64,000 bases of DNA, from NCBI RefSeq assembly GCF_029227915.1, contig NC_079875.1:18033001-18097000 (forward strand), in the 5' to 3' direction. The position numbers and the translations under genes are program-made. Shown here piece by piece: positions 1-64,000 of the stretch (its first letter is position 1; every line of letters begins with the position of its first letter). Source of the DNA: Hydractinia symbiolongicarpus (lineage: Eukaryota > Cnidaria > Hydrozoa > Anthoathecata > Hydractiniidae). The notes beneath the pieces were generated by a model. It did not search any database. It saw only the letters and a program-made list of their open reading frames with translations, and was not told where the DNA came from.

Positions 1-156
1 AGAAACAGAAGATGAAACTATAGATTTAATAGAGGATGAAAATGAGGTCGCAAAAACGTATGATAAAGAGAAAGTTTTTGAAATTAGGAGTAACAACGGC
101 TTAACACTCATTCCTAAATATTGTAAAAGAAAAGCCATAAAAACAATAACTAATTG

Positions 157-318
157 AGAGTACAGAAACTTAACAGGAATGTCGAATGTCGTGAACGACT
201 ATCTGTTCTAAGTCGATTTCACAACGATGTTAGAAGTTTATGTAGCCTTGGTTTGAGCAGCAAAAGTTATGAATCACTTTTGTCAAGTTTGGTTGTGGAA
301 AAACTCCCTCATATATAA
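157..318 (+). pseudogene. BEL/Pao-type gag-like (DUF1759-like) fragment
   Basis: An open frame runs from 157 to a stop at 316-318. It reads NRNVECRERLS near the start, then DVRSLCSLGLSSKSYESLL and VVEKLP. The pattern V.SL.SLG...SYE.LL...V.EKLP is what I associate with the DUF1759 gag-like region of BEL/Pao LTR retrotransposons, whose full polyproteins exceed 1500 residues. There is no start codon in context, and nothing after the stop matches protease or RT. I read it as a short relic. An acidic frame just before it (1-157, ETEDETIDLIEDENEV and onwards, ending in TGA) may belong to the same relic or to the last exon of a plus-strand gene running in from outside the window. Confidence 0.45.
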
Positions 319-941
319 AGAAATATAAGTTTGCCCTTAAAATTATTTTCTAACAGCTCAATTGTAGCATTTGTCAGAACAAGGATGCCAGAAGAGTAAA
401 TAGTAAACAGTTTCACTGTTTTAAAAACTTGCATCTTATAATACTGCTTGAATGCTTACCAGGTTAGACCAAATAATAAATAAATTAAGAAATAAGTTAA
501 GAAATATATACATATAATTATTGGTACATACATTTATGTTGTTGTTTTGCTTGGTACCAGACCTGTAAAAAATAGTTTGCAATATATTCTTTGTTCTTAA
601 GACTAGTCCAAAAACACCCCATAAAAAGTTTCAAGCCAATAACCCATCTATATTATAATACCTGTAAACGTCTGTCTGTCACGCAAAATGAATAAATGAA
701 TAATTAATAAAATGAACGTATATACATACATTTATTCATAGCGACAAAATAGCACCGTGCGTGATCCATTGGACACATTGTCCAATTTGTATGCGTAACC
801 TGCAAAGTAATGAAAAATAATATTAGTTAAATCTGCTCCTTTCACGATTCTGAATAGTATTGCTTAATTATTTATGCAGAACATAATGCAGATAAGTGAT
901 ACTAGGTACATCTGTAAATGTTTATCAAATTAGCATAGACA

Positions 942-961
942 CCCCCCCCCCCCCCCCCCCC
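942..961. repeat. Poly(C) homopolymer, 20 bases
   Basis: An uninterrupted run of 20 C in otherwise AT-rich sequence. A similar 22-base run occurs at 15,244. Confidence 0.95.
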
Positions 962-3014
962 AGCATTGTTAGTGTTACTCCTGGTAAGTCTCGTTGCAGG
1001 GATAATTTAACACTGATTTTGATTTAAATTTTAAAAGTGTATTTATGGAAAAAGAAATTAGAAGATAACAAATGCATTGTATTCTAAAAAGTCATTACAT
1101 AATATGAATGAAAAAAACTCTCTTTCCCTCAATATTAAAATTGCTGAAATTGCAGAAAATTCTAAACTTTAATTTATAACCAACCACTAAAAGAGAATTA
1201 CCATAATTAAGTTACCAAAGACATGGATATTAAATTTTTATTTTAAAAGGTGCTCGTCTGTTGTGATTATTCTGGTCATCAGATTACTACACACCATACA
1301 TATCCCTGAGACATGTAATATTATAGACTGCAGCATAGGCAGTAAAAAGTCCACTGAGACCACTAAAATTTTTTTATGTGCATTTTCGTACAGCTAAGCT
1401 AGCTATTTGAGCTTAGCGAGGCTTATTCTCTGATGTCAATAGTGTGGGCCTATAAAAAATTTCAACCATTTCCCTTGTATATAGGTGAAATTTTAATTTG
1501 AATACCAATAAGCGTTTGAACTAAAGGCACTCAAACAGTCATTTTTTGTGCACACAGCTAAATAACAAAGGCAAATTATGTCCGAGAAAAAGTGGTAAGC
1601 ACAATCCATTGGACAAAAATAGCATGTGCAATCTCATGTGCAATTTGACAGATCGCAAGGACAATTTCCACATTAGTGAGACAAAACAGAGAAAAAGGTT
1701 TTGGTTTGAAGTTTCCAGGCTACCAAATTGCTTGTGCTATGGAATAATTGTCTCTTGTGATTTTTCGTTACAGAAATTATATTATAGTTGTCGTAAAAAT
1801 GTCTGTGATATGTGTTAGCTAGCTAAAAATGACAACGATAAACGCTATGATAAGCAGCACTGAATGTAATTATCCAGCGTCGTTTATTAAAATCAGATTT
1901 CCTATCACAGTAGTAGCTACAGTAAGAAATATACTTTCAATGAAAGAACAACAGAGAAGGCTATACCTACCTACCTTTTGGGCTACATATTTTTGACCGA
2001 TGAAAAACATCAAGCAACACAGATTAACTTAAAAAAATGATTTAACTTCGTTTAACGTTTTTGGTAGAGTGGTAACGAATTTATTTCAATTTATTTCAAT
2101 TTTAAGTAAAAAAAGATTTCTTCTCTTTTTCGTATATGATAAAGAGCTTGTCTCTGATTTATTTTTTTATGCAACTAGACCTAGCAGTTTTTTTATAGCA
2201 GTTTTTTGTAAAGAAAGTTCCTTATTAAAAATGACAAAGTTTGCTAGTTACCTTTTGTGTTTTTATCACGGTATAAAGATGTTGTCTCTACTGTTTTTAT
2301 TAATATCCCTGATGTGAAATTTAATATGTTGTTTACAAACATAATCAGAACATGTTTATTTATTATATTACGGTGATCGAATTATCCAATTTAAAGACGC
2401 TGCATTGCCCTTTTATTTATAATATGTATAACGGCTCCATTTTTTCTTGATAGTACAGTAAAAAATGCTCCAAATACACGGTCTTAGTAATTTTTAAACA
2501 ATCAAAAAGTTGCGTTTTTAATGGAAAACAAAAAACAAAGTATACAGGGCGTGCATAGCCACTTTCATTGTGTTAGAAGAACACGAGCCTCAACAAAGTA
2601 TGGACAGATCTGTCATAAATAAGAACAATTCAGGGGAGGAGGGGTTCAGAAAAGTTATGTTCCACTATTCAAAACAAAAAAATAGAAATGAGACTAAAAA
2701 ATAATTTAAAAATAAATAAAAAAGCGAAGTTTCAAAAAACAAATAAATTAAATTTCAGTTTGAGATTTTTTAGAAATTAATTTCTAAGGCAATTTACTTT
2801 AGTATTATTGACTGTTTTGCCTTGCCTACTCCCTGGCCTTGTCTTGCTAGTTCCTCTTTAATTGTTCCTTGCTGTTTTGTGCTTTTTCTGCCCTTACCAA
2901 GTTTGCTAAGTTAAAAATATATAATATTAAATCGTTTTATTGGACAAAATAGAACACGAGAATTCAACTTATATTACGTTTCGACTAAAAGTAGCATCTA
3001 CTATGTCTCGCCTT

Positions 3015-3045
3015 CAAACCTAGGAGACCTTGTCTCCCAGGTTTG
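3015..3045. repeat. Hairpin, 14-bp arms, 3-nt loop
   Basis: Arms caaacctaggagac and gtctcccaggtttg pair with one mismatch around the loop ctt. It is not next to a recognised gene end. Confidence 0.7.
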
Positions 3046-3688
3046 CAACCCTTTATATATTAATTAACACGCAAGTGTAATTGTCAATAAAGCAAGTAGT
3101 TGTAACCCTGTGGAAAAACCCACACGCACCCTGTTAGTATGATTACCTCACATAAAATCTGAAAAAAAAAGATTCACACAGATATTTAGAGCTTGGATAT
3201 TATTATATAGACATACAGGTTTTATACAAATAGAGATCTTTATAACAAAATTTCACTTAAGTAAAATACTTTAAATTAAAAAGACACTCATGGACAATTA
3301 TAAATTCAAAGTCTCGTAAGAGAAACACTAACAGTACTAAATTGGGGGAGCCATTTAATTAAGAAGAGTGTGTTTGTTAATTGGCATGTGATTTTGTACA
3401 GTAATTATTTTATCAAATTAATACCATAAAAAAAAATCAGTCAAATCAGTCAAAAAAAAAAAGAAAAAAAAAAAGCAAAATGCTGACAAATGTGTAAATA
3501 ATTTTGAGGATTTTCGGCAAGTTTTTAACCTCATTTACATAAGCCTAAATTCTTGTGTACCACATTAGTGTTAATTGCCATTTTATCACACTTTAATGGC
3601 AAAAAAAAACCTTAAAACTATTGTCAAACAGCATCAACGAATGTATATAGTTGTTAATAACCTAATTTGGAAATGTAAAAGACTTTAC

Positions 3689-3782
3689 CTTTTGGGACAT
3701 GGAAGCAATCACCCTTTTCCAAGTCAATGAAAACTTTTTCTGATAAATTTATCCTGACATCCCCATCAATCGCATAAAATGA
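3689..3782 (-). CDS. Exon with cupin-like strand pattern (CENP-C/Mif2-like)
   Basis: Minus-strand exon with acceptor tttttttctag and donor gtaaag, 94 nt, phase 0 to 1. It reads SFYAIDGDVRINLSEKV followed by FIDLEKGDCFHVPK. The F.V..G.V...L....F.L..GD.F.VP.G pattern is a cupin barrel and resembles the C-terminal dimerisation cupin of CENP-C/Mif2, the inner-kinetochore protein. That name is inference: other small cupins share the pattern. The next exon, expected to start with the rest of a Gly codon, was not found to the left. The preceding exon is at 7,908, and the Penelope-like element at 4.0-6.5 kb sits in the intron between them. Confidence 0.6.
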
Positions 3783-3963
3783 CTAGAAAAAAAGACAAAC
3801 ATTTCATTTACAATAAAAAGACACAGCATAACAATAAGCTGAAACATCATTACTTTTCATAACCTTACATCCCACTACATTGCATGCAAAAACCACGATT
3901 AAAAATTAAACTTTGGTAAAAAACTTTCTTGGTAGAAACAATGTGAATGTAATTCAGCAATTT

Positions 3964-4600
3964 TTGAGAGAAGGATCAACAATGTATATATGTTTTGACA
4001 ATATATATCGGATTTAACTCCAATTCAGGTCAATCACTAAAACAGAATATAAAAAACAGTTAAACTGTTTGCTAAAGATATACACAGCTAAAAAGTATTT
4101 ACATACTTACAAGTAAAATTCATTTTAAAAAAAGCTTATTCACTAACATAAATTGTGTCATGATATATAGTGTGTTGGTTGTCTCAAAGGACATTCAACA
4201 TAAAGGAAATTATATTTTTATTGTTAGTGTGCGGCTTTTGTACTCATCCCTTGTGTTTATTGAAGGTTTTAATAGCTTCATATGGAGAGCCTCCAGATTC
4301 ATTAATTTAAATACATTACTGTTGTAGTCAATTATTTTCATATCACTAAAAGAAGGTTGCACATTACATGAATTAAAATGCATTTTCACGGGTTTTCCCT
4401 CTTGAATATGTTCTTTAAATCGCGTAATCAAATGTCGAGCTATCTGCCCAACAGGGCACGACTTACGTGATTTGGTAGACTACGTGACTTTTGAACAATT
4501 CCTCTACAGGTGTTTTGAGTGAGGGAAGGATGGATTGAACCTTTCGTATTCTTGAGATCACTTTACAGGGAGCATCTATTTGTCTAAGGGAACGTTCCGA
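3964..4600 (-). repeat. Left inverted arm (pseudo-LTR) of Penelope-like element
   Basis: This arm is the reverse complement of 5953-6527 over nearly its whole length, with about 85 extra bases near 4005-4090 and scattered changes. It includes a second copy of the GIY-YIG C-terminal coding end on the minus strand (4210-4431, reading FKEHIQEGKPVKMHFNSC). Inverted or tandem LTR-like copies of this kind are typical of Penelope-like elements. Confidence 0.75.
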
Positions 4601-5875
4601 GAAATGCTGTTTTAGAAAACTTTGACAAAAATGATCTTCTTGCGGAGCTAGACGATCTTTTACGCTATTGCAAAAGAAACAAAGTAAGTGATGAAGTTAT
4701 GACTGATATCAAAGTTAAAACACTGGCTTACGTCCAACGTTGTCAAAAACAGAAGAATTCACATAACATACAAATGACACTTTGTTACTTAAAGGAGAAC
4801 AATCGTTCGATAAAGGGATCAGCATTTGTTTAATGGAATGTAGTGTATATAAAGAAAAACTTGATAAAATTATTAAGCTCCCGCAATTCAAAAAATATAA
4901 AAAAACTCGGAAGAATGCAAAACACCCTATCCTGAAAAAGGTGGAGCGCATTGTTGAACTTTTGCAGGGCTTGAAAGGCTCGAACAAGATCAGTGAATCA
5001 TTGTATGACAAACTCAAACTTATCGGAAGCCAACCACCGCGACTATATGGCTTGGCAAAAGTCCATAAAACTGACAAACCATTAAGGCCAGTTCTTGCGA
5101 TTGCGATCGAATGTCGAAGAATGTAAAATTAGTACATCAACAATATCTGAGTCTCTTGGAGAAATAAACTTGAATGAGGATGAAGAAGTCATTAGTTTTG
5201 ATGTAAGCTCATCGTCGTGGAAGCAATAAATCATTGTGCTTACCTGCTATACTCTGGAAAGTACGAACAACCCCCTGTTTCAAAGGAGACTTTTGTAAAG
5301 CAGTCAATCATGTGCAGTTGCGACGTCTTGAATTTGACACACAACGGTATATATTGACAGGATGGTTTGGCTATGGGCAGTCCTGCAGCGCCCAATTTTG
5401 CCAACGGTTGGCTGAGCAAGTTCGATCCTAGAATCAAAGGGGTTGTCAAGTTGTATGCAAGGTATATGGATGATATTCTTCGCGATATTAGGTCCGGCCA
5501 AATTGATGAAAAACTTGCGGAAATAAATGAACACCACCCACAGCTAAGCTTTACTATTGAACATGAAAAATATGCTACAATTCCATTTCTCGATATGAAG
5601 CTCGCAACAAAGGAAAGCTATTGTCAACATGGTATACCAAAGACTCTGGTACGGGACTTACAATGAATTGTCAAACCTTCGCACCGATTAAATACAAACG
5701 ATCTGTTGTTTCCGGGATGGTCTGCAGAATTTACAACTCATGCAGCACACAGGCAAACGTTCACGAAAGTCTGAACAAGGCAAAAACGATACTTGAACAT
5801 AACCAATACCCTGCTTCGTTCTATAACCCTATCATTGAAAAGACATCAGACAAGATCATGCACTGAAAAAAGAGA
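4600..5875 (+). pseudogene. Penelope-like element reverse transcriptase (decayed)
   Basis: RT core of a Penelope-like retroelement, split by several frameshifts and stops. In order: an upstream segment NFDKNDLLAELDDLLRY (from about 4615); DKGISICLMECSVYKEKLD and PRLYGLAKVHKTDKPLRPV (4782-5126 frame); VISFDVSSSS (about 5188-5220, motif A with its Asp); GLAMGSPAAPNFANGWL (about 5363-5410); YARYMDDIL with the catalytic YMDD box (5367-5666 frame); ATIPFLDMKLATKES; and, after another frame change, WYTKDSGTGL with PIKYKRSVVSGMV (thumb). The order matches Penelope RTs and not LINE RTs. It has at least four frame breaks, so it is inactive. The GIY-YIG domain follows in the right arm. Confidence 0.85.
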
Positions 5876-5910
5876 CAGAGATCTAAGAGCACGAGACGAG
5901 CAAGAACAAA

Positions 5911-6320
5911 TTGATTTTTCTTCAATATAGGGGAAAAGTCACTGATAATTTTGAACGTTGCCTTAGACAAATAGATGCTCCCTGTAAAGTGATCTCAACA
6001 ATACGAAAGGTTCAATCCATCCTTCCCTCACTCAAAACACCTGTAGAGGAATTGTTCAAAAGTCACGTAGTCTACCAAATCACATGTTCACGATGTCAGT
6101 CGTGCTATGTTGGGCAGACAGCTCGACATTTGATTACGCGATTAAAGAACATATTCAAGAGGGAAAACCTGTGAAAATGCATTTTAATTCATGTAAAGTG
6201 CAACCTTCTTTTAGTGCTATAAAAATAATTGACTCCCACAGTAATGTGTTTAAATTAATGACTCAGGAAGCTCTCCATATGAAGCTATTAAAACCTTCAA
6301 TAAACACAAGGGATGAGTAA
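5911..6320 (+). pseudogene. Penelope GIY-YIG endonuclease domain (frameshifted)
   Basis: C-terminal endonuclease of the same element, in two overlapping frames. The first (5911-6174) reads KSHVVYQITCSRCQSCYVGQ then TARHLITR. It carries the CxxC pair and the YVGQT..R signature of the Penelope GIY-YIG family. The second (6084-6320) continues with KEHIQEGKPVKMHFNSC and ends at a stop near 6320. A frameshift near 6140-6150 separates the halves. In Penelope elements this domain nicks target DNA to prime reverse transcription. Confidence 0.8.
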
Positions 6321-6527
6321 AAAGCCGCACACTAACGATAAAAATATAATATCCTTTATGTTGAATGTCCTTTGAGACAACCAACACACTACATATCATG
6401 ACACAATTTATGTTAGTGAATAAGCTTTTTTAAATGAATTTTACTTGTAAGTATGTAAATATATTATTTAGCTGTGTATGTATATATATTGTCAAAACAT
6501 ATATACATTGTTGATCCTTCTCTAAAA
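5953..6527 (+). repeat. Right inverted arm (pseudo-LTR) of Penelope-like element
   Basis: Pairs with the left arm in inverted orientation. The inner edge is at the GAACGTT near 5953. The outer edge lies near the sequence cattgttgatccttctct (about 6508-6525), which reappears as its complement at 3964-3990. Confidence 0.75.
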
Positions 6528-6529
6528 AA

Positions 6530-7900
6530 AAAAAAATTAATAAAAAACTTACGATATCTTTTTGGGCATAGAGGAACCCCTTTTCGCCATATTCCATGAG
6601 ATAGATATGCCCTAGAGTACCCTTGGGTGTCACCAATGCTGGTGACACCCACGCGGCCATACTCAAATGCGACAGTTCTTTTGCCATAGTTTTTTTACCA
6701 TACACTAAATGTCAATTCAAATTATATTCAGTTATAAATATATTCAATTATATTATTATATATTTTTTTTGAATAAATATAGGCGAACATTCCTTTAAGC
6801 TTAGAAAACTTAATAACAAAATTAAAAAAAAAAAAAAATTTGCTTTTTGCTTTTATTAACAACGCAGAGTTAACAAATGCCAGTAAATTGACACAAAGAT
6901 TTTTTATCAATGTAATGTTTAGTGAAGTTTTGAAGGATTTATCGATTTAGGCTCAAACTGACAGTTTTCTTCAGACTATTATTTTAAGGAGAAGTAACCT
7001 CAAACATATGCAAATATTCTTCGACTACACATTTGTAATTCAACTTATACAATCAGCAAAATAACACATATCTTTGTAAAAACCTTCTTTTTAAAAAAAA
7101 GCGTGTATAATAATTATAATTCAACAAATTTCTAATTAAGGTTATTACTATGGACTAGCACTGGTTATGATCAGAAACTGAAAAAATATGCTCAAATCTT
7201 TCGTTTAAACAATAGCTCATTAACTATTTTGTTAATTTCAATAGAAAAAACTTAGCAAAAGTTGGACATGTCGAACTACACTTTCTGAACTAAAAAACGT
7301 CACCAAATCCTTTTAAAATTGCAAAGGGTTCAGAATAACAAAATGAGCGTAGTAAACATGTAGTTCTTACAAAATCGATAAAATTTTTAGCTGAAAAAAA
7401 TAGGTATTTCAAGTTTTTTTTGTTATAGCTACTGGGTTTTTTTTAAATGAAAAATTAGAGCTTACCCCCCCCTTTAAGAACAAAGAAACAATGTTAGTTT
7501 TGATTAATTGTCCCACTATTTTCTTACTAAAAATTTAAATTAGCTATGTACTCTGGTTATCATGTTTATTTCTTTAGCAGGGTAGACACAGATTTAAAAG
7601 TTCATAATTTCTCAGTAGATTTGAGGAGACTTTAAGGTCACATTTTAGGAGAAAAGACTAAAAAAAGATTAAAAAACTATTCCGAATTTTAGGACAAAAT
7701 AAAGCGTGACTAATTAAGTCTTTTCATTTTTAATTTCAACACAATTTTGACTATATATGATTAAAATCTTATTTGAATTCAAATTTTAAATGCTCAATAA
7801 AAGTGAATTTAAATTATTTGTTAATTCCAAATTATAGATAATTTCCAAATTCAATATATGTACCTGGTAATATCTAAGAACAAAACAAAAGAAGAACTTA
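6530..7900. other. Intronic stretch with a dispersed repeat
   Basis: No exon recognised. The 7150-7285 segment (ggactagcactggtt...) is a diverged copy of sequence inside the MITE at 55.8-56.2 kb, so a related element fragment lies here. Confidence 0.5.
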
Positions 7901-7907
7901 AACTTAC

Positions 7908-7941
7908 ATGGCTTATATGGTTGCTTTTCACACGATGCTGC
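7908..7941 (-). CDS. Small exon upstream of the cupin exon
   Basis: 34 nt, acceptor gctcattcttacag, donor gtaagt (both strong), phase 2 to 0. Reads R/QHRVKSNHISH and joins in frame to SFYAIDGDV of the 3,689 exon. In cupins of the CENP-C type a short basic/polar lead-in precedes the first barrel strand. Confidence 0.6.
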
Positions 7942-8818
7942 CTGTAAGAATGAGCAAAAAATATAAATTTATGTCATGAACGGCATCACACAATAGCAAG
8001 TAAACCTAAACAAAATCAAGATAGGAATAAAACTTAATTTAAACAAACTGGAAGAGAGAAATGTATAACAATAACACAAATGTTTCATTAATATCACTAA
8101 CTGATGTCGCTGAATTGAAAAAAATATATCCCTGGAACTGCAGAAAGTTGCAGAATCTATTTATATTGATACTTTAATAACTTTGTGTGTAGATAACACT
8201 TGAACAGAATAAAAAATCGTGACACAATTAAATTGCAATGAACCCTGTTATCATCAATATTTAGCAAATTAATATAAAAAAATAAATATATATTTTTAAA
8301 AAAAACCCTTTCCTACCCAGACAGGCTTAAAAATCAAACAAAATTTCAGAAATAAGTTTTAAATTATATCCATTCTTATAATAGTATAAATTGTTAAAAA
8401 TTGATAAATAATAAATAAAAGAAGCTGACTTTCTATCTTTTGAAAAGAATAATACTTTTTTAACATATTTGTTGTCTGATCAATAGATTTTTCGGCCAGG
8501 AGACATCTATTAATAATAATAATATTTTTTGCCCTCAAGAAATGGACAGAGAAGTAGAGCACTTATAAGAATTTCTTTATACTTTCTTCATAATAACAAC
8601 GTGTATGGTTTAAATGCCATCTTATATAATAAAACGTAGTGTCTGTGATAGTGGATGTGTTCATTTACCTGCCGATAAAAGAAAATGTTTTATTTTTCAA
8701 CTTCCTAGATGTTACGGCACTAATGTCAATTACTTAAATAAGATTAACGAAGCTATAGCATTGCCCTTTTAAGTTTAAGGATAAATAACTTAAAAACAAT
8801 TGGAAATAATTTCTTTAC

Positions 8819-8835
8819 CTCCTGCGACAGATTGA
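8819..8835 (-). CDS. Candidate 17-nt microexon
   Basis: Acceptor gaatctctctttaag, donor gtaaag. In phase 0 to 2 it reads SICRR plus AG and joins without a stop to the 7,908 exon. It is short, so chance is possible. The matching phase on both sides is the main support. Confidence 0.4.
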
Positions 8836-8839
8836 CTTA

Positions 8840-11745
8840 AAGAGAGATTCTATGCAAGGAAAATTTGGTGGAATATATATAACCATTCAGGTGTTCCAAA
8901 AGTGTCACATTTTAGAGGTTTATACACCAATTAGGTCATAAATACACCAATTTGTTTTAAAAGGGTAATGGAATTTGTTAAGTGCCCTTGGAAGTGTGTT
9001 TATAGGTTCGGTTTTTATGAAATTTACACCAGCATTTTTGCTAACAGTGAATTTCACTTGTACAGGGACATGAAATCCCTACCTAATTCCTGTGGAGGCC
9101 TTGGCAACTTATGTATAATCTTAATAAAGTTTCTCTGAATTCCCATGTAGCTTAAAGTATTTTAAAGTACTAAATAATTTCTAAGTATCCAAATGATAAA
9201 CAAAAAAACTTCTGTTGTTGAATAAAGTGGTTAGTTCAGGATACAACTAAGAATTATCTTGTATATTGAAATATGGTGTGAACTTTAACCATCTGCTTTG
9301 AATCACCTAGATTTTACAAATACAAAGATTTCAACTGCATTGATAAGGCATAATTTTTTAACCAAGGCACAAATGAAAAGCAGTAATCGAGCTGCACAAT
9401 CATTTTTGATCAATTAACTCTTTAATATAAGTGTTGCGGAAGGAAACAACTTGCAAAAGGTGACAACGAAATAGATGTCCACACAAAAACAACATTACTG
9501 TCTGGGATCTGATGTACTTTGTTGGTCAGTCTTTTTGCAATGCACAACACCCATTTTTATCTGTTTTAACTGATATGGTATATGAAATGAAGCTTAACAC
9601 ATTAGCTGCAGCTTTTTTCATGGCAGACTCTTCAATAATGGCAGGTAAACACAAAACACAAAAATAAAAAATACTACAAGTAAACTTATAACTGTGTGTA
9701 CCTTCGAAAATACAGGGAAGATGTAAATTAAAATGCTTTGCACTATCTTATGCCACATCCACCAATGGAGAAGAAATATAACCCAACAAAACATTGCCTT
9801 GTTTGCTCTTGTAAAAAAAGGAAACACGCTATGCCTCAAGCCTGTCACACCTTTTTTTGTTGCCCAATGCTTCAAAAAATATCATAACCAACAATATTAT
9901 TTTATTCATTGGTCAAATTAGTGTTATTGCATCATTTAAATGTTTTCTTTTTTTACCCGCCTTTATAACCATTTTGCGACATCAGAAATTTTGACCAACT
10001 ATTGTACATAATTACACAGGAAAACACTTAAATGGTTTGAAGTTGAAAAGTTTGATATTATACAGAACAGAACTAAAACTAAAATCTCTGACTAAATGAG
10101 TATACTAGTAGTTGACAGTGAACTGCTAAAAATTTTTCAAGAATGCAAAAGAGAAATAGTCAGAAAAAATGCTGAAAAATGTCTTTCGGTGTAAATTAGA
10201 CCAAGCATTGCAAAAATATTGCGGATAAAAACTTAACTTTTTAAAACATACAGTCAACCCTTGCTACAATAGCCACTTGCGACAGGTGTTTGTAAAAGAC
10301 AGAACATGTTGAAAGACAAAAGTCAAATGTTTTAGGTTAAAATAATTAATGAATTCTTTCTTTTATCTGGTACGCTGGTACTTCACAAGTATTCAGCTTG
10401 TAGTTGGCATGCATTAATACAACTGCTTTGCAATCAGGACACCTGTAACTTTACTTCACCTACACGACTTATTTTTTTTGTTCAGTTTTTTTCACATATA
10501 CATCCCTTGAAGTACTTCCTATTACAATGCTCTGTCTAATCCACAATCACAATTTCCGTTGTCTCTTTAGAACATAATCAACAAGACAAATTTCTTACGT
10601 CCCATATATTCCGTCTCTAATATATTGCAATATATTTCTGATAATAGAGCAATATTGCAGGTGCATAAAAACTTTATGCTTAAATTTGTGTATCCATTGC
10701 ATCCATTGTTTATAGTGTGTAAAACGACTGAGAAAGAAATATATAGGATCTCGTACTCTGACAAACCGTTACATAAATATGAAGTTTTTAAGGTTTTTTG
10801 ATGACATCATAAACATGTTAATTTCAGACGTCTAGGTTGTCCTTACTTATCCATGGGGTGAAAAATGAGTGACATCTTACGAAACTGGCCACAATAAAAT
10901 TGAAACATAAAACTAACATGATATGCTACAGTGGCGAGCAATAATTTTTTTGACTGCAATTGAGGTTGTGGTGAATCTAGAGACACATATATTCAAATTG
11001 GAGAAGTGGTTCTTTTAGGCCAGTTCAACTACTCTACTAAAATAGGAGAGGTGTATGTTCTAAAGTAGTTATTATAAGCTGTTGGTTGTTAATGAGCAGT
11101 GGCCATTACCACAGGTTTGTTTGCCTGTATTTAATAGAAAATTGTGCTCAAGTTTATTCAAAACAGGATATTGAAGAGATTAAAGCATCTCATATTCTTG
11201 TCAGTTGGTAATCAAAAGCATTAAAACTGAAAAAAATAAAATGTGATAACTGTTGTAACGCTAAATATTAAGTGTCTTTCTTATGCTAAATTCACACTGA
11301 AAAACAGTTGTGCATCATGGCATGTCTTCACCATATATAGTAGCCATTTAAATTGGGTAGAATCTAAATATGCTGCAGCATTTTGGGTTGTCAAATGGTG
11401 AAATGAGCATTTTTCATTGTTATCCTTTTTTGCTATTGTATATAAAAATTGAACATAAACACAAAATACAAAAACCATGCAGTGACGTGACATACCACAA
11501 GGGACTGCGTTTTCAGTGTGAATTTAACTTTAGAGATTTATAAAAAAGAATTTGCCTAAGAAAACCCAACAGCATTTCAGAACAATTTAAAAAAGTAATC
11601 TTACTTTAGGAATATTAATAATTTTACATTTTTTTGCTTTAGCAGGTTAATTGCTAAAATTCTCCTAACAACTTAGTTGCAGATCTCAGGTAGAGAATAT
11701 TGTAAAAATGAAACTAAAAAAATTGTAGGATTTTTTATTAAAAAA
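8840..11745. other. Long intron-like stretch
   Basis: AT-rich, with no exon or element that I can support on either strand. ORFs here are short, low-complexity and lack splice or family signals. Confidence 0.45.
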
Positions 11746-11750
11746 CTTAC

Positions 11751-11776
11751 ATCAATAAACGAGTCATCAATTATAT
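11751..11776 (-). CDS. 26-nt microexon, acidic
   Basis: Acceptor gttttttatttag and donor gtaagt, phase 1 to 0, reading (D)IIDDSFID. The other two frames contain stops. Joins 12,643 upstream through a GAT codon and 8,819 downstream at phase 0. Confidence 0.55.
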
Positions 11777-12642
11777 CTAAATAAAAAACAACAACAATTT
11801 TTAAGTTTATTTTTACCGTTATGTATTTGATCGAATAGCGGTTCGGAAGAAACACAAAAACTTTGCATTTCGCGGAAAAAACTTTTGCAGACAAGCAATT
11901 TGGAAATTTTTTACAAGAAATAACTTTCGCGGACCGATAATAAAGCATTAAAAAACAGTATGAAACAAAGGATATGAATGTTGTAATTATTACATCACAA
12001 AAAAAATAAAATAAAAAAATATATAATATTCTTAGTCTATGATTATAATGCCTTTTCAATCTTCCGAAATTTCATCAGCCTTTTGAATGAAAATTATTTT
12101 TCGCTGACAAAAATTACAAAAATTATTGTTCTGCTTCTTTATCACCTTTCTTATAGTTTCTAACTCAGCCAATTAAAAAATAAGTAAAAAAAAAATAAGA
12201 CAATGATACTTGTTTTTGCTTTAATGAGTAGTTAAATACAATTAGCATAAAAGCATTCACTGGGAAATAAATTTACAAAAAAATTCGCGGACACACGTTT
12301 TAGAAGAATTCGTGGGAAAAAACTTTTGTGGACAACACGTTTTAGAAAATTTCGCGAAAAGGCCTGAAAAAACCCAAAACTTTCTTCCAGCGCAAGTTTC
12401 TTCTTTTAAAGTAGGTTATAAAGTACTATCCAAAAACTTCAAAAGACTATAAAATTACTAACAAATAATCAGAGCAACTAAGTGTTTTACAATACACAAT
12501 GAAAAACAATGACAAGAGAAAAATGTATCCATAAAAATTTGACTGGTCAAAACAGATTTTTCTAAAGCAGTATGTTTATTATATTGTACCTTCTATACTC
12601 AGAAGAAACAGACTTTACTATAATGAAAATAAAGAAAAATAC

Positions 12643-12675
12643 CTGTGGTTTCGAATTCAGAGTTGTTTTGAACAT
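12643..12675 (-). CDS. 33-nt microexon, phase 1-1
   Basis: Acceptor ctattcttttag, donor gtattt. Reads (D)VQNNSEFETT. Joins 13,782 upstream (G+AT=Asp) and 11,751 downstream (G+AT=Asp). Confidence 0.55.
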
Positions 12676-13781
12676 CTAAAAGAATAGATTAGATATATAA
12701 CATACTAAAATAACATCACAACATTTTTCACTGTTGGTTAGGTACACAATACACACAATTCTGCATTGAATTAAAAATTGAAATAGAATATGGAAATTCC
12801 CATAAAGAAAAAGACTTTTATTTTTATTTAATCGCAATAGAGCAATTGGCTCAGCTACGCTTGCTTTTTTTCAAGAGTAAAATGTTGCATCATGTGGTTC
12901 ACGTTAATCTTTGTGGAGCTAAAATTTCTTTTCACTTTCCTGAAGAACAGCCGTTGTTAAAAAAAAGCAAAACATGAGAAAAAAAAAATTTTGAAGATCA
13001 GTAAAAAAAGAATTAATAGTACAAAATTTGATGTACATTTAATTTGACAATAGAGAAAAAGAATTTAGCTTGGTTCATAAATTCAACTCTTTAAGTATTT
13101 GGCGAAGAGTTAAATTATGTAAATGTCATGAAAGATGGCTGCTAAAAAACAAAAATTAAATTTTACTACACAAAAGAAAAAATTGACTTTTTTCAAAAAA
13201 CATTTTTATTGAAAAATGTAATGACAAAATTAATATTATGTAGTGTTAGTTTAAAAAAAATGAATAAAAAATTAGAATGTTAAAAGTAAAAGTTTTAAAA
13301 AAAATTAATTTGGGTGATTTTAGACCAAAATCGCAAAATTTTACCAATTGTTCATAATCCTAACCTTGAAAACTGGCAAAAATTCTCACCTTGAAAGCTG
13401 GTTACTTTAAAACTATACTTACTAAACATTGGTTTGTTATCTGAAAAAAAAATAACTCCTTACATCAAATAAAATCAAAGTATACATTTAATAAAACGCT
13501 TGCTTAACTCCCACAATATAAGTTTAAAATCATCTTTTACCCTTTTAAGCACTAAAAAAACGACAGATTTTTCAGAATCGAAAGTTTGAACTTTGTCACA
13601 CACTGTTAATAGAATAAACTGTGTTGCATGTTAAATTACTAAAAATTTAAATTTGTGATAAAACAACTTTTCTGTATATAGCTTTTCACAAAATAAATAA
13701 TAATTACACACAAAAAAACCAACTGTACAGTGTCTGTCATATAATTCAAAAATATAAAGTCAACAAAAAAAATCAATTTAC

Positions 13782-13808
13782 CAGTTTGCTGGTCAACGAG
13801 TTTCATTT
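13782..13808 (-). CDS. 27-nt microexon, phase 1-1
   Basis: Acceptor gtttttctttatag, donor gtaaat. Reads MKLVDQQT; only the phase 1 frame is open. The exon upstream of it is not identified. It must end in one base that is not T, since T+AA is a stop. Confidence 0.5.
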
Positions 13809-13938
13809 CTATAAAGAAAAACATCTTTCAATAAACAAAGGCTGAAAGTCATCAACTTAATAACACTGGTTAAAAACAGACAGCATTCCTTATACAAAAT
13901 ACAATAAAAAAAATAATTAGTCCTACAGAGATACAGTA

Positions 13939-14093
13939 TTGGAAAAAGGTTGTTTAACATTGCGCTTCGCGTATCGCGACGGTATTCTCGATCCGCGATA
14001 GACGTTTTTTTACTTTCAAATTGTATTGAGAGGGCTTCGCAATGCATTTGTCTCGATATCATTCTCGAAGTTATCGAGGCCATTAACACATTT
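13939..14093. mobile_element. MITE-like element, possible
   Basis: A GC-richer island starting ggaaaaaggttgtttaacat and ending with a related inverted end (cattaacacatttcc). The first 20 bases recur perfectly in inverted orientation at 17,207-17,226, next to a similar cgcgtatcg phrase. No clear target duplication. Confidence 0.4.
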
Positions 14094-14152
14094 CCATAAT
14101 AGAACTATTTTAAACATAAGAGTGTTTTCAACAATGATTGATGTTCAAATAC

Positions 14153-14208
14153 AATTAAATACACACAATCTCTGTCATTAACCTTACAGAGATTGTGTGT
14201 ACTTAATT
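14153..14208. repeat. Hairpin, 23-bp arms with one mismatch
   Basis: Core arms acacacaatctctgt and acagagattgtgtgt (14161-14175 and 14186-14200) are perfect. The pairing extends outward through aattaaat/acttaatt with one mismatch. The loop is 10 nt. Confidence 0.85.
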
Positions 14209-14333
14209 AAATTTATATGAACTATATTTCCACATGTCTGGTTGATCTTACACAGTTTCAAAAATCTTGTTTATGCAGCAAATGTTTTTATTTTACACGG
14301 GCTTCTTATAACAATCGTTGTTAAAAAATGTAC

Positions 14334-14587
14334 CTGCAAATATGGTCAAACATCCTACGTAAATATTTATAATAGCTTCTTGTTTGTTTTAACTCTGTAA
14401 TGTGACCATAAAGCTCATACCGCACATCGTGGATTAAAAACTTTGCCGTAGCGAACACTTTTGACACACGATGACTGCTATCAAAGAAGGATATTTTTCC
14501 CATCATCCCCTCTTGATTGCTGATTATTTGTTCAAGCACTGACTGTATGTTTGTTTGATTTTTTTTCCAATTGTTACAATCATGTGT
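14334..14587 (-). CDS. Gene 1 exon, 254 nt, unknown protein
   Basis: Acceptor cttttatctttag, donor gtacat, phase 0 to 2. It reads THDCNNWKKNQTNIQSVL, then EQIISNQEGMMGKISFFDSS, HRVSKVFATAKFLIHDV and YELYGHITELKQTRSYYKYL, ending DHIC. The helical, charged composition looks like real coding sequence. I do not recognise the family. The upstream exon joins at phase 0. The next exon to the left must begin with the third base of a codon starting AG and was not found. Confidence 0.65.
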
Positions 14588-14735
14588 CTAAAGATAAAAG
14601 AAAATGTTTAGTTTGACTAATACTTACACCTTTTTATGTGAGAAACAATTTTTTTACAAAATTAATAAACTAAAACAGTGGAACAACGTCGTTTGGCAAT
14701 GATGCACATGTTGGAAAATTAATAATGCTACATAC

Positions 14736-14993
14736 ACTAAATTTCAATTGTGATCGGTGGTGGTTACGTTCTTGTATTGTTGTCAAATGGTGAGTATCAG
14801 TAACAGGTGGCTGAAACTCCTCCACACTGCTTTTATGCACAACAAATGTGTCCGGTACATTAAGTTCACGTAGTATGTAGTTAACAACGCCACTTAAATA
14901 TTCGATACATTTATTCAAATTTTCAGGTGGGGAAGCAGGTATATGTAATTGTAATTGATGGTCCGCAACTTCTCCAACTTTGATTACATCAGC
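14736..14993 (-). CDS. Gene 1 exon, 258 nt, unknown protein
   Basis: Acceptor attatttttttag, donor gtatgt, phase 0-0. Reads ADVIKVGEVADHQLQLHIP, then PPENLNKCIEYLSGVVNYIL, ELNVPDTFVVHKSSVEEF and QERNHHRSQLKFS. If the donor is not used, the frame continues to a stop near 14,672, so a retained-intron form would end shortly after. Family not recognised. Confidence 0.65.
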
Positions 14994-15038
14994 CTAAAAA
15001 AATAATAATTAAATTAAATTAAGCAAGGTTATCTTTAC

Positions 15039-15052
15039 ATTCCTCAAATATT
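15039..15052 (-). CDS. Candidate 14-nt microexon in gene 1
   Basis: Acceptor ttattttaag, donor gtaaag, phase 1 to 0, reading EYLRN. It reconciles the 1-base overhang at the end of the 15,148 exon with the phase 0 start of the 14,736 exon, which otherwise gives a stop. A homopolymer length error in the 15,148 exon is the alternative explanation. Confidence 0.35.
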
Positions 15053-15147
15053 CTTAAAATAAAGTTTTTTTTTTATCTCTGAAGCCATTTGTTGTTATAT
15101 CGTTGGTTCTTAAAAAAAATGTGCAATAAAAAAGTAAAATAACATAC

Positions 15148-15512
15148 CAAATTTTTTTGTCACAATTCTTTTTGCTTTTTTATGTGCAGGTTGTTTTTTG
15201 CATTGTTTTTCGGTTACTATGTCTGCTTCCTCATCCTCCGAAGCCCCCCCCCCCCCCCCCCCCCCCTCTTGACATCTTTTCAATCGCTTCTACGATCTTT
15301 CTTTTTTTGCTGCTATCATCTTTGACACCTTTTTAATATTTTTTTTTTTTGATCTTTTCCTTTACTTTCTCCTTTTTCCAATAGGTCAGCAATTGTTTCT
15401 TGTAATACACTGTCGGATTCTTCCTCACTCAAAAATGACACTAAAAACTTATCCTTGTTCTTTGGATCTTCATAATATTCTTTTAACTTTTGATGCAAAA
15501 TTGTGTCATCAT
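15148..15512 (-). CDS. Gene 1 exon 2, acidic/basic, frame broken at homopolymers
   Basis: Acceptor tttttattatttag and donor gtatgt. It opens DDTILHQKLKEYYEDPKNKD and then FLVSFLSEEESDSVLQETI. After an A11 run the sensible frame shifts to DDSSKKRKIVEAIEKMSR. It then crosses a 22-base poly(G) (minus strand) and continues ASEDEEADIVTEK and KKAKRIVTKKF. The breaks coincide with the two homopolymers, which points to read-length error or slippage more than to old decay. KKRK and KKAKR are plausible nuclear-localisation patches. Function unknown. Confidence 0.55.
15244..15265. repeat. Poly(C) homopolymer, 22 bases, inside an exon
   Basis: Uninterrupted run of 22 C (a Gly run or frameshift point on the minus strand) in the middle of gene 1 exon 2. 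Confidence 0.95.
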
Positions 15513-15601
15513 CTAAATAATAAAAATGTTTTTACCCAGTCTTTGAAGAAATGCTTAATTTTTTAAACTTTTTTTGTATTGCCTAAGTAAAAATTACTTA
15601 C

Positions 15602-15710
15602 CGCCTAAAAAAATAATTTCACCTGATTCTTTTTTCTTTCCTAAGGAAACCAGTACTTCCACTCCAACTTCAAAAATCTCATTCACAATGTATTTTGTTG
15701 GTAAAACCAT
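15602..15710 (-). CDS. Gene 1 first coding exon
   Basis: ATG at 15,708-15,710 on the minus strand; 36 codons plus one base; donor gtaagt. Reads MVLPTKYIVNEIFEVGVEVL and then VSLGKKKESGEIIFLG. No AG acceptor occurs in the 70 bases before the ATG, so I take it as the initiator with its 5' UTR upstream. It joins exon 2 through G+AT=Asp. Unknown protein; the short beta-rich start followed by charged sequence fits a chromatin- or nucleus-associated protein only loosely. Confidence 0.6.
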
Positions 15711-15869
15711 TAAGGTTTTATCACAAGGAAAATAAAATAATCAAGAACGAAAAGTTTTCAATAGTTGATGTATAGACATTTTTAACGATGTTGATTCAGT
15801 GTTGAATAACTGGATACTGTTAAAAATGTGAAAATATTTTTCTATTTGTAATGTGAAAGATAAAATCAT

Positions 15870-16212
15870 TACCGCGCGCATCGAGTTCGGTGTACAGAAT
15901 GGTTAAAATAATGATCTTACCCACAGAAGTACACTCGTCATTTTTTTCCATCGAAATGTTGATGAAGTTCATTACGTCGACATTGACCAATCTTTTTCTA
16001 CCTGATTTTGGCTTATTCGCAACTGAGCCCATTGTATTAATTTTAAAATAATATTCAAAACTGTCTGTCTCGACACAACTATATTCTCAGCAGTGAGAAC
16101 TCCCACAATATCAGCGTGTTTTTTATGAAATTTATATACAGCGGTTATTCTCTGTTTTGTATATAAAGACAGTGGTGGAGCCATATTTTCTGCTTGAGAT
16201 GGTTTTGCTTTA
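15870..16212 (-). pseudogene. Tc1/mariner-like transposase HTH fragment
   Basis: Two overlapping minus-strand frames. The first reads SLYTKQRITAVYKFHKKHAD and then IVVSRQTVLNIILKL. The second reads SVANKPKSGRKRLVNVDVM and MEKNDECTS. The order HTH, then (G)SV.NKP.SGRKR, then EKNDECTS is the N-terminal DNA-binding part of a Tc1/mariner-type transposase. The DDE catalytic part is absent. It lies just upstream of the gene 1 start, so recruitment as promoter or 5' exon cannot be excluded: a donor-like gtaaga follows CTSV. Confidence 0.5.
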
Positions 16213-17597
16213 ACTGTCTTATGATGATGGTTAGGCTCGCTTTTATGAAATAAATAAAAGAACGGGCTGATCAAAGTATTTTACTTCCCTATTATCATAC
16301 CGAAATTTTTATTCTTTTCAATTTAAAACATTGTATTTTTTATCTTTCTTTTAAAAAAAATATAAACGGTTGTTATCTCACGTATATCTTATCCTAGCTA
16401 TTAGAAAGCACTACCAAACTTATCCCCAAGTTCCATTCCCTAGCAAAACCTTCTATTTCATAAAAATAACATATGTCTGAAGTTGTAATGTAAAGACTGA
16501 AAAGCACGACCATGATCTTTTTAATTCAATTTTTTACTCACTTAAGTAGTCGCGCAATGGGATCGAAACGAAAAAATAAACAAGTTTAAAATATAAAGCT
16601 AGTATGCTTGCTGTATGCTTTTGACTTTATTAGCATAGCTCATCGAAAGTCTCTGTTTTAAAAAATACACGTGCTTAGAAATAATAAAGCAAAGTTTACG
16701 GCTGTTCAATGCTTGGAATTTAGTAAAAGTAAAGTCTGTTTACACGAGACCTAAAGTAAACTCAGCCAAAAATTTAAACACCCCGGTCACTTTAGTATAT
16801 CGGAACACGCGCCCCTGAATATTATTTGTATTGCACGTGGAAAGAAAGAAGAATGTTTTTGGGATCATAAGTTGAGTATTATTTTTGTCTGATTCCTCAG
16901 TAACAGAAAAAAAAATACATTGAAGAAGTAATGCGCTAGGTTTACTTCAATAAATACGAAAGTTTAAAAATTTCTTATAAAAAACAAATATTTAAAATAA
17001 AATAAAAAATAAAGTAGCGGTGTTTGAAACAAAAAAAAACTTTCTCTTCATTTTCATTAACACCTACCATTGTAACACATCGAGACGGATTTTGCCACAA
17101 TACTAGATTCTCCATAGATCGCAACAACTTATTTTAATTGTTTCTTATTATTATAAACATGGTACATCGCGTATCGAGGAAGTCCGCTTACGTTGCGTGC
17201 TCGATATGTTAAACAACCTTTTTCCATTACTGTAGTAATAAAAAACAAAAAAAAGCACAGAAATGTTTTTACCAGCTCGTGAGTTTGTATTAGAACACAA
17301 ATGTGTTCCACAAGAATGGAAATTTTTTACCCCTTTAAGCAACGAAACAGGAGTAGTTGTGTGTTAGAATCTCTTCTAGGTATCTATTTTTACTTTTATT
17401 ATTTGCTGTTATAAATTTTATTTTTTAAAAAAGATAAGTATTCAAAAGCATTTTTAAATTAACTCGTAAAGTAAAGGTGTTTCCACCAAAGTTTACAAAA
17501 GTGAATGTAGCCAGAATTAGGGTCTCCCCAAATGCCTGGAAAGGGGTCTACAAAAAATAGAATTTCCGAAACATTACGTAAGAGAAAAACAAAGATT

Positions 17598-17603
17598 TTT
17601 ATT
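17598..17603 (-). terminator. Poly(A) signal AATAAA for gene 2
   Basis: AATAAA on the minus strand, about 35 bases after the furthest of the stop codons in the terminal exon. Confidence 0.5.
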
Positions 17604-17636
17604 GATAATCAACTTTCTGCGTTTCTTTTCTTGGCT

Positions 17637-17693
17637 TCACTTTCGAGGAATTTTCCGTTCCAGAAGATCCCACAAATCAATTGTGAAAAAAAA
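17637..17693 (-). CDS. Candidate terminal exon of gene 2
   Basis: Acceptor aatatctgttacag, then a run of 8 T. In phase 1, required by the 19,153 exon, the frame ends quickly as VFFHN and stop. With one T fewer it would read FTIDLWDLLERKIPRK and stop. Either way a stop comes before the AATAAA. The T8 run makes the exact C-terminus uncertain. Confidence 0.4.
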   Translation of the reverse strand, partial: FFFTIDLWDLLERKIPRK

Positions 17694-17699
17694 CTGTAA

Positions 17700-19150
17700 C
17701 AGATATTATTGCCTCTGTGAATAGCAAAATATGTTGTGTCTAACTTCGTAACAGAAATCGAAATCTGATAAAGAGCTTTTTGTAAATTATATTTTTTACG
17801 TATATCATGTCCATTAACCTTGTAGTTACAACACTAACAATGGAAACTCTAAATCATTATCTGAAAAAGATTATTTTACAGGCAAAGAAAATCAATGATG
17901 TTAGTCAATTGCCTTAGTCAACATGCAATGCCGGACTATTATTTCAATCTCTTTAATAATAGCCGCATTTTGCTGTCTTTGCGCGGACCCCCCGCTTAGT
18001 TAGAAAATTGTGCTACGGAAACACGAATATCAAATGCGATATATTTTTATCCACTTTGTTGCCACAGGTAAATTTAAAGGACGGGCGACTACAAGCTTAA
18101 TCTTATAAGTGTTTCATTAGCAATTGAAAGTAAACTTGATAAAAAAGTAATTTCTAATAAGCATGTGTAGTGCATATAATCTTGTACTTAGACATTTTCT
18201 GTCTATTATGTAATGCTACTTAAAAATGTGAGAATATAGAGTAATATAAGAGGTAAAGCTAATTTGTAATTTTAGAAACAAGCTCATCAATCTTGAGAAG
18301 CTGTAACATATATACATTGTAGCACAGCCACAATGCGCAAACAGTGAAATAAACTTGGCCTGATGGGGTGTCACACCTCATAAGGCCAAGCTGCAAAGCT
18401 TGATTGAGACTAGTTTCCCATCAGAAACATATTAGGCGGCACAAATTGGTACGAACACACTTTCTAGTTATTCTCTTTTTCATCGCATAGATTTAGAAAT
18501 CAACTAATAGATTGCATGCACCAGTCGTAGTCATTATTTGCATTGAAAATGTGTCAACAACAAAAACACAAGCAAATGCGCTTTGTGTCCCAAAAATCTT
18601 CAGCTTCACAAGTTTTGTTTTGTTAGTTTTTTATGCTATTAAAAGGCACCACTTCCTGAAGAGTTTCCAAATTGTTATGCAGTTTTGGACACCATTCAAA
18701 TGTTTGATCTAATCCCAATAAACACAGCAGAATTTTTTTTTTAATTTACTTCATTAATTCCACATTGTCGTCAAAATTTGATAACAGAATATTGCCATAT
18801 TTCAAATTTGATTTCATATGTTAGTAAATTATTTTACAAGCAATAGAAAACCATTGCCTTATAAGATCGATCATTTTTTATTGCCTAAACATTTACACCA
18901 AAAATTCTGTTATCCCTATCTTGGTGATAAATTTTATCGGCTTGTGTGAGCCAAGTTTAACTGCTTTCTCTAGTTCGCCCTATATATTTTTAAAACAGTA
19001 TGACTTTTTTGTCAAAAATTATGAGACAGTTACTGGGGCAAAGGGGAATTTCCTTAAAAAAATGATAAAACGAATGAATAATTTGTTTCTTTAAGGTAAC
19101 ATGGAAATAAATAAAAAATATGCAGAAAATTGAAGGGAAAATAAAAAATT
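17700..19150. other. Intron-like stretch with a long hairpin
   Basis: No exon recognised. It contains a 17-bp near-perfect hairpin at 18,354-18,390. Confidence 0.45.
18354..18390. repeat. Hairpin, 17-bp arms, TCA loop
   Basis: cttggcctgatggggtg and cacctcataaggccaag pair with two mismatches around the 3-nt loop. No flanking gene is evident. Confidence 0.75.
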
Positions 19151-19152
19151 AC

Positions 19153-19197
19153 CATGCGTCAGTTCCTTCCCTATTCTTCCAGGTAGAATATCCAAAT
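19153..19197 (-). CDS. 45-nt microexon, phase 1-1
   Basis: Acceptor tgcttgcttttag, donor gtaatt. Reads LDILPGRIGKELTH. The first codon is completed by the previous exon to Tyr. Confidence 0.6.
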
Positions 19198-19311
19198 CTA
19201 AAAGCAAGCACAGCACTATAGTGTACTTTAACATTTATATAGAAGTGTATAGGATGAGTTGATTGACCAAGTATAAACCTCATAGGGTGCAAACACTTAT
19301 GAAAAACTTAC

Positions 19312-19347
19312 ATGTGCTATTTTTTGACCTTTCTCTGAGTATTTCAG
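19312..19347 (-). CDS. 36-nt microexon, phase 1-1
   Basis: Acceptor catgtttttgttatag, donor gtaagt, both strong. Reads (A)EILRERSKNST. Confidence 0.65.
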
Positions 19348-20141
19348 CTATAACAAAAACATGATAAATTAAATGTAATAATACAAAATTTATAAGTTTT
19401 TTTTTTACGTTTTTTTTCTTTAGAAAATTATTCTTTTTTAGGATTTGAAGTCACATGTGCAATGCAATGGCTTAATAATTTAATTAAAAATATTAGTGTC
19501 AATATATTGTCGCCTACTGACGTTAATCTGTTTTATTGTATTGGCATCAAAATATTGTCTAATTTTCTTACACTATTACTACTTTAGCTGTTAAAGACAG
19601 ACATAATAATATATAGATTAAATGCTTATACAACCTTAAGATACAAAAATAATATCTATTTTAATGGAGGGTAAAAATTTTTTTGTTATCCCACTATCTA
19701 ATTCTTTTACAGAGATCTCAGAGATCTATTTATTCTCTTGTAAAACGTCTAAATTAGTGAACATAAAATATGTATTGTTTTGGACTCTACTATTTCTTTT
19801 TCTTGACCGCTGCTTGGACCGTCTGTTTTATTAAGAAATTTAAAATGAAGTCCAGCTTCTTTGTGAGATGTGACCCTATTACGTAAGATTTATGGCTCAG
19901 CTAGAATTATTAACTTTTATAGCCAAAAACAAATAATGTCATCACTGAAATTTAAAAAAAAATTCTGTTTAATTTTTTAAAAAATGTAATTCAACATGAT
20001 ATACTCCCATAGTTAAGCATTAATAAAAAAATAAATATTGTATTAACAACAGGTGTGTATGATTGTGCTGTGAGAATACATCTTATCTGGCTATAACAGT
20101 TAATAAATGTAGCAAATCGGAAATAATGTGTAAAAGGGTCA

Positions 20142-20363
20142 CAGGGTGACCACTAATAAAATGAGAACAAAAGTAAGGAGATTTAAGGAGACAAATTGAC
20201 ATTTTTAAAGGATATTTTGCTGCAAATAAGAATAATATTAAAAAAAGGACAAAAAAAGTTACAATCAGAAAAAAATTTTTTCAATTTTTTCAAGTATGTT
20301 TAAATACTTTTAAGATTTCATTTTTCTAAGGATATTTAAGGAATTTAAGGAGTGGTCACCCTG
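20142..20363. mobile_element. hAT-like MITE, 222 bp
   Basis: Perfect 13-bp terminal inverted repeats cagggtgaccact and agtggtcaccctg. CAGGGTG ends are common in hAT non-autonomous elements. No coding capacity, and I could not match an 8-bp target duplication. Confidence 0.6.
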
Positions 20364-21897
20364 GGTTATGTACCACAAAAAAACGTGGAGATAATTTAAA
20401 AAAATTTAACGAAAAAGAAGTTCCTAATCATGATTGGGGTGGCAAGTTGTAACCAAAAGGGGATCTATCATTGAGAATCTTATGCATAGTTTTCAGTTAA
20501 GTCCAGCTGGTAAAATTCTTTATGTAGCTAATACAGAAAAGTTTGATAACACAAACTTTAAGGTTCCAAAGACGCAGTAGATTTGATAATAGCCCAAAGA
20601 GCTATTATCAAGTTATTTTAAGTTTACTTTTAAAATAACTTTTGTTGATTGATAAAGCTTTACACAAAAAAAATTTCTTTGACCGTCATTTTCGTCCTTA
20701 ATTTTTTATAGTGTTCTAGTTCTCAGTAGATTTGGCTCAACTAAGACACTGGATTACCAGGTTTCCATGTGTAATGTTAACATATAAATCTTTAAGCAAA
20801 CAGAATGTTTGCACTAGAACATGAACAAAAATGTGCAGATACATGAAAAATTTATACAATAAATATATTAGAATTATATATTATATTTACTAAAGAAAAA
20901 AGAGTATAAAAGGAAACAGGAATAAATGAAAAGTGGAATTTACCACACTGTATAGATGAAAATGACAATAATTAAGTCACCAAAAAGTCACAATAAATAT
21001 TATATCTGTATATCTGGACTTTCCAAGCGGGCAATACGGGTTTTTAGGCATTCTGATTGACTTAGCGCTCTTGACAACGGGCCAATATTTTTCAGTATTG
21101 CCCGTCGTAATGGTAGCTTAAAATGTAAACCAGCGCGAAAAGAAGTTTCAAAAAGTATTGGAAATGATTATATATCTAACCCCCACAATACATTGTGAGA
21201 CTTGATAAAAACAATGATCTGAAATCCAGTTTTATCAAAAATACTAAACACAACACAACGAAATTATTAAAACAAATACGTCTCCTCTCATTTTAAGACT
21301 TATTCCTTCAGATTTTAGGTTATTTAGTCAATATAAAACTTGTTGAAGCCCATGTTTTTTTGTCCAGCTAGTTAACAAAAATGACTTTAATATTCATTGC
21401 CAGTGACGAACATCGTAATGTTTTGTTTACAAGGACTTATTGTAAAGGAACATTCAAATTCTGCATAGAATGTCAGATTTTAGACAGGACTGTTTCGAAT
21501 TTTGATCTCAAGTGTTAACAAAAGTAGTGCTACTGAATTATATTACAAAAACACTAACGGAAAATGTTATTTTTTATTCTTATAAATTGCATACTCAGAC
21601 ATTGCATCGACCTCGCAAGCTCGGTCGACACTTAGACCTCAGGCCATTTTTTCCGGCACAGCCCGGGGTACTCGGTTATTATTGTACTATTTTTATACTT
21701 TAAGCAATACCAAACAGGACATTAGGTTATTTTTTATTTATCCTGTTCTTTTGATATCTCTGCTCGAATTATCAATTCTGTTTATACTTTTACATTATTC
21801 TTGCATCCCTTTCCTTCAATGACTTGTCTTTTTTGGCTCACAGAGTAAAAAACTAAGCTTTAAATGCACAGGCAAATGCAAAAAAACCAAAACGTAC

Positions 21898-21951
21898 CCA
21901 AGCTCATGTTGTTTTCTCTCCCGGAAGGAGGCAACATAATCTGTTCGTCCA
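21898..21951 (-). CDS. 54-nt exon, phase 1-1
   Basis: Acceptor tttattctattttag, donor gtacgt. Reads (V)DEQIMLPPSGRENNMSL. It is the first single-copy exon downstream of array I. A shorter related module end (AGCTTGG/AGCTTAG) occurs in array I dead exons. Confidence 0.6.
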
Positions 21952-22325
21952 CTAAAATAGAATAAACAAAGACATTAATAAAACAGTGAGTTGGGTCATT
22001 ATTGTGTGAAAACAGACAAGACTTAACACATACTCATTACCTACAATACTTATGTCAACCTACAACACTTATTTTAAAAATTATCGGACTGGAGGAAAAC
22101 AGTCAGGCATTTGTTTATACATTGACTTATGTTCACTGTCTCACCCCATGAAAACCATGCTGCGTAATTGCAGATACAACTACAAAAACAGAAATGGCAA
22201 AACTTATCTAAGCTCTTGTTTTCTCTTAAAAAGATTTAGAAAAAACGATAAAAAACAATTAAAGTGACATTAAGAATAGAATAACTAGGGGAAGTTGTAC
22301 AGAATGATATGCAGCAAGAACTAAC

Positions 22326-22349
22326 CTTCTGGCACCACTGCTGTTGTGA
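22326..22349 (-). CDS. Array I 24-nt exon A1 (TTAVVPE)
   Basis: Acceptor ttttattctag, donor gttagt, phase 1-1, encoding (V)TTAVVPE. Confidence 0.55.
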
Positions 22350-22635
22350 CTAGAATAAAATGGATGAAGACATTAAAACGATGAGTTAAGACAAAAGCAA
22401 ACAAAACTATGCTTTGTTATAGTAGGCCGTTATTGTGTGACAACAGACAAGACGTAACCTACAATACCTACAATACTTATGTTTGCAGATTATCTGTTTA
22501 GAGTTTTTTATTTTGAAGAAAAATCGTTAAAGTGACTCTTAAAATAACTGAAGAAAATGGGTAAAAAAAAAACATTTTTTCCCCTGACAGTAACCATAAC
22601 ATGCAGCTACCGCAAATACAAGTGTAAGAGCTCAC

Positions 22636-22653
22636 CTACACTCTGCCTTTTGC
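22636..22653 (-). CDS. Array I 18-nt exon B1 (KRQSV)
   Basis: Acceptor cttatctttttag, donor gtgagc, phase 1-1, encoding (G)KRQSV. Confidence 0.5.
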   Translation of the reverse strand, partial: AKGRV

Positions 22654-22868
22654 CTAAAAAGATAAGAAGGAAAAACCTTGATATTTTCATAGATTTTTTA
22701 AAGGGGTAAATATTAGATTCAGTCTCACTGATACTTCAAATTCTTAAATGTTCAAAGAACTTGAAATAACTAGAGGAAGTTCTGTTTTCACGTTATACTT
22801 AGGATGTATTTTCTGTTTCACACTACAATTAACATGCTGCTAACTTAAATACAAGTGTAAAGGCTCAC

Positions 22869-22886
22869 CTACGCTCTTCCTTTTCC
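22869..22886 (-). CDS. Array I 18-nt exon B1 (KRKSV)
   Basis: Acceptor aattatttttag, donor gtgagc, encoding (G)KRKSV. Confidence 0.5.
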   Translation of the reverse strand, partial: GKGRA

Positions 22887-23356
22887 CTAAAAATAATTAA
22901 ATAGGAATGTAAAAAATTATCTAAGCTCTTTGTTGTCTCTTAAAAAGACTATAAGGAAAAACAGTAAATATTTCCAATGACTTTTTGAATAAGCTAACTA
23001 CATCCCTTACTTAAAGCAAGGGTAAAATTGGATTTAGTCTTACTTATACTTCGTATTTCGAAGATGTTGGTATAAATATATGTTTATCCTTATACGCAAA
23101 AACATTTTAGATATTAAAGAGCAACATGCGAAGTTATGTTCACAGTGAAGTTGACTCTTGTATGCCGCAAACACTAAAAGCCAAATTATAGTCATGTTGT
23201 CATCATTTACATACAATTTTTGAAGATTAGAATAAAGATTTTCCATTAAAAGAAACTTTTATTCAAATCAACTATCTTCCTAACAAAATAATAATAGGAA
23301 AAGTGCAACACACTTGACTAAAGGCAGTTGTGCAGAATAAAAAGGCAAGAATTAAC

Positions 23357-23386
23357 CTTTAATTTTGGGTACATCTGTTTTGGCAA
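23357..23386 (-). CDS. Array I 30-nt exon C1a (AKTDVPKIK)
   Basis: Acceptor attccattttag, donor gttaat, encoding (V)AKTDVPKIK. The donor is weaker than that of the neighbouring C exon. Confidence 0.5.
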
Positions 23387-23511
23387 CTAAAATGGAATGG
23401 ATAAAGACATCAATGAAACGTTAAGAATAAAATAACAAAATAATGCCTTCAGGAAAAGTGCAACACACTTGACTAAAGGCAGTTGTGCAAAATAATAAGG
23501 CAAGAACTAAC

Positions 23512-23541
23512 CGTTAATTTTGGGAACTTCCGTTTCTGCGA
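23512..23541 (-). CDS. Array I 30-nt exon C1b (AETEVPKIN)
   Basis: Acceptor attccattttag, donor gttagt, encoding (V)AETEVPKIN. Confidence 0.55.
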
Positions 23542-23935
23542 CTAAAATGGAATGGATAAAGACATCAATGAAATGTCAAGTTAAAACAATGCAACAAAAC
23601 CATCCTTTGTTATAGTAGGTCATCATTGTGCGAAAACAGACAAGGCGCAACTAACACTCAACACCTACAACACTTATTTTAAAAATTATCAGACTGGAGG
23701 AAAACAGTCTTGCATTTGTTTACACATAACATTGACTTATGTTCACTGTCTCATCCCATGAAAACCTTGCTGCGTAATTGCAGATACAACTACAAAAACA
23801 GAAATGGCAAAACTTATCTAAGCTCCTGTTTTCTCTTAAAAAGATTTAGAAAAAACGATAAAAAACAATTAAAGTGACATTAAGAATAGAATAACTAGGG
23901 GAAGTTGTACAGAATGATATACATCAAGAACTAAC

Positions 23936-23959
23936 CTTCTGGCACCACTGCTGTTGTAA
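23936..23959 (-). CDS. Array I 24-nt exon A2
   Basis: Copy of the TTAVVPE exon with one synonymous-looking change at its first codon junction (GTT for GTC, still Val). Confidence 0.55.
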
Positions 23960-24348
23960 CTAGAATAAAATGGATGAAGACATTAAAACGATGGGTTAGG
24001 ACAAAAGCAAACAAAACTATGCTTTGTTATAGTAGGCCATTATTGTGTTACAACAGACAAGACTTAACCTACAATACCTATAATACTTATTTTAAAAATT
24101 ATCGGACTTGAGGAAAACAGTCTTGCATTTGTTTATACATAACATTGACTTATGTTCACTGTCTCATCCCACAAAAAGCATGCTGCGTAATTGCAGATAC
24201 AACTACAAAAACAGAAATGGCAAAACTTATCTAAGCTCTTGTTTTCTCTTAAAAAGATTTAGAAAAAACGATAAAAAACAATTAAAGTGATATTAAGAAT
24301 AGAATAACTAGGGGAAGTTGTACAGAATGATATAGAGCAAGAACTAAC

Positions 24349-24372
24349 CTTCTGGCACCACTGCTGTTGTGA
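24349..24372 (-). CDS. Array I 24-nt exon A3
   Basis: Identical in sequence to the A1 exon. A2 and A3 lie back to back with no B or C block between them. Confidence 0.55.
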
Positions 24373-24637
24373 CTAGAATAAAATGGATGAAGACATTAAA
24401 ACGATGGGTTAGGACAAAAGCAAACAAAACTATGCTTTGTTATAGTAGGCCATTATTGTGTGACAATAGACAAGACTTAACCTACAATACTTATGTTTTC
24501 AGATTATCTGTCTAGAGTTTTTTTATTTTGAAGAAAAATCGTTAAAGTGACTCTTAAAATAACAGAAGAAAATGGTTTTTTTCCCCTGACAGTAACTATA
24601 ACATGCTGCTACCGCAAATACAAGTGTAAGAGCTCAC

Positions 24638-24655
24638 CTACACTCTGCCTTTTGC
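24638..24655 (-). CDS. Array I 18-nt exon B2 (KRQSV)
   Basis: Intact sites, same sequence as B1. Confidence 0.5.
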   Translation of the reverse strand, partial: AKGRV

Positions 24656-24870
24656 CTAAAAAGATAAGAAGGAAAAAACTTGATATTTTCATAGATTTTT
24701 TAAAGGGGTAAATAATAGATTCAGTCTCATCGATACTTCAAATTCTTAAATGTTCAAAGAACTTGAAATAACTAGAGGAAGTTCTGTTTTCACGTTATAC
24801 TTAGGATGTATTTTCTGTTTCACACTACAATTAACATGCTGCTAACTTAAATACAAGTTTAAAGGCTCAC

Positions 24871-24888
24871 CTACGCTCTTCCTTTTCC
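24871..24888 (-). CDS. Array I 18-nt exon B2 (KRKSV)
   Basis: Intact sites, same sequence as B1. Confidence 0.5.
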   Translation of the reverse strand, partial: GKGRA

Positions 24889-25361
24889 CTAAAAATAATT
24901 AAATAGGAATGTAAAAAATTATCTAAGCTCTTTGTTGTCTCTTAAAAAGACTATAAGGAAAAACGGTAAATATTTCCAATGACTTTTTAAATAAGCTAAA
25001 TACATCCCTTACTTAAAGCAAGGGTAAAATTGGATTTTGCCTTACTTATACTTCTTATTTCAAAGATGTTGGTATAAATATATGTTTATCCTTATACGCA
25101 ACAACATTATAGATAATAAAGAGCAACATGCGAAGTTATGTTCACAGTGAAGTTGACTTTTGTATGCCGCGAACACTAAAAGCCAAATTATAGTCATGTT
25201 GTCATCAATTACATACGATTTTTGAAGATTAAAATAAAGATTTTCCATTAAAAGAAACTTTTATTCAAATCAACTATCTTCCTAACAAAATAATGCCTCC
25301 AGGAAAAGTGCAACACACTTGACTAAAGGCAGTTGTGCAGAATAATAAGGCAAGAATTAAC

Positions 25362-25391
25362 CTTTAATTTTGGGTACTTCTGTTTTGGCAA
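25362..25391 (-). CDS. Array I 30-nt exon C2a (AKTEVPKIK)
   Basis: Differs from C1a by Asp to Glu (GAT to GAA), a conservative change. Confidence 0.5.
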
Positions 25392-25516
25392 CTAAAATGG
25401 AATGGATAAAGACATCAATGAAACGTTAAGAATAGAATAACAAAATAATGCCTTCAGGAAAAGTGCAACACACTTGACTAAAGGCAGATGTGCAAAATAA
25501 TAAAGCAAGAACTAAC

Positions 25517-25546
25517 CCTTAATTTTGGGAACTTCTGTTTCCGCGA
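25517..25546 (-). CDS. Array I 30-nt exon C2b (AETEVPKIK)
   Basis: Differs from C1b at the last full codon (Asn to Lys); sites intact. Confidence 0.5.
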
Positions 25547-25831
25547 CTAAAATGGAATGGATAAAGACATCAATGAAATGTCAAGTTAAAACAATGCAAC
25601 AAAACCATCCTTTGTTATAGTAGGTCATGATTGTGTGACAACAGACAAGACTTGATCTACAATACCTACAATACTTATGTTTGCAGATTATCTGTCTAGA
25701 GTTTTTTATTTTGAAGAAAAATTGTTAAAGTGACTCTTAAAATAACTGAAGAAAATGGGTGAAAAAAAACATTTTTCCCCTGACAGTAACTATAACATGC
25801 TGCTACCGCAAATACAAGTGTAAGAGCTCAC

Positions 25832-25848
25832 CTACGCTCTGCCTTTTG
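25832..25848 (-). pseudogene. Array I B3 18-nt exon with shifted acceptor
   Basis: The acceptor TAG/G has become TAAG, which moves the AG by one base and would leave a 17-nt exon that breaks the frame. Splicing it in would be deleterious, so it is probably skipped. Confidence 0.5.
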
Positions 25849-26065
25849 CTTAAAATGATAAGAAGGAAAAACCTTAGATATTTTCATATATTTTTTAAAG
25901 GGTTAAATATTAGATTCAGTCTCACTGATACTTCAAATTCTTAAATGTTCAAAGAACTTGAAATAACTAGAGGAAGTTCTGTTTTCACGTTATACTTAGG
26001 ATGTATTTTCTGTTTCACACTACAATTAACATGCTGCTAACTTAAATACAAGTGTAAAGGCTCAC

Positions 26066-26083
26066 CTACGCTCTTCCTTTTCC
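26066..26083 (-). CDS. Array I 18-nt exon B3 (KRKSV)
   Basis: Intact sites. Its partner exon in the same block has lost the reading frame. Confidence 0.5.
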   Translation of the reverse strand, partial: GKGRA

Positions 26084-26553
26084 CTAAAAATAATTAAATA
26101 GGAATGTAAAAAATTATCTAAGCTCTTTGTTGTCTCTTAAAAAGACTATAAGGAAAAACAGTAAATATTTCCAATGACTTTTTGAATAAGCTAACTACAT
26201 TCCTTACTTAAAGCAAGGGTAAAATTGGATTTAGTCTTACTTATACTTCGTATTTCGAAGATGTTGGTATAAATATATGTTTATCCTTATACGCAAAAAC
26301 ATTTTAGATATTAAAGAGCAACATGCGAAGTTATGTTCACAGTGAAGTTGACTCTTGTATGCCGCGAACACTAAAAGCCAAATTATAGTCATGTTGTCAT
26401 CATTTACATACAATTTTTGAAGATTAGAATAAAGATTTTCCATTAAAAGAAACTTTTATTCAAATCAACTATCTTCCTAACAAAATAATAATAGGAAAAG
26501 TGCAACACACTTGACTAAAGGCAGTTGTGCAGAATAAAAAGGCAAGAATTAAC

Positions 26554-26583
26554 CTTTAATTTTGGGTACATCTGTTTTGGCAA
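26554..26583 (-). CDS. Array I 30-nt exon C3a (AKTDVPKIK)
   Basis: Same as C1a, as expected from the 3,197-bp duplication. Confidence 0.5.
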
Positions 26584-26708
26584 CTAAAATGGAATGGATA
26601 AAGACATCAATGAAACGTTAAGAATAAAATAACAAAATAATGCCTTCAGGAAAAGTGCAACACACTTGACTAAAGGCAGTTGTGCAAAATAATAAGGCAA
26701 GAACTAAC

Positions 26709-26738
26709 CGTTAATTTTGGGAACTTCCGTTTCTGCGA
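26709..26738 (-). CDS. Array I 30-nt exon C3b (AETEVPKIN)
   Basis: Same as C1b; donor gttagt. Confidence 0.55.
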
Positions 26739-27127
26739 CTAAAATGGAATGGATAAAGACATCAATGAAATGTCAAGTTAAAACAATGCAACAAAACCAT
26801 CCTTTGTTATAGTAGGTCATCATTGTGCGAAAACAGACAAGGCGCAACTAACACTCAACACCTACAACACTTATTTTAAAAATTATCAGACTGGAGGAAA
26901 ACAGTCAGGCATTTGTTTATACATTGACTTATGTTCACTGTCTCACCCCATGAAAACCATGCTGCGTAATTGCAGATACAACTACAAAAACAGAAATGGC
27001 AAAACTTATCTAAGCTCTTGTTTTCTCTTAAAAAGATTTAGAAAAAACGATAAAAAACAATTAAAGTGACATTAAGAATAGAATAACTAGGGGAAGTTGT
27101 ACAGAATGATATGCAGCAAGAACTAAC

Positions 27128-27151
27128 CTTCTGGCACCACTGCTGTTGTGA
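27128..27151 (-). CDS. Array I 24-nt exon A4
   Basis: Same as A1; belongs to the 4,802-bp duplicate. Confidence 0.55.
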
Positions 27152-27435
27152 CTAGAATAAAATGGATGAAGACATTAAAACGATGAGTTAAGACAAAAGC
27201 AAACAAAACTATGCTTTGTTATAGTAGGCCATTATTGTGTGACAACAGACAAGACGTAACCTACAATACCTACAATACTTATGTTTGCAGATTATCTGTT
27301 TAGAGTTTTTTATTTTGAAGAAAAATCGTTAAAGTGACTCTTAAAATAACTGCAGAAAATGGGTAAAAAAAACATTTTTTCCCCTGACAGTAACCATAAC
27401 ATGCAGCTACCGCAAATACAAGTGTAAGAGCTCAC

Positions 27436-27453
27436 CTACACTCTGCCTTTTGC
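27436..27453 (-). CDS. Array I 18-nt exon B4 (KRQSV)
   Basis: Intact. Confidence 0.5.
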   Translation of the reverse strand, partial: AKGRV

Positions 27454-27668
27454 CTAAAAAGATAAGAAGGAAAAACCTTGATATTTTCATAGATTTTTTA
27501 AAGGGGTAAATATTAGATTCAGTCTCACTGATACTTCAAATTCTTAAATGTTCAAAGAGCTTGAAATAACTAGAGGAAGTTCTGTTTTCACGTTATACTT
27601 AGGATGTATTTTCTGTTTCACACTACAATTAACATGCTGCTAACTTAAATACAAGTGTAAAGGCTCAC

Positions 27669-27686
27669 CTACGCTCTTCCTTTTCC
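27669..27686 (-). CDS. Array I 18-nt exon B4 (KRKSV)
   Basis: Intact. Block B4 is cut at about 27,905, where it joins the middle of a C exon. Confidence 0.5.
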   Translation of the reverse strand, partial: GKGRA

Positions 27687-27904
27687 CTAAAAATAATAAA
27701 ATAGGAATGTAAAAAATTATCTAAGCTCTTTGTTGTCTCTTAAAAAGACTATAAGGAAAAACAGTAAATATTTCCAATGACTTTTTGAATAAGCTAACTA
27801 CATCCCTTACTTAAAGCAAGGGTAAAATTGGATTTAGTCTTACTTATACTTCGTATTGCGAAGATGCTGGTATAAATATGTGTTTATCCTTATACGCAAC
27901 AACA

Positions 27905-27940
27905 TTTTTTAATTTTGGGAACTTCCGTTTTTGCGACAAA
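27905..27940 (-). pseudogene. Array I dead C exon at a deletion junction
   Basis: The C exon body is present (ttaattttgggaacttccg on the plus strand) but the donor side was deleted, joining directly to block B4, and the acceptor reads TTG in place of TAG. Confidence 0.55.
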
Positions 27941-28269
27941 AATGGAATGGATAAAGACATCAAGAAATGTCAAGTTAAAACAATGCAACAAAAACCATGC
28001 TTCGTTATAGTAGGTCATTATTGTGTGAAAACAGACAAGACGCAACTAACACTCAACACCTACATCACTTATTTTAAAAATTATCGGACTAAAGGAAAAC
28101 AGTCTTGCATTTGTTTATACATAACATTGACTTATGTTCACTGTTCTCATCCCATGAAAACCATGCTGCGTAAATGCAGATAGAAAAAACGATAAAAAAC
28201 AATTAAAGTTACATTAAGAACAGAATTACTAGGGGAAGTTGTACAGAATGATATACAGCACGAACTAAC

Positions 28270-28293
28270 CTTCTGGCACCACTGCTGTTGTGA
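28270..28293 (-). CDS. Array I 24-nt exon A5, first of the array
   Basis: Acceptor attttattttag, donor gttagt. Preceded by the 29,430 exon, which gives the junction codon TTC (Phe) where other copies have Val. Confidence 0.55.
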
Positions 28294-28929
28294 CTAAAAT
28301 AAAATGGATAAAGACATTAAAACGTGTATAAACCGACAAGACGCAGCACATGTGCCATACCTACAATACTTATTTTTCAGATTATTAGTTTCATGTTTTG
28401 TATTTGGGAAAATAGTCTTGCATTTGTTTATGCATAACATTGACTTTTGTTTACTATCTCACACCATAAGAAACCATGCGGCAAATGCAGAAACTATTGC
28501 AAAAACAAGAATATCAAATTTATCTAACTTCTTCGCTTTCTTTAAAAAAGAGTAGAAGGAGAAACTTTAGAAAAATCAATGAAGTGGCTCTTAGAACAAC
28601 TAGAGGACATTGTACAGAATGACACAGCAAGAACTGCCTATGTGTTTTTAATATTTGTTTCTTAGACAATAAAATAGTATGGATAAACACATGAATAAAA
28701 TGATGAGTTGAAACAATAATAAAAGAAACCTTGCTTTGTTTTAGTAGGTCATTATTGTAAGAAACATACAACACAGAACGCATATGTAATACCTACAATA
28801 CCTATGCTTACAAATTTTCAGTTTTGCATTCCTGTATTTTGGAGGATAAGCTTTGATTTGTTTTTACATTGCATTAAATGTGTTTTCTAATTCATACTAC
28901 AGAAAACATGCTGTAACTGCAGACACAAA

Positions 28930-28975
28930 TGCAAGATTGTCAAAACTCACCTAAGTTTTGCTTTTATTCCAAAAA
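28930..28975 (-). pseudogene. Degenerate 18-nt module
   Basis: A diverged relative of the CTTAG-ending module with an intact donor (gtgagt) but acceptor TTTTGG. It lies at the outer edge of array I. Confidence 0.4.
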
Positions 28976-29429
28976 CGATAAAGAAAAAGGTTTTTTTAAA
29001 TATGCTAACTACACCTCTCATTAAAAGCAAGGATAAAATTGGATTCAATCTTACTGATAATTAGTATTTTGAAGATATTGGTCTGGACAAACATTATGCA
29101 CAACAACATTTGAGATGAACGGGGGCAATTTACTAGAAGTTATTTTCATAGTGCAGTTAACTCTTGTATGTAGTGTAGCACATAAAAGATGTAAGAAGAA
29201 TTTATAGCTATTTTGTCATAGATTACCTACAATTTGTTATAGTTACAAAAAAGTTTTTTTTGTAAAATCGCTATCTTCTTAAAAAAATACTGCCCACAGG
29301 AAAAGTGTTGATATTTTAATGTGATAAAAATAAATAAATGATAATAACCTTTTAGAGTCCAGACTGAAGCAATGCAGTAGTTTTGTTACACATAGTAAAA
29401 CAGAACAACAATTTATATTAAGCACTTAC

Positions 29430-29477
29430 AAAATGACGTATATTGAAACCGTTCGGGTGGTTTTCTTTTCCTAGTTG
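29430..29477 (-). CDS. 48-nt exon, basic, phase 1-1
   Basis: Acceptor aaatttttttag, strong donor gtaagt. Reads (A)TRKRKPPERFQYTSF. The RKRKPPER patch could bind nucleic acid or act as a nuclear-localisation signal. It distantly recalls the basic-aromatic CENP-C motif, but the match is too weak to claim. Last single-copy exon before array I. Confidence 0.65.
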
Positions 29478-29479
29478 CT

Positions 29480-32400
29480 AAAAAAATTTATTAAAAAAAG
29501 TATTTTACAGGAAATTATTAAAATTTTCATGGACAGTATATGGTACCAAATAAAAAAATATATTTACATTTTCTTAATACCACAGAGTCACACGATTGTT
29601 CGGAATCTGAAACTAGATGTTAAAAAAATTATTAAATAAATGTGTTAAACTAATTTGCCTTAACACCATCTATAACACCTCTCCCAAGAAAAATAATGAT
29701 ATGGACAATCACAGAGGAAATTTTTATTTGTACAGTAAAAACTATTGAAAAAAACTTTATTGACCTAAGCTATGATTTTCAACAATGCTTTTGTTTTTGT
29801 TAAAGCATCATAATATTTGTTTTACTCATTAAGAATTATGTCAATGCATGTTTTCCTTTTTTTATGCATGTTCCTTGCTACAAAATACACGCAAAAATAG
29901 AACACAAGAACTTGGTTGACCTAAATGAAATTTTTAGCAGTGCTTCCATTTTCGTTGGTGCATAACATTTTTTCTTCTCAAAATTAAGTCAATGACTTAT
30001 GTTGTTTTTTCCAACGCCTTCTTTATGCATTTTTCTTGCGGAAAGATTAAAGTTTCTATATATACGGAGGTGTGGCACCCGAGGATTAAATATGCTGATA
30101 TCAGCATCAAAAATCTTAAAATCATAAGACAAAACCACATTTTTTCATTATATTGGAATTTGTGAACGAGACGCAACTAAATTTTGCGGTGGAAAGCTAA
30201 GGAATCACTGCCTGGAACTGAAGACATGCAAAGAAATGCTATGAGTAGTACAAGAGAAAGAAGAGGAAGCTCTAAATAATTTTTTTTTCATTTGATTTAC
30301 AAAAATTTGAGGTACCACACAATGAGAAGTAAAGAACAGAAACGCCTTTCTTATATTTATTTTAAGCTACGTATACGTATTTTAAGCTACATAGGACTAT
30401 GCCAGCACTCCAGGGGCATTAAATAAGTAAGTGATAAAATACAATTAATAGTCACCAATATATATTATTTTTTATGTAGCTAGTTACATAAAAGATTTTT
30501 CAAGGTATTCTGTCATTTCAAGTAAGATAGATACCTAGATATTTAGACCTCCCATTTGGACCTCCTATAGCAGTGAAGACTTGAGTATATAGGTAGTTAG
30601 TTAGGTATACAAAGTATTGCATGTTGTCAGGACAAACACAAACCTATATTTCATAAATAAATTTCTGCAAATGTCCAGGTTTCTTTTATCAAACAGAAAC
30701 CTATTTTTCAAATTGCTGTAGATTTTTAGGTTTCTTTTATGAAATAACATAATTTAGCAAAGTATTCACTTGGAGCGGGAAGACCCAAAGTCTCTATCCA
30801 GGTTAAAACTTAGTGCAGGGTAAACTGTGTCACACGGAGGACACTTATATAATGTGTTGCAAATCCAGTGGAGCACTTATAGCATTAAAGGTATAATATA
30901 TTATTCATAAACCAACTATATTTCCTTCTGCAAAGCAAATACAGTTGTTTAGCATTTTTCATTTTGCATAAGTTCCTGTGGATATTCCAAAATTATTTGT
31001 GGGTGTTGCAGATCCAGGTGAACATAAAATACCGTTCACTTTGTTTTTATATGGCAAAAAAATTAGATTATGCTTCAAAATCACATTCCCACTTTTTCTG
31101 AGATGGATAAGGTATTTGGTCTTAAACTGGGCCAAATTTTATCTGTTTGAATTATTTTAATCCTGAGAATCCTTTGAATGTTTTCTGTACACGTGGCTTG
31201 TCAAAATTGATATGCTTTAAAGAACAGTTTATCTGAGTCTATTTGAGTTTATTTGAGTCTCCGAAAAGTTTATCTTAAAAATTTTTAATTTTGGTTAATG
31301 TGAAAGTAATCCACATGAAAAAGTTTCTCATGTTTTTTATGAAAAAATCTTCCATATTACCCATATAGGGTAACTTGATGAACAATGAATTTTCAACTTA
31401 AGCTTTGACTTTTGACCCAGCTAAAAAGGTTGGTTTTGTCTTTTCATACTTAGAGGTTGTTGACACGTGAAATCTAATCCGGGATGAGTTCATGCCTGTC
31501 TCTAATGAAAATCCTCACAGCATTTACATGCTTAAGGCCGGAAAAAAATATGAAGTAAGAGGTTGGTTGTAACTTTTTTTGTTAATTTATATATCTTCAA
31601 AGTTTTTTATATATTCATCTTTATATTATTCGATCATCGATCATGGTTCTTATGTTTTTATACGAGAAAGTGTTTTAAAGTTGCACACCATTTTAATGTT
31701 ATGCCTGCTGTATAAAATGATGTTGTCTGTTTACTTCGACAATTATTTATTTTATTATCTATTTTTATATCTATATCTAGCCAATGTTTTGTTTCTAGCA
31801 AAAACAGCTTCTCTCAGAAGAATTGCATTGTTTCTATGTTGCTCTGCTAGTTGTATTAATAATACTACTAGCCGAAGTCCAGTGGAAGAATCCACTGAAC
31901 ACAGTAATTTGAATTTTTTTAAAAGTCACAATTTGCATTATTCTATATCTATAACCGCTGAAACAAAACGTCCAAATAATAAGCATGTGCGGCAATAAAA
32001 AAATAAAAATAAAAGAGAAAAAAAGCACAGGGATTGAGGTTGCTTACAATCTCCATTATTATACTTATACCCGCTGAAACAAAACGGTAAAATATAAGCA
32101 GGTTCAACAATAAAATAAAAATAATTTAAAATAAAAATGCAGAAGGTCTAACACAATCGAAGATGTCTCACAACGGTTATGTAAAAAGCTAAATCTGCAA
32201 AAACTATATACTTGCTCTGCCATGCCAGAAGTGCACCAGGGGAAATAGTATACCAGACATTAGAAAAAATCGTTAAGTCACACAAAAAAGGTTATTGCAA
32301 AATTTTCACAACGTACAGTTTCTAATGCATCATACCAAATTAGCTATTTAGTCTATCGCATACAGCAACCCTCCCATTGTGCAAACATGCCGTGCATGAT

Positions 32401-32730
32401 AACAATGCAGTGTTTTCGAATTTAAGAATCAAATATATTTCAAACAGTAATGTAACAGAGGTAAAAATTGATATAACTTTGTTTACATTAGGGTTTGTTA
32501 TAACGACATCAACCACTTCGAACCGTTAAAAACAGTAACAACGGAAAAATTACTTTATACATTTTATATATATTCTTCTCTACAATATACACGCTGTATT
32601 TTAAAATGGTCCTGCAAGATTTGCAATTATGTAAATAGCAAACATTAAAGTTACTAAGTGTTTTTTTTCTCATTTCAGCCTTCATGTTCTTAACTTTTCC
32701 TGGTGTACTTGCCCATTGCTTTGGAGAGAA
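29480..32730. other. Intron-like stretch with minor repeats
   Basis: No supported exon. There is a roughly 120-bp tandem duplication near 31,930-32,110 (phrase ccgctgaaacaaaacg twice). A phrase near 31,470-31,500 (ccgggatgagttcatgcc) resembles sequence at 35.9-36.1 kb and 39.4 kb, suggesting fragments of one dispersed repeat family. Confidence 0.45.
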
Positions 32731-32737
32731 AAAAGGT

Positions 32738-34425
32738 TCATCATCATCATCATCATTCTCGGCTTAACGTCCGTTTTCCATGCTAGCATGGGTTGGACGG
32801 GGTATATTAATGACCCTCTTCCAATCTGATCTAGACTGTGTTAGATCTAAACTCAACTTCCTCTCTATCAAGTCTGTCCTTATAACCTCCTGCCAAGTCT
32901 TTCTCGGTCTGCCTCTGGGCTTTGCCCCAGGAACTATCAAGTCTCTACACTTTCTTACCCAATTATCCTCCTCCATTCTTTCCAAGTGCCCCAGCCAATT
33001 CAATCTTCTTATCTGGATAACATCTTTAATTCTACAGAGACTTAGCCTGCTTCTTAGCTCATCTGAACTCTTTCTGTCTCTCAGACTGGCATTACACATC
33101 CACCTAACCATTCTCATATCATTCCTTTCTAAACGGTCAAGATCTTCCTGCTTCACTGCCCATGTCTCACTACCGTACAACATAACACTTCTTACACAGG
33201 CCTCATACAACCTACCTTTTACCTCAATTGACAGGACTCTGCTAGTCAATAAAGGAAGTAACTCTCTAAACTTTTTCCAAGCAGAACCTATCCTGCAAGT
33301 AACACTTCTTTCAACACCCCCTTCACTGCCCAACATATCACCTAAGTAACAGAAGTTCTTAACTATCTCTAACGAGCCACTGTTGTACATCATTAAAGCT
33401 GGAAATACTTCATTCTCTATAATCTCACCTTTGCAACGCTTGCATACAAACTGTATGCCAGCTCTTAACCTTCCACTAATACTACTGCACTTCTTATGTA
33501 CCCAATGCTTGCAAGTCTGACAAAAAATTGAGTTACTACCAACCCCTTTCCTGCAAACTCCACAAGGCCACTTTCCAACTACAAGGTCACACTTGGCTGC
33601 AATGCTACTTATCATGACTTTAGACTTTGCTGTGTTTACCTTCAGCCCTTTTTCTTCTAGTCCTTTCTTCCACTTCTCAAACTTTTCAACTAATTCTTCC
33701 ATCGACTCTGCTATGAGAACCAAATCATCTGCATACAATAACTCCCATGGGCAACCTGTTCTGAACTCCATCGACAGCGCTTCTAAGACTAGAATAAACA
33801 ACAAAGGACTAAGTACAGAACCCTGATGTACACCAACATTTACACTAAATTCATCACTAAGTGAATCGTTAATCCTGACACGACTTCTAGCATTGCTGTA
33901 CATAGACTGAACCATCGTAACTAGCCACTCATCCACACCTAATTTTCCCATAGCCCACCAAATAACTTTACGTGGCACTCTATCAAAAGCTTTCTCTAAA
34001 TCTACAAAGGCAAAATAGAGATTCTTTTTCTTTCCTAAATACTTTTCCTGAAGCTGTCTGAGTAAAAATATTGCATCTGTAGTGCCACGCCCTGGAACAA
34101 AACCAAATTGCATCTTATCTATATCAATTCTTTCTCTAAGTAACTTATCAATCACTCTTTCAATAACTTTCATTACTTGATCAACCAACTTCAAACCTCT
34201 ATAGTTACCCCTTTCTAATGCATCACCCTTGCCCTTGAAACAATTCACTATTACACTCGACTGCCACTCACTCGGAATAGCACCATCCTTTATAATCTGG
34301 TTAGCAAGACTTGTAATAAGCTTAACTCCAATATATCCAGATGCTTTTACCATCTCTGCAACAATACCTGATACTCCTGCAGCCTTGCCAATCTTCATTT
34401 TCCTAACAGTTTGTGAGATATATAC
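32738..34425 (-). mobile_element. RTE-like LINE copy 1, 5'-truncated
   Basis: The 3' end is a (TCA)n/(TGA)n trinucleotide tail at 32,738-32,756, only about 8 bases from the ORF stop. Short 3' UTR plus a microsatellite tail is the RTE-clade hallmark. The 5' end lies a little beyond the ORF start: QTVRK precedes the first Met in frame. The endonuclease domain is missing. Confidence 0.85.
32764..34398 (-). CDS. LINE reverse transcriptase with PHD-like zinc finger (open)
   Basis: A 544-residue open frame, truncated at the N-terminus. RT motifs in order: MKIGKAAGVSG (about 1-11); CFKGKGDALERGNYRGLKL; FGFVPGRGTTDAIF; FVDLEKAFDRVPR (motif A, catalytic Asp); VHQGSVLSPLLF; and LLYADDLVLIA with the YADD box. 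A C-x2-C...C-x2-C-x4-H-x2-C...C-x2-C finger follows, including CGVCRKGV, CQTCKHWVHKKC and CKRCKG. After it come LYEACVRSVMLYGSETWAV and WLGHLERMEEDNW with a GAKPRGRPRKTW tail, typical of this LINE type. The frame is intact from the truncation point, so insertion is fairly recent. No endonuclease remains, so it cannot move by itself. Confidence 0.9.
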   Translation of the reverse strand: MKIGKAAGVSGIVAEMVKASGYIGVKLITSLANQIIKDGAIPSEWQSSVIVNCFKGKGDALERGNYRGLKLVDQVMKVIERVIDKLLRERIDIDKMQFGFVPGRGTTDAIFLLRQLQEKYLGKKKNLYFAFVDLEKAFDRVPRKVIWWAMGKLGVDEWLVTMVQSMYSNARSRVRINDSLSDEFSVNVGVHQGSVLSPLLFILVLEALSMEFRTGCPWELLYADDLVLIAESMEELVEKFEKWKKGLEEKGLKVNTAKSKVMISSIAAKCDLVVGKWPCGVCRKGVGSNSIFCQTCKHWVHKKCSSISGRLRAGIQFVCKRCKGEIIENEVFPALMMYNSGSLEIVKNFCYLGDMLGSEGGVERSVTCRIGSAWKKFRELLPLLTSRVLSIEVKGRLYEACVRSVMLYGSETWAVKQEDLDRLERNDMRMVRWMCNASLRDRKSSDELRSRLSLCRIKDVIQIRRLNWLGHLERMEEDNWVRKCRDLIVPGAKPRGRPRKTWQEVIRTDLIERKLSLDLTQSRSDWKRVINIPRPTHASMENGR

Positions 34426-34449
34426 GCAATAAAAAAGTAAACTTCTAAT

Positions 34450-37395
34450 TAAATTTGTGCATCATAGAAATTTTTATATCTTGCTATAGCTATTGGCAAT
34501 TTTTTTATATTTAGAACAAACAGTCTAGATTAGACAATTTCTTAGAATATTCTAAACTTCTGACCCATTGCTTAAAGTATATATAGTCTTACAAAAAATG
34601 TTCTTAACTTTTTTGACAAATGCTATCCTCATTATTCTCAATATTTTCTTAACATGACTATGGCCGGAAAATATACAATGCCTTAATAAAATAAGGCTTG
34701 CTATAAGTTGCTAAAGCTTTTGGCAAATTCTTTTATATTTATTTAAAACAATCGAGGTTGGAAATATTTTAAGATATCTTTAACTGACCCTGACTATATT
34801 CTTACAAAAAAATATGTTCAGGCTGAAGACAATACATATTTTAACTTCACATTTAAGGGAAAGTTTAGCTGGAAGCGTGTAAACAACTTGAAAACGTTAT
34901 TCACCTAAATTCATTTCCCTACCAGATAATCTAAACAACACACCTGGTTTCTTTTGCTTTCTCAGTAGTAGCTAACGTTCTCTGGATAAAAGTCTAATCA
35001 GTTTTTTACTTCGATTACTAAACTTTGCTTTATCCCAAAGAAAACAAATTGAAAATGTATAGCTAGCAACAATTGTTTGATACATTTCTAATCAGTTCTC
35101 TTTTTGATGTTATATCATCGTACGCTTTTCTTCTTTATAACAAATATTTCTGGCAACAACATAAACATTTTTTTTATTCTCGCTCAACAACAACAGTCGC
35201 TCTACAACTACAAGTTTTGTTCTTTACATCTTAGATTTGAATTATCATTCGAATTTGACAGTTTTTTTTAAAAAAGAAAGCAACCTCGGTCCCAGAACAC
35301 AAAAATGATAGGAGAAACAAATAAGCTTTAATCTAACCTCATGATGAGTAAACATTGTTTGAAATAACCTTTTTCAGGATTACTTTAAAAAGAGACAACT
35401 TTCTTCGCTTCGGTTTTCATTTTTCAGTTGATTAACTTTGTTTCCGTGAGATACAACGCGCACATGGTAAACCGGGGGTAAAATTAAATTATTCTATCTA
35501 TAACGCACAGCGAGGCTTTTACAACAATAAAACAAATAAAAACATTTGAAAATAAAATAAAAATTAGCTTTAATAAAACAAGGAAAAAGAGTTTTATTTT
35601 TTAAAGAAATAAGAAAAGAAAATTAAATATTTACATAGTAACCCCCTGACTTGCGTTTTTTTTAACATGGTAAATTTTAGCGTAACGCCACATCGTAAGA
35701 AAGTGACCCGTGATTTGTGTGACATGGCCTCACCGTGCGCACACACACAAGGCGTATTAATATATAGATATGTAACTGAACAGAAGAGATACTGTACTTA
35801 AACTTGTCGATAAAACTGTGATCAACAATATTACACTTCTTCTCTCAGGCGCACTCATTCTACGTTTCTTGTTTGACTTTTCTACTCACAAATTAAAAAG
35901 TATCACTTCGAATTATCGTACGCAAATAATGTTGCATCCTGGGATGAGATTATGGGGGTGAAAATATGCTGATTTCATTCCACCTTGGAATGAGGTTACT
36001 CATGCCAGGGTGAAAATATGCTGATTTCATCAGCATATGTGTAAACACTTCTCGTTTCATCACCAGACGAGTTTCCTCCCAGGATGAGATTTCATCCTGC
36101 CTACGTGTAAACGTGGTCTTAGTCTGGCTAGTTATAGCGAAAAAGTTTAATATTCAAACTTGACCTATTTTACCAAGTATTAAGTAATAAATGCTTTTTT
36201 TTAATCCTAAATTCACTATAGGGTAGGTTAGCTACCCATAAGAACAACGTCAAGGCTGTTCTCTTTAGTAAACAAACCCATGGCCTTTTTGTAATAAGTA
36301 CCAAATTTTATGTGTGCACTCCTTGCGCAAGTGTAACCAAAGTGCTCCGTACGTAAATCCTAAAAATTGTGGCAATGGGTCACTCTTTACGAATGACACC
36401 ACGTAAGAAAGATACTGTGCTTTGCTATTTCCGTAACCTATACCAAGATTTTGTTGTGATATATATCAGAATTGTTTTTAATAAAAAAATTAAAACAGGA
36501 CACTGGTAAATTTTGCTCCAAAACTCATGCAACAAAATTTTTCTTGCCTTTGCCTAAAAAATTAGATTGTGGTTGTGGCTTGGATATATACTCCTTACTA
36601 AGCATCACTGGCCCTGCTTCTACAGCCTATGCCTGACAGCCACAATAAGAAAAATATTTTTCAGAAGTTTTTAGAGAGTTTCTAGTAGTGTCCTTACACA
36701 ACCATACCAGTTAAAGAAACTTGAGTGACTTCAACTCAAAGTTCAAAAAAATTCAATAAATACATTTTAAAATTAGATAGGCTGTTAAAACGTTTTTACA
36801 TTTTGCCTTCACCTACAGCCACCATCATGCAGCCAGAACAGGGTTTCCACTTTTTTTATATTTTTGGTTATGTGGAGAAAAAAAAATTAGTTTTTTAGAG
36901 ATTTAAAATTATTTAAAGTGTAACTTAAAGTCCCAAGAATTAATAATGTCAAAGGAATTACAAAAGGTTAAAAAAATTACATTGACAGGGAATTCAATAC
37001 GAAAACCTAATGTGTGCTGCCAATCACATGCATAATAAACACATATTTAAAATTTTAAATGTGCAATATTTGATTATAATGTAAGAGATTTGTTATTTTT
37101 CCCTCTAAAATTGAAATAAACTTTTGAAGACTATTTTTTACCTAAAAGAAAGGGCTTTGGAACATGTTGGAGTTTCACCACTATTGGTAAGAGGGTTACT
37201 ATTTGCCATAATAGAGCAGACACTCGATATGCATAAGATTTTTCAATTTAAGGCTCAAAACATGCTTGAAATAATTTTGTCTTGGTACACAAAGAGTAGG
37301 AGAAAAAAATAAATTTCAAACTTGAATGATAAGCCATTAAATTCAAGGCAAACAAAGAAAAAATTAATTCTAAACCTTAATCATGGAAATTTTTA
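34450..37395. other. Intron-like stretch with a diverged repeat
   Basis: No exon with good sites on either strand. The 35,930-36,120 segment carries internally repeated phrases (gtgaaaatatgctgatttcat twice, gggatgaga/ggatgagat several times), probably a MITE fragment. Confidence 0.45.
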
Positions 37396-37400
37396 CTCAC

Positions 37401-37428
37401 CACACGAACTTTGGGCCTCATGTGTAAT
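37401..37428 (-). CDS. 28-nt microexon
   Basis: Acceptor gtatttacatttag, donor gtgagt. In phase 0 to 1 it reads ITHEAQSSC, which fits the phase 0 end of the 37,588 exon and the phase 1 start of the 29,430 exon (G+CA=Ala). Confidence 0.6.
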
Positions 37429-37587
37429 CTAAATGTAAATACCCTAAATGTTAAATGTTTTTCATATAATTTAATAAAAATTCGGTTCTGACCGTTGCAA
37501 TTAATTAATTAATTTTCACATGCAATTCAGTGCTGATCAGGACAAATTCTCCAGGTAAGAGAAAAATTTATTAAAGTTTACACATAC

Positions 37588-37617
37588 CATTTCTTTAGGA
37601 TGTTGACTGCATTCATC
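37588..37617 (-). CDS. 30-nt microexon, phase 0-0
   Basis: Acceptor gtttcattttag, donor gtatgt. Reads DECSQHPKEM. The phase 1 frame has a stop. Confidence 0.6.
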
Positions 37618-38273
37618 CTAAAATGAAACAAGATGTATGATATACGTAAACAACCTCGCAAATAAAGTTTACAAAAGAGCTGTCTATCAGATTCTGATTT
37701 CTGTTACTATGTTAGATACAACATATTTTGCTATTCAGATAGGCAATAATATTTGTTACACACTATGCGGTTATTTTTTAAAATTGATTTGTGAGATCTT
37801 CTTGAACCACAAAATTCCTAGAAATTTCAATTTTCAATTGGTCAGTCTGGGGTAAACTGACTGACAGGAAGAAGAAAGACCACAAGCCCTACCTAAAGTT
37901 TGCGAAATTTAGGAAATTTAGTACACTCCACAAAAAAAGAATGGGTATATAAGAGAGTCACTCAGTGAGAAAAAGCAAAATAAAAAAAATAATATACGAG
38001 AAATCTTAATTGTTCGAAATATATTACCAGAACTGTCACAAACAACAAACTTCATTAAAAAGAATCCTGTGCACTTATGGCACGGAGACAAATAACAAAA
38101 ACGGAGTTGAAAAACTTACATTCTTTCGCTATGTTAGTGTGTCTACATTCACTTTTGTAAACTTTTGTAGGAACAGTTTTACCTTACCAGTTAGGTAAAA
38201 AATGCTTTTGAAAGCTTATCTTATCTTTTTAAGAAATAAAATTTATGACAGCAAAGAAAAAAAAAATAGTTAC

Positions 38274-38313
38274 CAAGATTATATCTGAACACACGACTAC
38301 CCCGGTTTCGGTG
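38274..38313 (-). CDS. 40-nt microexon, phase 2 to 0
   Basis: Acceptor tttgcctctctgag, donor gtaact. Reads (S)TETGVVVCSDIIL. Neighbouring phases agree on both sides. Confidence 0.6.
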
Positions 38314-38649
38314 CTCAGAGAGGCAAAAATGTCCATTCTTGTGGGACACATTTGCTTTTTAATACCAGCTCATAAACTTGTAACGTATTTTGACAAATAG
38401 TGTGAGCTTATATTGCATTGTTAAAAAGTGCTTAAAATAACTCTTTGGTAGATGAAATCATTGTGGAATTATGCGTTTTTATTATTTTTGAATTTGTATT
38501 TGTTTTGCATTTAACTTCAGCCTGATCTTAATTAAAATCAATTATAATTAAAATAGGGGTGAAATTTAGGACTACGCATTGGTAAATTTCATAAACAACT
38601 TTTTAAATGTATCACACAACAAAATAAATACTTAATCATGATCAATTAC

Positions 38650-38687
38650 CTTCTTTGTTGATTGTACTTGTACTGTGAAATCAATTT
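38650..38687 (-). CDS. 38-nt microexon, phase 0 to 2
   Basis: Acceptor acatactttag, donor gtaatt. Reads KLISQYKYNQQR, then AG+C=Ser at the next junction. Confidence 0.6.
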
Positions 38688-39615
38688 CTAAAGTATGTAT
38701 TGTACAAACAATTAATACAATGAAAGATGAATACCAAATTGAAAATTACATGCTAAACATCAAGCTGACATTTTTTTGAAATAGGAATACTTCAGCACTG
38801 TAAATCCTCTAATTTACAAGCACTGACAAATAAGCTATTTTACAACCATTACTTCAGTATAATGTACTTTTTACATCCCTAAGCTTCAACGAAAAACTGT
38901 GTTCAGTTTAAAATAACACATAGTGAAAAAAAACATTTTAGCATGCGCGTTCCTGCCAAAAAAAGGGGAAATATGCTGATAAAATACTGACCTAGATATC
39001 AAAAGGAAATGTACATCCCTTAACATGGTTAAAATAACTGATGACAGAAAGTGTAAAAATTGCTATTGCTCAAATATGGCAGAGCTTTTAAAAAAAATAA
39101 GACTTGTTAACCAACTTTTTAAACTCTGCATACTTAATTTCTTTTAAAAATTGAGAATGTATATGTGAAGACAACACTGTGCAGATAAAACACAATAAAA
39201 TATATGACACACAAATTCTTAACTACTATTCCCTGATACTTGTTTTCTGTTATTCAACCCCATGTTATTTCTTTTTTTCTCCTCACAAAATAAAAATAAA
39301 CATACAAAATGAAAGTAAAAATCATGCAGTAACCCTTTTTCGTGTTTACCCCCAGGGTGAGCTTGTTCGTTTTACACCTCTGGTTAAGTTCACTATGTAA
39401 CTCAAATGTTTTCCCCCCGGGATGAACTCTAAACCTTGGGCAAATTTTCACATGTAGCCATAACTGAACACAAATTATTCTGTCAAAAAATACCAGAGAA
39501 AACAGTCCGAACTTGCCAGGAGCTAAATTAGGCTAATTTTCGTAAGACTATTAGAACTTAACAATCTTAAGAAGAATTAATTATATTTACTTGTCCATCA
39601 AAAATGCCTATTTAC

Positions 39616-39637
39616 ATCCGCAGCAGTTTTATCCCCA
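39616..39637 (-). CDS. 22-nt microexon, phase 2 to 0
   Basis: Acceptor ggttttattttag, donor gtaaat. Reads GDKTAAD. It needs an upstream exon ending in phase 2, and no array II exon does, so one exon between about 39.7 and 40.9 kb is missing from this model. Confidence 0.45.
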
Positions 39638-40205
39638 CTAAAATAAAACCGTCTTATCGGTTCAAAAAAGTAAAAAGATTACAGCTTATCTTCATGAATC
39701 TCTTGAGCTGAACTTGACATAGCACAGAATATTTGATCAAATTTTTAAAAAGTTTAGAATTTCACTGTATAAAGATTCTGCTTCTGCCACATAAGCGTGG
39801 TACTTTCTTTGATATAAGATAATCATTTTTCCCAGATAATTGGTCACAATTTAGCCTTTCTAATTCAAGTTTTGGCACTTAACAATTGCGAAGGCGAAAG
39901 TTTTCATATTATTAGAATTTCATGATTTATCTAAATTGAATTTGTGAAAGTTCATCTCTTGTTTTCTTTCTTAATTTAACTGCTGTGAAGGGCAGCATGT
40001 GATCACAAAACAAAATATATTTTGTATTTTGTTTTATGATCACATGTAAATGTAAAGCAGGCAAAGACAATTGAAATTGAATAATTACAAATACATTCTG
40101 CATCCACCTTCCAAACCAATGCAATATTTAAAACTAAAAAGCCTTATGAGATGTGGTAGTTGAAATAAAACAGTTAAATCAAAAAGGAAGTGAATAAACT
40201 TAATG

Positions 40206-40247
40206 TTATTCCTATTTTCCGCTAAAATACTCCTATTATCCGCAAAA
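40206..40247 (-). pseudogene. Array II dead copy of the 39-nt exon
   Basis: Leftmost unit. The acceptor reads TTTTGCGG in place of TTTTAGCGG and the donor is TTAAGT, so both sites are lost. Confidence 0.6.
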
Positions 40248-40902
40248 TAACAAGAAGGAATAACGTCAAAAATAAGAATTAACTTCTCAGTACCAATCAC
40301 ATAAAAACATAGAGCTCTTCATAACCAAATTTTGTCTTAAAAAGACAGCCAAATCTTAACCTTGTGCTAAAGGCGCGCAAAATACTGACTGAGGATATAA
40401 GACGGACAAAAATTCCATGATACAGAAATGTGTATGATGGGTGAACACATAGATTTGCATTATGGGCTAACGCCTTAGTCACGAGCTGCATTATAAAGCT
40501 ATGAAACAGTTATGAAGGCTAAATCTACCCTATTTGATATAGTACTTGTTCTTATTGTCTTCATACAGTCAATATTGTTACCACTTTCTTGCAACTGCTA
40601 TTATCAAATAACATAAGCACAATTACCTGGGAAACCTTTACACACAAGTACAAAAATAGTTTTCTTTGACAAACATTCATGATTTTTAAAATTAAACCCT
40701 TCAAAATTTTCAGAAATGTTTTTCTGTCCCACTTAATACAATCTTGTGCAGCTAGGGTAATAAGTGGAGCAGTCACTTCACAAAGTTAAGAGCTCGTTCA
40801 GTCAAACCCCTTGCTGGCATAATTTGATTTTGCTTTATGTTGACTGGGGTGGAGTCTTCATTCTCAAAAAACAAGACTAAAAAAGAATATGAATAATCAA
40901 AC

Positions 40903-40917
40903 CTTCTTCCTGCCTCT
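40903..40917 (-). CDS. Array II 15-nt exon, copy 1
   Basis: Acceptor tattgtcttcag, weak donor gtttga, phase 1-1, reading (E)RQEE. It recurs at 42,268 and in all later units, but the weak donor makes use uncertain. Confidence 0.35.
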
Positions 40918-41569
40918 CTGAAGACAATACTAAAAAAAATAAAAAAAATAGTTAAACCCCCTTGCCGAGATAAACTGTGATTTGTGGTGCTGATGGCTAA
41001 ATTTACCTAAGCTATTAAAAAAAGGACGCAACGATGCACAGGCAAGGTTTTTTTTGCAAAGGACCACTGCTTTGTCATTGCGAAAAAACCATTTACCATG
41101 TGCCAAGTTGAGTGGTTGATTACAGCCATTAAGTTGTAGTGCTTGTGACAAGAGACTTCATTTTATACAGTGATAGGTACGCGGGTAAATGTAACAGGAG
41201 AACAAATCTTACACACTAGATCTTTGTTACAGGCAAAACGCTATAACTGCAGAATCAAAAGTGAACTGCACTCTGCAACTTGTTTTTTCACTGCTGCAGT
41301 TTGATGATGAGTGTTAAATAATGTACCAAACGAAGAAAACGCTAATGACAACTCTGGTGTGATATATTCAAGAATCTCTAGCACAACCTACTGAGTGAAC
41401 AGATTTAAAGTTGCTACCCCTTTCATTAGAAATACAGGCTTTTATTGTATTAAGAACCTTCCAAACCATCCACACACCTTCCAAAACAATGCCAGATTTA
41501 AAACTAAAAAGCCTTGTGATGTGGCAGTTGAAATAAAACAGTCAAATAAAAAAGGATAAATAAACTTAC

Positions 41570-41608
41570 CTTTTCTCCTATTTGCCGCTAAAATACTCCT
41601 ATTTTCCG
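41570..41608 (-). CDS. Array II 39-nt exon, copy a
   Basis: Acceptor cttgttattttag, donor gtaagt, phase 1-1. Reads (A)ENRSILAANRRK, the most diverged live copy. Confidence 0.6.
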
Positions 41609-42267
41609 CTAAAATAACAAGATGGAATAACGCCAAAAATAAGAATTAACTTATCAGCACCAATCACATAAAAACATAGAGCCCTTCATAACCAAATTTT
41701 GCCTTAAGATTACAGTCAAATATTAACCTTGTGCTTAAGACACGCAAAATACTGACTAAGGATATAAGACGAACAAAAATTCCATAATACAGAAATGTGT
41801 ATGAAGGGTGAACACATAGATTTGCATTATGGGCTAAAGTCTTAGTCACGAGCTGTATTATAAAGCTATGAAACAGTTATGAAGGCTAAATCTGCCCTAT
41901 GTGATATAATACTTGTTCTTATTGTCTTCATACAGTCAATTTTGTTACCACTTTCTTGCAACTGCTGTTATCAAAAAACAAAAGCGAAATACCTAGGAAA
42001 CCTTTACACACAAGTAAAAAATAGTTTTGTTTGACAAACATTCATGATTTTCCTAATTATACCCTTCAAAATTTTCAGAAATTTTTTTCTGTCCCACTTA
42101 ATACAATCTTGTGCGGCTAGGGTAATAAGTGGAGTAATCACTTCACAAAGATAAGAGCTTGTTCAGTCAAACCCCTTGCTGGCATAATTTGATCTCGCTT
42201 TATGTTGACTGGGGTGGAGTCTTCATTTTCAAAAAACAAGACTAAAAAAGAATAAGAATAATCAAAC

Positions 42268-42282
42268 CTCCTTCCTGCCTCT
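42268..42282 (-). CDS. Array II 15-nt exon, copy 2
   Basis: Reads (E)RQEG. Identical exon sequence also at 43,637, 44,623, 45,609, 46,595 and 47,581. Confidence 0.35.
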
Positions 42283-42937
42283 CTGAAGACAAAACTAAAA
42301 AAATAAAAAAAATAGTTAAACCCCCTTGCCGGGATAAACTGTGATTTGTGTTGCTGATGGCTAAAATTACCTAAGCTATTAAAAAAAGGACGCAAGGTTG
42401 CACAGGCAAGGATTTTTTTGCAAAGGACCACTGCTTTGTCATTGCGAAAAAACCATTTACCATGTGCCAAGTTGAATGGTTGATTACAGCCCTTAAGATG
42501 TGGTGCTTGTGACAAAAGACTTCATTTTATACAGTGATAGGTACGCGGGTAAGATGTAACAGGAGAACAAATCTTACACACTAGACCTTTGTTACAGGCA
42601 AAACGCTATAACTGCAGAATAAAAGTGAACTGCACTCTGCAACTTGTTTTTTCACTGCTGCAGTTCAATGATGAGTGTTAAATAATGTACCAAACGAAGA
42701 AAACGCTAATGACAACTCTGGTGTGATATATTCAAGAATCTCTAGCACAACCTACTGAGTGAACAGATTTAAAGTTGCTACCCCTTTCATTAGAAATACA
42801 GGCTTTTATTGCATTAAGAGCCTTCTAAACCTTCCACACACATTTCAAACAAATGCCAGATTTAGAATTAAAAAGCCTTATGGGATGTGGTAGTTGAAAT
42901 AAAACAGTTGAATATAAAAGGAAGTCAATAAACTTAC

Positions 42938-42976
42938 CTTTTCTCTTATTCACCGCTACAATACTCCTACTTTCCG
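42938..42976 (-). CDS. Array II 39-nt exon, copy b
   Basis: Same sites. Reads (A)ESRSIVAVNKRK. Confidence 0.6.
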
Positions 42977-43636
42977 CTAAAATAACAAGAAGGAATAACG
43001 TCAAAAATAAGAACTAACTTCTCAGCACCAATCACATAAAAACATAGAGCTCCCCATAAACAAATTTTGTCTTAAAATGACAGCCAAATCTCAACCTTGC
43101 GCTAAAGATGCGCAAAATGCTGACTGAGGATATAACACGAACAAAAATTCCATAATACAGAAATGTGTATGAAGGGTGAACACATAGATTTGCATTATGG
43201 GCTAACGCCTTAGTCACGAGCTGCATTATAAAGCTATGAAACAGTTATGAAGGCTAAATCTGCCCTATGTGATATAGTACTTGTTCTTATTGTCTTCATA
43301 CAGTCAATTTTGTTACCACTTTCTTGCAACTGCTGTTATCAAAACACAAAAGCGAAATACCTAGGAAACCTTTACACACAAGTACAAAAATAGTTTTGTT
43401 TGACAAACATTCATGATTTTCCAAATTATACCCATCAAAATTTTCAGAAATTTGTTTGTGTCCCACTTAATACAATCTTGTGCGGCTAGGGTAATAAGTG
43501 GAGTAGTCACTTCACAAAGATAAGAGCTTGTTCAGTCAAACCCCTTGCTGGCATAATTTGATCTCGCTTTATGTTGACTGGGGTGGAGTCTTCATTTTCA
43601 AAAAACAAGACTAAAAAAGAATAAGAATAATCAAAC

Positions 43637-43651
43637 CTCCTTCCTGCCTCT
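43637..43651 (-). CDS. Array II 15-nt exon, copy 3
   Basis: Acceptor ttttgtgttcag, donor gtttga. Confidence 0.35.
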
Positions 43652-43923
43652 CTGAACACAAAACTAAAAAAAATAAAAAATAGTTAAACCCCCTTGCTGA
43701 CATAAACTGTGATTTGTGGTGCTGACGGCTAAATTTACCTACTGAGTAAACAGATTGAAAGTGCTACCCTTTTCATTAGAAATACAGGCTTTTATTGCAT
43801 TAAGAGCCTTCTAAACCTTCCACACACCTTTCAAACCAATGCCAGATTTAGAATTAAAAAGCCTTATGGGATGTGGTAGTTAAAATAAAACAGTTTAATA
43901 TAAAAGGAAATCAATAAACTTAC

Positions 43924-43962
43924 CTTTTCTCTTATTCACCGCTACAATACTCCTACTTTCCG
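43924..43962 (-). CDS. Array II 39-nt exon, copy c
   Basis: Identical peptide to copy b. Confidence 0.6.
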
Positions 43963-44622
43963 CTAAAATAACAAGAAGGAATAACGTCAAAAATAAGAAT
44001 TAACTTCTCAGCACCAATCACATAAAAACATAGAGCTCCCCATAACCAAATTTTGTCTTAAAATGACAGCCAAATCTCAACCTTGCGCTAAAGATGCGCA
44101 AAATGCTGACTGAGGATATAACACGAACAAAAATTCCATAATACAGAAATGTGTATGATGGGTGAACACATAGATTTGCATTATGGGCTAACGCCTTAGT
44201 CAAGAGCTGCATTATAAAGCTATGAAACAGTTATGAGGGCTAAATCTGCCCTATGTGATATAGTACTTGTTCTTATTGTCTTCATACAGTCAATTTTGTT
44301 ACCACTTTCTTGCAACTGCTGTTATCAAAACACAAAAGCGAAATACCTAGGAAACCTTTACACACAAGTACAAAAATAGTTTTGTTTGACAAACATTCAT
44401 GATTTTCCAAATTATACCCATCAAAATTTTCAGAAATTTGTTTGTGTCCCACTTAATACAATCTTGTGCGGCTAGGGTAATAAGTGGAGTAGTCACTTCA
44501 CAAAGATAAGAGCTTGTTCAGTCAAACCCCTTGCTGGCATAATTTGATCTCGCTTTATGTTGACTGGGGAGGAGTCTTCATTTTCAAAAAACAAAACTAA
44601 AAAAGAATAAGAATAATCAAAC

Positions 44623-44637
44623 CTCCTTCCTGCCTCT
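44623..44637 (-). CDS. Array II 15-nt exon, copy 4
   Basis: As copy 3, 986 bp on. Confidence 0.35.
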
Positions 44638-44909
44638 CTGAACACAAAACTAAAAAAAATAAAAAATAGTTAAACCCCCTTGCTGACATAAACTGTGATT
44701 TGTGGTGCTGACGGCTAAATTTACCTACTGAGTAAACAGATTGAAAGTGCTACCCTTTTCATTAGAAATACAGGCTTTTATTGCATTAAGAGCCTTCTAA
44801 ACCTTCCACACACCTTTCAAACCAATGCCAGATTTAGAATTAAAAAGCCTTATGGGATGTGGTAGTTGAAATAAAACAGCTTAATATAAAAGGAAGTCAA
44901 TAAACTTAC

Positions 44910-44948
44910 CCCTTCTCTTATTCACCGCTACAATACTCCTACTTTCCG
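44910..44948 (-). CDS. Array II 39-nt exon, copy d
   Basis: Ends AGAAGGG in place of AGAAAAG, so the last residues are NKRR with the donor intact. Confidence 0.6.
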
Positions 44949-45608
44949 CTAAAATAACAAGAAGGAATAACGTCAAAAATAAGAACTAACTTCTCAGCAC
45001 CAATCACATAAAAACATAGAGCTCCCCATAACCAAATTTTGTCTTAAAATGACAGCCAAATCTCAACCTTGCGCTAAAGATGCGCAAAATGCTGACTGAG
45101 GACATAACACGAACAAAAATTCCATAATACAGAAATGTGTATGATGGGTGAACACATAGATTTGCATTATGGGCTAACGCCTTAGTCACGAGCTGCATTA
45201 TAAAGCTATGAAACAGTTATGAAGGCTAAATCTGCCCTATGTGATATAGTACTTGTTCTTATTGTCTTCATACAGTCAATTTTGTTACCACTTTCTTGCA
45301 ACTGCTGTTATCAAAACACAAAAGCGAAATACCTAGGAAACCTTTACACACAAGTACAAAAATAGTTTTGTTTGACAAACATTCATGATTTTCCAAATTA
45401 TACCCATCAAAATTTTCAGAAATTTGTTTGTGTCCCACTTAATACAATCTTGTGCGGCTAGGGTAATAAGTGGAGTAGTCACTTCACAAAGATAAGAGCT
45501 TGTTCAGTCAAACCCCTTGCTGGCATAATTTGATCTCGCTTTATGTTGACTGGGGTGGAGTCTTCATTTTCAAAAAACAAGACTAAAAAAGAATAAGAAT
45601 AATCAAAC

Positions 45609-45623
45609 CTCCTTCCTGCCTCT
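45609..45623 (-). CDS. Array II 15-nt exon, copy 5
   Basis: As copy 3. Confidence 0.35.
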
Positions 45624-45895
45624 CTGAACACAAAACTAAAAAAAATAAAAAATAGTTAAACCCCCTTGCTGACATAAACTGTGATTTGTGGTGCTGACGG
45701 CTAAATTTACCTACTGAGTGAACAGATTGAAAGTGCTACCCCTTTCATTAGAAATACAGGCTTTTATTGCATTAAGAGCCTTCTAAACCTTCCACACACC
45801 TTTCAAACCAATGCCAGATTTAGAATTAAAAAGCCTTATGGGATGTGGTAGTTGAAATAAAACAGTTTAATATAAAAGGAAGTCAATAAACTTAC

Positions 45896-45934
45896 CTTTT
45901 CTCTTATTCACCGCTACAATACTCCTACTTTCCG
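45896..45934 (-). CDS. Array II 39-nt exon, copy e
   Basis: Identical peptide to copy b. The upstream tract has ccttgttgttattttag. Confidence 0.6.
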
Positions 45935-46594
45935 CTAAAATAACAACAAGGAATAACGTCAAAAATAAGAATTAACTTCTCAGCACCAATCACATAAAAA
46001 CATAGAGCTACCCATAACCAAATTTTGTCTTAAAATGACAGCCAAATCTCAACCTTGCGCTAAAGATGCGCAAAATGCTGACTGAGGATATAACACGGAC
46101 GAAAATTCCATAATACAGAAATGTGTATGATGGGTGAACACATAGATTTGCATTATGGGCTAACGTCTTAGTCACGAGCTGTATTATAAAGCTATGAAAC
46201 AGTTATGAAGGCTAAATCTGCCCCATGTGATATAGTACTTGTTCTTATTGTCTTCATACAGTCAATTTTGTTACCACTTTCTTGCAACTGCTGTTATCAA
46301 AAAACAAAAGCGAAATACCTAGGAAACCTTTACACACAAGTACAAAAATAGTTTTGTTTGACAAACATTCATGATCTTCCAAATTATACCCTTCAAAATT
46401 TTCAGAAATTTTTTTCTGTCCCACTTAATACAATCTTGTGCGGCTAGGGTAATAAGTGGAGTAGTCACTTCACAAAGATAAGAGCTTGTTCAGTCAAACC
46501 CCTTGCTGGCATAATTTGATCTCGCTTTATGTTGACTGGGGTGGAGTCTTCATTTTCAAAAAACAAGACTAAAAAAGAATAAGAATAATCAAAC

Positions 46595-46609
46595 CTCCTT
46601 CCTGCCTCT
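46595..46609 (-). CDS. Array II 15-nt exon, copy 6
   Basis: As copy 3. Confidence 0.35.
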
Positions 46610-46881
46610 CTGAACACAAAACTAAAAAAAATAAAAAATAGTTAAACCCCCTTGCTGACATAAACTGTGATTTGTGGTGCTGACGGCTAAATTTACCTAC
46701 TGAGTAAACAGATTGAAAGTGCTACCCTTTTCATTAGAAATACAGGCTTTTATTGCATTAAGAGCCTTCTAAACCTTCCACACACCTTTCAAACCAATGC
46801 CAGATTTAGAATTAAAAAGCCTTATGGGATGTGGTAGTTGAAATAAAACAGTTTAATATAAAAGGAAATCAATAAACTTAC

Positions 46882-46920
46882 CTTTTCTCTTATTCACCGC
46901 TACAATACTCCTACTTTCCG
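46882..46920 (-). CDS. Array II 39-nt exon, copy f
   Basis: Identical peptide to copy b; the first live 39-nt exon met by the polymerase. Confidence 0.6.
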
Positions 46921-47580
46921 CTAAAATAACAAGAAGGAATAACGTCAAAAATAAGAACTAACTTCTCAGCACCAATCACATAAAAACATAGAGCTCCCCA
47001 TAAACAAATTTTGTCTTAAAATGACAGCCAAATCTCAACCTTGCGCTAAAGATGCGCAAAATGCTGACTGAGGATATAACACGAACAAAAATTCCATAAT
47101 ACAGAAATGTGTATGATGGGTGAACACATAGATTTGCATTATGGGCTAACGCCTTAGTCAAGAGCTGCATTATAAAGCTATGAAACAGTTATGAGGGCTA
47201 AATCTGCCCTATGTGATATAGTACTTGTTCTTATTGTCTTCATACAGTCAATTTTGTTACCACTTTCTTGCAACTGCTGTTATCAAAACACAAAAGCGAA
47301 ATACCTAGGAAACCTTTACACACAAGTACAAAAATAGTTTTGTTTGACAAACATTCATGATTTTCCAAATTATACCCATCAAAATTTTCAGAAATTTGTT
47401 TGTGTCCCACTTAATACAATCTTGTGCGGCTAGGGTAATAAGTGGAGTAGTCACTTCACAAAGATAAGAGCTCGTTCAGTCAAACCCCTTGCTGGCATAA
47501 TTTGATTTTGCTTTATGTTGACTGGGGTGGAGTCTTCATTTTTAAAAAACAAGACTAAAAAAGAATAAGAATAATCAAAC

Positions 47581-47595
47581 CTCCTTCCTGCCTCT
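47581..47595 (-). CDS. Array II 15-nt exon, copy 7
   Basis: First copy in transcription order. Confidence 0.35.
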
Positions 47596-48212
47596 CTGAA
47601 CACAAAACTAAAAAAAATAAAAAATAGTTAAACACCCTTGCTGACATAAACTGTGATTTGTGGTGCTGACGGCTAAATTTACCTAAGCTATTAAAAAAAA
47701 GGACGCAAGGTTGCACAGGCAAGGTTTTTTTTGCAAAGGACCACTGCTTTGTCACTGTGAAAAAACCATTTACCTAGGCCAAGTAGAGTGGTTGATTACA
47801 GCCCTTAAGTTGTAGTGCTTGTGACAGGAGACTTCATTTTTTACAGTGATAGGTACCTGGGTAAGATGTAACAGGAGAGCAAATCTTACACACAAGACCT
47901 TCGTTACAGGCAAAACGCTATAACTGCAGAATAAAAGTGAACTGCAAAATGAAAAGTGAACTGCACTCTGCAAGTTGTTTTTTTACTGCTGCAGTTTAAT
48001 GATGAGTGTTAAATAATGTACCAAACAAAGGAAACGCTAAAGACAACTCTGGTGTGAAATATTTAAGAATCTCTACCACAACCTACTGAGTGAACAGATT
48101 GAAAGCGCTACCCCTTGCATTAGAAATAAGCTTTTATCATAATTTATTATATTTTAATGACATGTTTTACAATAAAGCATAAATATATAAAATACAATAT
48201 AAAATTATCATT

Positions 48213-48283
48213 TTCGGCTTAACGCCCGTTTTCCATGCTAGCATGGGTTGGATGGGGTATATTAATGACCCTCTTCCAATCGT
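48213..48283 (-). mobile_element. Solo 3' tail of the RTE-like LINE
   Basis: About 70 bp matching the last bases of LINE copy 1 (the complement of the C-terminal codons, including ccatgctagcatgg and gaccctcttccaat). It is severely 5'-truncated and sits at the right edge of array II. Confidence 0.8.
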
Positions 48284-48482
48284 GAAAATATTAAAATATA
48301 GCTATCTAAAATATACTTAAAAAGAAAAACGAAAAAAATTCTTAAAAACACTTGAAAACTTCAAGAAGACAAAGTTAAAAACAAAAACAAACAAACAAAA
48401 AGGAAAACAGAAGCAAATCATAAACAAGTTAAAAACAAAAATTGAATAAGCCAAGACGATGAGTTTAGGGGAGAGACTACCA

Positions 48483-51466
48483 CTATACCCATGGCACTCT
48501 CGAACCTCTTACGCATAAAATTGTTGACTTCAAAATTTCAAAGGACAGTTTTGTTTGGAGCTATGTAATCACTGTTGGGTAGTCTTTGATTTGTGTTATG
48601 GAGAGTTTTTTTTTCAAGTTCTTGAAGAAAAACATGACATTCGTTACCCATACCTTCATTTGTACCCATCACAAGGGGTGTGAAAGTACCATGTTCAACA
48701 TTTATTATCCTTTCATTAGATGATCTCTTCTTCTCACTTTCCTGATCATGAAAGGTTTTCGTTGTGGATTTTTGTAGCATTTCGAGTTTACAAGCGTAAT
48801 ACGAACATCGAAAAATGCCGTTTGTTCATGTCGCCAAAAATCATTTGCCTTCATATTCAGTGAGATTCACCACTTCTGTTTGCTGATTTTAAACAAAAAT
48901 GCTCGTTTGTGAGTGGAATAAGGTGTAGTTCAGCTTCTACGTTGTGACATGTACAATTAAGTAACAATGTTAGTAAGTCACAAACGTTATCATGTCTTTT
49001 CGATACAAATCCACCTTTCTTGCACAAAAGAGCATGATTGACAGTAAATGCATCTCCACAGGTGCAAAAATTTGGTAACCCTTTCAATGGTAAATTGTAA
49101 TGGAGTCTTGAAGCATCACTAAATTCCTCTTTATTCAAATCAAGCCCTTGTTGTTCAATAGAAATGTTGTTCAATAGGAATGGCGTTTAACCATGAACTT
49201 GCCCCTTTGTCATGAGTCTGCTTGAAAAATGGTAATAAATCCTCTGCTATAATGGAGTCAACATGGTCAATTTTTGTCTTTCAATACAGCTTCTTTTGCT
49301 TTGGAATGTTCTTTATTCAGTTCCTTGGTTGTTTTACCATCGCAAACACCAAAAAACATGATATTACTTTGAGATATTATCGATTCCACATGTGGTTTGG
49401 CTATTAACTTTGATCCTGCAAATTGAATTTGTGACTCTTGCGTTAAAATTGGGATACCTAAACCACCATCGCTTGGTGATAATGAAAACAATACTTTAAA
49501 GTATTCTGTTAGCGGTTCATCCTGCGCGAAGATTGTCGGCAGAAAGTGATCGTTCTCAATTGGTTCCAAATAGTTTTTGAAATTCTGTATTGTTCTCATA
49601 AAGTAAGTAAACTTCGATTTGTAGGCTTTGGTGAATGCTGTATAAGCTGCATGTGGTTCTGTTTGAGTTATCTTACACAAATTAGCTAATTCTTTTGCCC
49701 AGTTTTCGACCTTATCACTACAGTACATATCCTTGAAAGTTTTCTAACCAAATTTAGCACCCAAGTGTCTCTTTCCATCGGAGGTAATATTTCCTTAAAT
49801 AGACTTTTTGCATACTGGGCCAGTTTCTGCGATTTTACAATTAACCATGTTTTTGATCCGTTAACATATCCTGATTTTTCTCCTTCTTTTACAAGGTTTT
49901 CATACCAGCTATGTAAATTCAACATCTTCCCAGCTGCAGCAACGTCATCAGCGAGCCATACTTGCTTGGTTTCGGGTTCAGAAATCTGCATATAATTGAT
50001 GATGGTAGTTGTACTTAGGGAGTACCAAGGCATGGCCAAGGGATCACCTTGAGTGGTTCCCTCTCTGGATTTGATTTCAGCACAACCTGATATAAATAGT
50101 CAAGAGGGCTTACGATACGTGTTGATAATGTAAGCAGATAGTACCAGGCATGTTATTCAGATATTGTGTAAAGCTACTGAGCGATTCATTGAATTGAAAG
50201 CGTTCCTTGCATCTACAAGTAGGACTGCATCGGTTGCTTTTTCTTCAAAAATTTCCCTCGTAGCATGAATTGCCGCCTCTGCACCTGCACATGTTTGAAG
50301 TGGTCCAGCAGCTGCTTCTACTTCGGTGTTAACTGTCCACGCTATTACCTTGCCAAAATCTTTCTAAGTACCTCTCCAACTCCTATTGGTCGTATGCCGG
50401 GGTTTTTGTCGAGTGGTATTAGTCGCGATGAAGTGAATGCTTCTAGGAGATCTGGGTGATAACATGTGGCGAGGTTTTTTGCCATTCGTGCGATCTCTTC
50501 CCTCAATTCCTTTCCTTCAATACTGAAATTTTTGAAACATAAGATGCAACGATATATATAGCAGAATCCATTCCGGAAGGACCAGCAGATCCCTTAGTTC
50601 TCAAACTAGCTTTCAAAATAGATTGTTCATCAATAGAGTTAAAAATGTTTGGTGGTACATAATCAATAGGTCCGCATAAGAGCACGTTGTCAACCATCGG
50701 TACAAGGTTAGGATATTTTCCATGAGTTCGTTTTTCATGTTTTCTCAGAGGAAAAGAACGCCACTGAAACTTTCTTTTTCAAGGAACTTTAAAGCGGCTG
50801 ATAGCTTTCCTTCCATTACAAGTTTTGAAGATTCTGGAAGTGTCTTCAAAGGATCTTTCTTTTTTCGATGAAACAAATTGTGCTGGATAGTTTTGATTTC
50901 TCTGAACAATAAACTCAAATCACCGTTCCGCCACATTTCTAACCTCCTCAACAAACATTCAACGTGTTCTTTCATCTTAGATCTAGGTGACGGTTTTTGT
51001 AGAATAAGAGTGGGTAGCACCATGAACTCTTTTAAGGAAACAGAGTTTAATTTGGAATTACAACTATTGAAGTGTTTCAGCAAATACGTCAACTCTTTTA
51101 TGTACATTTTCCCAGCTTTACCGGTAGGAACGTGGAAAATTTTTCTTCGAAAATGTACTATTTCATTATAGATGTTATTTATCATTTTTATAAATTCTGC
51201 ATAATGTAAATTTCCCCAAAAATCGTTATCGGACTCAAGTATGTTTTTTGGAATGATATCGATGGGTGGTGAATTGGCTTCATTGATGGTATCTACTAAA
51301 TCCGATATAAGTTGTGACGGAGTGTCCTTTTGGGCGAATCGTCTGTACATAACTGCAATGGTCGTTTTGTGCGCGAGTTTATATGACGTTTCAATCCATG
51401 CGTACTTCTACAAACCTTTTTACAATGTAAGCATGTATGTGTTGTAATTACTTTAATATTCACCAT
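48483..51466 (-). pseudogene. Non-LTR retrotransposon with C2H2 finger, RT and RLE endonuclease
   Basis: Nearly full-length, multiply frameshifted element. From the 5' side: ATG at 51,466; C2H2 finger CLHCKKVCRSTHGLKRHI with a frameshift just before KLAHKTTIAVMYRRFAQ; linker to 50,745 (KLVMEGKLSAALKFLEKE); GSAGPSGMD (about 50,580); SSRLIPLDK and RPIGVGEVLRKI (about 50,380-50,430); AAAGPLQTCAG; LLVDARNAFNSMN (motif A); TTQGDPLAMPWYSL (about 50,030); QVWLADDVAAAGK, with LADD where YADD is usual; and SKTWLIVK. The C-terminal part has DGGLGIP, a CTCG...H...C knuckle with GGFVSKRHDNVCDL, then the restriction-like endonuclease NDFWRHEQTAFFDVRI, VEHGTFTPLV and ILCVRGSR before a stop at 48,483. Zinc finger plus RLE architecture groups it with R2/NeSL-like clades. 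The exact clade is unassigned. Confidence 0.8.
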
Positions 51467-51479
51467 TGTAATAATTATC

Positions 51480-54400
51480 GCACTTGTTGTTGATTACTCT
51501 AATTCGACAATCATTTAGCAAATAAATGAAAACATATGTTCTCCTCCGTAGATGATGTAGAATTATAACAGAAAGTTATGGAAAAACATAAATTAAAATT
51601 TTTGTGGTGATATCAATAAACTTCCGTAACTTATCAACGATAGAATAATAAGACTCCAATATTCGATTTCTTTTACAGTAACAATACGGAAAACAATGAA
51701 CTCAAAAATAAACACCAATATATCACTAAATCACAGTCAAAAGTTGAAGGCTTTTATTGCATTAAAGGGATACCAAGGTACTTTTACAAGTTGGACTCAT
51801 TTGAAAGATTTGCATGAGAAATGCTAAATGATATATTTACTTTTTGTTAAAACTTCATGTAACACCAGATATATCTTTTTAAATATTTATTTTTTTGTAG
51901 CTAGATCGCCATATCTTGGTTCTCTTTGACCTTTTTCTTCGTTAAAAATTTTCATTCTATATCTAGTCTTTTTTAGCGGCACGTGACCCTGCTACGTATT
52001 ATTTCAGTAGCGCTTTAATTATCACTGACTGCATAGCCAGAACATATATCTTCGCGAGACAAGGTGAAACAAAAGCTCTCTACGAACAATTATTTTTTTT
52101 TAAACAAAATAAAAATAATTCTGCATAAAGTTCTTTACGAACGATTATTTTTTTGAAAAAAAAATGGAAATAATTCTGCATATGTTCTCACACAGCTGAG
52201 CAATCAAACGAAAAATAAAATGCGCATGATTTTTATTTCAAAGGACTTTTAATTTGAGACGCCAGTTGTGCATGTTTTTTTATTTCAAAGGACTTTTATT
52301 TAAGACGCAGGTTGTGAAATTTACTGATAAAAAGTTATGGAAAAAGTTGAAGAGGGAAGGAAGAGGGGGCTGCATCACCCCTTTACCTCCAGCACGAATA
52401 GGATTAAGGGCGGTTACTACCTTTGTAATTTAAGACTGCACACTGCATTTGCCGAGGTGATTACTGAAACATTTTTAAAACATGCACCTTCGCGTCAGCA
52501 ATTATTTGACGTGGTAAAATCGCACAAAAGTCCCTAGACCTTGTGCAATCAGACGTGTAATAGCCAAAGATATAACAACGGAAAAAGTATTTGTTTTTCC
52601 AGAGCATAGTTCAGTTGCCTCTTACAGCAATGCATGAACAACAAATTCTTAGCAAAAAAACAGTTAGTTTTGCGCTTCAAATGCATCATTAAAAACAGTT
52701 TGTCACCATGTGTGGATTGATTAAATCATTGCAGTAAACGATAAAATATATTCAATAAAATGTAGTTTTTTCTGCGTTAAACTTTAACATTTAAGCAATT
52801 AACAATTATTATTTTATGTCTTATTTTTCTTTGCTTTTCTCTGGTAAAAATAATATCCTTTATTTAGGAGGTAGCTAAAACATTTTTTGTGTTTTGTTAA
52901 GTTTAAAAACTTAGAAACTGCCACATGTGTTCTAATAAGTGCGAATACAGCTATATATATATCGATGCTAAAAATGGCGAATTATGAGAGTTTGTCTAAT
53001 CATGGAGGTGCAGAGCAGCGTTGACGAAAACAGGATACCTGTCTCTCTTTTCTGCTCTCGCGCTTCGATGTCTGTCCTGCTTTTGTAACCCTGCCCTATC
53101 CCCTTTTGCGATAGCACGTTGAAATAACAGCGTGCTATCGCAAAAGGTAAAAATGATGAGTTTAGTTTACTACACTACATTGATGTTAGCGCTACATATT
53201 GGAAGAATATCATGAAAACAAACTTTAATTAGACAGTAAATTCTGGCTCTTTCTGTATCGTAGAATGAATTAAAGTATTATTTCTTTATATTATCATCCT
53301 CTATATTAATAGCCCCCTTCTGTGTGTTCAAAAAGGTTACTGCGTCCCGTAATGTGATATATAATGATATATAAAGGACGGGCGAACCAGTTTTTTTTTC
53401 AACGGGCTAACGACTAGTCTATTATAATACCCGTATACATCTGTCCGTCTGTCACACAAAATGGTAGCTTAGCTGTGCAAGTAGTGAGACGCACAATGTT
53501 TGGTATAAAAAGGACAGGCGAACCCTTGGATTTTTCCACTGGCTAACGACTAGTTTTTTAATAAAAAATATATCCATTTACTGAGTAACTAAGGCAACCT
53601 CGTCCCCAAGAATGGTTGAGAACAAGGTTGGCAATACTCACTTGAGCATCATACTCCGCTTAGGTCGACAGGTTAAAGATCAATAATTTTTACAACCTCT
53701 TTGTTGAAATAAATTCTTTTAAAATTGAAATAAAAGAAATCGTGTGCACACCTGCTGCTAATATATTATTTTTTGGTTTTATTGCTTAGACGGCCATCAA
53801 GGCAACAAGAAAAACAAATACTTAAACAACGACATCTAGGGTTCATGAACTTTTAATAAAAAGTGAATATGTCATTGGGAATTTCTTATGAAAATCTTTC
53901 AGGTAAGTTCAACTTGTAAAAGTACATCGGATCCCTTTAAGAAATGGAGAAGGATTTACTAGAATCTTGGGAGAGAATAATCTGCGAAGAGAACTTACAA
54001 AAGTTCTACCTATTGCCATATTAGAATCATTTGTGGATATGGCTGTTGCGACTGCCGGTAACACATAAAAAATTGTAAAATGGAAATAATTAACATGCGT
54101 TGCCAAAATTTCATAAGCCTCTAATGATTATTGTGCAGGCAAGCTAGTGCGGCTAGTTCTTACGCATTATGGCTTCAAAGTGTTTTTATAGGTAGTGGCT
54201 GTACATGTTTTACTTTGTGATATGGATTGTTTCTTTGAAATGGTTGGTGTCAGTTGAGTTATGTTCTCTACTGGGATGAATCCAAGCTAAAGAATCTCTA
54301 GATACCCAGATTATTACCATTTTTTTTCCTTCTGAAAAAAGACAATTACTGTTCAGTATTAATTTTATTTGAGAACTGTTACCGCTATTATTTTAAAATT

Positions 54401-54635
54401 AGTAGTGCCTAAAAAAATTGAAGATCTCCACAAACATTTCTTTTAACTTGAATTTGGGTTTCTATCAGAGGTGTTAAGTCTTTCTCTTGTATCCGACTTT
54501 GCAATTTATTTTGTGCCACAAATGTGGTCAGGCTTAAATCTTGTTTGTCAAAATTGACAAACTTGCAACTTGTGTTTCCTGGTTCAGTTCACAAAACCTA
54601 TGCTGCAAATGCAGTACCAAGCACAGGAATGTCAA
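51480..54635. other. Intron-like stretch with small repeats
   Basis: No exon supported. Contains short tandem duplications at 52,080-52,330 (ttctgcata, caaaggactttta phrases), the perfect hairpin at 53,103-53,148, copies of a short interspersed phrase 'ggctaacgactagt' at about 53,405 and 53,545, and a 53,655-53,935 segment related to 62,660-62,945. Confidence 0.45.
53103..53148. repeat. Perfect 17-bp hairpin, 12-nt loop
   Basis: ccttttgcgatagcacg and cgtgctatcgcaaaagg pair without mismatch. No TIR-element context or gene end is evident. Confidence 0.9.
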
Positions 54636-54642
54636 AACTTAC

Positions 54643-54660
54643 CTAAGCTCTTTTTGTTCA
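54643..54660 (-). CDS. 18-nt microexon outside the arrays (NKKSL)
   Basis: Acceptor aatcttttaaag, donor gtaagt. Encodes (V)NKKSL. It is the intact relative of the dead CTTAG-ending modules in array I. Confidence 0.5.
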
Positions 54661-54753
54661 CTTTAAAAGATTTGAAGGGAAAATGTTATTAAACCATTAG
54701 ATACATTATAATAACTGGGGACGGTTGTGTAGAATAATAAGAAAACAACTAAC

Positions 54754-54771
54754 CAGTTGACTTTTTTGGAA
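54754..54771 (-). CDS. 18-nt microexon outside the arrays (PKKST)
   Basis: Acceptor atgcattttattttag, donor gttagt. Encodes (V)PKKST. Related in position and donor to the C-type exons of array I. Confidence 0.55.
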
Positions 54772-55570
54772 CTAAAATAAAATGCATGAAAACATCAATG
54801 AACATCGGGTTAAAAACATTCAACAAATTATTCTGTCAAAAATATATTTTGAACTAGGCAGGGACTACTTTAGGCCAATTTTTCAATAATATTTATTTTT
54901 CTTATCACTTTAAAAAAGATAAAAATATTACAGCTTATGATCATGAACATCTTGAGCTCAACTTGTTATTTATTGTACTTGTGCTACGATGACAAGACAA
55001 CTTTTTATGTCATAGCACAGAATATTCAATCAAAAATTTAAAAATTAGAATTATCCTGTATAAATGTCATAGCACCGAATATTTGATCAAAATTTGGAAA
55101 AGTTTAGAATTTTCCTGTATATCAATTTTACTTCGGCCATATAAGTGTTTGGTTTAATTCTGTGATATCAGATAATCATTATATCCCCAGACAATTAGTC
55201 TTAGCCTTTCTAATTCAAGTTTTGTCACTTAACAATTGCGAAGGTATAAATCCTGATATTAAACTTTCCTGTTTCATATAAAAAGATTTTTGCAAAAAAT
55301 GTTTCAAGTTAAATCTACATTGAACTTGCAAAATTATGCTCTTTTTTCTTTTCTTAATATAACTGTTGTTTGAGTAGCGGAGCTTGTGACTTCAAAACAA
55401 AATACAAAATGCCAATGTGAAGCAGGCAAAAAGCATTTAAATTGAATAATTATAAATATATACTACATGCACACACCCCACAAACCAGTGTCAGATTTAA
55501 AACTAAAAAGCCTTACAGGATGTGGTGGTTAAAATAAAACAGATAATAAAAAAGGAAGTAAATAATTTAC

Positions 55571-55585
55571 CTTTTCTCCTCTCAG
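55571..55585 (-). CDS. 15-nt microexon (ERRK), relative of the array II exon
   Basis: Acceptor gctttttattttag, donor gtaaat, phase 1-1, reading (P)ERRK. It aligns with the array II 39-nt exon minus its middle 24 bases, in a diverged copy of the array II unit. Confidence 0.55.
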
Positions 55586-55820
55586 CTAAAATAAAAAGCA
55601 AGAATAACGTCAAAAATAAGAATTAACTTCTCAGCACCAATCAAAAATAACATAGGGCTCTCCATAGTCAAATTTTGTGTTAAAATGACAGCCAAATCGA
55701 TACCTTGTGCTAAATATGTGTGAAATACTGACTAAGGATATAAGATCTACTAAAATCCCATGATATAGAAATGTGTGTGATAGGTTAACACATAGATTTT
55801 TATGATAGGCTAATGTCTTA

Positions 55821-56199
55821 AGGCTAAAATACACGGAAAGTTTAAACGGACTGTTTAGTTGTAAGAAAAAACTTATAAGTTAGTTGCAGGTAACACACCT
55901 ATTTACACATTAAGTTAAAATGGATAAGTTTTTTTAAATTTTTTTTTCACAATAAATTCCAAATAAAGAACTATAGCATTAGAAGGAATAATGGTAGAAG
56001 AAAAAGGCGGACTAGCACTGGTTGTGATTAGAAACCAAAAAAATATGCTGAAATCTTTAGTTCAAACAATAGCTCATAAATCATTCTATTAATTTCAAAA
56101 GAAAAAACTTAGCAAAAGTTGAACTTGTCCAACTTTTAAAAAAACTTATAAAACTGAAAAAAGTTTTACTTCTTTCCTGTTTACCGTGTATTTTAGCCT
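55821..56199. mobile_element. MITE, 379 bp, Tc1/mariner-like
   Basis: Terminal inverted repeats aggctaaaatacacgg and ccgtgtattttagcct, flanked by TA on each side. It interrupts a diverged array II unit; intact units read gtcttagtcac at the insertion point and so act as empty sites. Interior sequence matches 7,150-7,285. Confidence 0.75.
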
Positions 56200-57980
56200 T
56201 AAGTCACTACTTGCATTATAAAGCTATGAAACATTTAAGAAGCCATATGTGATATTGTACTTGGTCTTATTGTCATTATAAACTCAATTTTGTTATCCCT
56301 TTCTTGCAACTGATGTTATCAAAAAACAAAAGCGCAATACCTAGGAAACCTTTATACACAAGGACAAAAATAGTTTTGTTTGACAAACATTCATGATTTT
56401 CGAAATTAAATCCTTGCAGAAGTTGTAAATTTGCAAGAATTAATTTTTCCTTCCTTTATTTCCGAGGTGAACGTACAAAATACAGTAAAAAATGTTCATG
56501 TTTATCTATATAAGAATAGGCAGTGCGTCCCTGTTTGTAACAAGTGGATTATATTTGTTTTAATTTTTTTCCCTAAAAAATGTTACACATTTTGATTATA
56601 ATTTTAATTGGTTCGAACAATGCTTTGTTATAAATTATTGTATAGGTAAAGTCACAGGGAATTACAGTGTTATTATTGCTGTCCCTTTTTTATAAAAATG
56701 AAATATATTATCCGAAACTGTGGAGTGTCTGTATGTGACTTTTGCAAAGTGGATTATATTCTCACAATTAAAATATCATCTATAAATTTGTTCTGCAAAC
56801 TTTGACATTAAAACAATATTGACATCAAAGGAAAGTATATTAACAGAGCCATTGCAGCGCACTTCTAAGTGTAAATAGGCTAAATAACTTACAAATGGTT
56901 AAAAAAAAATGTAACTTCTATGTGGGTAACTAAGGAGTACCTGGGATCAAATTGAGACCAATTAAGCTTTTAGAATACATATTTTGCAAATATTACTTTG
57001 TGGTGAGTCACAGATTTTTTAGATATACTGAATGTGTTGCTAAAGGGGTTACTGTATCCTCTATTGTTTCTCAGTATTACACAACAAGTTTTTAAGATTT
57101 AATGTCATTAATTTGAACAAAAAAGTTTTACAATAAAAGACAAAAAACCTTGAAATTAAGCATTTTAACAGTTTCTCAATAAAATATATAGCATTGTAAA
57201 AACTTCATAAGAAAGCTTTTAATAACAGATTAATGTGCGTAATCAGAGCTTTTTTCCTATGATAAAAATTATGACACTCATTAAACAAAACAAAGTAGTT
57301 TGTAGAATTTGAAAGAATACAATAACTCTTTTTCTATGAGAAACAATGTTTCTAAGGAAGCAATAAACTCCCTAAAAAAATAACATAATTAGATACTAGG
57401 ATTTATTTTCAGATTATTATATTTCTATTTTTACCATTCTTATTACGATTTTATAGCCATAATACTTTAATACTATTATTTTTACTTTGAAAATTTTTCT
57501 TTTAACAGCATTTTATGCAGGGGAGGAACATCTTCTTCAAAAATATACAAAAGCCTATTGTGGGAAAAATACAAATGAACAACAAAATTTCGCACAGCCT
57601 TTTAACTTGGTTAACCCAAAGTTCATTTAAAAACAGAAACTGGCAAAAAATCAGAAGATTGTAAAAGTTGGGGCACGTCACAGTTGACTTTTTTCTTGTT
57701 TATAATACATTTTTAATTGGAAATTTCTGTCACCTCATGAATTTAGATAGTAAGTCAAAGTCATTTTTATACGTGTTAAGGTCCATAATTTAGGGATTAG
57801 TAAAAAAAAACTTTTACACATAAACACAGAAAATAATGGAACTGTTTGGACAGTTAAAAAATATTAAGAATTTCGAAAAGAAATTTATTGGATTGACAGG
57901 GAACTTGTTGAAATTGTTTCTTTATAAAAAACTATGTGCAACAGAGCAGAACAAAACCTTAAATTAAAATTAGTATACAT
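56200..57980. other. End of the diverged array II copy, then intron
   Basis: Array II-like sequence continues to about 56,410 and then stops. Beyond that I see no exon or element. Confidence 0.45.
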
Positions 57981-57982
57981 AC

Positions 57983-58015
57983 GCATGCATATTCTCTTCC
58001 TTTTTCTTCTTCTTC
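57983..58015 (-). CDS. 33-nt microexon, strongly basic
   Basis: Acceptor ttttatttttatag, donor gtatgt, phase 1-1. Reads (R)RRRKRKRICM, an arginine/lysine patch suited to nuclear import. Confidence 0.55.
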
Positions 58016-58363
58016 CTATAAAAATAAAAAATAAAAAAACCTGTACATTGAGAAATTTTAAAAAGATTGCAGGCAAAAAATTGTGTCGTTTGAGGTGAGC
58101 TGTGTTTACCCTAAATTATCCTAAGACTTTTAATGCTTTTCCTGAAGCTGGTTTGATACTAACGATGATGAGGTGGCGAAGCAGCAAGCTGTAATGATAA
58201 TACTTGTCTTACAACAGATGGTTATAGTCATAAGGAGGTTGCACTCTCTACGATTCTGCATTATTACAAGATCTTCCATAGGATTGCAAATTCAATGACA
58301 ATATACACTTACATAAAAGTCAGACAGGAGATCCGCATTACTGATAAACACCAGTCAATTCAA

Positions 58364-58408
58364 ACTAAATTAAAAGGGCTATATAGAATATAGCACTTTT
58401 AATTTAGT
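58364..58408. repeat. Hairpin, 20-bp arms, one mismatch
   Basis: actaaattaaaagggctata and its near-complement tatagcacttttaatttagt around the loop tagaa. Confidence 0.8.
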
Positions 58409-59021
58409 ATATATAAATTAGTGTGAGAATAAATATCTTTGAAGCAGATATTATAAGGATTGATTCTAAACCAATCTGATAGCTACAGTGGAACAGGCAA
58501 CAATCTGTGTGCCAGCACAAGTGACCCCGCAGTAGCCTTATACATGCTAATAGGCCTAACACACAGCCTTACACAAATTATTGCTGCAACAAATTAGCTT
58601 AGAAATACAGGATAGTAATTAAATAAAAATTGCCATATTTTTGCAATTTAATTTACCCACAAGTTTTATGAAACTGTTTAAAATGATCCAGTTGAAGCGC
58701 GATATAAATATTGATTGTTCTTTCGCTCACAATTTTGGTGGTAATACACTTTATGCTTTGCCTACAGCGACATCTTTGTTGTGCGAGTTTCAGTAACACC
58801 CTTCTGTTTGGAGAAGACAGGATAAATTGATGGCCAATTTGACAGTTTGATTGTGTGTCAGTGGCCGTTATTTTAACCCTAAAAAACCCCCAAATTTTGT
58901 GGCCTAGATTATGTAAAAATCTTAAAATTATTGCACAGGTTTTGCCACCTCTCTTGGTAAATCAAACAATATATAATAACCTTTAATGTCCTTGACACAT
59001 AAAATAATTGCATGAACTTAC

Positions 59022-59062
59022 TTTTTTCTTCCATCTTTTCCAATGAACTGGATATATAACAA
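59022..59062 (-). CDS. 41-nt exon, phase 2 to 1
   Basis: Acceptor gtatttttgtttag, donor gtaagt. Reads CYISSSLEKMEEK and joins 57,983 through AGA (Arg). The other frames are also open, so the phase choice rests on the downstream fit. Confidence 0.5.
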
Positions 59063-59526
59063 CTAAACAAAAATACTTCATTAGTAAATTTAAAATATAA
59101 CCATATTTATCAAGTTTTGTTGTTTCGACATATAATAATACTCGCTGCCTGTCTGTCTATCTGCAAGCCAATTTAAAAAGTACACCTTAATAACGCAAAG
59201 TCTAAGTAAATGTCATTATTTCAAGAAATCAGGCAGGCAAGGATGTAGGAAACATCGATGAAGGCAATATGTACAACAGGTGATCCAGTGGAATTTTCCG
59301 CAGGCTAACGATTAGTGTTAAAAAAAAGGAAGTAAGACATGCCTCTGGTAATCTATATTTCATATATATTTATATTCTAATGTTTTTATTTATTATCAAT
59401 TTTTATCTTACCAACCACAGCGGGTATACAAAAATAAGATACAGTAATAGTTTTGCACATTATTTGTACTTTTTTTTACATTTTTTATATTTTAAACAAA
59501 AAAAAGTATAACCTCAATTATTTTTG

Positions 59527-61093
59527 CAGGAGTATCAGGTATTGTTGCAGAGATGGTAAAAGCATTTGGATATATTGGGGTTGAGCTTATTACAAGTCTT
59601 GCTAATCAGATTATAAAGGATGGTGCTATTCTGAGTGAGTGGCAGTTGAGTGTAATAGCAATTGCTTCAAGGCGAAGGGTGATGCATTAAAAAGAGGTAA
59701 CTATAAAGGTTTGAAGTTGGTTGATCAAGTAATGAAAGTTATTGAAAGAGTGATTGATAAGTTACTTAGAGAAAGAATTGATATAGATAAGAGGCAATTT
59801 GGTTTTGTTACAGGGCGTGGCACTACAGATTCAATATTTTTACTCAGACAGCTTCAGGAAAAGTATTTAGGAAAGAGAAAGAATCTCTATTTTGTCTTTG
59901 TAGATTTAGAGAAAGCTTTTGATAGAGTGCCACATAAAGTTATTTGGTGGGCTATGAGAAAATTAGGTGTGGATGAGTGGCTAGTTACAATGCTAAGAGC
60001 CGTGTCAGGATTAACGATTTACTTAGTGATGCATTTAGTGTAAATGTTGGTGTACATCAGGGTTCTGTACGTAGTCCTTTGTTGTTTGTTCTAGACTTGA
60101 AGCGCTGTTGATGGAGTTCAGAACAGGTTGTCCATGGGAGTTATTGTATGCACATGATTTGGTTCTCAGAGCAGATTTGATGGAAGAATTAGTTGAAAAG
60201 TTTGATAAGTGGAGGAAAGGACTAGAAGAGAAAGGGCTAAGGGTGAACACAGCAAAGTCTAAAGTCATGATTAGTAGCATTGCAGCCAAGTGTAACCTTG
60301 CAGTTGGAAAGGGGTTGGTAGAAACTCAATTTTTTGTCAGACTTGCAAGCATTGGGTACATAAGAAGTGCAGTAATATTGGTGGAAGGTTAAGAGCTGAC
60401 ATTCAGTTTGTATGCAAGCGTTGCAAAGGTGAGATTATAGAGAATGAAGTATTTCCAGCTTTAATGATGTACAACAGTGGCTCGTTCGAGATAGTCAAGA
60501 ACTTCTGTTACTTAGGTGATATGTTGGGCAGTGAAGGGGGTGTTGGCAGAAGTGTTACTTGCAGGATAGGTTCTGCTTGGAAAAAGTTCAGAAAGTTACT
60601 TCCTTTGTTGACTAGCAGAGTCTTGTCAATTAAGGTAAAAGGTAGGTTGTATGAGGTCTGTGTAAGAAGTGTTATGTTGTATGGTAGTGAGGCAGTGAAG
60701 CAGGAAGATATTGACCATTTAGAAAGGAATGATATTAGAATGGTTTGGTGGATGTGTAACGGCAGTCTGAGAGTCAGAAAGAGTTCAGATGACCTAAGAA
60801 GCACGCTAAGTATCTGTAGAATTAAAGATGTTATACAGATAAAAACATTGAATTAGCTGGGGCATTTAGAAAGAATGGAGGAGGATAATTGGGTAAGAAA
60901 GTGTAGAGACTTCATAGTTCCTGGGGCAAAGCCCAGAGGCAGACTGAGAAAGACTTGGCAGGAAGTTATAAGGACAGACTTGATACAGAGGAAGTTGAGT
61001 TTACATCTAACACAGTCTGGATCAGATTGGAAGAGGGTCATTTACCCCGTCCAATCCATGCTAGCATGGAAAACGGATGTTAAGATGATGATG
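59527..61093 (+). pseudogene. RTE-like LINE copy 2, dead
   Basis: Same element as copy 1 in opposite orientation, tail gatgatgatg at 61,084-61,093. It starts at tgcaggagtatcagg, about 25-50 bp inside copy 1. Disruptions: a frameshift near 59,660; a 22-nt deletion near 59,990; YADD changed to YAHD (60,147-60,158); a 25-nt deletion near 60,310 that removes the first Cys pair of the zinc finger; loss of the GSETW segment (GSEAV); and a stop near 60,855. Fragments still readable: RGNYKGLKLVDQVMKVIE, FVDLEKAFDRVP, LMMYNSGSFEIVKNF, PRGRLRKTW. Confidence 0.9.
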
Positions 61094-61533
61094 TTATTTA
61101 ATCAGAAACGAATCATGAGAAAGTCCAATTTTTTTTAAATTCGAATTTTTGTTTTAAAAAACAGGAAATGAAAAAAATTATTTCTAAAAATAGGAAGTTT
61201 AAAGCTTACCTCCCGAGGAAAATCAAGTTGACCTAAATCGATTCATAACATCTTCAGAAAAAACAATTTAACGTTTATTTTATTAAAATCACTACAGTAT
61301 TCAAGAAACCAGACAATGTTTACCTCATGTTTTTAAGCCTTCACCTCACTTGTTCGCCTTTTTGCAAGTGAAGATTTAAGAGTATAATTATGCGACTGAC
61401 GTAACTAGTTAGAAGCTCACATTCGGACCCCCAGGATGAGAGGCAAAACTTCGCGGATGTGATGTGATGCGATTTGTAAAAAAAAGTTCCACACGTTGAT
61501 GAATAAGGATGGCTTCTTGCCCACTTACCTAGT

Positions 61534-61734
61534 TGTCTTAACCACCAAAAGAAACAAGGTGTATTTTTTTTCAACTTTCCCAAAGATCCAAAACAACGAA
61601 CTATATGGATCAAACTGATCAAGAGAGAGGATACGCTTCCAAAGAATTTTAAGATCTGCGAAGCTCATTTTACTTCCGAGTTCTTTGACTTTAGAACTGA
61701 GTTTGAAAGAAAAAAACAAAAAGAAGAAGGTTAG
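61534..61734 (+). pseudogene. THAP zinc-finger domain fragment
   Basis: Frame from the Cys codon at 61,534 reads CLNHQKKQGVFFFNFPKDP, then RTIWIKLIKRED and KNFKICEAHFTSEFF, to a stop at 61,732-61,734. It carries the second Cys of the C2CH set, the FP.DP..R..W core and C-x2-H (CEAH). The first Cys and the start Met lie upstream in another frame (ATGGCTTCTTGC at about 61,510), so the domain is broken by a small indel or a splice. THAP domains bind the TIRs of P and Kolobok elements. Confidence 0.7.
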
Positions 61735-61810
61735 AAGATTTTTTCATTTTTATTGTCATTCCTCGAACTCATGCGCTATTTTCTAATTCGAATACGTTTA
61801 CATATCAAAA

Positions 61811-62022
61811 CTCACTGATCAAATTAAAAATATTCGCGGATTCTAACTCGCAATAGCAACGACACTCCGCTTCGCTCGTCATTATCTTACACTTTCTACA
61901 CTTGCACCACGTCCTTACAGCAACAGCAACACGTGAAGCGACTTCTTCTTGAATATTATCCTCATCACAGCTCTCCCAACTGAAATCCGAGTCAGCGCTT
62001 GGTCTAGTATTTTGTAAATTGA
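61811..62022 (-). pseudogene. Cysteine-rich P2X7-ballast-like fragment
   Basis: Minus-strand open stretch: SADSDFSWESCDEDN, then VASRVAVAVRTWCKCRKCKI and MTSEAECRCYCELES. The W-C-x-C-x2-C-x2-M-x-T-x2-E-C-x-C pattern is that of the zinc-binding ballast domain at the C-terminus of P2X7, which is also widespread in invertebrate proteins without the channel. It may begin at an acceptor (tacaaaatactag). There is no channel part here. Confidence 0.55.
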
Positions 62023-62446
62023 AATTCTACAACATTTTCCCTGTCGCTCTTTTTTTCTTTTTTTGCGTCACAGCTTCTCGGTATTGCAATTGAATGATGA
62101 TTTCTCAACCGAAGTTAGTATTCATTTTCAAAGTTTCCTGATGTTTTCACGGGGGTAAACATACTCATTACCAATGAATTTCACTATTAAAGTTTGAGTA
62201 AAAATTTCAATGCGGAAGATGATTTAAGATCTTCTAACAAGTGACGTCAGAGCACTCAAGGTGAAGAAATTTATAAAACAACATTGCGGATGTTTTACCT
62301 CGTGTCAGGGGTGAATTTTTGAATCTTTGAATAGGCATTATTAACTTATAAGTGCGAATTAAGGAAAATAAACTTTATATTCGTAAATCACGTATGAATA
62401 TGAGCCAATTTAGGTCAACTTAATTTTTCTCGGGAGGTAAGCTTTA

Positions 62447-63925
62447 AATTTTTTATATATAATTTTTACAAATGCGAAACACAAAACTTTATTTTTTTTA
62501 ATGGTTATTTCTTAAAATACTTTACTGATATTGCATGATAAGAGCTTTAAAAAGCATGCATGGAACATTAACGTCAACCACAGCCCTCATTTTAAGTGTC
62601 AGCAAACAACTGCCGTCCATGGCAGTTTTGTAAGTCACGTCAGCAAAATTTTGCCAATCAGTAAATTTCACAACCTGTGTATTAAATAAATTCCTTTCAA
62701 ATTAAGACCAGGCGCACATATTTAATTTCAAAACATTAATGCAAAATTATTTTTATTTTCTTAAAAAAAAAAACTTTGGCAAAGAACTTCTCTGTTTTAC
62801 TTTGTAGTAAGAAGGCATCTGTTTTGGTTATAACAGTCAGTAATACTTGAAGCAGACCTGACATAATACATGACAGCGTCATATGCCAAAAAAAAGAATT
62901 TCTTGTGCAAATCTTTTAGGTAAGTTCAACTTGGAAAAGTACTAGTCAATTTTTTCATGATTTTTTAGGCGTGAGAGCCCTACTTTTGTCGAAATTCAAG
63001 GAATTTGCTTAAATTTTCAGGATAAGTAAATTTTTCTAGGATTAACAGAAATTTACAGGACCAAGGTCACATCATAACTTATATATCCCAATTTGCCTTG
63101 TGTTAACAGCTAATACAAGTCCAATTCTATATAGTGAGATCAAAATCTAAAAAAAATATAATATATATATATAATTTTATTTTTAGCCACAAAATGGCTT
63201 ACATTAATGTTCACAAAAAATTTATTTCCATACTGTATACTGTCGTAATTTGTAAATGGATTCTTCGTTTTGCAGGTATAGCGACATTTTTTACCAAAAT
63301 TCATGCGCAAGTTACAAATTGTACATTACACTTACATTAATTCTTAGAAAAATTTATTTCCATACTACATGGTCAAGAGGTTTATATGTAAAATTTAAAT
63401 TGACTAGCGAGAATACATAGACCAGTCCATATATATTTCAAGTTTATTTCCAGGTAAAGGTGTCTTTTTAACTTCGAATTAAAATATTAGTGTATATGCA
63501 TGCGGTTTTTATACCATTTAGATTTAGAATGAATGAAACAATGCTTCTGAGAGAAAGTGTTTAACCGTAACCAACCATTATTTTCATTAGCTTGATAAAC
63601 TTCTCCTAAAATTTCTTAGTGTCACCCCTAAACCTCAAAAAAGGATGATAAATTTACTTTCTGTCTATGTCTTAACTAATTGATAAAGGTGCTATCCATT
63701 TAGACGATAGTTACTGTCAGAACCCATCGTGTCACTGGAATGCTGCTTCACATAGTGACTGTAGCTAGCTTATTAGCTATGGTTGGCACCAGCTTATTTT
63801 ATTTAATCAGCTGTTTTGAAATAAAAAGTAAGCTCCAAATATTGACCACAATTTAGCTAACAATTAGCAGTTTAGTCAGTAAATAGCAAGTCAAAAATTC
63901 AACATTTTAACAAAAAATTTGAAAA
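62447..63925. other. Intergenic or intronic stretch
   Basis: The 62,660-62,945 segment is a diverged copy of 53,655-53,935 (shared phrase ggtaagttcaacttg). Otherwise no feature that I can support. Confidence 0.4.
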
Positions 63926-63932
63926 GACTCAC

Positions 63933-63970
63933 GTAAAGACTTCCACGCTCTTCTTTTTCCAGCCACGCTA
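63933..63970 (-). CDS. Candidate 38-nt exon, basic
   Basis: Acceptor ggtgatttttttag, donor gtgagt. In phase 2 to 1 it reads SVAGKRRAWKSL, in keeping with the KR.S modules of gene 2. In phase 1 to 0 it reads AWLEKEERGSLY. Neither end phase fits the 59,022 exon directly, so another exon lies between or it belongs to a different gene. Confidence 0.4.
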
Positions 63971-64000
63971 CTAAAAAAATCACCACGTGAGAATCGCCAA

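Follow-up and report, generated by a model that had tools for sequence, protein, structure and literature searches.

CENP-C (Mif2) is an inner-kinetochore protein that links CENP-A nucleosomes to the kinetochore, and the N-terminal part of the protein is usually long in other animals. Short phase 1-1 exons encoding V-P-K-rich segments, which are skipped without disturbing the reading frame, are familiar from the PEVK-type arrays of titin. According to PMC549713, every cell division depends on CENP-C although the protein evolves fast, and the unsolved causes and course of this evolution are linked to centromere drive. Exon duplication is already known from grass Cenpc, in which exon pair 9-10 or 11-12 is present one to three times (Talbert et al. 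2004, PMC549713). The micro-exon genes (MEG) of Schistosoma have very short exons (3-81 bp) in series, with long introns between them (PMC10526429).

The window analysed here, a whole stretch of 64,000 nucleotides from the colonial hydroid Hydractinia symbiolongicarpus, carries on its minus strand a chain of 28 exons with GT-AG introns running from 37,617 to 732, whose stop codon lies at 734-732 and whose translation agrees in 338/338 residues with P0001, the NCBI "uncharacterized protein LOC130644563" of this species (338 aa). The match was made at the protein level rather than against the NCBI exon table, and transcript support for P0001 is an assumption. The locus is already present in NCBI, under a locus number and as 'uncharacterized'. 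The exons total 1,044 nt across 36,886 bp; 24 of the 28 measure 51 nt or less, 21 are phase 1-1 and 22 are symmetric, which is a micro-exon gene organisation in that most exons are very short and frame-neutral. The microexon structure of this chain and its identity as CENP-C are put forward jointly and with considerable confidence, the DNA upstream of the chain standing outside that claim. The exons on either side of the central array, all of which fit P0001, are as follows.

37,588-37,617, minus strand: microexon, 30 nt, phase 0-0, DECSQHPKEM; donor from P0001, acceptor a candidate
37,401-37,428, minus strand: microexon, 28 nt, phase 0-1, ITHEAQSSC
29,568-29,612, minus strand: microexon, 45 nt, phase 1-1, SDSEQSCDSVVLRK, first half of a CENP-C-motif-like segment
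29,430-29,477, minus strand: microexon, 48 nt, phase 1-1, TRKRKPPERFQYTSF, second half of that segment
21,898-21,951, minus strand: exon, 54 nt, phase 1-1, VDEQIMLPPSGRENNMSL
19,312-19,347, minus strand: microexon, 36 nt, phase 1-1, EILRERSKNST
19,153-19,197, minus strand: microexon, 45 nt, phase 1-1, LDILPGRIGKELTH
13,782-13,808, minus strand: microexon, 27 nt, phase 1-1, MKLVDQQT
13,423-13,440, minus strand: microexon, 18 nt, phase 1-1, NKPMF; P0001 fits this 18-nt form
12,643-12,675, minus strand: microexon, 33 nt, phase 1-1, VQNNSEFETT
11,751-11,776, minus strand: microexon, 26 nt, phase 1-0, IIDDSFID
7,908-7,941, minus strand: microexon, 34 nt, phase 0-1, AASCEKQPYKP
6,553-6,704, minus strand: exon, 152 nt, phase 1-0, start of the cupin region, YGKKTMAKELS...QKDI (also PDB)
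3,689-3,782, minus strand: exon, 94 nt, phase 0-1, middle of the cupin, SFYAIDGDVRINLSEKVFIDLEKGDCFHVPKG (also PDB and Pfam)
732-799, minus strand: final coding exon, 68 nt, YAYKLDNVSNGSRTVLFCRYE followed by stop TAA, C-terminal end of the cupin (also Pfam CENP-C_C)

A preliminary description of this DNA had proposed a long minus-strand gene built mostly of symmetric microexons; this holds for 37,617-732 through P0001, and upstream of 37.6 kb it is unsupported. Its junctions at 37,588, 37,401 and 29,430 yield the NCBI protein, while those at 39,616, 38,650 and 38,274 rest on frame and GT-AG. It overlooked the exon 29,612-29,568, which P0001 needs, and it ended the gene at 17.6 kb on a stop followed by AATAAA, whereas the chain proceeds through 21,951, 19,347, 19,197 and 13,808 to the stop at 734-732. 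A diverged inverted repeat (17,641-17,808 against 37,637-37,824, 79%) lies directly beside the last exon proposed there. Nor does the NCBI protein allow the gene to end at another candidate, the stop 'GRTRESS' near 18.96 kb. An alternative donor at the exon starting at 13,440 would yield a 51-nt form (13,440-13,390). The protein is basic, as had been described (pI 9.0), and its cnidarian origin was borne out by the protein search, which returned P0001 of H. symbiolongicarpus; no relatives besides P0001 were found in the protein searches (276, best 8000 and 54 candidates scored).

Between the motif-like segment and the cupin lies array A1, with 27 copies of two exon types, P (V..T.VP..) and K (KRKSV), at 22.1-29.0 kb. 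Eighteen copies are intact, with exons of 18-30 nt, and nine are decayed (seven of them within 28.99-23.9 kb), some copies having lost splice sites or frame. P0001 requires 13 of the 18 intact exons and none of the nine decayed copies, and the remaining five intact exons preserve the frame. Three routes to P0001 are equivalent, one of the VTTAVVPE exons at 22,349, 23,959 and 24,372 being omitted in each. The intact exons are:

28,270-28,293, minus strand: P exon, 24 nt, FTTAVVPE, fits P0001
27,669-27,686, minus strand: K exon, 18 nt, GKRKSV, fits P0001
27,436-27,453, minus strand: K exon, 18 nt, GKRQSV, fits P0001
27,128-27,151, minus strand: P exon, 24 nt, VTTAVVPE, fits P0001
26,709-26,738, minus strand: P exon, 30 nt, VAETEVPKIN, fits P0001
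26,554-26,583, minus strand: P exon, 30 nt, VAKTDVPKIK, fits P0001
26,066-26,083, minus strand: K exon, 18 nt, GKRKSV, fits P0001
25,517-25,546, minus strand: P exon, 30 nt, VAETEVPKIK, fits P0001
25,362-25,391, minus strand: P exon, 30 nt, VAKTEVPKIK, fits P0001
24,871-24,888, minus strand: K exon, 18 nt, GKRKSV, fits P0001
24,638-24,655, minus strand: K exon, 18 nt, GKRQSV, fits P0001
24,349-24,372, minus strand: P exon, 24 nt, VTTAVVPE, in two of the three equivalent choices for P0001
23,936-23,959, minus strand: P exon, 24 nt, VTTAVVPE, in two of the three equivalent choices for P0001
23,512-23,541, minus strand: P exon, 30 nt, VAETEVPKIN, absent from the NCBI protein
23,357-23,386, minus strand: P exon, 30 nt, VAKTDVPKIK, absent from the NCBI protein
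22,869-22,886, minus strand: K exon, 18 nt, GKRKSV, absent from the NCBI protein
22,636-22,653, minus strand: K exon, 18 nt, GKRQSV, absent from the NCBI protein
22,326-22,349, minus strand: P exon, 24 nt, VTTAVVPE, omitted in one of the three equivalent choices

The array spread by tandem duplication of exon-bearing blocks (block identities 67-97%), so that the easy exon gain foreseen in the preliminary description is directly visible. The exon 21,898-21,951 and the P-type exons have homologous upstream intron ends (E 7.4e-5). Since 22 of the 28 exons are symmetric, the very large isoform diversity also proposed is possible, the one hint of it being the five of 18 intact exons missing from the NCBI protein, which could reflect skipping and equally a copy-number difference or a modelling choice.

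Upstream of 37.6 kb, exon-like units that are open and phase-compatible persist to 59 kb without independent support, and three of them share homology with exons elsewhere in the locus. The features of this part are:

38,274-39,637, minus strand: three candidate exons of the preliminary description (39,637-39,616; 38,672-38,650; 38,284-38,274), phase-compatible with 37,617; frame and GT-AG only
40,145-48,137, minus strand: tandem array A2, units of about 986 bp; matched by no protein found
54,643-54,771, minus strand: older array-type pair, 54,771-54,754 (VPKKST, P type) and 54,660-54,643 (VNKKSL, K type)
55,571-55,585, minus strand: ERRK, a 15-nt exon related to that of A2; a profile from which it was left out detects it at E 5.1e-24
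57,983-59,062, minus strand: candidate exons 59,062-59,022 (41 nt, 2-1) and 58,015-57,983 (33 nt, 1-1, RRRRKRKRICM); frame and GT-AG only

Array A2 holds six intact 39-nt phase 1-1 exons (ESRSIVAVNKRK or a variant) at 46,920, 45,934, 44,948, 43,962, 42,976 and 41,608, and a decayed copy near 40,250. Its units also carry a terminal-looking ORF (VLFFENEDSTPVNIKRDQIMPARGLTEQALIFVK). There is a somewhat better than even chance that the gene reaches further upstream than 37.6 kb, by way of A2 and the older exons at 54-56 kb, and so spans at least 54 kb. The upstream units share the strand of the 28-exon chain, seven of the eight A2-type copies keep intact splice sites and an open phase 1-1 frame, and the P and K exons at 54.7 kb are homologues of array exons that the NCBI protein supports, with E 4e-13 and 2e-4 for profiles that left this pair out. 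The usual length of the N-terminal part in CENP-C of other animals points the same way, and the NCBI protein, starting at 37.59 kb, may be truncated at its N-terminus, the region in which CENP-C has its Mis12-binding part. That same start also suits the alternative that the gene covers only about 37 kb and that the upstream part is a gene of its own or consists of duplicated, decayed sequence, as do the loss of both splice sites in one A2 copy, the reverse-transcriptase-like remains judged by eye across 48.6-51.4 kb, and the fact that no protein covering the upstream part was found among the best 8000 candidates by shared words (proteins of about 267-848 aa). This alternative is credible at a little under an even chance; it concerns extent alone and is compatible with the CENP-C explanation. 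Because the NCBI protein begins at the last codon, ATG, of the exon 37,588-37,617, it supports only the donor of that exon and not its acceptor.

The preliminary description had recognised no domain and thought that the family might be undescribed. The suggestion about the family is wrong: the exons beyond its chain encode a CENP-C/Mif2-type cupin (PF11699). CENP-C_C is the best Pfam family for the C-terminus and narrowly passes its cut-off of 29, scoring 31.5 bits with the 160-residue C-terminal model and 29.7 bits with P0001. In the PDB search with E up to 1, the best three of five sequences are CENP-C (E 0.00025, 0.00034 and 0.0022). The motif-like segment RKSTRKRKPPERF precedes the cupin, as the motif does in known CENP-Cs; in it RKRKPPERFQ retains the R, P and aromatic residue of the core RxxxxPxxYW given in PMC4830207, with Q where known cores have W. 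The putative CENP-C motif of the shark likewise has no tryptophans, according to the same paper. The pattern R[RK][ST].R....P..[YFW], devised with the sequence already in view, has one match in P0001 and turns up in 1 of 20,000 shuffles, and the looser core R....P..[YFW] in 1,214 of 20,000; a PDB search with the motif stretch gave no match. The cupin score above the CENP-C_C cut-off, the three best PDB matches and the upstream motif-like segment together indicate, at the level of sequence, that the gene is most likely Hydractinia CENP-C.

A paralogue or other small cupin protein with a microexon-coded N-terminal part and no centromeric role would also account for the Cupin_2 matches, which lie below that family's own cut-off (E 0.0007 and 0.0015), for the two PDB sequences that are not CENP-C, for a motif without W and for the shortness of the NCBI protein. 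Set against the ranking of CENP-C_C and of the PDB matches and the position of the motif-like segment, this reading is improbable. Two other candidates were set aside. A Hydractinia allorecognition receptor (Alr) tail was considered from 'VIYPVHWKRWKKK', which had been taken for a membrane-span end, but the phase 2-1 reading of this exon fits the chain and the cupin appeared; a receptor tyrosine phosphatase was considered from 'SKNSTYLDILPG', and a six-frame pattern scan gave no match to the HC.AG.GR signature and four isolated matches to shorter parts of the pattern. The exons behind both ideas belong to the cupin protein or to the unsupported upstream part. No Ig domains were seen at 60.8-64 kb by eye and in the ORF list.

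The dense minus-strand units of acceptor, short open segment and donor, mostly phase 1-1, noted in the preliminary description were recovered with approximate splice-site weights and open segments of 15-54 nt. At a combined score of at least 8 there are 27 pairs on the minus strand, 18 of them open in phase 1-1 (8 families with copies collapsed), against 2 and 0 on the plus strand and means of 3.8 and 0.6 in 20 Markov shuffles (largest 8 and 2). Lowering the score to 5 gives phase 1-1 counts of 30 (13 families), 4 and, for shuffles, 4.4 (largest 10); with both sites at 4 or more they are 11, 0 and 0.2, and two stricter settings gave zero on either strand. That the microexons are chance products of splice-like signals frequent in AT-rich, T-rich introns is vanishingly improbable: a few pairs do arise in shuffles and some of the exons above 37.6 kb could have been picked by chance, but the exact identity over 338 residues and the strand bias of 18 to 0 exclude an artefact for 37,588-732.

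The gene shares with CENP-C/Mif2 the C-terminal cupin and a basic middle, has in the R[RK][ST].R....P..[YF] segment upstream of the cupin a putative counterpart of the motif, and differs in its predominance of microexons. The motif-like segment is split in Hydractinia over exons of 45 and 48 nt, whereas PMC549713 places the motif of plants and animals in one 105-108 bp exon. Grass Cenpc duplicates exon pairs, while Hydractinia has 18 intact exons of 18-30 nt from motif to cupin, besides decayed copies. The likeness to Schistosoma MEG lies in the runs of very short exons and long introns; MEG products are secreted, and the conserved CENP-C-type C-terminal domain argues against membership of that family. 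The likeness to titin PEVK lies in short, V-P-K-rich phase 1-1 exons, a peptide resemblance that is compositional, and neither Ig nor FN3 domains were seen at the Hydractinia locus. Searches of open-licence papers returned no microexon arrays in an animal CENP-C.

As a mechanism, the C-terminal cupin would be the dimerisation domain of Hydractinia CENP-C, and the RKSTRKRKPPERFQ segment a diverged form of the nucleosome-binding CENP-C motif, with the peptide RKSTRKRKPPERFQYTSF as putative CENP-A nucleosome binder. The tether between them, probably disordered, is encoded by the P and K exons multiplied through block duplication. Each intact array exon adds 6-10 residues and leaves the frame unshifted, so duplication, decay or skipping would change tether length stepwise. 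A basic tether between nucleosome grip and dimer would thereby be lengthened or shortened in small steps, as a protein that evolves fast under conflict with selfish centromeres might be expected to do. Length differences between the exons of intact copies are multiples of three (24/30/30/18; 18/18/18; 39/39/15) and their flanks show gaps of 1, 2 and 8 nt as well, a contrast that is weak because the copies had been chosen as intact. In several P-type and A2 comparisons the exon is less conserved than its flanks (B-VTT, 0.53 against 0.65 and 0.65; A2-ERRK, 0.67 against 0.88 and 0.84), and the KRKSV-KRQSV comparison shows the opposite (0.83 against 0.54 and 0.72); with such mixed identities no claim of positive selection on the array exons is made. 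The fullest version, a CENP-C exon-array gene of at least 58 kb and 40-50 exons whose tether is quickly adjustable through 15-39 nt exons, varies between individuals or tissues and answers centromere drive, is tentative and rather unlikely as a whole.

Here the change in CENP-C can be read from separate exons that can be counted, leave the frame intact and lie between two segments whose roles are known. Exon copy number and splicing can be measured in different individuals as well as in related species (H. echinata, Podocoryna), which makes the drive idea testable, and gene editing has reportedly been achieved in Hydractinia (PMC6122657). The locus indicates that recent tandem exon arrays can grow inside a probably essential gene, and that exons of 18-30 nt can leave an important gene labelled 'uncharacterized'. 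For Hydractinia itself, the array may offer a way to alter the length of CENP-C by skipping or copying exons.

When the spliced model was searched against proteins, a single match was returned, the NCBI 'uncharacterized protein LOC130644563' (here P0001; Hydractinia symbiolongicarpus, 338 aa, PF11699 precomputed). Twenty-eight GT-AG exons on the minus strand, from 37,617 to 732, translate to this protein over 338 of 338 residues with zero mismatches, and its start is the ATG closing exon 37,617-37,588. The exons total 1,044 nt, spread across 36,886 bp; 24 of the 28 are at most 51 nt long and 18 at most 30 nt, and symmetric exons number 22, including 21 of phase 1-1. Genes of this species average 7.47 exons, according to PMC11067881. 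Judged from the protein sequence alone, P0001 probably derives from transcripts, since exons of 18 nt are unlikely to be predicted by gene-finding software without such evidence. P0001 alone was also found in a dense search with the cupin (54 candidates) and in a search with the upstream half (best 8000 candidates); in all three protein searches, eligible sequences were 0.55 to 1.75 times the query length and had to share five-residue words with it.

The gene is very probably the Hydractinia CENP-C (Mif2). The spliced C-terminal 160 residues matched the Pfam family CENP-C_C (Mif2/CENP-C like) with 31.5 bits (cut-off 29, E 2.1e-7), with Cupin_2 as the second family, under its cut-off, and P0001 itself matched CENP-C_C with 29.7 bits. 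Five PDB sequences matched at E up to 1: the top three are CENP-C (7xhn, 0.00025; 7x85, 0.00034; 7by0, 0.0022), and the remaining two, which are not, carry the names 'SLL1358 protein' (0.006) and 'hypothetical protein' (0.21). Upstream of the cupin, residues 24-36 of P0001, RKSTRKRKPPERF, fit the pattern R[RK][ST].R....P..[YFW], which was composed after the sequence had been seen and occurred in 1 of 20,000 shuffles of P0001, while the looser core R....P..[YFW] occurred in 1,214 of 20,000. Compared with the vertebrate CENP-C core, given as RxxxxPxxYW in PMC4830207, the Hydractinia segment has Q for the final W; the putative shark motif described there is also without tryptophans. The motif-like segment is divided over exons 29,612-29,568 and 29,477-29,430, whereas PMC549713 places the motif of plants and animals in one exon of 105-108 bp. 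A PDB search with the 43-residue motif stretch gave no match.

The preliminary description had proposed a minus-strand gene of at least 41 kb (59,062-17,585) with dozens of exons, 15-54 nt long and for the most part phase 1-1. The minus strand was read over most of the window (32.8-34.4 and 60.0-60.8 kb excepted), the window was compared with itself, and splice-like pairs on either strand were scored with approximate splice-site weights and set against 20 Markov shuffles. At a combined score of at least 8, the minus strand had 27 pairs enclosing 15-54 nt and the plus strand 2, with a shuffle mean of 3.8 (largest 8); open phase 1-1 pairs numbered 18 and 0, respectively (shuffle mean 0.6, largest 2). 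Tandem copies inflate the raw pair count and not the family count; once copies were collapsed, the 18 minus-strand pairs formed 8 families. At a score of 5 there were 30 open phase 1-1 pairs on the minus strand (13 families), 4 on the plus strand and 4.4 in shuffles (largest 10). A separate scoring, in which each site had to reach at least 4, found 11 minus-strand pairs, 0 plus-strand pairs and 0.2 in shuffles, and two stricter settings of it gave zero pairs on either strand. The minus-strand excess over the plus strand and the shuffles therefore indicates that the microexon observation exceeds chance.

The proposed end of the gene at about 17.6 kb did not hold. That terminal exon, which adjoins a diverged inverted repeat common to 37.6-37.8 kb (79%, self-comparison), is absent from the chain yielding the NCBI protein. 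Good minus-strand microexons persist below 17 kb (13,808-13,782, 13,440, 12,675-12,643, 11,776-11,751 and 7,941-7,908), followed by three longer exons, 6,704-6,553, 3,782-3,689 and 799-732, the last closing in TAA.

Within a microexon array at 22.1-29.0 kb (A1), profiles built from two types of exon and the sequence flanking them detected 27 copies, 13 of P type and 14 of K type. Intact copies, defined by AG, GT and a length divisible by three, numbered 18 (11 P, 7 K), all open in the chain: P-type exons are 24 or 30 nt (VTTAVVPE, VAETEVPKIN/K, VAKTD/EVPKIK) and K-type exons 18 nt (GKRKSV, GKRQSV). The other nine (2 P, 7 K), judged by eye, are decayed: the acceptor or the donor is gone, or the exon measures 17 nt (the copy at 25.85 kb). 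P0001 requires 13 of the 18 intact exons and none of the nine decayed ones. The five omitted intact exons are frame-preserving; four are constant over three equivalent choices, and the fifth is one of three VTT exons with an identical peptide. Array blocks are 67-97% identical in gapped self-comparison, and ungapped 300-nt stretches reach 96-100%. The upstream intron end of exon 21,951-21,898 also resembles the P type (profile search, E 7.4e-5). Exon lengths of intact copies vary by multiples of three, while flanks have gaps of 1, 2 and 8 nt too; since the copies were chosen for being intact, this pattern is only consistent with coding. Exon versus flank identity is mixed, the exon being lower in several P-type and A2 comparisons (A2 being the second array, 40.1-48.1 kb) and higher in KRKSV-KRQSV, and no claim of positive selection on array exons is made.

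Upstream of 37.6 kb, the larger extent first proposed is less firmly placed: a 41-exon chain from 59,062 can be written without an in-frame stop, and no protein among the best 8000 candidates of the upstream-half search covers this region. Exons proposed at 39,637, 38,672 and 38,284 are phase-compatible with the chain. Three exons of the 41-exon chain, at 54,771 (E 4e-13), 54,660 (E 2e-4) and 55,585 (E 5.1e-24), are more credible than the rest, as they were recovered by profiles from which they had been left out; the same profiles on the plus strand, as a control, reached only E 0.3 at best. Those at 54,771 and 54,660 are related to array exons backed by P0001. Units of ~986 bp, 90.8-98.5% identical in self-comparison, make up the A2 array (40145-48137), which carries a 39-nt exon in six intact copies and one decayed. 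A gene extending to at least 54 kb is slightly more likely than not. The A2 units also contain a repeated open stretch, VLFFENEDSTPVNIKRDQIMPARGLTEQALIFVK, and then a stop. A very weak K-type relative at 63923-63978 (E 0.21), with GT-AG flanks by eye and one frame reading SVAGKRRAWKSL, might be an additional upstream exon.

Other elements were observed in the window:
32764-34461 and 59639-61138, opposite strands: two copies of a non-LTR-type retrotransposon, 91% identical, the first with reverse transcriptase (Pfam RVT_1) and a zinc-finger-like segment by eye, the second broken across several reading frames
48600-51407, minus strand: remains of another element, lying between the A2 array and the exons at 54 kb, with fragments that by eye resemble a reverse transcriptase
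61507-61734, plus strand: THAP domain (Pfam E 6e-12), perhaps left behind by a DNA transposon
14340-16200, minus strand: several open segments (e.g. MAPPLSLYTKQRITAVYKFHKKHADIVGVLTAENIVV) within the intron that separates 19,153 from 13,808; for three pieces run against Pfam, nothing exceeded the cut-off
4080-4597 and 5953-6479: two copies in inverted orientation, 93% identical, enclosing a Penelope-type-looking element by eye (YGLAKVHKTDKPLRPVLA)

CENP-C binds CENP-A nucleosomes via its motif and dimerises via its cupin. The array-coded stretch between the two comprises 102 residues in P0001, with a pI of 10.3. The A1 array would code for a basic, V-P-K-rich, probably disordered tether linking the motif-like segment and the cupin, whose length could shift in steps of 6-10 residues by exon duplication, decay or skipping. 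In the open-licence literature searched, no account was found of this Hydractinia gene, its locus number or microexons in an animal CENP-C; the only paper matched on CENP-C and microexons deals with a fungal genome, and the papers listed on microexons in cnidarians showed no microexon count. According to Talbert et al. 2004 (PMC549713), middle exons of grass CENP-C are recurrently duplicated, copies in wheat and barley show positive selection, and suppression of centromere drive was proposed as the explanation; set against the exon duplication reported there, the Hydractinia gene would be a more pronounced example, and one from an animal.
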